From Ascidia mentula (lineage: Eukaryota > Chordata > Ascidiacea > Phlebobranchia > Ascidiidae): a stretch of DNA of 64,000 nt. Positions within the stretch are counted from its first letter, which is position 1. Every line of letters begins with the position of its first letter. Shown here piece by piece: positions 1 through 64,000 of the stretch. The stretch lies in NCBI GenBank assembly GCA_947561715.1, contig OX387204.1, positions 3,973,001 to 4,037,000 on the forward strand, given 5' to 3'. The translations under genes and the position numbers were made by a program. The notes beneath the pieces were generated by a model, which did no database searches, had not been told where the DNA came from, and saw only the letters and a list, made by a program, of their open reading frames with translations.

Positions 1-9
1 CTATTTCAG

Positions 10-3000
10 TGCTCAGAACTTACTGGACAGTACCATCCCATTTGAGTGTCAAAAAGAACCTTTGATGTACATGCGAAAAGCTCAAGTAAGTCTCTTGTTT
101 TCAACAAAAAAACTTGTGATAATAGGTCTTTGTTTAAAGGCAAACTGGGAGCGCCGCATTCTTAAAAGCATGAACAGCATGTGTACTGAACTTAGCATTC
201 CCCTGGCAAGAAAAAGGCCTGCGGATGAACAGAGGGATCTACTACACAAGTGGAATGAAATGGGAACCGATGAACCAGGTTAAGTATTGGTGTAGTATTT
301 GCATCAATTTTTCTAGTGTGAGAACATTTTGTCATGTGAGTTATGATAGTTTGTTTGTATCAGGTTTATTGATTTTAACTTTTTTAATGTACCTTTTTTC
401 GGTTGACACTTTTGCCATTTTTTACACAATAACAGCATTATCATTGTTTTTGTAGATCTCAGTCATTTTCGCCCTGTGTATGCCCCGAAAGATTTCCTTG
501 AAGTTATCACAAGTATCAGAAATCCAAACTACAGTTCACTGACTGGATGTGAGGTAGACGATGTCTCACTTAACTTCGAAGGTCACTGGGGTCTCATCCA
601 AGTTCCACTACAAGTTCCTACACTTTCTGAATTGGTTTGTAGAATGCGCTTGAAAATTTGTAACAGTATAAAAACATATAATTTCTGTCAGTTAATTACA
701 AGGTTAAGTATTAAGGTTTAAATAAAAGAGTTCCCTGGCATCCGAGCCAAGGCATTAGAGCTGCAATCTATAAATACGCCAAGTAACCTGTGCTGTGGGG
801 CGATCCTGTCTTGCCAAGCGATTGCATGAGACATATCTGTGTTTAAATAACATTACCCATGCTCCCCTTTCCTTGTGTGAATCGTGTCCCGTACTGTGGT
901 AGCGTAAAAGAAACATAACCTGTATACCAAGAAAAAAAACCTGATCGGGATTCGTGCCCAGGACATCCTGGGTTCAAATCCCGGTGTGGTCAAAAAATAA
1001 AAAAATAGCATTACTCCCTTCATTAATGTACAGAAAGAAACTTTTGCCGAATTTTCCATGAACAGCGCTCACATGGGATTGGACGACTCCGCAGATTTTC
1101 CTTCCGAATTATTCCAAAATGAAAGGAATAAGCTGGCAAAAAGAGGTCTGTGGTTGCTTGGGTCATAGTTCAAAAACATTTCCTACAAATAGTGTCAATG
1201 TTTTTGTAGTTATTGATGAGAAACGAAGTCCTGTCGCCCAGTATTTCTGTCGCCGTGGATGTCCAAGCGGTTTTCGGGCTGATTTGTGGCAAATCGCTAT
1301 GGGCGTCACCATTGGACATTTGGTAAAACTTTTCCTCCTTAGGTTTAACTCACTAGTTGTAACACAAAAAACTACGTTTGGGACATTATATTTGCAGGAC
1401 GTACTCAAATACGAACAAATGAAAGGCTACGTATTGCAACACGACTTGCTGGTAGACAGTTTGATATACAAGGTGAGATACGGGTTAAAAAACAAAAAAG
1501 GTGTTTTGACGCAAAGTTGATACAAGGAGTTTCAAAACAGTGCCATTGAAAGCTGTGAATCTGTCCGTCTCAACTATACAATTCAAAAGAAATCTATTTA
1601 AAACCTAATTCACTTTTCTTCGTGTTTCTACTTGTCAGTAAATAGCTACGTCACTTGACAGGATGTAAAGCTGACGTCAGTGAACGACGATTACTACTTT
1701 GTGTTTGAGGATTATCTTTACCAAGTTCTCCTCGTATTTTCGCGCGACACTACTGTGTTGGAGCTTTTTTCGAGAAGCAGTGCCACCCCGCCGAAGTCGT
1801 ATATTCGTGGTAAGTTACACAGACACGCAAGACTGTGCATTTGCGTTATGTGGTCCCGTCAGTTGAAATGCGTTTATGAGAAACAAAACTTTTCCTTGTA
1901 CAGCACAAATGGTTGCAGGCAGGTTATAAATACCCAAGCAAAGTCTTTATGAAACTCTTGCCATTAAGGGTGTAAGTTTTGCTAATGCCACATATGGCGT
2001 AAAAGTGATGACCAAAACGTAACTGTGGCACGTGTTTGTATAAAACTCACCCAACATGCACAAACTCTCCACGTAAAACTACCCCTACCTCCACATATGG
2101 AGGAAAAGCAACAGGTGCTTCAGCAAATAAGGTAGAGGACGACACGAACCAGGAACCTGAAGAAATCGAAGGCGAAACAACGTCGAAATGCTGTGTGTTC
2201 GGCAAGATAAGGCTTGCTCCTGGCCTGGTGGACGAAGCTCCAACCGACGAATCCCATATCCCGGCAGGTTGTGGTCTGGATTTGTCATCACCGTCGTTGT
2301 AGACCCTCACTCACTGCTGTTGTGTTGCATATCATTGTGGTGGTCGTTGTGGTTGCCACGACGACGCGGGCAAGACACCCTTTGGTGATCTTGTCTGTTG
2401 CTGGTTGCGGAGTAATACTAACAACGCGTTAGGCGACGAGATAAATTAGATAATAAGCAAATGCTTAATTAGAAAATCTGCTTTCCCTAACGTACACACG
2501 AGGTTTACTGGTTTAGGAGTGCTCAAGGTGGTGGCGAAAAGTTATTCACAGTTTCGTGATGATTTTGCTCAAACATAGTTTGAGTCACACAGCTTGGGCT
2601 GTGCTTCAGTGTATGGAAATTTTTGTTGTTGTGTATATTCCATTACCGAAAGTCAGCATGACAAAATGTGGCTGATTAAACTTGTAAAAGCTGTGCTTCG
2701 TAGTCTGTGTATTTTAAATACGTGTCTGTACAAAAGCAACCCCCATTATCTCTGCGGCGCATTAGATTAACATTTAAGTCTTCAACTTGTTTTTGGTCAA
2801 ACTGTGCGTGACCAGACTCCTTGGTGATCTTACTGACCGAGACACCATAATTTGGCAAAAGAAAGTTGATCGCGGTACAATGTCCCGTATTGTAATGTGT
2901 GAATGCACAATCCATTTTCAACAACTAAATCATTCATGACTGACTTGACATAAACTTCATCCTATCTACATCACAGAGTACACGCACTAACATGCAGATT

Positions 3001-5452
3001 ATACTTAACTGCTTTATACAAAGCCCCACATTCGCACATACACAATATGCTGATATTCAACCCCCATAATCCGCTATAGTTCCTTAACCATCACGTTCAC
3101 ACTTATGACTTGATGCAGGGAAACTTGGCCTGGACGAGTTCGCTGTGGTCTACCCTCCGAACGGGGTTATCCCCTTCCACGGTTTCTCGATGTACGTCAC
3201 GCCGTTGTGTTATCTCTATTCCGAGCCAGTTCGACTCTATTACGTATTCCGCGAATTCTACGTCCGATTCTTCCACCGACTTCATGCCATATCCTCCCAC
3301 CCCCAGGTGAGTTGACATCTAATCGCTAGATTGTAAACATAAGAATCAATATTTTCGTTTTTCCGGCGATATTTGCGTTAAGGCCGCATATCAGTATTTA
3401 ATCTTAAATCCCAAAAATCACGTTTTGAAGGCTATCAGCATTAATACCCATACTGAGTGATTTGCTTTTTTGACAACAACAATTCCTGTGGTCAGTGACC
3501 CATGAAGATCTACTGGTACTATTTTCTGTTCTGAGGAGCCTCCAGGAGGATCTTTTGTCGTATAGGATAGCAAAAACAGTCCCAGGGGGCAACCAAAGCA
3601 GCTTTACTGTGACAATTTTTTTTGCCATTGCGAAGAAAAGGGTTAGGGCCAACATTGAATTGCAAATTGGATGAGGTTTTTGTAATTCATTTTTTCGCAA
3701 AACCAACTTACATTTTTTGCAGCCTATTTAGCTAAAATAATGTCTCACCAGGGGGCTAAATGCCCAACTATTGCAACTAATATTGACCTGAATGCGTAGA
3801 CAAAAGGCGGGCCTAACATAAAATCACAAATTAAGGTATACTTCTGTGATTCAATTTTGAGCTACATCCCCTTGAACATTTTGATGCTTTTTCAACTAAA
3901 TTTTTCACAGCACCCAGCACCAAATGTCTAGCTGACTGAGAAGGGCAAAAAATGCACTAAAACTGCACCAAACACGCTGAAAATCGCCCTGGCTAAAGCA
4001 CGTGACTCCCTGCTCATTCAACCCGAAAATTTATTGCGATGCATCACCGGTTGCCTTGTGACATAACTGAGTTTCTCTATGACAGGGGACGGGCATTCCC
4101 CGCGGGCGAAACTATGTTAAATTATTTACTGATATGCGGTCTTAAACTCTGTTGAACACCATCCATTTATGCAGCTTATTGATTGGGTCAGACGCTGCTT
4201 TATTTTATAATTATGTTACGTGGAAATTGTACGCCTCGACCACACAGTTCCTTCATTGCACTGATGGTGGTTGTAGAAACACACCGAAACGTTTGTTTTG
4301 AATTTTTTTTTCTGCATAAAGATGGTAAGTTCCGGTTGTATTGCTTGTTTGAAATGTGCGTTGTGCAGGGAATCGTCACACTGTGCCTTCTTTTCGAATC
4401 TCTACTTCAATCATTTCACCCGACTCTCTTCCGCCACCTTCAGGACATTGGCTGTCAGCCGTGAGTACAACAATATATGCTGTATCCCGTCTAACAAGAA
4501 AAAACTAAAAATACTTAAATATAAGTCTTGTTCTTGAAGTAAAATGGCTACCCAAATCACTTGTTTTTACGTTACTTTTTGGATATTAACTTGAATCATA
4601 TTAATTTTCTCAGAATTTCGAATAAACCTGCTATCATTAATGCGGAGTCTGTTGCTTGGAATGCATAATATTAACTCGGAAAAACAAACATGCAAATCCC
4701 CCTTTGAGTCGCAATACTTCATCCCAATTTTACACGTATGCATGACCAACACCGGCGACATTTACGTCTTGAAACCAAGGTTGTTTTACCACTAAAACTT
4801 AACTTGGCTGTTCAGGCTCAAGATCGCCTTCAAGTGGTTGGTGCGAGCCTTTTCAGGATACCTCGCCACCGATCAGCTCCTCTTGCTCTGGGATCGCATC
4901 GTCGGATTCAACAACCTCGCACTGCTCCCGATTCTCGCTGTAGCGATTTTCCTCTTTCGTCAAACAAATCTTCTCCTTATCACCAATGCGTCAGGCGTGG
5001 AGGTTGGTTTTCATGGCAACTGGGATTTCTTGGTGCCAAATTGTAACTGTCTTTATTATTGTTTTTACAAACTATGTGAAATGAAATAAGCTATAGGATT
5101 GTGGCGCTGTTCACTTTAAACCACGATTAATTCCTAGAAGTCACCAACGCTACGCCCACGGGACTTCAGGTTGCTCGTAGCAACCCCACAAATCTGGCTG
5201 TGGTTTTAGAATCAGAAGTTTTAGAATAGTAGAAAAATAATTTAATCGGTGGGAATAAAGATTTGTAAACAGTCGGAATATTCATTCTCTGGTAAACCAC
5301 GAAATGACTCGATGTCAAGAAGTTTGGTGACCCCTGCTTCACATTTATGCAAATGAATGAGAAAAAATAACACGGATTCTTAATTTCAGGCCGCCTTGTC
5401 CGACTTGTCAACGCTGCAGGTGGTTCCCCTTATTCAAAGCGTTTTATTTTAA
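10..5452 (+). CDS. TBC1D19: TBC1 domain family member 19 (3' part, 11 exons)
   Basis: Exons read as 10-85, 140-278, 456-634, 1034-1145, 1210-1322, 1398-1472, 1662-1809, 3119-3306, 4369-4460, 4816-5002 and 5390-5452 (stop TAA). All introns are GT-AG and reading phase holds across every join. About 456 residues are seen; the human protein has about 526, so the N-terminus lies before the window. The text follows vertebrate TBC1D19 closely: YMRKAQ, NSMCTELSIPLARKRP, WNEMGTDEP, FRPVYAPKDFLEV, LVDSLIY, YYFVFEDYLYQVLL, YPPNGVIPFHGFSMYV and AFSGYLATDQLLLLWDRI. The family has a Rab-GAP-type TBC fold. The usual IxxDxxR arginine-finger and YxQ glutamine-finger motifs are not evident here, so GAP activity should not be assumed. 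The acceptor at 1-9 (ctatttcag) sets the first visible exon. The intron at 1810-3118 and the one at 3307-4368 are long; the latter holds a TTAA-flanked element. Confidence 0.95.
893..992 (+). repeat. tRNA-like (SINE-type) remnant in TBC1D19 intron 3
   Basis: A polymerase III B-box-like GGTTCAAATCC lies near 972-982. It is preceded by an A-box-like TAGCGTAAAAG near 899-909. The spacing and the poor pairing of the arms suggest a decayed tRNA-derived SINE rather than a working tRNA gene. A short A-rich run follows. It ends about 40 bp before exon 4 of TBC1D19. Confidence 0.4.
3378..4145. mobile_element. TTAA-flanked non-autonomous DNA transposon, about 760 bp
   Basis: Both ends lie at a TTAA (3378-3381 and 4142-4145). 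Just inside are inverted termini, GGCCGCATATCAGTATTTAA on the left and the complement of GACCGCATATCAGTAAATAA on the right. TTAA target duplication is typical of piggyBac-like elements. No transposase-like frame was seen inside, so this is a deletion derivative or MITE. It lies in intron 8 of TBC1D19. Confidence 0.65.
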
Positions 5453-6448
5453 CTAAATAGCTTAAACTTAAAAGGTAGCGGATGTGGAAAAGGGGGACAA
5501 AGTCGACCTGTCTCCGAAAATAGTTGATGATGCGGTGATAATTGCTACTGCGATTATTTGGTTTAAAAACGGACGCTTGTAAACTATTTTTTATTTTTGC
5601 TATCCGTGTATACTCTTGTGAACAAACATGTCATAAGGGCCCCATACCTCAATCCATGCATGATAGGCAGTGTATCGTTTATGTTATATTTGCACTGTGA
5701 CGAAATCTTTCTGGTGATTTCGTATCTTCTGGTTTGTGTGCTTAAGCCTTTAGTTCAGTGTTTCCCTTTCGAAATTCTATAGCGTACTAATTCAAAGTCC
5801 TGCACAGTTGCGACAAACAACCTGCGCTTTATTTAGAGAAAATGATGGCACTAATGTGCGAAGGGCCACCTTTACACCTTTGGTCGCATTGTTTAAGAAC
5901 CCAACTGTACATGAGTGTATGATTTCTATCAAAACGTGGCTTGGTTCAACTACTTACTGTGTGATGCGCATCACAAGCACTAGTTTCTCTATCCTAATGC
6001 GAAGAATTAAAAACTTATTTTAACCGTGTAGACAAGTCTTTTTTGTACGTTTATATTAAAAGAATTAAAGAAATCTAGTGACTTCCTGTCGTCTACATTT
6101 GTTGGGGAGATTCTGCGACATCATCGGAACGTTTATTCAGTTTGTAGCTGTTAGGTATGCGGTATATGGCTTGAGTGTGCCAAAGCGACAAATGCTGACA
6201 AAAATGCGGCAAAAAAAAGTGCACAAAAAATCTGAAAGAACACGAAAAACAACTGCTGCAGAGGAACCATTGGTTTGGCAACGAAACTGCTGCCACAATT
6301 GCTGAGCTAACGCCGTTTATAGGTTTTGGTAGAAGGAAACGGAAAAATTACACTTTCTTAAACTTGTTAAACATTGGGACGGCGATAGCCACAGGGCCGA
6401 TAATAAATATATTGTCCCTTTAGTTTTGTATGTCTGCATTCTGGTCCA
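5453..6448. other. Convergent intergenic region, TBC1D19 / SH2D4
   Basis: This holds the 3' flanks of two convergent genes. Open frames here are short with random-looking composition. I see no supported gene. Confidence 0.5.
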
Positions 6449-16635
<10,187 letters not shown>

Positions 16636-18679
16636 ACATTGGGACTGTGCAATATTGACTTCACTGCAAACAGAAAAAATGTTTGTTCATTGAACAAAAA
16701 TTTGCAATTCGTTGGATGCGATAGTACTTTTTTTGCAATTGTGTTTCATTGTTAACTGTGCCGAAATTGTGTTACAAACGATTGTTACCTACCACTTACT
16801 TTTTCAGCGTTTGATGTTTCCATTCATGCTGTAGTTTTGTGATATTAAACTGGTACATATGCTTGCAAAGTTTGTATTGAGGGGCTGATAGATTTACTTT
16901 TTGCAGAAACTACCTTGATGATTTGCATATTAGTAGTTTGTTTACATCAACTCAATTAATAGTCTTGCTTACTCGGCAGTCCTCGCCTTGCTTGGTTACG
17001 ACTAGGACAATAAAAAGGGGACAACCTGGTAGACATTTGTATGTGGGTCAGGGGAAGTAGTTTAGTTTACGGTTTTAGTGTAAACTGACCCAGAAAATAA
17101 TCGCTACTTGAAAGAAACTTAACAAAACTCCATGAAAACGTAACTGCTACCAACATGGACAACTTGACATTTGTCTAACTTAACAGTTGTCTGCGACATA
17201 AAAACAACTGATATTTTTTTGCCAGAGAATGGTTTGCATAATTTTGATGCGTTGCTCAACCTGTGGCATTGTTGTGAATAATTACCCCCGTTTGTCACAA
17301 AAGGCCATCAATCCCGCAGGTAATTATGGAAGAAAGGTTTGAATTTACACTGCGAAAAGTTAATTGAACGCAATTCTTTCCACAAGCGCCCGTTGCAAGC
17401 TGAAAACAACTCTGATCCGTTAATTGGGTCACAGGCATTGTTCGTTGCAAAGCCTGTTCTGGACCCTTCCACAATGAAGTTTTGCTTGTTATGTTTTATG
17501 GTTGGTATTTAAAAGTAAAACATGATGAAGAAGAGCGAAATAACAAGAACAAAATGGAGCATCTAAATTCGGTCAGCATCGTTGCTTGACCAGCAATCAG
17601 CAAACGGGTCAAGCCAAGTGGTATAATAGCACAAAACAGTTATCCAACAGTGTTGGACCATTTGAACTGTTCCCGCTGTTCAAGCACGTGCACGAAGCCA
17701 ACGAATCACAATCCGAAGAAAGCTGCTATCAGGTTCGAAGCGCGCCAACTGTTCTCCCGTTTGTTACGTCTCTTTCACTTGATAAACGCCGCGGAGAAGT
17801 CATTATTTTAGCTGTTTCGAGTGAGTAATTTGTAGCTTTTACAGCAGATTTAGACAGCCCTAGACTAGTTGTTTTGATATGTGTGAACATGAAATATGTA
17901 GCAATTACTATGTGCTACTGTTTGGTAAAGATTTCAAACCGGTTTGTGCTTGGTTGGTATGGTGTTAGCCTGTTAATGCTGAAGTATAGGCACTATTTAC
18001 AGTGCATCAGACTAGCCGCGTCCCGCTTGAAGGCTTTCACCATTGCGACAGCACGCAGCGGGCTTTGGGCAATGGCGGAAAATACGCCTGTCTTTACAAT
18101 TCGATAGCTACTTCGTGCTTCAGTCAATTTTAACAATTTTAGTGGCAAATGAAAGAGTTATTCCTTTGGATTACTGAGATGTTTTCGAAAAGTCGTTAGT
18201 TTGCATTATATGGCAGAAAATGTAATTTAAAGAAGGACGGGTGTTCGCATACATTTTAAATGGGAAACTGTATAGCGGCCATTGCTTGGCTTCATGCGGC
18301 GTTGTCTGGGCTTCAGTACAGACTAGTATTATTGCGCACGTACACTGTACTAGGTTGGGCACCATAAGGTTTGCCTTAAGGGCTTCGTTATTTGAGAATT
18401 AGCTTTGTTCTGTAGGTTGCGCTTACATTTGTAGCTTGTTTTTTTAGCACTTTTATCAGCAGCTCTTGTATAAGCTGTTTTTGTACGCAATGCAAACCAC
18501 CCAAAGGTGTAGTTCGGTTTGGAAGAGGAGAAAGGAGACTTAGTTTTTGGGTTATATCTTGTTTTTCTCGATTCTTGTAGTTGTTTTGTATCACTTAGAT
18601 ACCGTTTACATTAGTTTTTTTCTTGTTTTGATTTAGGAAATATCATCGAACTTTGTGGAAATTAGTGATTGTTGTGAAA
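16636..18679. other. ATIC to HMGB intergenic region
   Basis: About 2 kb holding the ATIC 3' flank, with possible poly(A) signals ATTAAA near 16843 and AATAAA near 17009, and the HMGB 5' flank. A GC-richer stretch at about 17400-17830 could be a promoter or 5' exon, or a tiny peptide gene (listed separately). An acceptor ending at 18636 (TTGATTTAG) just before the HMGB start implies that its 5'UTR is joined by cis- or trans-splicing. Confidence 0.4.
17474..17811 (+). CDS. Possible two-exon small secreted peptide (speculative)
   Basis: ATG at 17474 gives MKFCLLCFMV, a short hydrophobic start, then a GT at 17505. After an acceptor CAG ending at 17593, a phase-compatible frame of 72 codons runs to TAG at 17811. 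The joined product would read MKFCLLCFMVGAISKR at its start, a hydrophobic leader followed by a dibasic site, and later holds CSRCSSTC. I recognise no family. The second exon is open in a second frame as well, so the openness may only reflect local GC content. The stretch could instead be the 5'UTR or promoter of HMGB. Confidence 0.2.
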
Positions 18680-19581
18680 ATGCCGAAAAAAGATCCAAAC
18701 AAGCCTCGCGGCCGTATGACCGGCTACGCTTTCTTCGTGCAAACTTGTAGAGATGAACACCGCAACAAGCACCCGAACGAGCAAGTTGTTTTCGCTGAGT
18801 TTTCCAGGAAATGCGCCAAAAGATGGAAGGTTAGTTTCAGTTTCTAATCGGATGACCGATGAATAAAATCAACAGCAAAACATTTTTTAATGGCTTGTCC
18901 CTGTATAAATCTAAACACCCTAAGCGACCACCTGTGGCGTTTAGGAAATGAACGACAACGAGAAATGCACCTTTAACGACATGGCCGAGAAGGACAGACA
19001 CCGTTACGAAAACGAAATGAAGAACTACATTCCCCAGGGTGGCGAGGCTAAGCGCAAAAAGAAGAAGAAGGACCCGAACGCACCAAAACGACCCCAGTAA
19101 GTCATTTTACATTAGGGTTGTGTATTATTAATCTTTTATTGCATATTAACGAAACTCGACCTTCTCTACTCGTGCAGAACGCTTTTTGCAAAAACACTTT
19201 TAAACTAACGCTGTTTTGCAGATCCGCATTTTTTCTGTTTTGTGCTGATCGCCGTTCAACAGTTAAGCAGGCAAATCCATCTTATACGGTGGGTGACATA
19301 GCGCGGGACCTTGGCAAGAAGTGGTCGGAGACCAGTGCAGAAATCAAAAGCAAATACGTGCTCCTGGGTGAAAAGGAAAAGGAGAAGTACAACAAGGTAA
19401 AATTAACGCAGCAAATGTATTTGAACGTATTTGGTTTCAACTTGGCTTTAACTTGCAGGAAATGGAGAAGTATCGCGCAAAAAATGAAAAGGGCAGCGGC
19501 CCAGTGAGTAAGAAGAAGAAGGTCGAGAAACCGAGTTCCTCCTCCGAGAGCAGCAGCGAGAGCGAAGCAGACAGCGATTAA
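18680..19581 (+). CDS. HMGB: High mobility group B protein (HMGB1/2/3-like, complete, 4 exons)
   Basis: Exons 18680-18829, 18945-19096, 19222-19396 and 19459-19581 give 199 residues with consistent phases. Box A starts [20 protein letters not shown], and continues with CRDEH and [10 protein letters not shown], the box A signature of HMGB proteins. A basic linker ([16 protein letters not shown]) leads to box B with [19 protein letters not shown] and EKEKYNKEMEKYR. The C-terminal tail is short and serine/acid mixed ([15 protein letters not shown]), unlike the long pure Asp/Glu tail of vertebrate HMGB1. Role by family: abundant nuclear protein that bends DNA and loosens chromatin. A possible poly(A) signal AATAAA lies near 19654. 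Confidence 0.96.
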
Positions 19582-21452
19582 ACCTTTCCCACTAGTCAAG
19601 TGTCCGATGATCTGGCGCATGCAAAAATGCCAAAACGACCTGCTGTAATTGCAAATAAAAAGGGCTTAAAACCTATTGTGACACCAGTTTTACGCTTCGA
19701 CAATTGCCAAAATCGAAAAAAGCTGTGAATATTTTTTACTTGACCAATTAAGCGCTTCGTTAGATCCTTTGCGCTGATCACTGGCTTTTATGCCCGAAAG
19801 CATTCTTGTTCTTTTTTTGTTCCCACTTTTGCATTGCTGTTAGTTGTACATAAGCGATGTTGTTGTTGCACATTCGGTGATTTTTGTTCGTTTTTTCCAC
19901 CGCTACTTCGAAAAGTAATCTAGTCTGATTCTTAACCAATACAAAATGCTATACTACTGTGTCTTCCCCAAAACGCGAGTGACAAAAGCAAAATTTCCCT
20001 GTGAAACAATTCCACATTTGTGTCACTGCCCAAATGTACAACTTTGATTGCTTTAAAGTTTTTTCTGATATTTGAGTGGTTTTTTTGAACACCGACTTGC
20101 TCTCGTAAATAAAACGAATATTTACAATTGGGTGTAACTGTAGGTATAGTTCAAGAAAAGAAAGCAAAAACTGAAACTGTGATTGGTGTTTCACTCTGCA
20201 GGGCCCACGACGTTTACTACTTGTTCTGTCGTTGACTGCTTGCAGAACGACAGAGAAATAGCAACGGCAATGCAGAGAACTTCTCTGAAACCTATTTGTA
20301 TCGACCTTATGCACTTGTTTATATTGTGTGTTTTTCATTCCTTTGGTATTGCAAATTTATTTGATGGTTTTCCTTAGTCTTTTGTCATACGTTTCTGATG
20401 ACGAAAGCAAAAGCAAAGAGGTAATCGACAAGCTACATCGCCTTACATTATTTTCGTTGAATATTGTCGCCCGAATAATATGTATGGGCAAGTTACATCA
20501 AAGGTACCTATACTTGGGTCGAGGGTCGGTCTTAGGAAATGCAGGTCTCTGTTCCAAATGAGAAAAGACTATTCCAATTCGATTTCCCCTTTTTTGGTGT
20601 GCAGACTCCGATGTATTTTTGTTGAAATTATATACTAAAAGCTCGCCGAGTCACCATGCCCACGAAAGATCCGGTGCGTTGCACCAGGGCTCGTACCAGT
20701 CTGGGGGAAAGGAAAGGGTGAACGAGAGCACGAACACTCGTAAACTTAAAAGTCAAATCATGTTTGTTTTGCGTTACAACGTAAATAAACTATAGTAACA
20801 AAACAATAAAATAGAATGGACACCGATAAAACCTCAGACATTACCGAGTCAGAGGCGCCCATATGTTGGTGATTTCATCACATGTTACTTTCCCTGGAGG
20901 CGGTACATGCACCCCTGTAAGATAACCTGTCTTTACTTCAGTAACTTTTACCGGCTTAAAAAAACAAAAAAACTTTAGTGACTCTTATATTTGAAACACA
21001 GGGTTATGGAGGGTAATTGTCTTTCGTATACAAAATTTATTAATTATCAGATTCACTTTAATGTTATTCGCACCGTTATGCTTCAGCAACGACTGGCCAT
21101 GGGCATTTTTCGTTTTTCTGCAGTGGGCACGGCTTTCATGACAACTGTTCACCAAACAGGCTAACCGTAAATAATATCGTTTACGCAGCTGATTAAAGTG
21201 TAAAAATTTTTGGCTGCAGTTTGGTTCCGCATTTTTCAAGTAGTCATTCATACAAAACCTACAGATATGTCAGCTATGTGCTGCGTGTTTTATATTAAAA
21301 CGATCCAAGACTGACGTCTGAACTGTAGCAATAATGTTCAATAGTGAATGTGCTATTGGTGCTTTGTTTGCAATGTAAAAACCAGGGTTTTTGTTGTTGT
21401 GGGATATTGTTTGCAGAAAATCAGTAGGTCTATCCCATAGTAGTAAACTATA
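19582..21452. other. HMGB to TMEM272-like gene A intergenic region
   Basis: HMGB 3' flank followed by non-coding DNA. Frames are short and show no family motif. An acceptor-like TTTGCAG near 21410-21416, just upstream of the gene A start, has no obvious partner donor. Confidence 0.4.
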
Positions 21453-22982
21453 ATGAGTGAAATCACAGAAAAGCATCATTATGGAAGTATGGAAAACGCA
21501 GAGGAAGCACCTGCTCCACCATATTCTGCAAATGAAGGCACTTTGGAAAGTGGACCACCACCACCTTCTTATGGTGATACACAAAACGAAGCCCCACCCC
21601 CAACCTATGAGGCTTTATATGGAGAAATACAGGAAGCAAGGAGGAATGCTAGTGGAAGGGGCGATTTTCTGAAAAATGTTTGCATAATTTTGTTTAGCAC
21701 AAGTAAGATATGATAAAATATTTTTGGTAGTAAATGCTTAGGGGGGTATAAAATTAATTAGTTCATTTACTAGTTCCCTTTAAAAGTTTAGGCTTTATAG
21801 ATGCAGTAAGTTTCCTACTTGCACAGTATTTAAGTTCTGATCTTAACAATTTTATTGCATCGCAGTTGGTTTTACGATCGTTATTGGATTGTTGCTGGCA
21901 ATCCCTGTTGCAATGATAGTCGTTGGTAAGTTGGTATTAGGAAGTTGAGCTATCCTTTGTACAATTTTTATGGATACATTTGTTTTCAGGTGCCATTAAC
22001 ATTAAGAATTGTCCCATGGAACCTCTCATTCCAATATGGTTGATTGTTGGAGGAGCTGTTTCTGGTCTCATGCAAGTATTTTCCATTTTGAAGAGAATTA
22101 AGGCCAAGTGTAAAAATGAGCCCCAAGAGCAAGATGAAGGAGGTCGTGCATACAACTCTTGCAATGGATTGCTTGGGTGCTTTAACTGTGCTTGGTTTTT
22201 TGCTGGTAAGTGGTATTTTATGTTTGAATATTTGGTTACAATGGACAGAGAGTAATAAGAGATGCAAGATACAGTGTTGCGTTTGCAAGATACAGTGTAT
22301 CAGCAAGTAGATTCTATAAATAGTTTATGTTTCTATTATCCATATATACCAGTACAAATCTACAAGAATGCTTTAGTTTCCAGTGGTTAGGTTTTGGACA
22401 TCTGTGATGTACAGTTTTTGCTGTATTATGAAAATGCAAGTTTTGGTATGCATAGACATCAATATCGTTTAATAGCAGGTATGAAAGTTTTGTGTTGATT
22501 TGAAGTGTTTGCTTACATTTTCGAGAGTATAAACTGTTTGACAAAAACTATTTTTCAATTCCAAAAGTGGAAATGTAATGTCAGCTTGGTTTCCTCCGTG
22601 ATTTCCAGATGGTGTTGAGTTCTATTTCCTCAGTTTCAGCTGTAGCAATATGTACTAGTACGTAAACTTTTTGATTCGGTGTATAACGTCAATTTTGCAC
22701 TTCTATATGAAATATTATGTATGTATGGGTAGTGCCATTAATGTCTGCATGTATCCATTTACTATTTGTGACACAAAATGAAATTTTTCTTCTGTTATAG
22801 GTAATGTTTGGGTATACAGATACTACCGTCCAGAAAACAATCCATCGCTTCTTTATTGTGATCCAACCACCTATTATTTTGCATTTGGAATTTTAACCAC
22901 AGTGTATGTGTTCATTGCACTGATTTGTTGTTGCTCCTGTTGCATTGCCATGTGTGCTGGGAGCAGCAGTTCAGATGACTAA
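21453..22982 (+). CDS. TMEM272-like four-pass membrane protein, gene A (4 exons)
   Basis: Exons 21453-21702, 21866-21925, 21990-22205 and 22801-22982 give 235 residues; all joins are phase 1. The cytosolic N-terminus is acidic and proline rich with two PPxY motifs (PPSY, PPTY) and ends in GDFLKN. Exon 2 is 60 nt and encodes TM1 (IGFTIVIGLLLAIPVAMIVVG). Exon 3 has NCPMEPLIPIWLIVGG, containing the family motif and TM2, then TM3 (CFNCAWFFAG). Exon 4 starts GNVWVYRYYRP, has YCDPTTYYFAFG, and ends with a Cys-rich TM4. It matches vertebrate TMEM272 in layout and motifs; the molecular function of that family is not established. This is the only cluster member on the + strand and resembles gene I most. 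Confidence 0.85.
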
Positions 22983-24162
22983 AACTAATTTATGTCGTTT
23001 ACTTTCTAAGGCTTACTCTCCTTGTGTCTATACTCCTCATGCTCTTTTGTCTCGCAAGGTTTCAGATGACATGTTGTTTTGTGGCACAGGTTCTTTTAAA
23101 TTACTTGCTTGTATATACGATTTTAATTTCATTATGTACATGGCAGACTCCCATGGCAAAGTTTAATCTCAGTTACTCAAAGCTATATACACTTGAACTT
23201 GTTTGTTTTATCAATATATCAAGCTCCCATATCTCTAGCAACAGCCTTTTGTTGAACTAATGTCGTTGTGTGTTTAGTCGTGATGCCTGTTTTTTTTCTA
23301 CCGTTACTGGTTGATTTTCAGTAACCAACACTGGCTTACCATTGTGTCAAACCCTTTCAACTAACTGCAAAGTTCTTTTCAATGCTCACCCACCTAAAAT
23401 ATATATGTGCAGTATGACTTCTTCACTGTGGACTACTGCAATGTCTTCTGTAAGACCTATAAATATATTTTTGTGTGATGTGCCTTTTTGACATGTTGCA
23501 TGTCAGGTTAATGTAATTTGCCACAGATACCTTTTGGTTTATATGAGTGCCGTTTTGGGGATGCTGCACCCACTTCAATATCCATTGTACTCATCCATCA
23601 TAATATTATATGCATGTGCACAGCAAGTGGTATATTTCATGTTGTACCACAAAACAGTGGTCAAATTTCATATTGATGTTTGTCTTGTCCGTGGTTTAAA
23701 CTGAAGGTAGGTCATCTTTAATTATCAGATGTTTTGGGAAATGAAAAGTTTGTTCAAGTTTTAAATTTTTTTGGAAGTACGTAATATCATCTAAATTAGA
23801 GCGAGTTTTGACACAAATCCGATACGTAGGCATATCGAAAAGCAGCTTACTTCTTGTTCGTGTCGATGGTAACCCTGGTTACAATAAAACACGTTGTTTT
23901 GATTATTCAATAAATCATCTTTAACTTTTTATACCAGCTTACACGTTGCCTATTTTGCAGATATTTGTCTGAAACTATAGAGCATTCAAATTAAATTTAA
24001 CGTAGAAAATTTCGTTTCGGAAGATTTATTTTTAATGGAATAAAGATGCATTCAATAACTTACGATGGAAAGAACGAAAGAAGTGGGGGTAATTACAACG
24101 GTGCTAATTTTCTGTGGGTTTATTCATTTGTTACTTTGGATAAAGTCGCCCACATTATGGTG
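22983..24162. other. Convergent intergenic region, genes A and B
   Basis: 3' flanks of gene A (+) and gene B (-). A complement-strand AATAAA at 24119-24124 lies about 40 bp after the gene B stop and is a fitting poly(A) signal. No further gene is supported. Confidence 0.45.
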
Positions 24163-25805
24163 TTATTCTGGCACTCCAACAAAAGCAATGTAAATGCTAT
24201 ATAAAAGAAAAAGAAGCAAAAATATATAGAGGGCAATTATCATACCGAAAGCGTAATAGTAGTTTCCATTACAATAATCAGCAGCTGATTTGTCGGAGCC
24301 AGGTTTCCATGCACTGACAACCCAAATGGTTCCTATAACATACAACTGATGTAAATCGTTTGCCGATTAATTATATATCCGGCATACGCTAAACCAGGGG
24401 TTCTTAACCTGGGGTCCATGAACCCCCAAAAGGTCCGAGAAGATGCATTAAGGGGTCCATGAAATGAAATAAAATTATGCCGAAAATCCACGTATTTTCC
24501 TCTGTCCATAAGGTTTCGCTATCCACGAATTTTAATTTTTCGACATTTGCAATGTGTTTCTTGCAAAGGAGTCCATGGCTTTTCAAAGAATGCTTTAGGT
24601 GTTCGTGATCCAAAAAAAGGTTAAGAAACAGTGCGCTAAACCAACTTTGGAAGGTTGAAAAGTGGCTTGCAAACATAATATGAAAAATAGCGCACACAAC
24701 AAAACTGTTGCTTTTAAACAGATTAAGTCTGGTTTAATTTGGGAAAATAAGTGATATTTCGCGAAATGGACAGCGTCAGGTCCTCACTCAAATGGAAGGT
24801 ACGAAAAAGTGGCATGACAAAAACTTTGACGAATATAAGCCTTCTCACCACAAGGATTTTAATCACCAGCCAACCGCTTATTATTGATGCTATCATCAGC
24901 AAACCGCTTGCTATAACACTCACCGGCAACTTGCCAAGCAAACAAAAATAAAGAACTAATAAGATTGACGAATGCCATAACGGGACTTGCTCTTCCATCG
25001 GGAGTCTGTCTTTTGAGATAACGACTCGATTCGAACAGCCCCAAAAACAGTGAAAGAGTTCCAACCGCTCCCGTTACCACCATCCAGACTTCCACCATGG
25101 GCTCGGCTGGGCAATCATTTAAAGAGGCAGCTCCTGACGATGGAATACACAATAAAAAATGTTGTGGCAGTTGGAACGCTTTTTCTGTAAAAAGGAATTG
25201 TTGTGTTTTTTTGTGGGGGTCTCTCTTTGTGTGTGTGGTGGGAAGGTTGGGGTAGGCAAATTGAAGCGACACAAAAAAAATATGTTTGTTTCACTATTTG
25301 GCTGCGTTAATCGTAAAATTCAAGTAATTATTCTTCATCAATAAAAATCCGTGCGGTTCCCGCTACTATACTACGGGACTATTTGGTTTTCGAACATGTT
25401 TATCAATTTACTGATGGTGTTGCATGCTTACATCACAACGTTACAAGGCTACTTAGCCTACCTGTTATTAGCACCGACAAAAACACTCCGATGAAGGCAC
25501 AATAAACTCCCATAAACCAACCTAAATATAAAGTTGTTCATTTTGATGATCACCTTATTAGCTGTCGTTTTTATCACTGTTATTACTGTATGGTTGTTTA
25601 AAAACAAAACTTAATTGCTAACATATAATCGAAAACCTGTGATTTAATTGAAGGACTTACGACGACGGTAGAAAACTAATTTAACTTGATGCAAACAGTC
25701 CACGGTCCCTTCGGCACTATGCACTGCCCGTCTCAGACAGTAATTGAGCCCATCTTCGTTACAATCTGAAACGCTGGGTTTTGCTTCAATATTTGATTGA
25801 GACAT
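24163..25805 (-). CDS. TMEM272-like four-pass membrane protein, gene B (4 exons)
   Basis: Exons in order: 25805-25661, 25521-25462, 25133-24924 and 24332-24163 (TAA); 194 residues with phase-1 joins. The N-terminus is short (MSQSNIEAKPSVSDCNEDG...) and lacks PPxY; it ends in the cluster's conserved exon-1 tail (VDCLHQVKLVFYRRR). Exon 2 is 60 nt and encodes TM1. Exon 3 (210 nt) has NDCPAEPMVEVWMVVTGAV and TPDGRASPV between TM2 and TM3. Exon 4 begins GTIWVVSAWKP and has DYCNGNYYYAFG before TM4. A hAT-type element sits in the last intron. Intron 1 is only about 140 bp. It groups with genes C, D and F by N-terminus and the PAEPMVE motif. Confidence 0.82.
24387..24641. mobile_element. hAT-type non-autonomous element, 8-bp target duplication
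   Basis: The element spans 24395-24633. It starts CAGGGGTTCTTAACCTGGGG and ends with AAAGGTTAAGAAACAGTG, an imperfect inverted repeat. A perfect 8-bp duplication CGCTAAAC flanks it (24387-24394 and 24634-24641). The 8-bp duplication and CAGGGGTTC-type end are hallmarks of the hAT superfamily. It lies in the last intron of gene B and has no coding capacity. Confidence 0.85.
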
Positions 25806-25820
25806 CCTGCAGCCTGTCAA

Positions 25821-26096
25821 AGTGTTGCCAGATTTTTTTCACAAAATGCGCCAAATTTTTTGTTTCAACACGCCCAAAAGCGCCAAATTCTGCAAAAACA
25901 ATACGCTCAAATGCGCCCAATGTTAATGAAGTTTACACATACAGCAATGGTGATTTCATGCCTATGGTTGGCTGCACTCATCTCACAAAAAAAACATTTA
26001 AACGGAAAACTAAAACTGTGAACACGAGCAGGACACAAGTCAAGGTGCAACAAAAAAGCGCAAACACCTAAGACAACACGCCCATCTGGCAACACT
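25821..26096. mobile_element. Short inverted-repeat element upstream of gene B
   Basis: Perfect 13-bp inverted ends, AGTGTTGCCAGAT (25821-25833) and ATCTGGCAACACT (26084-26096), bound about 276 bp without a gene. The left end lies 16 bp upstream of the gene B start codon, so it may form part of that gene's 5'UTR or promoter. I could not confirm a target duplication. Confidence 0.55.
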
Positions 26097-26672
26097 GCGT
26101 CATTGATTGACCAACTATCTGCTTCTGAATTAATTTTTCCAACCTTACGTTGTTTTTATATAAAAGGAGTATCTCAAAGCACTTTAGATCTTGGTCCGTC
26201 AACGTTAAATGTTTGCAACCTAACCCACTTTACCCAACACAAATCGATATACGTAATCACTCAACAAGTTTGTTAATATTTAATTGAGCTCTCACAGTGG
26301 TGTTGTGTAATGAAACCAACCGTTGCCAAGAAGGTCCACCTTTGTCCTTCGAAAGTTTACCTGTTTTTTTTCATTTCTCCTCTGCATGATAGAGTTTTGG
26401 ACTAAAATATTTTTCAAAGAGCGCTTGGAATTGTTGTGTTTAGTTTAAAGTTTGACTTCATTGTTCTGTTTCTAAATCACCTCGAATCTCAATATTTCAA
26501 AGTCTGCAAATCGGGTGGCGTTTTCATTTCTTTGCAATTAATGTTAAGCAACATAACACTGTGTCAAACAACGGTGTATATTTGTTTAATTATTTTTTTA
26601 ATCACACTTCGTGCAACTGTGTATTACTATTGCAACCGGGCATACACTGCCAGGGAAAGTGTCTGTTGCATT

Positions 26673-27004
26673 GTTTAGATCAGGGGCGCACAGTCTTTTT
26701 ATTAAAGCCGGCCGCATCGCACAGACTTAATTCACTAACGGCCGCCAGTGAGCCCAGACTGATGATTTCGCATTTGGTTATGCCCAAAAATGTAATGAAA
26801 TGCTATATTTAACAATTTTCCTTACCTAAAAATATATTATCTTATTCTGTTTTATAACAAAGACTGACACATTTCACAAGCCAGAAATCCAGGCCAAAAC
26901 GTTTTTTACAATGCACTGCCGTCAAAACAAATGCATTATAAAACATATGTACGACCGCATGAATTAGCATACACGGCCGCAGGTTGTGCAGCCCTGGTTT
27001 AGAT
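26673..27004. mobile_element. hAT-type non-autonomous element, 8-bp target duplication
   Basis: The element spans 26681-26996. It starts CAGGGGCGCACAGT and ends GGTTGTGCAGCCCTG, inverted with mismatches, and has GC-rich GGCCGC strings inside both ends. A perfect duplication GTTTAGAT (26673-26680 and 26997-27004) flanks it. It differs in sequence from the hAT-type element at 24395. Confidence 0.85.
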
Positions 27005-27773
27005 GCAGCTTTATACAGCGCCGAGTAAGTTATATATGCAACAAACTGATTTTACAAAAAACCAACGTGCTTAAACTAAAGTCATTGTTCGCGTTTTGCC
27101 CCTGACAAACAGTATTTTGAAGTGTGCTAATATTTGGAAAAGACTGAAGCCGTTTCATGTTGGTGGGTTGTGACGCAACCACAGAGAACACCCAGCACAG
27201 ATTAAAATTATGCTGCTTAATGTGTTTATATGCTTCGTAACACTTTAAGCGATTTACGTTTTTTGATAGTAAAGAATTGTAAAGGCTTTTGTGGTTACCT
27301 AGGAACAAATCTTGTCATCTGTGTTACGTCAGTTCTGCGGGTTTGTTTCATCAAAATGAAGCATTGTTGTAAATGCCACTATAAACTCTTAGACAATTAA
27401 CTTGTCAAGAATAATAAATACTTTCCACAAAACTGTACACTAACAAACAAACTAACAAATGCAATAACATGTCAACAAAAACAATGGTCGTTAGGTAGAG
27501 CTAAAGATTGTTTGTTAAATAAATTGCGACCTTTTTGTAATATTTGTTGTTGTTGTTGTCTTACATGAAAAAAGCACAAAGTTTTGGTGTTTTTGTCACT
27601 TACTTTACAAACGAAAGCTGCACATTCTATGATAATGTATCCACTATCGTCTTTTAATATTTTTAAACTTGTATTTCCTAAAAGAGGAGTGAAAAACAGT
27701 GCTCTGTCCAATAGTTTGCATAAAAAACGAAATCACCGAGTCTTTGTAGTTTTTCAAACAAGCTGAAAGTTTC
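27005..27773. other. Non-coding stretch 3' of gene C
   Basis: AT-rich DNA downstream of the gene C stop. I see no supported gene, repeat or RNA. Confidence 0.35.
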
Positions 27774-28310
27774 CTAAGATTCTGACAATTGGCTGCTGGC
27801 CACATACACGCAATAGATGACCAATCCAACTGTGATAAAGTATCCAAAAATCACCAGCGCAAAAGCAAAGTAGTAATTCCTGTCGCAGTAGTCCACAGAC
27901 TTTATTTCAGAGCTTGGCTGCCATATGCTGAACACCCAAACACTCCCTATAAATTATAAATAAACCAATTTGCGTGATTCTTCTATTGCCCAATAAAAAT
28001 ACGTATGTAAGTATAGACGTGTATAAAAATTATTTTCCATTCTGTTTAAATTTTAGAATATTACATTGATATATACTTCTAATAGTGGCCTTATACATAC
28101 CGACAACAAGCCATCCGCATAAGAATATAATCGCAAAGAGGTTAAAAATTGTTATTATGGGACTTCCCCTGCCGTCAGGGTCATGGCCTTTCCAAAAACG
28201 CACAGCCTCAAAAAGGCCCAGCAATAGCAACATAGTTGCAACAGCTCCGGCCACGAGCATCCATATTTCAACCATAGGCTCGGCCGGGCATTTGTCCAGA
28301 GAGACCGCCC
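27774..28310 (-). CDS. TMEM272-like gene C, exons 3 and 4
   Basis: Exon 3 is 28310-28101 (210 nt) with DKCPAEPMVEIWMLVAGAV and HDPDGRGSPIIT. Exon 4 is 27946-27774, starting GSVWVFSIWQP, with DYCDRNYYFAFALV, then TM4 and TAG. Both exons are open with correct splice sites and the usual phase 1. What is missing is a matching exon 1 and 2 next to them. An exon-1 copy at 28564-28454 lacks a splice donor, and no exon 2 lies between. Phase-compatible exons 1 and 2 lie at 33759-33687 and 33620-33561, about 5.3 kb upstream on the same strand, beyond gene D. If those are joined, gene C is an intact 171-residue protein with gene D nested in its intron 2. Otherwise it is a broken gene. Confidence 0.7.
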
Positions 28311-28453
28311 CTGTAACAGAACAATGAATATTAAATGATGTTTTCCAGAAGAACTTCTACTTTTTGTGTGGCAAGTTCCGAACTCTGCATTTATTTAGCT
28401 ACGTGCAAGACGATTTCTCATTCAAATTAATCTAGTTAATTTATTTTAATTTT

Positions 28454-28564
28454 ATGGTTGAAAACTTGCTTCACTCTTTGCATGTAATCCAACGGCCCCT
28501 CAGCGTCGCGTAGCGCGAGTCTTAAACCGTTGCTAAAACCATCGTACTGGATTGATTGTTGCAT
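28454..28564 (-). pseudogene. Orphan TMEM272-like exon 1 without splice donor
   Basis: Starts at ATG 28564 with MQQSIQYDGFSNGLRLALRD and ends GPLDYMQRVKQVFNH, the typical exon-1 tail. The coding text then stops abruptly at 28454, where other members continue with a basic codon and GTAAG. Its last 54 nt (28454-28507) are identical to 33691-33744 in the second exon-1 copy; the rest differs. The DNA past the break (28376-28453) is a near copy of 33257-33330. This marks a rearrangement joint rather than simple decay. Confidence 0.75.
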
Positions 28565-29419
28565 TTTGATGCTTTTTTCACCAATAGCAAAACATGCAGT
28601 TGTGCCTGAAACTTTAGCTATTTCCAGTGTTCTTGGGAACGAACGATTTACTTTATTTGTACTCTACGAAAAACTGAAATCTGATCGCTTTGCACTACTT
28701 GGGCAAAGGACCATGAAACGATACATTTACCGGACACGAATCCGCCTATAAATATGATACTTATACGCTCTCCAGGTTTATATCATCCTTTGTCATGTGT
28801 GCCAATATTTGTTGATGGAACGCACCTTATCACTTGTCACGTTAACAAACTGTCCTCAAGAAATGATAGACACTGCGGTCACGCCTAATAAGCAAAGACC
28901 ACACTCGATAAATTGTCAGTTGTTCTGATTTCCTCAAATAAATGCAATCAATAAAAATAAATCTCAAAAAATTGAAAAGTTAATTAACGTGTTGAAATGC
29001 TTTAGCTTCATTTATCAACACCGAAATGTGTTTAATACCATTCTCAACACTTAAGCACATGGTATGTGTAAAACCATCTCCTGCTATTTGTTTGCACTGC
29101 TTTCGAATGTTGCGTATAATGCTTTACAGATTATACCTGCTTATTGACAACAAATTGAAATGAAAATGGACTAAAAACTTTTTTTCAGCATCCGGAAGTA
29201 ATTATCGTTTGTTATTCCACTCAGTATGATGTAAGAACAGAGGGAAGTTATATGAACAAGAAGGTGTGGGAGTTTTCGTAACCATAAGTGACGCACAGCA
29301 ACACCTTTTCAGTACGTACGTGGTTAATGTGTTCTCACAGTGATCAGCAAAAACTTCTTTATACCTTTCTGCTTTTTTACTCCGCTATTCTTGCTGCCAG
29401 GCGTAGTAAATTTCACATA

Positions 29420-29475
29420 AATTTATACCCTGAGGAAGTCTCGCCGGAAGGTGGACCGAAACGTTAGCTACAATA
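29420..29475 (+). repeat. Transposon-end-like motif CCTGAGGAAG...CCGAAACGTTAGC (copy 1)
   Basis: The pattern CCTGAGGAAGTC then a short hairpin-like stretch then GACCGAAACGTTAGC is the kind of sequence often found at 3' ends of repeated elements in animals. It is present again at 35551-35606 in the duplicated block. It also resembles the conserved core of a hammerhead ribozyme (CUGANGA ... GAAA). Whether it folds or cleaves is unknown. Confidence 0.35.
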
Positions 29476-30014
29476 AAGACTCTCGTAACTTATGTAACCG
29501 ACGCAACAGCTTATCTATGTCTGTTAGGTACTATGCAGTTTTTTGCGCTTACTGCCACTGGCTTGCAATACCACTAAAGTTATCAAATAAAATCTGTCAT
29601 TGAAAAGGGCATCCTTTTAGGTGGCGAATATCAAGAGATTCGGAATTTATTGATACATGATTAGAAAATTTAGCAATGCTCAGGGCGTCTTTATCTGAGT
29701 AGTAGACATCACTGGATGTTAGATAAGATTTAGGAGAATATTAGAGTGCATTTCCTGTACTGCAACGTCGGTGTTAAAATAAATTTTTTCGTCTCACTAT
29801 AGACTTTACGAATGTTCGCTTCCCACAACAACGATCAATTTTATTTTTTACTGAAAATTACTGACTGAAAATAGGTTTGTGAAGGTAAAAGCGGATTTTA
29901 AAAAATAAGCACAAGAATTTTAGAAAGAAAACATCTGAGTGTTCAGTTTAGTTTGGAATAAAAGTAAGTTCATCTGCGTGTTGAGGAATATGTTGCAAGC
30001 ACTGTAGCAGACAG

Positions 30015-31416
30015 TTACTTCAGGTAATCCGGCTTTCTGCTGAGTCCAATGTACGCACAGTAAACACCGACAACGGCAGTGATAATGTAGCCCAATAACA
30101 CCAATGCGAAGGCATACCAGTAGTTTCCGTCGCAGTAGTTGCTGTTACTTCCGATCATGGTAGGCTTCCATATTCTGAACACCCACACACTCCCTGAAAA
30201 GATAAGCACCAAGTTTTGTCATTCTAAATAACTTTGGAATGATATTGGTTTAAATAAAATTGTATTTTGCTGAAAAAAATGCAAACACGAACAACAAACA
30301 TGAATAAATGAAAATGACATTAGTGACGATAAAACCGTAAGAGTGATCGTGTCATGCACCCATGTGAAAGTGATTTTCTCACAGGGATCACCGTCTGTCG
30401 TATGATCGCAGTAAGTGGGAGGGTTTGGGTTACGACAAGCATTAGGGTTATGGGGACAGTTGTGCGACGCCGCCGTTTTCATAAAATTTTGTTCAAAGTT
30501 GGGAATGATTGTCCCTCAAAAGATTATTATATAAACTGAAAGTGTTGTCTCAACCGTATACACTACATACAAACTGATTTTCTGACCATATGGGACTGCC
30601 CTATCCCAAATCATCCTATATTATTTTTAAGTATCAACATTCAAACATTAATTCCCATTGCACATAACATTTGAACATACCGGCAATAAGCCAAGCATAA
30701 AGAAACAGAATTCCGATGAGGTTCAGAATTGTTATCACGGGACTTCCCCTGCCATCCGAATCATGACCTTTAAAATACAGAATGGCTTGAATCACACCAA
30801 GCATCATCATAAGAAGTGGAACAGCCCCGACCACAATCATCCAAACCTCGACCATTGGTTCGGCCGGGCATCGGTTCAAGTTGACGACACCTGTAATGAT
30901 GAATTCAAAGTGAAGTTGAAAAAAAAAAATGGTTGTTTGTGTGGCGCAGGGAATATTGGAAATTTAGACATATAATATTTGTGTAAGCATTGGTGTGTCT
31001 AAACTGACAGGTAAATCTCTGTCCAATAATTGAACTCGTATGTTTTTTTACGACAAATTGCTTGACTCGTTTTACTGCACCGAGGAAAGTTTATAATGTT
31101 TGGAATACCTGATATGAGTGCTGAAATTGGGAGTCCTATCACAACGAAGAATGCAAACGAACAACCTATGAGAACAAACAAATTTTCCTTTTAGCTTGTT
31201 TTGGGTAAAGATAATGTTGCTAATTTTTGTAAAAACCCCTGTAACTTATTACGTATATAACCTATAAAGATTACTTTAATTTATATTTGATTACTTACGT
31301 CGGCGGTTAAGAACCTGATTGACATTCTGCATATAATCCAAGGGCCCTTGGGCGGTGTGACGAGCGTGCTTAAGTCCAGCTGTAAAAGATCTGCATTGGG
31401 GGTCTCCCTCGGCCAT
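30015..31416 (-). CDS. TMEM272-like four-pass membrane protein, gene D (4 exons)
   Basis: Exons in order: 31416-31299, 31165-31109, 30890-30681 and 30193-30015 (TAA); 187 residues. The N-terminus is short (MAEGDPQCRSFTAGLKHARH) and ends GPLDYMQNVNQVLNRR; it has no PPxY. Exon 2 is 57 nt, one codon shorter than in the other members, and encodes TM1. Exon 3 has NRCPAEPMVEVWMIVVGAV, HDSDGRGSPVI and TM2-TM3. Exon 4 has GSVWVFRIWKP, YCDGNYWYAFALVLLGY and the tail IGLSRKPDYLK. Gene F is its duplicate. It lies between the two parts of gene C on the same strand. Confidence 0.87.
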
Positions 31417-32283
31417 TTTTCACTGCAACTTCAATTCTTAAATCTAATAAATCCTAAAAAATATAAAAACCGTGAATTAGTTTCTGTTCTTTGAGATACA
31501 TTTTTCGAACTATAAAATCCTTTTATCAATTGCAAATGTCAAAACAAGAAATAATGGGCGAATAGGAAAACCTCACTGAAATAGTGCAAGCAAATTATTC
31601 ACGCTAAACTGACTCGTGTTGTTTAACTCGCCCTACTAAAATTTACCCAAGCCAAGTGCTATCCTTTATCACCCATGTGATTCCAAGTTTTGCTAAAAAC
31701 CACGATATCGCGATATGACAATAGTTGATGATGTTATGACAATACTCGAAGCAAACACAACGTTTGAAACGACGTCAAAGCAGCGCAATGGAGTGTGTAT
31801 ATATGTTACATATAATATAACGCATTATGTGTTTTGAGAAATGTATCCTTGTTTAAGAAAGTCACATGTTAAATTTACTTAACAATATCAGTAACATATT
31901 GCTAATTCGTTAAATACGCCACCATGTTAATATATCTCAGCATAAAATAACAAAACGATAACCCACACCTCATTCAATGTACAACTGTGTAGTAATTTAT
32001 GTGCTACATTTCAAAATCTAAGCACCGAAGACTGGCCTTCGCTTTACAGGTTTTCGGTATTCATACATTTCACACTTTTAGCACATGAACAATCGCAGAC
32101 CAAACATCGGCATAAGCTCAAAACTTTAAAACACTGACACTGACGCACATATAAACTTTGTGCTCACACTTCTGCTTCTGAAAGGGGATTTGCTTATTCA
32201 GCACTGGAGCCGCATATCAGCGTTGTTGGTTCCATAATGTTTACGTTGTGGGCGTGCAAGAGATAAACACACATTCGATTTTG

Positions 32284-32410
32284 ATTTGCGTGACCCTTGC
32301 CCATACATTTGACATAATCAAACTCGTGATCTCGGCGTACTGAAAACCTGACTTGACTCGATTGGGTAAACACACTTGACGCAACACAAAACGTTTGGGA
32401 CAATGCCACC
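32284..32410 (-). promoter_or_regulatory. Upstream CRE/E-box module, copy 1 (variant)
   Basis: Begins TGCGTGACCCTTGCCCATAC and contains ACTCGTGATCTCGGCG, with one base changed from the CACGTG core found in the other copies. It lies about 0.9 kb upstream of the gene D start. The pairing of a CRE-like site with an E-box is seen; promoter activity is inferred from position and repetition. Confidence 0.45.
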
Positions 32411-32844
32411 CTCGATAGGCGTTGAATGTGTCATTAAAAAAGTCAAATATGATTGGGGCTCGTTATTGTCCAATGTCTGTGCCTCTGCAAGTATATGAAA
32501 GAGCCATATTCTTCAATATTGGAAAATATCACATCAACATTCATTATGCAAAATGGATAAAAAAAACATCCGTAAAATCAGTAAAATGTACGGAGTGTTT
32601 TTTCATGTAATATTGCCCAACATTGAGCTTGAGCGTTAGGCACGAATTGCCCGTAATTCATAAGCTTTGCCTCCTTGTTACATTTTTACCTGAGAAAACA
32701 GTACTAACTGTGACATAACAATTATACAATTAAGGGAATTTAAACACTGAAACTGATAGAACCCGCGAACTCCATTTATACTCTCAAAAACTATGCACAA
32801 GGCGTCATGTGATCGGGTGTTGTCATGGTATTCAAAAAAGGCGC

Positions 32845-32960
32845 GACCCTTTCTCCTACATCTGACGTAATGAGACACGTGATCTCGGCGCATTGTGAGT
32901 CCGACGTGAGTAAACTGGAAATTTACAAAAATTTACACGGCGCAACGTTGAACGTTAGTG
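32845..32960 (-). promoter_or_regulatory. Upstream CRE/E-box module, copy 2
   Basis: Contains ACATCTGACGTAATGAGACA followed directly by CGTGATCTCGGCG, so a CRE-like TGACGTAA is 6 bp from a perfect E-box CACGTG. It is followed by ACACGGCGCAACGTTGAACG. It lies about 1.45 kb upstream of gene D. Confidence 0.45.
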
Positions 32961-33560
32961 AAATACATCCGAGCTGAACGTACCTTTGAAACTACTACAG
33001 TTTACAACGGAGTCGTTGTCGTTTAATAATTGCCCATGCAATAATAAAAGTGTTAGGTCAGTAGTTCCGATAATAATTGCTGTTTAACGCCTGGAGCGAT
33101 ACGTTTTACATTTAATGCAAGAATTCAATCGCAACCAAACGATTGTGCGCAAATTAATTTTTCAAACACGCAATCTGCAACAACGTCTTCGCGATTTTAG
33201 ACATTCAAATTTTTTCTTTATTTTTGCCAATTCAGTACGGTTGAGTTACTTTTCCTTGCTCTGCAATTATTTAGCAATCTGCAAGACGATTTCTCATTCA
33301 AATTAATCTAATTAATATATTTTAATTTTATTTAAACACGTGGTTGTGGAAACTGACGATGTCTAATCTTCAGAGCTGTCCGTTACGATCTCTGTTTGAA
33401 TTTTTGACAAGAATATTCTCATTTATTTATTACTATTGTTTTCTATTTCCTTATGGAGAGAAGGAGTGTGCTGTGTAGGTCTTGATCTCGTGATGCCAGC
33501 TCTCTTCGAGCCAACCGTTTCTGATATTCTGTCTTAGCTCTCTTATGCATACACTGTTAC

Positions 33561-33759
33561 CTGATGTCATGGCTGACAATGGGATTCCACTGATTCCGCA
33601 ACAAAATGCAAACAGGCAATCTAACATGCACAATAGCAATGTTATGCGAGATGGCACTGAAAACAAACTAACAAAAACATTCTTACAACGATGGTTGAAA
33701 ACTTGCTTCACTCTTTGCATGTAATCCAACGGCCCCTCAGCGTCATATGACACGGCCAT
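33561..33759 (-). CDS. TMEM272-like exons 1 and 2, probable 5' part of gene C
   Basis: Exon 1 is 33759-33687 from an ATG (MAVSYDAEGPLDYMQRVKQ...) to a good donor GTAAGA. An upstream in-frame ATG at 33801 is a second choice. Exon 2 is 33620-33561, exactly 60 nt, with an acceptor TTAG and donor GTAACA, and encodes TM1 (CLFAFCCGISGIPLSAMTSG). Both are phase 1, so they could splice to exon 3 of gene C at 28310. No exon 3 or 4 lies immediately downstream (33331-33560). Alternatively this is a gene fragment cut off by the block duplication. Confidence 0.6.
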
Positions 33760-33801
33760 GACAACTTTGCGTAAAACTAAAGGTACATCTACAACAAACA
33801 T

Positions 33802-34658
33802 ATATCCAAAGTTTCACGGTTCTACGTCAACTAAAAAATGTAAAAAACTGCACGAAAAGTAACGGCGTCCAAAAATCGTAAATCTTTTGCGCTAAGGAGA
33901 AAATGACATCACATAAGGCACTCGCGTCGAAAAAATGCATTGTTTAGATAGGAGAAGGCGCCTTTTTTTTGCAGATATCGAGTTTCAAACATGGGAGAAT
34001 CCACAGATTACGTTACCGTAAAGGTCAGGACAGGGTTTTGCATCACACAAAAATTTGTCATTGTGACGTCACGAATCAAAGGCTTATTTGTCTCTAATTA
34101 GCGGATGACCATAGGGTATAGAAGAAACGACATAACTGTGAGTGGACAAAACGACAATGCTAAACTAACTGTTTGTCTCTGTCGTGTTTTCAAAAGTTCA
34201 TGTATCACGTTAGCGATCATAAATGCTGTAACAACAAGAACACCCTGTCCCAGTAACTGTTTTATTATTGCACAACTAAATAGGACATAATAGGTCGAAC
34301 AGCGGCCATCTGTCTTCAGCTTAAATTAACATCAAAATCCGTTTATTTCACTTGTTTCCTTTTTGTCCCCTGTTTAATGCAATATTATGCTTAAACCGGT
34401 TTTACAATGTTTTCCATTCCTACGCATAAGGCTTGCTGCCAGCACTCGCGCACGACCGAAGCGCCTTCTATGACGTCACGCAACAATATCTCGCTTTCGC
34501 ACGATTTCGTTCGCAGCGGCAAAAGTGCGACTTTGATCAGCTGTATCTCAGAAACCGGTCGTCGTATCAAGCTACTATTTTCGCCAAAAATGTTCTAAAG
34601 TTATGAACATCTCTTAGTTTGATTATTAACATGTTTTATTTTTCCGTGTCATATGCAC
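33802..34658. other. Unique DNA between gene C exon 1 and copy 2 of the duplication
   Basis: About 0.85 kb not shared with the duplicated block. It includes a CRE-like TGACGTCACG near 34470 and short frames with no family motif. It could hold the gene C promoter if the 33.7-kb exon 1 is used. Confidence 0.35.
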
Positions 34659-35550
34659 TTTAAACCGTTGGTAAAACCATCGTACTGGATTGATTGTTGC
34701 ATTTTAATGCTTTTTTACCAATAGCAAACATGCAGTTGTGCCTGAAACTTTAGCTATTTCCGGTGTTCTTGGGAACGAACGATTTACTTTATTTGTACTC
34801 TACGAAAAACTGAAATCTGATCGCTTTGCACTACTTGGGCAAAGGACCATGAAACGATACATTTACCAGACACGAATCCGCCTATAAATATGATACTTAT
34901 ATGCTCTCCAGGTTTATATCATCCTTTGTCATGTGTGCCAATATTTGTTTATTGAACGCACCTTATCACTTGTCACGTTAACAAACTGTCCTCAAGAAAT
35001 GATAGACACTGCGGTCACGCCTAATAAGCAAAGACCACACTCGATAAATTGTCAGTTGTTCTGATTTCCTCAAATAAATGCAATCAATGAAAATAAATCC
35101 AAACAATCGAAAATTTAATTAAGGTGTTGAAATGCTTTAGCTTCATTTATCAACACCGAAATGTGTTTTATACCATTCTCAACACTTCGGCACATGGTGT
35201 GTGTAAAACCATCTCCTGCTATTCGTTTGCACTGTTTTTAAAAGTACATGTTGCGTATATTGCTTTACAGATTATACCTGCTTATTGACAACAAATTGAA
35301 ATGAAAATGGACTAAAAACTTTTTTTCAGAAGTCGGAAATAATTACCGTTTGTTATTCCACTCAGTATGATGTAAGAACAGAGGGAACAAGAAGGTGTGG
35401 GAGTTTTCGTAACCATAAGTGACGCACAGCAACACCTTTTCAGTACGTACATGGTTAATGTGTTCTCACAGTGATCAGCAAAAACTTCTTTATACCTTTC
35501 TGCTTTTTTACTCCGCTATTCTTGCTGCCAGGTGTGGTAAATTCCAAATA

Positions 35551-35606
35551 AATTTATACCCTGAGGAAGTCTCGCCGGATGGTGGACCGAAACGTTAGCT
35601 ACAATA
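35551..35606 (+). repeat. Transposon-end-like motif CCTGAGGAAG...CCGAAACGTTAGC (copy 2)
   Basis: The counterpart of the motif at 29420-29475, carried along in the segmental duplication, with one base changed in the loop region. The core parts CTGAGGA and CGAAACG are kept. Confidence 0.35.
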
Positions 35607-36149
35607 AAAACTCTCGTAACTTATGTAACCGACGCAACAGCTTATATCTATGTCTGTTAGGTACTATGCAGTTTTTTTGCGCTTACTGCCACTGGCTTGC
35701 AATACCAAGTTATCAAATAAAATGTGTCATTGAAAAGGGCATCCTTTTACGTGCCGAATATCAGGAGATTCGGCATTTACTGATACATGATTAGAAAATT
35801 TAGCAATGCTCAGGGCGTCTTTATATGAGTATTAGACATCACTGGATGTTAGATAAGATTTAGGAGAATATTAGAGTGCATTTCCTGTACTGCAACGTCG
35901 GTGTTAAAATAAAATTTTTCGTCTCATACATACTATAGACTTTACGAATGTTCGCTTCACACAACAACGATCAATTTTATTTTTAACTGAAAATTGCTGA
36001 CTGAAAATAGGTTTGTGAAGGTAAAAGCGGATTTAAAAAAATAAGCACAAGAATATTAGAAAGAAAACATCTGAGTGTTCAGTTTAGTTTGGAATGTTGT
36101 AAGTTCATCTGCGTGTTGAGGAATATGTTGCAAGCACTGCAGCTGACAG

Positions 36150-37570
36150 TTACTTCAGGTAATCCGGTTTTTTGCTGAGGCCAATGTACGCACAGTAAAC
36201 ACCGACAACGGCAGTGATAATGTAGCCCAATAACACCAATGCGAAGGCATACCAGTAGTTTCCGTCGCAGTAGTTGCTGTTACTTCCGATCATGGTAGGG
36301 TCCCATATGCTGAACACCCACACACTCCCTGAAAAGATAAGCACCAAGTTTTGTCATTCTAAATAACTTTGGAATTTTATTGGATTAATAAAATTTAATT
36401 TTGCTAAAAAAAATGCAAACACGAAGAACCAACATGAATAAATGGAAATGGCATTAGTGACGATAAAACCGTATAGGTGATCGTGACATGCACCCATGTG
36501 AATGTGATTTTCTCACAGGGATCACCGTGCGTGTCGTATGATCGCAGTGAGTGGGAGGGTTTGGGTTACGACAAGCATTAGGGTTATGGGGTCAGTTGTG
36601 CGACGCCGCCGTTTTCATAAAACTTTGTTTAAAGTTAGGAATGATTGTCCCTCAAAAGATTATTATGTAAACTGAAAGTGTTGTCTCAACCGTATACACT
36701 ACATACAAACTGATTTTCCGACCATATGGGACTGCCCTATCCCAAATCATCCTATATTATTTTTAAGTATCAACATTCAAACATTAATTCCCATTGCACA
36801 TAACATTTGAACATACCGGCAATAAGCCAAGCAAAAAGAAACAGAATTCCGATGAGGTTCAGAATTGTTAACACGGGACTTCCCCTGCCATCCGAGTCAT
36901 GACCTTTAATATACAGAATGGCTTGAACCACACCAAGCATTATTAGAAGAAGTGAAACCGCACCGACCACAATCATCCAAACCTCGACCAGTGGTTGTTT
37001 CGGGCATCGGTCCACGTTTATGGCACCTGTAATGATGCATACTAAGTAAAGTTGAAAAAAAAACTTTTAAAAGTTTTGTCACGTGATATACTTTAGAAAT
37101 TTGGCCATAAAATAATTGTGTAAACATTAGTACGTCTAAACTGACAGGTAAATCTCTGCCCAATAATTGAACTGGTATGTTTTTTGAGACAAATTGCTTG
37201 GCACGTTTCACTGCTGCGAGGAAAGCATAATGTTTGGAATACCTGATATGAGTGCTGAAAGTGGAAGTCCAATGAAACCGAGGGAGATTCCAAACGAACA
37301 ACCTATTGGAACAAACAAATTTTACTTACATTTTTTAGTTTGTTGTGTATCCAAACGTATACAGCAAAGAATAATGTTGCTAATTTTTGTAAAAACTCCT
37401 GTAACTTGTATATAACCTACAAAATTACTTATATTTATATTTGATTACTTACGTCGGCGGTTAAGAACCTGATTGACATTCTGCATATAATCCAAGGGCC
37501 CTTGGGCGGTGTGACGAGCGTGCTTAAGTCCAGCTGTAAGAGATCTGCATTGGGGGTCTCCCTCGGCCAT
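36150..37570 (-). CDS. TMEM272-like four-pass membrane protein, gene F (4 exons)
   Basis: Exons in order: 37570-37453, 37302-37243, 37026-36817 and 36328-36150 (TAA); 188 residues. It is the duplicate of gene D and keeps the same N-terminus (MAEGDPQC...) and tail (GLSKKPDYLK). Exon 2 is 60 nt, with a changed TM1 (FGISLGFIGLPLSALISG). Exon 3 begins with MDRCPKQPLVEVWM instead of NRCPAEPMVEVWM, so the motif around the first luminal Cys-Pro has changed while the rest of TM2-TM3 is almost the same. Exon 4 reads GSVWVFSIWDP. Splice sites and phases are intact. Confidence 0.87.
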
Positions 37571-38425
37571 TTTTCACTGCAACTTCAGTTCTCAAATCTA
37601 ATAAATCCTAAAAAATATAAAAACTTGAATTAGTTTCCGTTCTTTGAGATACATTTTTCGAGCTATAAAATCCTTTTATCAATTGCAAATGTCAATACAA
37701 GAAAATAATGGGCGAATAGGAAAATCTCACTGAAATAGTGCAAAGCAAATTATTCACACTAAACTGACTCGTGTTGTCCTACTACGAAAATTTACCCAAG
37801 CCAAGTGCTATCCCTTTTCACCCATGTGATTCCAAGTTCTGCTGAAACCACGATATCGCGATATGACAATAGTCGATGTTATAACAATACTCGAAGCAAA
37901 CAGGGCGTTTGAAACGACGCCAAAGCAGCGTAATGAACAATTGAGTATGTATAGATGTTAGATGTAATAAAACTCATGTTTTTGAGAAATGTATCCTTGT
38001 TTAAGAAAGTCACAAGTTAAATTTACTTAACAATATCAGTAACATACTGCTAATTCGTTAAATACGCCACCATGTTAATATATCTTAGCATAAAATAACA
38101 AAAGAATACCCTACACTTAATTCAATGTACAACTGTGTAGTAATTTATGTGCTACATTTCAAAATCTAAGCACCGAAGACTGGCCTTGCTTTACAGGTTT
38201 TCGGTATTCATACATTTCACACTTTTAGCACATGAACAAGCGCAGACCGAACATCGGCATAAGCTCAAAACTTTAAAACACTGACACTGACGCACATATA
38301 AACTTTGTGCTCACACCTCTGCTTCTGAAAGGGGATTTGCTTATTCAGCACTGGAGCCGCATATCAGCGTTGCTGGTTCCAAAATGTTTACGTTGTGGGC
38401 GTGCAAGAGATAAACAAACATTCGA

Positions 38426-38560
38426 TTTTGATTTGCGTGACCCTTGCCCATATATTTGACATAATCAAACACGTGATCTCGGCGTATTGAAAACCTGACC
38501 TGACTCGACTGGGTAAACACACTTGACGCAACACAAAACGTTTGGGACAATGCCACCCTC
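38426..38560 (-). promoter_or_regulatory. Upstream CRE/E-box module, copy 3
   Basis: Counterpart of the 32284 module in the duplicated block, about 0.9 kb upstream of gene F. Here the E-box is perfect (ACACGTGATCTCGGCG, 38469-38484) where copy 1 has CTCGTG. The flanking TGCGTGACCCTTGCCCATA is kept. Confidence 0.45.
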
Positions 38561-38731
38561 GATAGGCGTTGAATGTGCCATTAAAAAAGTCTAATATGAT
38601 TGGGGTTCGTTATTGTCCAGCAATGCCTGTGCCTCTGCAAATATGAAAGAGCCATATTCTTCAATGTTGGAAAATATCACATCAACATTCATTATGCAAA
38701 ATGGATAAAAAACATCCGTAAAATCAGTAAA

Positions 38732-38953
38732 ATGTACGGATTGTGCAAAGCTGCAGACAGGGTGTGTACACGCACTGTTTCGACCTGTGAGGTCTCATCA
38801 GTGCAGCCGTTGAGTGGCACTGTGCTAGCTTTCACACTAGCAGGCACACTAGTCTCCACTTTGTGGTACCTTTCGGTCAATGTCGATCTGCAGGGTACCC
38901 TATACTGCAGCTTTGCAATATTATGGCTTTTTTTGCACATATGTACGGATTGT
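38732..38953. mobile_element. Short insertion with inverted ends, 13-bp target duplication
   Basis: Present only in copy 2 of the block. The repeated 13-mer ATGTACGGATTGT lies at 38732-38744 and 38941-38953, and copy 1 has a single near match, so the empty site is visible. The insert starts GCAAAGCTGCAGACAGGG and has the inverted CCCTATACTGCAGCTTTGC near 38897-38915, then about 25 bp more. It shares ACTGTTTCGACCT with the foldback element at 61168. It is therefore younger than the block duplication. Confidence 0.75.
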
Positions 38954-39194
38954 ATTTTCATGTAAAATTGCCCAACATTAAGCTTTAGCGTTAGCCACGA
39001 ATTGCCCATAATGCATAAGCTTTGCCTCCTTGTTACATTTTTACCTGAAACAACAGTACTACCTGTGACATAACAATTATACAATTAAAGGTATTTAAAT
39101 ACTGAAACTGATAGAACCCGCGAACTCCATTTATACTCTCAAAAACTATGCACAAGGCATCACGTGATCGGGTGTTGTCATGGTATTAAAAAAA

Positions 39195-39310
39195 GGCGCG
39201 ATCCTTTCTCATACATCTGACGTAATGAGACACGTGATCTCGGCGCATTGGGAGTCCGACGTCCGTAAACTGGAAATTTACACAAATTTACACGGCGCAA
39301 CGTTGAACGT
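39195..39310 (-). promoter_or_regulatory. Upstream CRE/E-box module, copy 4
   Basis: Contains CATCTGACGTAATGAGACAC then GTGATCTCGGCGCATTG. First of two copies in the tandem repeat upstream of gene F. Confidence 0.45.
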
Positions 39311-39490
39311 TACTGAAATACATCCGAGCTGAACGTACCTTTGAAACTACTACAGTTCACAACGGGCTCGTTATCGTTTAATAACTGTCCATGCAATAAT
39401 AAAAATGCTAGTTACACTTTTCACACGAATACTCTCAAAAACTATGCATAAGGCATCACGTGATCGGGTGTTGTCATGGTATTAAAAAAG

Positions 39491-39606
39491 GCGCGATCCT
39501 TTCTCATACATCTGACGTAATGAGACACGTGATCTCGGCGCATTGTGAGTCCGACGTGCGTAAACTGGAAATTTACAAAAATTTACACGGCGCAACGTTG
39601 AACGTT
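39491..39606 (-). promoter_or_regulatory. Upstream CRE/E-box module, copy 5
   Basis: Second copy in the tandem repeat, again with TGACGTAA and CACGTGATCTCGGCG in the same order and spacing. Confidence 0.45.
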
Positions 39607-39935
39607 AGTGAAATACATCCGAGCTGAACGTACCTTTGAAACTACTACAGTTTACAACGGAGTCGTTGTCGTTTAATAATTGCCTATGCAATAATAAAAA
39701 TGCTAGTTACACTTATCACACGAATTGGTTAGTTCAATATAGTTCCGATAATAATTGCTGTTTAGCGCCTGGAGCGATACGTTTTACATTTAATGTAAGA
39801 ATTCAATCGCAACCAAACGATTGTGCGCAAATTAATTTTTCAAACACGCAATCTGCAACAACGTCTTCGCAATGTTAGACATTCAAAATTTTTCTTTATT
39901 TTTGCCAATTCAGTACGGTTGAGTTACTTTTCCTT

Positions 39936-41744
39936 TTGTTTGAATGTTCCCCTACAAATGCAACCCCAACCGTTTTGAAAAGTAGCCACATAGGTACATT
40001 AACCTTCCTGCATGCTATTAACAGTAATTAATGCTATGTTTTAAGTGGCCAACTGTTCCGCAGGTTTGGTAAATAACGCATTTCTTGCTTGACATACTCT
40101 CATTGCATGCCGGTAACAATTCAAGCGCGGCAAAAAAACGATCCATCGCTCCGTTCCGCAATGGCACAAAATAATTTGGCGTAACGGCAAACAAAGTTCT
40201 ACCCTCGGTGACGAGTCTCTCCATGACAATGTGATCAGACCAACTGAGTAAGTTAAAAACTACCATGGCAACCATGTCCAATCCAGCAGACCCATTGCAA
40301 CACGTCAGGCTGCTACTTTCGTTTCTGTGCCAGCGTTTGCCTCAAAACTTATCTAAAAGTGACGCGAAAAATCTTCCAATTGTCATCCACGTGGGGTAAA
40401 GCAGAACACCCACTTGCTATTATTGTAGCAGGTCGACCTTTCACATACAGCAACGGTGGCTACCACCTGATCACACGAAGCAACAAAGCTGGGTTTTTGT
40501 AAGACGACCTAGCGGATAATGTGGGTCACAAAGCGTTCAAAACAACGCAGGCTGTTGTAACCTGAGCGTAATTATGCCAGTTCAGTCCGTACACTGCTGT
40601 GCGGGCCTCAATGCTAAAAAAGGTATCTGTGTCTCGGTACCAACTGGCGAAAACCAAAACCATCGTACTGTCCCAATTTTTATAAATTTCTGCTTCGTAT
40701 TGTGTGAAATGCGCCTCCTATAATGCGTAACTATTTTGTGTGGTACGTCAGAGTCCTATAAAAACAGAATCCGTGACACGATTTCCGGTGTTGTTGTCCC
40801 AGTGCTTATCCTATACAGGCTGGTGCGTTTAACTAAAACTGAAACCTGCAGACTACATCGGTTGAATCCAAACCTAACTTGAATGTTTAATTAAACATTC
40901 ACATATATTTTCTTATTGGTCGTAAAATATCACCTTTGTATTTGTTGCTGTGGCGACATTAAATTTTAATGTCCTTGGTTAAAGTGCGCTCAATTTGCCA
41001 ATGCTTGTTCTGTGCATAAATTATAACGACAGTGCACGATTTTACCGTTGTCTTCTTTAGTTGAGTTAGACATGCAGGATTCGCTGTCAATATTTGGATA
41101 AGATGTTCACGTTCCTCTGATATAAAATGGAAATAGACGTACCGTTCGCCCGAATCCGTATGCTTGGATGCTGCGGTTCACACATACATACTGACGCGCG
41201 ACCTTTGTGCGCCTATTTCTGCACAACCCACATGGCCAACGAAGTTATTAACGCTGAATTGTGCAGGGCTCGCAAATTTCGATCATTATGCAAATTATGT
41301 TGTTCGTAATTATTCAACCATCGAAATTGCGAGAAAAAGGTGGGGGTCACTGAATATCTCGAGTATATCGTTTGGGTGCCTGGTCGTTGATTCAGTAGTC
41401 AGTCGATAAGGGAAACTAATCGAACAGTTAAGAATATTTCGGATTATCTCGAAAAAAACTCTTTCAAACTTTTTTTTTGACTGAACTGTTGTACGGATCT
41501 GCACTGACGAGGTTTATTACCAATAAATTTGTTCCATAATGCTTCCACTTTCGACAACATTTAAGCAGTCTTTATATAATGCTGAGGAACGTATTTACAA
41601 ATTCGTTTATTGTTACGAATATAGTGTCATCGACGAGACATATACTGGGATGAGGTAAAATTCAAAATTAGCATTAATGACAGACGTTATACATGTTAAG
41701 CTTTTACAAGTAGTTTTAGCACAAAAAATGTTATATCGAGATTT
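39936..41744. other. Intergenic region between copy 2 and gene G
   Basis: About 1.8 kb with no supported gene. Short frames occur on both strands (for example 40018-40281 and 41127-41409) but have no family motif or splice context. Confidence 0.4.
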
Positions 41745-42771
41745 TCACGGCTCGCTTGGCGATTCTGTTTTGTCTGGTTTCGCGGTGTAGCAAAGGCATC
41801 CACAGCAACAGCCGAAGAAGAACATGAAGACGTAGGCCATGATCAATAAAACGAACGCGTAAAAATAGGTTCCTCCATGGCAGTAATTCGGCGACGACGG
41901 GTCCCTCAGTTCTGGTCGGTATTTGCCAAACACCCACACGCTTCCTGCAGAATGGGAACAAACAATTAAACACCGTATACCCTTGAAAGTTTAGGAGATT
42001 TAAAATTGATTTTTGCCGATTTCGTATACATTGGTAATGGAGACAACACATGTATGAAATTATTGTTACAAAAAGCTCCAATCCAAACATTAGAATAGTT
42101 ACCGCAGATGAGCCAGACAAACAAAAACAATGAAGAAATCGATTGAAATTGGCGGAAGAACTTGTTTCCTCGTGTGTCCTCATCGTCGCTGTTCGGGTTC
42201 AGGAGTTTATCGATGATAGCTGCTCCCTTCATTGCCAAGAAGACGGATCCAGACACGATCATCCAAATAGGAATGAGACGCTGTGTTGGGCAGTTGTTGA
42301 GATTGAGGGCACCTAAACATATATGTTCAGTATTGGGCTGATAACATGATTGTTGTTGACAATTGTTTTTATTTTCGCAACAAAATAAGATTGGTTTATA
42401 CCTACGATGATCTGAGAAAGCGGTATTGGCAGAAGCAAGAGCATCGTTGGTATGCTGGCCTCTGAAAAGCAATATATACATATACAGTCACAACAACGTA
42501 AATAAAGCAGTTTCAAACACTGGATAATTCTGCGACGGTTAGCATTCGATTTGTGCTAAATGCAACAGAGTGTAACCTTACTAGTGTTGTATACTGCCTG
42601 CCCGGACTTCTTGACATAGTCCTGTGGATTGGAGGATGTTCTTTGGGCATCCTTGAGTTGGTCCAGCCATGATCCATAAGCTGGTGGTGCTTCTGTTGCT
42701 TTGGCCTGGTTACCGCTTACTGGAGGGTTTTCGGCATCCTTATCCGTCGGTTGTGACCTAATGGGCTCCAT
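41745..42771 (-). CDS. TMEM272-like four-pass membrane protein, gene G (4 exons)
   Basis: Exons in order: 42771-42582, 42461-42402, 42312-42103 and 41944-41745 (TGA); 219 residues. I chose the ATG giving MEPIRSQPTDKDAENPP because the MEP start is shared with gene H; an in-frame ATG at 42783 would add four residues. The N-terminus has a PPxY motif (PPAY) and ends DYVKKSGQAVYNTS. Exon 2 (60 nt) encodes TM1 (ASIPTMLLLLPIPLSQIIVG). Exon 3 has NNCPTQRLIPIWMIVSGSV, an acidic loop (NSDDEDTRGNK) and TM3. Exon 4 has GSVWVFGKYRPEL, YCHGGTYFYAF, a TM4 with a Cys cluster (GCCCGCLC), and a polar tail. Confidence 0.87.
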
Positions 42772-43440
42772 ATCGCACGTCAATTGTGAAAGAAGATTGC
42801 AATTGTTATAGGTTACTAGTATGACGTGTATATAGCAAAGTTTCTCCTCAGACGACCAGATAGTCGTAAATGCGCATTAAGATTTACTTCCTGAACCTTT
42901 TATAGTGTAATCAATATTTTTCTAAGAATGGTCGCCCCATTACTTTCCCCCCCATTACGGAATATTGTTTTAGGGTTCGCACGTCCATCTCTAATAGCTA
43001 TCATCACCCTTGATATCGAAATTATATTTCTGCTGTAGCAGCAGCAACAACGTTTTCTCAACCGGCGTTTAACTGAGCGTTGTTTTAGATGAAGTGGAAC
43101 GTTTTTCGCCTGTTGCGCATTCTCCTTTTTCCGTGCCACACAATGCACCCTATCTTACAGCAACCTTTCTGATACACAGCCCAATGCGGTTGTGAGTTTT
43201 GCAGAAAACAGAAGGTAACACTACATGTGACAATAACTGATTTTCAAAAATTATACAACTGCAGCTGCCGCACAAGTAACCTTTGAACTTACATTTATGC
43301 CTTTGATAAATTTGGGGTGATTCTAGAACTTGCAAAAGGGATTGCGACTAATATCATGTTCAACACACCAGCAAGGGTTCAATACTGTTCTGATTCTGGT
43401 TCTATAATGATTAAGTAATATACCCGCGAAATTCTAATTG
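42772..43440. other. Upstream region of gene G
   Basis: Presumed promoter region of gene G. A small frame at 42900-43148 on the - strand has no supporting features. Nothing else recognised. Confidence 0.35.
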
Positions 43441-43610
43441 AATCTGGTTTGCGTGACCCTTGCTCATACATCTGACGTAATCAAACACGTGATCTCGGCG
43501 TATTGAGAACCCCACCAAATTCGACTGGACAAACACTCTTGGAGCAGCACAAAAGCGTTGTGACAATACCGCCCGTGACAGGCGTTGAATGTTTCATAGC
43601 AATATTTGGA
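43441..43610 (-). promoter_or_regulatory. Upstream CRE/E-box module, copy 6
   Basis: Starts TGCGTGACCCTTGCTCATAC and contains CATCTGACGTAATCAAACAC then GTGATCTCGGCG. The flank down to AGGCGTTGAATGT also matches the upstream DNA of genes D and F. It is joined to a broken exon-3 piece at 43763, so here the module is separated from any complete gene. Confidence 0.45.
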
Positions 43611-43762
43611 CTCGTATAGAGATGGTTTATCACCGTTTTGTCCTCCAGAGTATTTGCGGTCCCTTTTGGTATCGAACGTTTCTTGTGAATTCCTTTTTCG
43701 TTTGTTCAACAACCTTAATTTTTGTGTTACATTTGGCAGGTCTGGGTGAACGAAGTACCAAG

Positions 43763-43843
43763 AAGTGAAAACCGCACCGACCACAATCATCCAAACCTCC
43801 ATCGGTGGTTTGGCCGGGCATCGGTTAACGTTAATGGCACCTT
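43763..43843 (-). pseudogene. TMEM272-like exon 3 fragment
   Basis: Reading the - strand from an acceptor-like TTATTAAG, the text gives VNRCPAKPPMEVWMIVVGAV, clearly the start of exon 3 of the gene D/F type. It then loses similarity to the family and continues into unrelated sequence. No exon 1, 2 or 4 lies nearby. It is a decayed or transplanted fragment. Confidence 0.75.
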
Positions 43844-44715
43844 AATAATGCAAGCATTCGTATATCCTGTGACGTGACGCTTGAAAATTTCTGCCTTGCG
43901 GCAAAGGAAATGGCGTCATAAAAAACCGATGCGTTTTATCAATCAGGCCTAATGTATGACATATGAATACTTTGGCTTTCTCCTTCTGAAAATTTGTTGA
44001 CCCTTTAATCTGCAGAAACTCTTGCTACTGATGTACAGAAATGATCACATGATCCAACTAAACCGTTTTTTTTCTGGAAGACGACTCGGCAGTCAGCGAG
44101 CGACACAAAATCCTTTCCCGGGCTGTTGCAAACCGGGCGTCAGATAAATCTGTACGCAAGATGGGTTTCATTGCTAACCGACAGTCATCTTACGTATGCC
44201 AACTGTGCTATTACCTCCGGGTTGTATCAAAATCTAGAATCTCTCAGTGGTGATCATACAAATTTTTATCAAAATTTATTTGCGTAATATCGGTATCATC
44301 TGCAAACGTTTTCTCCACCCGTTTTCCTCTTATGTTCTGCGCGTTGTACTCTGTTTACAATAAAGGCATTCGCGAAGTCGCCTTCTTATTGCCCAATCTT
44401 AAAGACTGCTAAAATCAACTGGGGCACTTTTTTCCTTTGTTTATTAGCACTGATTTAGCAATGCTTCTAATTTTCCAAACGATTAACGGTTGTAGCACTA
44501 TTGGCAGGCAGACAGGGGGACAAGAGGTCACAAGCGGTATAAAATGTGCTAAGTATGCACACCATGGAAAATGAATTAAACAGGTATTTACAGATTGGTT
44601 GTTTTGTAAAATGGACGCAGGTAATATTGAAATATAGTATTAATGGCAGAGGTGAAACTTGTTATGTGTTTACTACTAGCAGTTTAGCAAGAAATACATT
44701 CTAGTGCATGGACTT
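43844..44715. other. Intergenic region upstream of the exon-3 fragment
   Basis: About 0.87 kb between the fragment and the gene H stop. No gene seen. Confidence 0.35.
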
Positions 44716-45668
44716 TCACGGTTCGCTGGCTTCGTTCTTGTTTTGTTTCGCGGCGCAGCAAATGCATCCACAGCAACAGCAGAAGAAGAACATGCAGATA
44801 TAGGCGATGAGGAGCAGGGCGAACGCGTACAGGTAAGTTCCCCGGTCGCAATAGTTTGTCGAAGTGATGTTACTCAACTCTGGTCGGTAGTTGCTGAACA
44901 CCCACACGCTGCCTGTCAGGTAATGGTAAATTTTAACACAGATGGAATTCATCTTCGGGGATTTGATGAAGATTCTTGTTCATTTCTATAGGCAGGTATA
45001 TTACTATTGTGAATCCCGTAGTTAAATTTTTAAAGCATTTCAATATTCACCGCATATGAACCAGGCAAATAAAAACAATGAACAGATCGACTGGAAGATA
45101 CGGAAGAACTTGTTTCCTTGTGTGTCCTCATCGTCACTGTTTCCACCTTGATCCGGGTTCAGGAGTTTATCGATGATAGCTGCACCCTTCATTGCCAAGA
45201 AGACGGATCCAGACACGATCATCCAAATAGGAATGAGACGCTGTACTGGGCAGTTGTTGAGATTGAGGGCACCTAAACATATATGTTTAGTTTTGGGCTG
45301 ATAACATGACAATTTTCACAACAAAATAAGATTGGTTTATACCTACGATGATCTGAGACAGCGGTATTGGCAGAAGCAAGAGCATCATTGGTATGCTGGC
45401 CTCTGAAACACAATAGTTTATATACAGTCACCACAACGTCAATGAATTCCAAACAAATACAATGGAACATCATGTTACTAGTGTTGTACACTGCCTGCCC
45501 GGATTTCTTCATATAGTCGTGTGGATTGGAGGATGTTCTTTGAGCATTTTTGAGTTGGTCCAGCCATGATCCATAAGCTGGTGGTGCTTCTGCTGATCTA
45601 ACGTGGCTTCCGTATCCTGGAGGATTTTCGGCATCCTTATCCACAGGTTGTGACTCAAGAGGCTCCAT
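44716..45668 (-). CDS. TMEM272-like four-pass membrane protein, gene H (4 exons)
   Basis: Exons in order: 45668-45479, 45402-45343, 45272-45051 and 44912-44716 (TGA); 222 residues. It is the close duplicate of gene G: MEPLESQPVDKDAENPP, two PPxY motifs (PPGY, PPAY), GSWLDQLKNAQRTSSNP, and TM1 ASIPMMLLLLPIPLSQIIVG. Exon 3 is 222 nt because of four extra codons (DQGG) in the acidic loop. Exon 4 has GSVWVFSNYRPEL, YCDRGTYLYAF and an even more Cys-rich TM4 (CCCCGCICC). Intron text next to the exons is also shared with gene G, so the duplication included whole genes. The start at MEP was chosen by comparison with gene G; an upstream in-frame ATG at 45686 exists. Confidence 0.88.
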
Positions 45669-47738
45669 ATCGCACGTCAAGCGCAAATGCTATTAAAATT
45701 CTAATTACCCTGCAATATTACGTACACGTTTAGTCAGAGATTTGAAACACCGCTCGTTTACTGGGTCTGTAGACCTTTTAACAATGGCGTAATTTTATCC
45801 TTGACGATAATTTATTTTGCATGTTCGCCTTGTTCTAAACCACAAACACTGACCTGTTCCTGTACCTGTGTGTTTAAGTTAAGTTACAAATAGGATTGCG
45901 TTACACTACAAACCAACGCTCCCCTTTGCAAATACTAGCCCTGTTGGTCCAAACAATTCGACCCAATGAGCGATGTAGGCTTTAGCTTGACATATACGTC
46001 AGAAAATCTTAACCTGGCATCTTTTCAGGTAGTCTAGTATTAATACAAACGCAAGGTCTTTCGTATGTCCATCACTAATAGCCGTCCATCGCTCTGGGAC
46101 ATGGGTATCAAATTTCTCTGTGGCAACAGCAGCTACATGGCAACGCCCGCTCAATCCGCATTACTGAACCTCGCGTTGTTTTCAAATGGCTTCGCCTTCT
46201 TTGCTCGTTGCCCAGTCGCCCTCCAGCTTCATGCATAATTGACTGGCACTACTGTAGAGTTGTGTTGCAATTGCAGCGAAACTAGTTTGCTGAACGTCCG
46301 TATGTCAGCCGTTCAGAAACAAAATGCACAAATCATGCTTGTAAGGGGCTTCCTCATTTTCCTGTTGGTTGAACTAATGACATGTCAAGCGAATGCGCGT
46401 ATTTAGATGACAGAGCTGTGCTGTTTGTTCACATTGCGTTGGTTTCAAGAGGAATTTGTTTAACAGCAACTTACACCCACACTCGTTTTAGGCTTTCATT
46501 TGACAACAATTTTTTTGACGATAGTTATTATACAGAGACAACGTTTGCACCTGCTGTTAGTTTTGTGCGATATTAACAACTATAGGCATTAATTGTCATG
46601 AACAAATATAAATCTTTTTGAAATTCGATTATTTTCTTACTGGACATTCACAAATGGCAATTGAATGCAGACATAAAATACTACTTCTAAAAATCACTGG
46701 CTTAAACAAAACGTTACAAAGGAGAGCTTTTATCTGCGGGCCCAACACAAATCACGCTTGTGGTTATGCATTTTTCGGCCTTATGATCACGCGTGACCTT
46801 TTAAAATAGATTACTGTAATGCTGCGAATAAAATGTGCGTGCTGAAACTGAAGAGCAGTCATAAGACAGCGATATTACATCGCACGTGCTTAAAAAGGCT
46901 TGCGCAACCGAAGTCTTTCAACATTGCTGTGACGGAACGTCAACAGACTTTTGTTCTCGGTGAAGCATGAAAGGAATAAGGCGCGCTCTACAAGAGCGGG
47001 GGCGTAACACAAACCATCGTTGCCTGACCTGTGACGCTAGTCACCTGACGGGATTGACCAATCACGTGCAACAAGCTCTCTGTGGCCTTAAATTCCATGA
47101 ATTTTTTTCCGGTGATTGGTAAAACATGACATACCAGCACACTCGACAAATAGTTACTTATCTAGATTTTCTGACCAAATTTTATTTGTTTTTTCGCGTC
47201 ACAGTGACATTTCGCGACATAGAATTGAATTATTGTAATTTTCATTGGTCTTTCTATACGTCATCAACACTTTCATCTCTATTGGTTTTTATTTAGTTTG
47301 CTTGGTTACTAAGTTATTTTCGTTTGCTTGAAACGGTTGCAGAACTTACTTTCTGATCCTTGAGGTACATTGAAACACGGTGTACACACTCATAGGGGTT
47401 GGGGTTGGATTCCGTATATTTTGTAGTTTGTACATGGGCACGAAGTGAATTCTTGATTTTGGCATGGCACACGCATAATTTATGTTTGGAACAGAATGCA
47501 ATCAAATGTCTTGCACATTTTGCTGCAGCACTTCTGTGTTTTTTGTACAACTGAGTGGAATACTGCTTTGAACATAATACAGTTGTGCAAAGTTTGGTAA
47601 CTAGTGCTGTATATATAGGTTACACAAGCGTTAACAAAGGTTGGCTTATTTACACGATTATAATTTTCATTTGTACAATATTGCACTAATATTGTTATTA
47701 TTATGACACCCCACCAGAAATAAATACTTAATATCCCA
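45669..47738. other. Intergenic region between genes H and I
   Basis: About 2 kb that should hold the gene H promoter. Short frames (46382-46576, 46618-46809 and 47314-47550) have no family motif or splice support. No repeat or RNA recognised. Confidence 0.4.
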
Positions 47739-48959
47739 TCAGGGCAGCACTTTGTTCAGACGTTTGCGAATGCTAATCCAACAACAACACCATATGCAGG
47801 AACAGGTACATGACAGAAAGCCTGTGATGAAATACACCAACAAAATGATGGTAAGAGCCAGATAGTAGGTCACGTGGTCGCAATAATGGTCATCGAAATG
47901 CTTTCCATGGGTGTTAGGACGGTAGATGCTGAACACCCACACATTACCTGTAAGAAGTAAATACACCAGTCAGGTAACAACATAGCCAATAAAATTGCAT
48001 GCAAAGCAGTAACGCCTTTAAAGAAAATTTGACGTTTTCAGCATGTCAGCCTATTTAAGTATATAACGTTAAAAGTGCCTTGCACAGTCCCTGCGAGGGG
48101 GTGCAGACGGCACGACTCACCAGGGGCCATACAAGTCCAAAGGGACACGTATGCAATTTGAACACACTTACATGTTCTCAAGGTTGTAAAGGTTTCAAAT
48201 ATATTGAAATACCTGACTAAACCACGTACCGGCTATAAACCAAGCAAACCAAAAACATCCAAGGACCAAGTGATTGGTACGATGACACCAATTTTTGTTA
48301 GTGGCCTCCGATGCCAGGTCCTTCTTGGTACATCGCTCTATAATGCTGTCCAACAGGTATATCACCTGCATAAGTGCAGCCAACGTCCCTGCCACTACCA
48401 ACCATATCGGAATGAACCTCTGAGCAGGACAGTTATAGATATTTATGGAGCCTGAAAAGAAATATGAAATGTTCATATTTTACGTCACTTGGCAGGTTTA
48501 TGAAACACTATTAGGTTGATTTCAACAAGAATTTGTAAAGTATCAAATTAATGCATTTTCTATCCTATAGGCTTAGACGCTGCTGACTATTACCAACCGA
48601 CATAACTTTAATATTAATAGGAAAGTATTGCTATCATTTCTCACCTATTGCGATCATTGTGACTGGAATAAACAACGTAACGCCCACCAAAATGATAACT
48701 CCAACTGCAAAAGAAGATATTGACAGGGTGTTATTGTTTTTATTATAGCATGACAACAAAATGATTAGTTACGCGTTCCGCAGATAATGTCGCAAAACTT
48801 CTGCATGAAGTCGCCCCCATCTTTTGCGGTGTCTCTTGCTTCTATAATTTTCCCGTACACGTCCTTGTAGGTTGGGGGAGATGACCCAAGAAGCGGGGCG
48901 CTGGCGGTAATGGCAGGGGCAGGGGCAGAGGGAGGGGGAGGGGGAGCACTGGTAGTCAT
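47739..48959 (-). CDS. TMEM272-like four-pass membrane protein, gene I (4 exons)
   Basis: Exons in order: 48959-48773, 48704-48645, 48451-48230 and 47947-47739 (TGA); 225 residues. The N-terminus is proline/alanine rich (MTTSAPPPPPSAPAPAI) with a PPxY motif (PPTY) and ends GGDFMQKFCDIICGTR, close to gene A's GRGDFLKN. Exon 2 (60 nt) encodes TM1 (LGVIILVGVTLFIPVTMIAIG). Exon 3 has YNCPAQRFIPIWLVVAG, a basic loop and TM3 (CFWFAWFIAG). Exon 4 has GNVWVFSIYRP, YCDHVTYYLALT, a Cys-rich TM4 (CTCSCIWCCC) and a basic tail (RKRLNKVLP). It appears to belong with gene A, which lies at the other end of the cluster on the opposite strand. Confidence 0.87.
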
Positions 48960-50282
48960 TTTGTCACAATCAAATATTTCTACAACAATTAAGAAAAATA
49001 TTTTTAGGGTTCTAAGTCCCGTCCTGGAAACTCAACTTTATTGTTTTCGCGTTGACGGATTGTGATTGTTGGTAAAAATATGGGATTTTTACATCCCGTA
49101 CGATTTCGATGCTTTTATTGGTGACTAATCTTACAATATCCTATATTGCGAAATTGTGCTAATAATAGTATTTGTTTCTTGTTGTTGCTGCTAGAAAATT
49201 ATCAATAACATTTTTGCAATAATTCGCAATCAAATCAACTTAAAAGTACCTAAAACATTTAAAAAGAAAAAAAAACAACATTAAATGTGTTTAATTTTAA
49301 CTACCGCTGCAGTTATTATCACTCTTATTCTATAATCACTTGCTTTTTTGCAAAAGCAACAACTAATAGCGCTTCCACGGTGCTTCTGCCCTGACGTTCT
49401 TTGCACAAGACGACTAAAATTTACAGCAATTGCTAAGAGGACAGAATTACGTGCACTGGCGGTCGGGATTTCCTGGATATCAATGCGCGCGTCCCGTGGC
49501 GTGATAGAATAGATGACATGAGGTTCCATTGCGGTTTGTTGAATTCTAAGCACACAAGCGTCAGTGATGGTTAGCTCCCAAGGTCAATGGATTTGATGGG
49601 AAAGGAAGCTGTCAGCATAAATACCACGCCCAATGACACACACATCACCAACGGTACGTTTGATTTGGCCGCACAGTTTTACTTGCCCACCGTTGACGAC
49701 TTTCTGAACATTTACATTGGACAATTTTCTATTTGTAAGCATTTTTGTACTTGTGCGAAGTTGCCGTTTGTTTTGCTGTTTATTTGTCTCCTTACAATAC
49801 ACACCTCCAGAGCTTACAAAAACATGGACATTTTTCTGGTGCCAGTGATCTTAAAAATACTACATGAATTATGTTTGCAACAATGAGTCTTGAATCATTA
49901 GGTCATCGTACAAAGCAACAGTATCTTGCTTGAAATTTGATCATACTTACTCGAATAACCGGTATTTCAATATTGCATGAGATTTTTTGTGTTTTTCTCC
50001 TTGTCACATATAGAGACTGGCGCACAAGAAGGCTTTTGAGCATTGGTTAACAACTAGGTAGAAAATAAAGTAAGGCGGCTTTTAAAGTTCGGCCAAACAA
50101 TTGTATGAATTATTGATAAAAAACAGTTTTATTGCCATTTTGGTAGCCAACCTGGCCAAAACTGTACATATTTTTCAATACATTTTGCTTCAGGAAATGG
50201 TACAGGTATTTGCTTAAACTACAGGCAAACGGCAAAATTTAATCCAGCAAAAGTTATAGTGCAGCTTTTATAATTGAAAACG
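48960..50282. other. Divergent region between gene I and the seven-pass gene
   Basis: Promoter region of gene I (-) and of the gene at 50283 (+). It holds one possible exon (49587-49734, listed separately). An acceptor-like TTATAGTGCAG ends at 50264 just before the next start codon. Confidence 0.4.
49587..49734 (+). CDS. Possible first exon of an unidentified gene
   Basis: ATG MDLMGKEAVSINTTPNDTHI continues to GQFSI and then meets a donor-like GTAAGC at 49735. It has three N-glycosylation-type sequons (NTT, NDT, NGT), as in an extracellular N-terminus. I could not find a second exon that joins it; the frame also runs on without a stop to 49886. Low confidence. Confidence 0.2.
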
Positions 50283-51281
50283 ATGGCATTTAACAACAGT
50301 GGCGGCAAAGGTCAAGAAATCTACACGTTTTCTGTTGAGTGGATTACAGTGGAAATCTTCAACGGTTTGTTCGCGGCAACTTCCCTTTACTTACTTCTTG
50401 TGTCGATTATTTACGAATACAAAACCCGACGAAGCACATTTGCCGCACCAAGCGCACGTATTCGACGCGTGAAGGTGATGATGGCCTTTGCGACGCCCGT
50501 TGCCTGCTTCCTGGTGCTTGGAGGATTTATTTGCACGCAGTTTGCAATGCTGGTGACGTTTTTCAGTGGCTTCAACGCTTGCACGGCATTCAGAGTTACT
50601 GGCATTTGGTGTTTGAATCTTGGACAGGCAGTAGTTTTCCTGATGCTTTGGCTGCGAATAAAGCTCTTTTACACGCACCGCATCATGCAGACTCTTCAAA
50701 CCGGTTGCGTGCGCGCCCTAAATCACGCGATTTTGGGACTCCTGGTTGTGAGCGCCGTGCAGCAGGCCGTGGTGTTTACCGTATCCGCTGAAGTCCAACC
50801 CATGCCTAATCATCTGTGCGTGCATGTTTCTATGTCGGTTACAAATATATATTTCAGTCTTGTGTTTATGGCGGTCACCAGTGTGATTTGTATTGTTATG
50901 CTTGGTCTCTTACTGGTTTGCCCCTTGTGGCGGAACCGACGTCAAGTGAGCGACAACACTCTGTTACGACTCAAGTCTGTGTTTTATCGCATGGTGGTGG
51001 TCACCATCCTCTGCATTTGTTCATTCGTCCTGGCACCCGCCGTTTCGGCCACGATACGCCACCGCAACATGGTTGTCTCTCACACGATATATTGCTTAGT
51101 ATTGCTCGCCAATATTGTATTTGTGACTTGTTCGTTTGCTGACTGGCGATGCCGTTTCTTTCCCTTCTATTATGCACCTATCAGAGGTTCCGTTAGGAGC
51201 CAAAATTCTTACGGACACAAGACCGTCGCAGCCACGGTCAGTACGATTTCCCAACCAAATGCATACGTCACTCGTCTGTAG
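50283..51281 (+). CDS. Seven-pass membrane protein, unknown family (single exon)
   Basis: Starts at ATG 50283 (MAFNNSGGKGQEIYTF); 332 residues in one exon. Seven hydrophobic segments are visible at about residues 21-45, 65-92, 103-125, 144-168, 183-213, 233-257 and 266-288. The N-terminus is short and contains one sequon (NNS). The loops facing the presumed cytosol are basic (YKTRRS, RIRRVK, WRNRRQ). The C-terminal tail is short and serine/threonine rich after DWRCRFFPFYY. The layout fits a G-protein-coupled receptor. The usual rhodopsin-family marks (DRY, NPxxY) are not seen, and I do not recognise the family. Being intronless among multi-exon neighbours is notable. An acceptor ending at 50264 suggests a spliced 5'UTR or trans-splicing. 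Confidence 0.8.
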   Translation: MAFNNSGGKGQEIYTFSVEWITVEIFNGLFAATSLYLLLVSIIYEYKTRRSTFAAPSARIRRVKVMMAFATPVACFLVLGGFICTQFAMLVTFFSGFNACTAFRVTGIWCLNLGQAVVFLMLWLRIKLFYTHRIMQTLQTGCVRALNHAILGLLVVSAVQQAVVFTVSAEVQPMPNHLCVHVSMSVTNIYFSLVFMAVTSVICIVMLGLLLVCPLWRNRRQVSDNTLLRLKSVFYRMVVVTILCICSFVLAPAVSATIRHRNMVVSHTIYCLVLLANIVFVTCSFADWRCRFFPFYYAPIRGSVRSQNSYGHKTVAATVSTISQPNAYVTRL

Positions 51282-51425
51282 AGTGAAAATTTTGCTTCTG
51301 TGTGTTGTTTTGCAAATAAATGTAGCTTATATTTTAACTTTGCTATGATATAGGCTAGGTAGCGAAGAATAGTTGCAATGCCTCTTAAGCCTTATAATCA
51401 ATGATAAGGGATTTGATAATATTTT

Positions 51426-51576
51426 AGCTAAATTCTATTAATTGGCACTCTTTTGTAAAAGACTGACTTTTGTAATGTAAACAAAGTACACTAGCTTTCG
51501 CGATTTCCCCTCGCTTCGTCAGGTGTTAACCTTTACACCTCTTTTACAAAAGAGTGCCAATCAATAGAATTTAGCT
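51426..51576. mobile_element. Foldback (palindromic) element of 151 bp
   Basis: Arms of 36 bp at 51426-51461 and 51541-51576 are inverted copies with about one mismatch (AGCTAAATTCTATTAATTGG against the complement of CCAATCAATAGAATTTAGCT). The 79-bp centre contains, on the - strand, CCTGACGAAGCGAGGGG then AAATCGCGAAAGCTAG. It lies about 145 bp after the seven-pass gene, possibly in its 3'UTR. Confidence 0.75.
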
Positions 51577-52446
51577 CGTACACATATAGCTGTTACGGCA
51601 CGTTTAATAATTTGATAATATTTTAGGACATTTTTATTGATTTTCGTTTACTTCTTGACACAACAAGCTTCTAAAATCTCAGTTACACTGATACTGTACC
51701 ATGTGATTATAGTAACCATACGCTAAGAGTACTTACCAAAATCTAACTTATAACTATCAGCCAAATTTAAAAATAGGCACGTTTTACTTTAAATGCTGAA
51801 AAATTGCTGACTGGCATAATTGTATTTTCTTAGACACTGCTATAGTCATGCACCAGATGAAACTAGTGTGATGAACGAAAATAATGTATACGACATTATA
51901 CTTTATCTGCCACTGCAGCGTTATTTTTAGTGCTGTGACGTATTTCTGAATGGGGTGGAGGGCATCACCGGTGGTTCGCAAATTGTTCGCGTCGACGCCC
52001 TGACGCGTCGTTCTGAGTTTCCAAGGAAATCAATTTAAAAACATTTTTTTTGGAAAAGTAAGGTGAATTTTTTCACCGATGTTGGGAGTCAGTGAGCGTC
52101 CTTCGAGGTCGGCGAAGCATTGCAAAAATGCATTGGTGAGTTGATTTCTATCAAGTGTCCAAAACAATACAACGAGTTTGGCGGTGTTTTCACTTTTTTG
52201 CAGGTTGGGTATTCGTAGTTGTGGACTTGGTTCAGCGAAAGTTGTTAATGTTGTAACACATTCTTGGTGTGGTTGCATTCAAAAAGTCTCGTCAGCGCAA
52301 GACATGACGATATGTGTGCTTCGGATATTTTTATTTAGTGCATGTTAGACTTATTTGTAAAAAATATAAATTTAAATATCACTGTTTAAAAAGTGTTTGT
52401 TATATTTTAGGTGCAAAAAATGGTGATTGTTTGTCTCTGAGGTAGG
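51577..52446. other. Upstream region of the single-pass protein gene
   Basis: Non-coding. An acceptor-like TTATATTTTAG near 52400-52410 lies 36 bp upstream of the next start codon with no obvious partner donor. No other feature recognised. Confidence 0.35.
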
Positions 52447-53826
52447 ATGTCTTCTGGCTTGGGTGAGATTATACTCACATCCACCTTCAAGTCGCGAATA
52501 TTGGCAACATCCAGCAACTACACAATTACTGGTGCTGTCGATGAAGACATGAACAACACTTTCTTGTTAGCAATCATATTGGTGCTCTGCATTGTTATAT
52601 TGATTCTTTTGCTATTTGGGGCATTATGTCTATGTTTTCATTTTGCAACACGTCGCAGGCGGTCATGGAAACAAAGAAGAGCGTTGAATACTTTACTGGT
52701 TACAAAATCAACATCTGTCACTGGATTAGACAATGATCAGCCAAATCTAAGACATGCACAAGTTCAGGTTGTTTTGGAAGGAGCCTCCCCCAAAAAAACG
52801 GTGGACAAGCAACTGCACATAAATGATTTTGAAAAGAATGGATGTACCCCTGTCAGCTCGGCACCAAAAAGGATTCTGCTCATGCAACAGAAGTTAATTA
52901 CAAGCACACCTACTGTTAAAACGGAATCCATGATTGTTGCTGGTAACAGCGGCACTCTTGTCACTTCTCCCCAATCAACTATTTATGACCAAGACCTCTC
53001 CACCTTTAAGAATGATATGGTTTCCCCATACACATGTTCCAGCACCTTTATTGATGCCCAGTACAAATCAGTCGTTGCAGTTAACGGCAGTGAAACAACG
53101 CAACCAAATTTCACTGTACAATCACCACTCACTAGTATCAATGCAACAGAGTGGGCAACTGGAAATGAAGATTTGTGTAAAACAGATGTCTGCGGGCCGA
53201 CTTCCAACATTGGTTATGGAACTGCCCACTCTGCACTATTGCAAGATAATTTGTCTTCCAAAGATACTTCATTGTCATACCCAAATACTCTCGGTAATGA
53301 TGAAAATACAGGTTTACTTTCAAATGATTGTTCATTTTTGGAGTCACCAAATTATGATGAAAGTCCAAATTCTAATGGTGTCACAACGTCACTGCCCTTA
53401 GATGCATATGGCCATCCACGGGCTTGGTTTGTTCCATTGGATGAGTTGTACCATGAGCCAATCAGACACTCATTTATTGATGTTTCCAGTCATGACATGA
53501 AAGCTTTTACCCAAGACGAATTCTCCAAAGACAAAGGAAAAATATGTACAAAGTCTGCACCTATTGTTGGCAAGGTGAAGGGAAAAAGAAAGTACAGTAA
53601 AGAAAACATGCAGTATGATGTGTTTGAAGACAGGGATGACAATGAGGATTTAAGTTCATCTTGGGGAGACAGTGGGATTCCCACTTCTCACAACAGAGTT
53701 CGAAGTTCAAACTCCAGCGATTCAGAGGGCAAAAAACTTAGTGCATGGGAACAGAGGGAGGATCGTCCTGTGCTGTTTCTTGAAGAACGAGGAGATAATG
53801 CAATAGCTGCAGAAATGGGTCACTAA
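52447..53826 (+). CDS. Single-pass membrane protein with long Ser-rich cytosolic tail (single exon)
   Basis: ATG at 52447; a TGA stands in frame nine bases upstream, so the start is firm. 459 residues. The N-terminal 36 residues carry sequons (NYT, NNT) but no clear signal peptide. One strong TM segment (about residues 37-67, TFLLAIILVLCIVILILLLF) is followed by a stop-transfer cluster RRRRSWKQRR, so the type III or Nout-Cin arrangement is likely. The tail of about 390 residues is Ser/Thr/Asn rich. Two tail pieces, GHPRAWFVPLDELYHEPIRH and SAWEQREDRPVLF, remind me of FAM171 (astroprincin) cytosolic tails. The large FAM171 ectodomain is absent, so this is only a suggestion. Function unknown. 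Confidence 0.8.
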   Translation: MSSGLGEIILTSTFKSRILATSSNYTITGAVDEDMNNTFLLAIILVLCIVILILLLFGALCLCFHFATRRRRSWKQRRALNTLLVTKSTSVTGLDNDQPNLRHAQVQVVLEGASPKKTVDKQLHINDFEKNGCTPVSSAPKRILLMQQKLITSTPTVKTESMIVAGNSGTLVTSPQSTIYDQDLSTFKNDMVSPYTCSSTFIDAQYKSVVAVNGSETTQPNFTVQSPLTSINATEWATGNEDLCKTDVCGPTSNIGYGTAHSALLQDNLSSKDTSLSYPNTLGNDENTGLLSNDCSFLESPNYDESPNSNGVTTSLPLDAYGHPRAWFVPLDELYHEPIRHSFIDVSSHDMKAFTQDEFSKDKGKICTKSAPIVGKVKGKRKYSKENMQYDVFEDRDDNEDLSSSWGDSGIPTSHNRVRSSNSSDSEGKKLSAWEQREDRPVLFLEERGDNAIAAEMGH

Positions 53827-56482
53827 TTTCATAAACAAATTTCAATTGTGTGTGTAAGGCCAACTGTAGCTGAAAAGATGCAAAAAGCCGTGCAGCAAAT
53901 TTTCAATGCCTTTGCTTTCATATTGTTTTCATTTTAAATCCGGTCCACGTAGAGTTATTAAAAGTCACTTGACCTTAACACCAAAGTTTGTTTGACTGTA
54001 ATGTAGCAATAGGATTTGTGTTTCATTGGCCTAAACAAACAGCTTAAACCCAGTTAATTGACTTTACACAAACAATCCAAAGTGGACTGAAACTCAGCTG
54101 CAATTCTTAAAAGGGTTTATCTCCCATTATGTTTGGCCTAATCCACTTGTAAGCCTTTTAAACCAAACAAACTTGCTTGATCCATGGGAACCACAGAGGT
54201 CATATTATGTTTTCTTCACATGGTTTGATTGTTTTGTGTTTTTTTATTATCTTTTGTGGTATGACATGATAATGTGGGTATTTTAGTTTGTAAAAAATAA
54301 TTGGTACTATGATATCAGTGCTGCAAATGTTTATGTATAGTTTTTGTCAATGCATGTCTTCATAAATTCACTTGTTTTGGATGCTACTAAAACAACACTC
54401 ACTATTTGATCATATGTTTTTTGCAGTCCAAACATGACAAAGTTATTTTTGCCAACTTCATCATGTCAACCCACTTGCTTTTGCCACACTTCTTTGTCAA
54501 CAGTATTTTATCATGTTAAGTGCTGCCATTGACACAACAATGTCGCCCATCACTCTTGCCCCGTTTGTACACTGTACATTGCTACACTGTATACAGTGCA
54601 AAACCAACATACTTCATCCTGCCTTTTCAGTTTATGAAACATTATTATTCAAGATGGCTTTTAAGCGCTTTGTGTCATCCTGTATGCTTTTATGTTCATA
54701 TTCCACCCCATTGTTCTCTACCTTATTTGCTTCACTGCAGCAGTACCTTGGTATCATTCAAATATTGTAATCTGATTGTTGCAAGGGTTTTGAATACCCC
54801 CAGATAGTTTGAACAGATGCAAACTGTATTATGTACAGACCACACTTTAATGACATGTTGCTTTGTTTGCAAATCTGCTAAGCGAAAGGCAATTGAAAAT
54901 CGTTTGGTGCTGATAAATTCTTCTTGTGTAATAAGTCCATATCTACCACACACTGTTGCCACAATTCACGTCTTCTACATAAATGCCCTATGCGGGTGCG
55001 ATGCATTTTTTATTTCATTCTCTTCACGTTCTTTGCATGTTTTTTTGTACTTCGCGAAACATGTCGATAGGTTAAGAAAAGCATACAAGGCCACCAAAGT
55101 GTGTGCGCCCCCACGTACTGCAAATTCCTTATTATTTTGCCCGTGTTTGTTGGTCGATAGCACCGACAACGTTGCCTTTTCGTGTCTGCATGGATTTCCG
55201 TCCAATACAATACACGCAATCGCGTCGTAGTCCATGTACATGCACGGAAAGGGAACAGATGGATTTGTCTACATACTGTATTCGCAGGCGTTTTCATTCG
55301 TGATCCGTTGGGAGAGAAAGGGGCAGGCGCGATCGTCTGCCGATCGTAGCAGTAGCACTTGGGAGTTGTGGTTGAATTTCTTGCCTTTGTTTTTCTGAGG
55401 CAAACTCGTTACCAAGTCCTTGGTAAATCACGCGTGGCTGATTGGAAAACACTGCAATGTTGTTTTAGCAATATTGCGTAAAAAGTCCTAAAGTTTAACA
55501 AAATTTGCATCTTCGCAACCGCCCGATGTTAATTGCGGTTATTTTTTTCACTTTTCCCAATTGCGTTTAAATGGTTCGACTTGTTTTTATGTAATTTAAA
55601 AGTTCTTTATCACGGCTTTTAGGTATTTCGACACTTTACAGCTTTAATTGGGTTGGTGGCTTATTTAAACGACGTTTTGACGCCTTTGTAGAATATCTGA
55701 GTTATATGGCAAACAACTGCATTTCTTTCACTCAACAGAGGCTCGCAAGCATGTTTTTCTCCACGTTATAAATTCCCCCTTCTGATCGAAGACCACTACG
55801 CGCTTGCTTTGACAAAAGAGAAAACGAAAGCGTAATTAGATTAGGAAAAATAATAGAGAAGTCTCGAGGGAAGGATGACGTAATACACAACAATGGTTTC
55901 CGAGGAAATTTTACTCACGCTTTGCCAAAACCAAAACATGTTTACTTCAAAATGATGTATGATTTATCTTTCTCAAAGGCTTTGAAAAGACAGGGCCCAT
56001 CTGGGGCCCTAAAGAAATGTAACGCTCATGCAAATTTGGTAGCTTTTTATCAGGTTTTAGCCAAAATGATGAGGATGTGCGAAAGTAAGTTTGCTTTTAT
56101 CTGAGTCAATATAAGTTCGTTTTGTTGCGGATCTTAATGTTATTCATCAAATTTTTTACCCTCATCATTTCCACCATGGAAAGGATATTTAGACCTACTG
56201 TATGTTTAAATTGTTTTTTTTTGCGTATGAAAGCTCACGTTTTGCGAGTAATCCTACCAAAAAAAGTTGCCGAATTAGGTTTTTACTTTGCTCATGCAAA
56301 AAATGTTTTTATGAAGGCATTGGTCGTTTTACTCATTTAATTTTGCTGAGACGTCATCAAACGTCTAAAAGCACCCAAGCGCAGCATTTCGGTTATTTCC
56401 CTCCACGATTGTTTCCATTAGATTGTAAGTTAAAAGCACAAAAGATGATTTTGGGGTGAAATTGTGCTTGTTAAAACGAAAT
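53827..56482. other. Intergenic region before NFXL1
   Basis: About 2.65 kb: the 3' flank of the single-pass gene and the NFXL1 5' flank. The longest frame (54817-55230) has an odd composition and no motif. A basic frame at 55922-56104 has no recognised features. Nothing else supported. Confidence 0.4.
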
Positions 56483-59400
56483 ATGGATAAACGAAGAGGG
56501 CGGGGTGGAAGAGGTAGAGGGCGCGGTTACGAACAACCAGGCAATCAACGTTCTGTTGGTAGAGGTCGTGGAATGCAGTGGAACCAAGGTTGGTTGGTCG
56601 TTGGTGATCGCTTGTTAATTGCTTATATCACTATCGCAGAAGCATGGTTGTGCATTTAACCTCTTTTTGACGCTTTATTTGTTTGTTCTCCACAAACTTA
56701 GCTTCCTTGTGAATTTGCAGCTGCCAGACACAACATAGTTTCCAGATTTGATGATGAACCTGGGAATAGGTTTAAAGAAGCCAAACAGAAGCATTTAGCA
56801 GTCAGTATTTTCATATTTTCGGTTTGGAGATTTATTGCTGATTACTTTGTTATCTTTGTAGGCTGCTGAGCATGCAATGAAAACGTACCAGGCAGATTAT
56901 GAGTCATCTTCGGATGAAGAGGAGTTGGATGATGAGGGAATCCTTTCCAAGCTTACAAACTTTTATAAAGGTATTTTGTGTATTTCAAGTATTTTGTCTA
57001 TAATAATTAATTATCAATATTAAATATCTTATATCAAACTTTATTCAGTCTTCTGGTTACATCAACATAAAGTGAGTAATTTATCTTATATAAAAAAAAA
57101 AAATCTATTCACTGTCAAGTTCACAACATGTGGTGCAGTGACATAACGACGTTTTTACAACATGTGGTTGTTATCTTGAAGAAATAACCTCTTTCACGAT
57201 CTGACACCAGTCTAATGTGTTTATTTGTTTGCAGGAATTATTACAACAAACATAGATCAGCCAGTTTTGTCCAAGGATGAATTAGGCTTGGGATTAACAA
57301 CACAATATCTTACGGAATGTTGTCAGTCAGGAGCTCTCACATGCTTGGTTTGCATCTCCAGTGTAAAGAGACAGGAGGCGGTAATTGCTATGACCAAATT
57401 TACATTCCTTCTGTTTTTTATTCTCCTGCTTAGTTTTATACTGGACAAATAATAGCAGTCGTTTTTAAAAACCTCCAATGTGTGATAATAGACAGGAACA
57501 TATGTCCCAAAATGGTAATCCTAAATCATATAAAAATATTTGATGAGGGGGTTGAGATTTCTTTCTTTTTGAGATACATTACTGCAGTGATTCCCAACCT
57601 TTGGTCATCATAGATCAATTTCATAAACTCATCCAGACCCTGTGAACAAAATTTACATTAGGCTTTTGTGACAAACTATTTTGCAAATTCCGCAGGTGTG
57701 ATATAACATGTAGAACTGATCAGAAACACAAATTTATTTGCAAAAAACAACTGGAAACAGAAAACAAAGCAAGTATTTAAAAGCTTTAATTATGAGCCTG
57801 CTCATGCACATTCACAGACCCCTGAAACCATCCCAACCTGAGGTTGGGAACCACTACACTACACAACCATAAGTAGAAACTTGCCTAATACAGTACAATA
57901 AAAATTTGTAGACCTGGAATTGTGAAAAGTGTTTTGCCATTTTTCATCTCAACTGCATTAAGCAATGGGTGCTAGAAGGAATTGCTCAGGCAACACTACT
58001 CTCTGATGAGTATTTTCCCAACAAGGAGTTACCTTGGTACTGCCCAAAATGCAGGTTGGTATCAGTGTAAAATATTTTTTATATTTAATATTAAAGTAGT
58101 ATTCAATGTGGTGTATATAAGTGTTGTGGTTTGTCACAGAATGTTCAAGGCTTGCAGAAACATATTTAGTTAATTTATTTTAGAAACGAATACCCCAAGC
58201 GTAAGTGCCCACAAAGTTACAAGTGTTTTTGTGGAGCTGAGGAAAATCCCCAACCTGACCCCTGGCTCTTACCCCATTCTTGTGGATCAAAATGTAACAA
58301 GCTGCTTGAAAATCCACGATGTGGTCACAAATGTCTGCTTCTCTGCCATCCAGGTATGTGAATATTGATCTAAATCTTGAAAATTATCTTAGTGATGTTT
58401 TGTTGGTATATATATAATGCATTTAGGACCCTGCCCTCCTTGTCCACAAACTGTAAAGGTGTCCTGTCACTGTGGAAAGCATTCCCCCAAGGCACGCAGA
58501 TGTGGCAGCGGAAATTGGTCTTGTGGTGAAATATGCAACAAACTCCTCTCATGCAAAAAGCACAGATGTCAGGTAGCATGCCAGTGTCTTGCTGTATGTT
58601 TGAAAATAAATCATTAAAATCTTTTTAATTTTCAATTTTTTTATGATTTGGTAACAGAGAATATTTGCTTTGGTATTGAACAATTTCTAGCACAATTTAA
58701 AAACCTATTTATTCATGTAGATGATTTGCCACAGTGGTGATTGCACATTTTGTGCTAGAAACAGTGTCCAGTCTTGTCTTTGTGGCAAAGAGAAACGGAT
58801 CCAACCATGTTTGCAACCTGAATGGAATTGTGAAATGGAATGCGGCAAGCCACTAAACTGTGGGTTTCATCGTTGTGATAAGGTAAATGATGATTTTACA
58901 TAAATTTTAAAGTCTTGTATTTTACCCATGTTTTGTTTGAATGTATTTACTACATTTATTCAGCATTTGAACACTTAAACAGAACAGTCTAAAGTATGTA
59001 AATTCAAACTTGGAAGTTCTTATACAAGCCTTTGTCAATGAGCACATCAATGTAATGTGTTTTCAGTTTGATGTCCTTGATGCTACTTTTCTAAACCTTC
59101 TCAGGTTTGTCACAAGTCAAGTGAGTGTGGAGAATGCCCACGCAGTGGCGAGCGTACCTGCCCATGTGGTAAGGTAAAATACTCCAACCTTCTCTGTACA
59201 GAGGAAGTCCTACCCTGTGAAGACACCTGTGGAAAAGATCTTGGGTGTTTTGGCAAGCATAAATGTTCAAGAAGGTGTCATACTGGACCTTGTGGGGCGG
59301 TATGTTATGTTTGCTGGCACACCGATATGGTGGCTGATATTGATGGCATGCTTGTTTTTTTTAAAATGATGTTGTCAGCCACAGGATTTGTAGACATATA

Positions 59401-62400
59401 TTGATAAAGAGTTTTAATTTGTATATGGAAACCATATGTGTTTTCTGAGCATTTTTATTATAGTTTTGGTGTTTTGTAATAGTTGAACTATTTTCTATGG
59501 AACATTGCCTCCTGTTTTTACCCCTGATTGTGATTTTGTTATAATGTTTCAAGCATTTTTACGAACATTATTGAAAACAGGTGATATAATTTTCTGCGAT
59601 CTTTGTGTGCAGTGCAACCTCATGGCGAAGAAGCCATGCCGGTGTGGTAAACGGGAGAAGGAAGTTCATTGCCAGAAAGACTTCACATGTGAGACAAGGT
59701 GTCAGAAAATGAGAAGGTGCGGTAATCACCTGTGCAGAAGAAAATGTTGCACCGGGGCCTGTCCACCGTGTGAACAACCTTGCGCCAAAACGCTGCAGTG
59801 CAAAAAGCACAAGTGTCAAATGCTTTGCCATCAAGGTATTTTTCCTGTTCTTGGCAATAAGGCAATAAAACAGCACCACACGCATAACTAGATCGATCAT
59901 ATATATTGGTTAAGGTTTACCAGGACATAAAAATATCTGATCTCGTGTATGACGCTAAGCTTTGACCATTCATAATTTGTTCTTGCCTAATGTCGCTTGA
60001 TTAATAATTCGTCTGTCATTGGGTAATAATATTATGGGGTAGGCGACCCCTCAGTAACGATGATATCATTTTATCGCACAGGGCCATGTTACCCTTGTCC
60101 GCTGACGTCAAAAGTCGCGTGTCGTTGTGGCAGTAGTGTCATCACTGTTGTGTGTGGAAAGGAAAAAGCAACCAAGCCACCAAGGCGAGTACACGCATTC
60201 TATTCTGTTATATGAGTAAAATGCAAGCATTGTTACAAAGTCAGTCATTTTTGTATTGTATTTTATATATCCTGAATATTTTGTGCAGCTACTGTTTCCA
60301 AATATTGAACTTTTTCATATTTAGGTGTCGGAAGCTGTGTGAAATACCTCCCGACTGCCATCATGTGGCCAGAGTAAAGCACACGTGTCATTTCGGGGAT
60401 TGTCCAACGTGCAAACAGGTTCGCTCAGTCTACTACATAAACACAGTCTTGTGTGATGTATCACTCATTTGTTTAGGCTACATTCTGCACATTGCTTGCA
60501 CCGCAGTAAGTTTTTTGTGTTATTGTGTTTCAGACATGTCAAGAAACGTTGCCGTGCGGTCACACTTGCCCAGCTGCCTGCCACGATCGAGTGATTGTGA
60601 GAAACGAGGTCGAGTTAATAACAATATTCGTATTACATTATTACGTCATGAATATTGCACTGTCCAGTTTCTGAAAGCAGTCCAACTGAGTATGTGACCA
60701 AAAATGTAAAATAGCCTTTAACCCAGACGCCTTACGCGCAATTGAGGGATGCTTGTTGTTTTTATTAATTTGAAGAAAACTAACTTCAGCAAAATCTCTC
60801 CATCACTGTCCCGTCTTCCATGGGAAAATTAAATCGTTGCATTCACAGTCAAAGGCCGCCGCTCCGTGGGAACAACCACGTGCTGACTTCCGCCTCGAGA
60901 AGCTTCCTTGTCCTCCTTGCAAGGTGCCGGTGGGCGTCGTATGTCGCGGAAAGCACGAGACAGGGACGTTTCCTTGCAGTGAGGGTCGCGACTACAGTTG
61001 CGGGAGACCTTGTGGTCGCCTGCTGAAGTGCAAAAACCACAAGTGTTCGCTTCTGTGTCACGTGGTCGATGACGTCGACGAGAGTCACGTAAGCTTTTTC
61101 ATTTCTGAAAACACTTTTTGGTTTTGAAACTGATCTATTTAAAGCAAAAGGGAGCCAATAATATGAATTGTGTAAGCTGCATACAGATGGCCACTGTTTC
61201 GACCTACATCAGTGCCCCAGTGACGCCATCTGTACACAGCTTACACAACTATTCTATTTTTAAACTATATACAACCTTAACAAGAAAATCGTAAATCATA
61301 CAGGCTGGAGAGAAGTGTGAAGTTTGTGAGGAACCGTGCTTGAAACCCCGACCTGAAGGTTGTTCTCATGCGTGTTCGCTGTCTTGCCACGACGAAGCTT
61401 GCCCGCCTTGTCACAAACGAATAAGAATGAAATGCCACTGCGGGGCCGTTCCTATGAAACACCTGTGCAGGTACGATTTTCACAAAGGACGTAAACGGTA
61501 TTCATTTCGTTCTTCCTGGCTAATTTTTCCACTAGGTCTTAAGGAACTTCTGTAAGAACTTTTTGCTCCATTTCTGCACATTAATATAGGAGAGATTTTG
61601 TTAAGAGCAATGTTTCAGAATACTGTCCATTATTGGCTGATATTTTTGCAAGTAACATGTTGTTGCGATGTCTTTATAAGTTTGGTGGGCTGTGATGGTT
61701 TAGTATTATCTGTTCACTGTCTCAAATGACGCGTTAGCATGTACGCAAAATATTTGTAAATGCAACTTGGTATGTTAAAACTTCGGGTTTTTGAATACAT
61801 CCTACTTTACTCATGTGGTCTTCAGTGATTGGTCGAGTCGGAGTACGGAGGAGAGGAGTCGGATGATGTCATGTGGAACCAACTGTCCGCGAACCTTGGA
61901 TCCGTGCGGGCATATGTGCCCAAAACAGTGCCACCTGGGACCATGTCCACCTTCAACCGAATGTACGAAGCGCGTCACCCTTCGATGTCCGTGCAAAAGA
62001 CGCAAACGGGTGAGATAGTGGTTGGTTGAGTAAAGGAGTACACCAGTATTTAGTAAATGTTTCAGCGTGCTGTTACTTCTGTAAGTCAACCATTCAGCAA
62101 GTGCGGTTGTGGATAGTGTTAGGGTTTTAGGATTCAATTTGCGGGCAGATGGAAATGGTAAAAAGTGATTAAATGTCCGCAATATTGTGTTTCATCCTTC
62201 AGAACATATGGTATGTACATGCATGTAAAGTTCAAATCCTAATAGTTTAGGATTTTTGAACATTTTACCTGGCAGCGCAACAAAATGTGCCTTGCAACCA
62301 ATCGTTGCGATTCGAGAGGATTTTATTTACTAACCCGATTTTATTTGTTTGTTTCTTGACTTTTCAGGAGTTCGCTTGCGCCCAAGTGCGGTCAGAGAAA

Positions 62401-62992
62401 CAACGGATGCAATGTGACGACCTTTGCAAGGAGATATCAGCCGCCAAGGCGGCGGTGAGTGCGAGCTTGCTTCTCGTAATATGTTATGTGCTCAAATGAT
62501 TTGTCCTTAAACAATAATGACGTCATCGGTCTTTTTAAATTTGCACAAAAACCACACCACGATTAACTTAACACCTCACGTCAGAACTTTGTGCATTGCA
62601 ACTTTTTATTGTTGAATTAAAACATACATTTCATGCATAAGTAAATGTCTTCCCTTCTTATTGCTTTGCAATTCGCACCCTGGTGCAGTAACCGCTTTTT
62701 TTCTACTCTTCATTCACACTTTATCATATAAAATTAGGAGAGAGAGGAGGCAGAACGAAAGAAGAGAGAAGAGGAAGAAAGACAGCAACTCGAAGAGGTT
62801 GAGAAGTTCGAGAGAAAGTTACATGGCCGACGACGTCACAGAAAACGTGGTTCCATCCAGGACTCCGATTCCGCCAAGGGAGCGTGGGCCCGTTTAAAAA
62901 GTTCTTGCTTATGTGCAGCCTTGCCAGTAGTGGCCGTTGTTGGCGTGGTGATTAGTGCTGTGGTTTTCGTGTATGTGCAAACAGAACTTTAA
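56483..62992 (+). CDS. NFXL1: NF-X1-type zinc finger protein NFXL1 (complete, 18 exons)
   Basis: Exons: 56483-56588, 56721-56800, 56862-56970, 57235-57380, 57912-58054, 58184-58353, 58427-58572, 58721-58882, 59105-59299, 59613-59835, 60082-60184, 60325-60418, 60534-60608, 60849-61088, 61304-61470, 61826-62009, 62368-62454 and 62738-62992. Phases agree; 894 residues, against 911 in human. The start is an RG-rich stretch ([15 protein letters not shown]). A RING-like Cys/His domain follows ([10 protein letters not shown] ... [18 protein letters not shown] ... WYCPKCR). A long array of NF-X1 zinc fingers comes next, with repeats of the kind [18 protein letters not shown] charged Glu/Arg coiled stretch ([20 protein letters not shown]) and a C-terminal TM segment ([20 protein letters not shown]) end the protein, as in vertebrate NFXL1. 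This tail makes it a likely membrane-anchored protein. Intron 11 has a GC donor (AAG|GCGAGT), the only non-GT donor in the gene. Confidence 0.95.
57595..57858. mobile_element. hAT-like non-autonomous element in NFXL1 intron 4
   Basis: Left end CAGTGATTCCCAACCTTTGG and right end CCTGAGGTTGGGAACCACTA form an imperfect inverted repeat of the hAT type. The exact right end and an 8-bp duplication could not be fixed. The element finishes about 55 bp before exon 5. Its A-rich inside has no coding frame. Confidence 0.6.
61168..61248. mobile_element. 81-bp foldback element in NFXL1 intron 14
   Basis: TTGTGTAAGCTGCATACAGA at the left is matched by the complement of TCTGTACACAGCTTACACAA at the right, forming a nearly complete hairpin. 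The centre ACTGTTTCGACCTACATCAG is shared in part with the insertion at 38745-38940, so both may derive from one family. Confidence 0.7.
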
Positions 62993-63872
62993 AGCCATAA
63001 GTTTTGTACAAATTTGTCAAGTTGCTGGTGATAGTAATAGTATTATATGCACTCGAATATAGCAATTCGCTTTACGTTGATTTGACCTGATACAACGTGT
63101 TAATTTTGATCTTCAGTTGTTTATTGAAAATATGTGATGGAAGCAGGCGATTATTGAACTGTCTATAACATATCGCATATAAGTTAACAGCAAATTTAAG
63201 CCTAAATGGTCCTACAAATTGTGTTTGTAATTTAATTTTTTGAGTCAAAAAGTAGTTTGTTGTTGTTTTCGGCTTGGATTGGTGTTGTGCTGCGTAACCT
63301 TTTGCCAATATGCATACGCTATTTAATACACCTCGAAAATATACTCTCCAAATGAAAGTTATGCATTTATTGCCATGCCAATAAGACTAATTAAACAGAA
63401 ACATAGACTAACGAGCCCAACGTTAATTCAATGCATCGAGGGGATAAACGTAGACATTTTTTTCAAATACGTCCAGCTAGTTTTCCGAGTAATTCCTCGC
63501 CAAAAATGATTGATGCTCAAAGGCTGTTAAGTTAGTGCTGTCACGTGACTCAAAACTGTGCGGTTCGTTTCAAAACACGTGATCGTCATCTTATACAGTT
63601 TCGCGTTGCTGGGACAGAAATGTGTTAGAGCTGCATCACCTCGGGTGTTAGTCACCGCGCCCGATGATTTTGATAAATGTTTGTGGATTTAGAAGTCGTG
63701 TTTATTTTGTGCTTGTTGAGTTAAAATAATTAGACACGAAAAGGCTTTCGGAAAACGTAGGGTAAGTATTACGAGAGTTAACTGGTACATTAGGTGTATT
63801 AAGTATAATTTCTGTTGTATTTGTTTTGCAACAGCTATTTCAAAAGGCAAAAACTTTTAATTACAATTTCAG
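62993..63872 (+). other. NFXL1 3' flank and 5'UTR intron of the last gene
   Basis: A donor GGTAAGTATT at 63762 and an acceptor TACAATTTCAG ending at 63872 bracket a likely 5'UTR intron of about 110 bp. The presumed promoter lies before about 63650 and contains GTCACGTGAC near 63540. Confidence 0.5.
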
Positions 63873-64000
63873 ATGTCACCTCGGACCTTAAGATGTGTGT
63901 TTCTAATCATCATTGCAGCCATTATTTTGGTTGTTGCACGCCACGAACTGACAGTGGACACCACAGTGAACAAATCCATCATAAGTGAGGTCATTCGCAA
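63873..64000 (+). CDS. N-terminus of a signal-anchored membrane protein (partial)
   Basis: The start codon follows directly after an acceptor AG. MSPRTLRCVFLIIIAAIILV continues VARHELTVDTTVNKSIISEV and runs off the window in frame. A short basic start, one hydrophobic segment and a polar stem is the layout of type II Golgi enzymes such as glycosyl- or sulfotransferases, but too little is visible to name a family. Confidence 0.6.
   Translation, partial: MSPRTLRCVFLIIIAAIILVVARHELTVDTTVNKSIISEVIR

Follow-up and report, generated by a model that had tools for sequence, protein, structure and literature searches.

Birth and death in a tandem gene array for small ascidian four-pass membrane proteins, with joint presence or absence of a PPxY motif and a cysteine-rich tail

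The 64,000-nucleotide stretch of ascidian DNA analysed here (the window) holds tandem genes for small four-pass membrane proteins that make up a birth-and-death array, in which a PPxY ligase motif and a cysteine-rich tail are jointly present in four of the seven intact genes and jointly absent from the other three. For an orphan membrane family to expand in tandem is nothing out of the ordinary; this joint presence or absence, on which the sequence-only reading of the locus did not remark, is the part worth following. A short tag that serves as a ligase recruiter in other proteins and occurs in four of the seven genes gives the orphan family a testable role, and it seems quite possible, if somewhat short of probable, that the PPxY-bearing members act as membrane adaptors for NEDD4-type ubiquitin ligases, as TMEM127 and Ndfip proteins do, the remaining members being uncoupled paralogues.

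Gene models, shared protein features and searches for relatives

Exon modelling places the intact genes at 21453-48959 of the window, g1 on the forward strand and the other six on the reverse strand (Table 1), in agreement with the number and location proposed in the sequence-only reading. All seven have four coding exons, and each of the 21 joins is in phase 1. Exon 1 is variable and hydrophilic (118-250 nt), exon 2 encodes the first membrane segment (TM1; 60 nt in six genes and 57 nt in g5), and exons 3 and 4 measure 210-222 nt and 170-209 nt, respectively. The common exon plan that had been proposed, with its phase-1 joins and 57/60-nt TM1 exon, is thus recovered throughout. All introns in the models are GT-AG, in part by construction, as exon ends were placed at GT and AG. 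An in-frame stop lies no more than 30 codons 5′ of the start in six of the eight genes modelled (g1, g2, g5, g6, g8 and g9), and in the five of these tested (g2, g5, g6, g8 and g9) no ATG intervenes between stop and start. For g3 and g7 no such stop was found within 30 codons, and their starts could therefore lie further upstream.

Table 1. Coordinates of array genes, remnants and associated features (positions in the window)
Feature	Positions	Strand	Details
g1, intact, 235 aa	21453..22982	+	exons 21453-21702, 21866-21925, 21990-22205, 22801-22982; PPSY + PPTY; Cys-rich tail
g2, intact, 194 aa	24163..25805	-	exons 25805-25661, 25521-25462, 25133-24924, 24332-24163; without PPxY
g3, damaged	27774..28564	-	exon 1 28564-28454, exon 3 28310-28101, exon 4 27946-27774; exons 3 and 4 open
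Tandem segmental duplication, copy A	28522..33257		carries g5; sequence comparison
g5, intact, 187 aa	30015..31416	-	exons 31416-31299, 31165-31109, 30890-30681, 30193-30015; without PPxY
f4, remnant	33561..33744	-	3′ part of exon 1 33744-33687, exon 2 33620-33561; without exons 3-4
915-nt insert in f4 exon 1	33745..34659		high-copy element, inverted ATATGACACGG ends
f4 exon 1, 5′ part beyond insert	34660..34702	-	sequence comparison
Tandem segmental duplication, copy B	34660..39935		carries g6; sequence comparison
g6, intact, 188 aa	36150..37570	-	exons 37570-37453, 37302-37243, 37026-36817, 36328-36150; without PPxY
g7, intact, 219 aa	41745..42771	-	exons 42771-42582, 42461-42402, 42312-42103, 41944-41745; PPAY; Cys-rich tail
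Isolated exon-3 fragment	43749..43842	-	best match 22 residues, 77% to g5
g8, intact, 222 aa	44716..45668	-	exons 45668-45479, 45402-45343, 45272-45051, 44912-44716; PPGY + PPAY; Cys-rich tail
g9, intact, 225 aa	47739..48959	-	exons 48959-48773, 48704-48645, 48451-48230, 47947-47739; PPTY; Cys-rich tail

The proteins are most alike in the portion encoded by exons 3 and 4, where 17 columns are invariant in all eight genes (the seven intact genes and the damaged g3), including CP, W, G..WV, P and YC. The previously noted G(S/N/T)xWV...P...YC motif is found in every gene; of the CPxxPxxxxW-type motif, CP and W are invariant, but the fifth position is P in only five of the eight genes and R in g7, g8 and g9. 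Each of the eight exon 3s, used as a tblastn query on the window, matched exon 3 of every intact gene at E <0.01, and the family likeness is therefore not a matter of chance. That search also gave eight matches beyond the array limits, with E 0.058-0.4, which were attributed to chance. Hydropathy yields four membrane segments in six of the seven proteins and three in g1, in which TM3 falls below the threshold used. With 5-8 Lys or Arg residues before TM1 versus 0-2 in the first outer loop, the N-terminus is expected to lie inside; both termini are predicted to be cytosolic. Also invariant in the eight genes are one cysteine after TM1 and one before TM4, and these single conserved residues of the two outer loops may be paired.

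As far as it was searched with four of the seven proteins, the 195.8-Mb genome supports a single location for the family. In six frames at E<=10, g1, g5, g9 and g8 gave 19, 21, 18 and 21 matches, respectively, and all 79 fall inside 21453-48959, in a search that scores the best candidates only and from which strongly divergent relatives could escape. There were no relatives among 124 pattern matches in viral contigs or 34 in prokaryotic genome contigs, and Rfam gave no match on the window. None of the seven proteins has a Pfam match above cut-off (best E 0.016), and the best match of g1 in a sequence search of the PDB has E 0.44. The best PDB match of the seven-protein profile, a short stretch of angiotensin-converting enzyme (E 0.14), was judged to be chance.

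The ascidian origin of the DNA is supported by the mitochondrial COX1 gene on contig C79, which is open under the ascidian mitochondrial code (e.g., IGGFGNWLLP) with Gly, the usual residue, at sites where the vertebrate mitochondrial code reads stop and the invertebrate one Ser. Around the array, three of ten neighbouring frames tested matched Pfam, two of them above cut-off: an HMG box at 18650-18847 (HMG_box_2, E 3e-12) and a long open frame at 52450-53826 (FAM171A1-2-B C-terminal, E 8.8e-08). The third, at 59487-59891 (zf-NF-X1, E 0.00093, below cut-off), is one of several cysteine-rich frames with an NF-X1 look at 58203-62018. An open frame of 335 codons at 50274-51281 has many hydrophobic stretches and a receptor-like look, with no Pfam match at E 0.001.

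Duplication, exchange and decay within the array

Tandem expansion, as originally proposed, is supported by the gene models, by a segmental duplication of about 5 kb and by comparison of exons 3-4. Aligned in 150-column steps, copies A and B of the duplicated segment are 91-99% identical outside 30755-31189 and 80-87% identical inside it. This interval is reflected in the g5/g6 pair, with identities of 89% in intron 1, 84% in exon 2, 83% in intron 2 and 90% in exon 3; exon 1 is 99% identical, and values of 93-97% hold for intron 3, exon 4 and the two flanks. Because the introns diverge along with the exons, this pair is more simply read as carrying a tract of exchange or conversion; diversifying selection was considered and rejected, introns 1 and 2 being as divergent as the adjoining exons. 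Identity is likewise patchy between g7 and g8 (exon 1, 86%; intron 1, 76%; exon 2, 97%; intron 2, 93%; exon 3, 92%; intron 3, 48%; exon 4, 76%), the low value for intron 1 being at odds with one simple exchange tract. The tandem duplication and the patchy identity, introns included, therefore point to local duplication and exchange. Close to an edge of the duplicated stretch, a unit of roughly 240-300 nt occurs three times, with two copies forming a tandem pair (39189-39725; 32834-33075); a 55-nt piece at 43451-43505 is related to it.

A tree of exons 3-4 groups g2, g3, g5 and g6 with support 100, and within this group joins g5 to g6 (support 76) and g2 to g3 (support 86). The g7/g8 pair has support 69, and these six genes are together set apart from g1 and g9 with support 96. 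Over the same exons g2 is 44-48% identical to g3, g5 and g6, and the identity of g1 and g9, whether between the two or with any other gene, is 25-41%.

Among the less intact members, g3 and f4 had been described as a single split gene, a description that does not survive comparison of the two. In g3, exon 1 is kept as far as ...CAACCAT and is followed directly by sequence of intron 2; exon 2 is absent, as is intron 1. Positions 28383-28455 of g3 match 33259-33331 and positions 28454-28507 match 33691-33744 in f4, from which it follows that 359 nt including exon 2 are present in f4 and absent from g3. The likeness of f4 to g3 stops near 33258, the duplication breakpoint where copy A begins, and its first exon is interrupted by the 915-nt insert. 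Since exon 2 is deleted in g3, and f4 is cut at the breakpoint and interrupted by the insert, these are two separate damaged copies rather than the halves of one gene. The insert has 908 candidate copies in the genome, and all 40 that were scored, the window's own included, are 94-100% identical; it is probably a young non-autonomous DNA transposon. Besides g3 and f4, the array holds the isolated exon-3 fragment at 43749-43842. Local duplication, patchy identity between neighbours, exon loss and element insertion are all observed here.

The two classes and their possible functions

Class I consists of g1, g7, g8 and g9, in each of which a PPxY motif is set exactly 31 residues ahead of the exon 1 end. 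Two such motifs are present in g1 and g8, and one in g7 and g9. The last 35 residues of these proteins, part of TM4 included, hold 5-8 cysteines. In class II (g2, g5 and g6) the motif is absent and the same stretch holds 0-1 cysteine; g3, inspected by eye, has no PPxY and one cysteine there. Apart from the g7/g8 pair, class I proteins share only 8-17 of 36 residues in this region, the motif itself counted. When class I exon-1 peptides were shuffled, PPxY appeared singly in 3-6.5%, in all four peptides at once in 1 of 20000 shuffles and in all four at a common distance in none of the 20000, figures that ignore shared descent and, with g7 and g8 being near copies, speak for conservation rather than independent gains. 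At the level of sequence, PPxY is seen to have been kept among otherwise diverged class I lineages; its fixed spacing is naturally explained by shared descent.

If class I proteins are indeed adaptors, their cytosolic N-termini would bind the WW domains of NEDD4-family ubiquitin ligases through PPxY, and the membrane part would bring the ligase to chosen membrane proteins, as in TMEM127 and Ndfip, with partner choice determined by membrane and loop surfaces. Class II proteins, and formerly g3, which lack both PPxY and the cysteine tail, could then act as uncoupled partners or competitors. In one study, the PPAY motif of TMEM127 binds WWP2 and moves it to vesicles (PMC7342019). In a second study, NDFIP2 requires several PY motifs to activate WWP2, and the single-PY TMEM127 by itself binds WWP2 without activating it and works when paired with SUSD6 (PMC12720080). 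Since TMEM127 alone binds WWP2 without activation, the single-motif proteins g7 and g9 would not necessarily do more than bind a ligase.

In favour of adaptors, the class I pair g7/g8 is under constraint, and WW domains are plentiful in the genome, with 38 matches, all above cut-off. Against them, no constraint is visible in g5/g6, the genome already has an Ndfip-type locus (C72:265840) and a TMEM127-type locus (on contig C69), PPxY is a short motif that WW domains outside the NEDD4 ligases also bind, and the split between classes could be plain loss of function in class II. It is distinctly unlikely, on our assessment, that genomically linked four-pass paralogues, some ligase-coupled and some uncoupled, would pair in the membrane, and that the orphan animal family would represent a third class of membrane adaptor for NEDD4-family ligases, encoded by several genes and supplying its own activators and dampeners.

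The distribution of conserved residues bears on a different possibility, which appears rather unlikely, namely a structural or pore-forming role like that of claudins, tetraspanins or channels, in which the conserved outer-loop motifs (CP... and G..WV...P...YC) form the working surface and PPxY is no more than a signal for turnover of the protein that carries it. Of 20 invariant columns in the seven-protein alignment, 17 lie in exons 3-4 and not in the N-terminus, and three intact genes do without PPxY altogether, as would suit such a role. Yet Pfam offers nothing above cut-off, the Tetraspanin model (PF00335) reaching a single protein at E 3.1 with 7.8 of the 32.1 bits at its cut-off, and there is no convincing PDB match by sequence.

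The possibility that function resides in class I only, class II and the remnants being duplicates in decay that recent tandem duplication has maintained, is considered unlikely. The g7/g8 pair is constrained (dS 0.365, dN 0.111, Fisher p 2.5e-7). For g5/g6, dN is close to dS (0.067 and 0.085, Fisher p 0.69), with no constraint visible among few changes, and together with the visible damage in g3 and f4 this is consistent with decay. In the older pairs g1/g9 and g2/g5, synonymous sites are saturated and the frames are open. Despite its divergence from g3, g5 and g6, g2 retains all 17 invariant columns and an open frame, which with the synonymous saturation of g2/g5 argues for long-lasting constraint on class II.

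Genes of immunity, secretion or epithelial use commonly lie in tandem arrays that undergo exchange, and a lineage-specific expansion for such purposes was the idea first put forward for this locus; the analysis turned up nothing that speaks for any of the three uses. The deep divergence of g1 and g9 would fit it, but the excess divergence of g5/g6 covers introns 1 and 2 (89% and 83%, against at least 93% in exons 1 and 4, intron 3 and the two flanks), as expected of an exchange tract and not of protein selection, and we regard this explanation as very unlikely. It is barely credible that the array mixes exons, with the orphan exon pair of f4 joined by splicing to exons 3-4 of either g5 or g3, as uniform phase 1 would allow; f4 does retain a donor, an acceptor and phase-1 ends, and exons 3-4 of g3 are open without an exon 2, but the 915-nt element interrupts exon 1 of f4.

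Comparison with known membrane proteins

Like tetraspanins, the array proteins are four-pass proteins with cysteines close to their final membrane segment, but they fall far below the PF00335 cut-off. NDFIP1 and NDFIP2 are, like class I, membrane proteins with one or more PPxY motifs, but none of the seven proteins matches Ndfip (PF10176) even at E<=10, and the genomic locus of Ndfip type is a separate one. TMEM127, described as a four-pass protein with a cytosolic PPxY and no sequence likeness to NDFIP1/2 (PMC7342019), is similar in plan to class I, whose motif is predicted to lie on the cytosolic side as well. It differs in that its PPxY is at the C-terminal end and that of the array proteins is N-terminal; the TMEM127-type locus is again separate, and PF20517 matches none of the seven proteins even at E<=10.

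The sequence-only reading had assigned the family to TMEM272. We found no title on TMEM272 function in the literature naming that protein, a body of work from which subscription journals were mostly absent, no mention of it among the matches listed for ascidian tandem duplication, and no literature match for the PANTHER number PTHR33444. TMEM272 and TMEM272-like proteins of animals have a four-pass plan, a CPxQPLIP-type motif after TM1 and G..WV...P...YC between TM3 and TM4. Of these traits the array has the four passes (in six of seven proteins by hydropathy) and CP together with G(S/N/T)xWV...P...YC (in eight of eight genes). The array motifs fit the pair that we take to be those of TMEM272, in which CP-x-[QE]-P follows TM1 and G(S/N/T)xWV...P...YC precedes TM4, a fit that serves as a lead only. 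The array differs from TMEM272 in having seven intact genes at a single location, three of which lack PPxY; should it prove to be TMEM272, its two classes would provide a natural comparison of members with and without PPxY and the cysteine tail.
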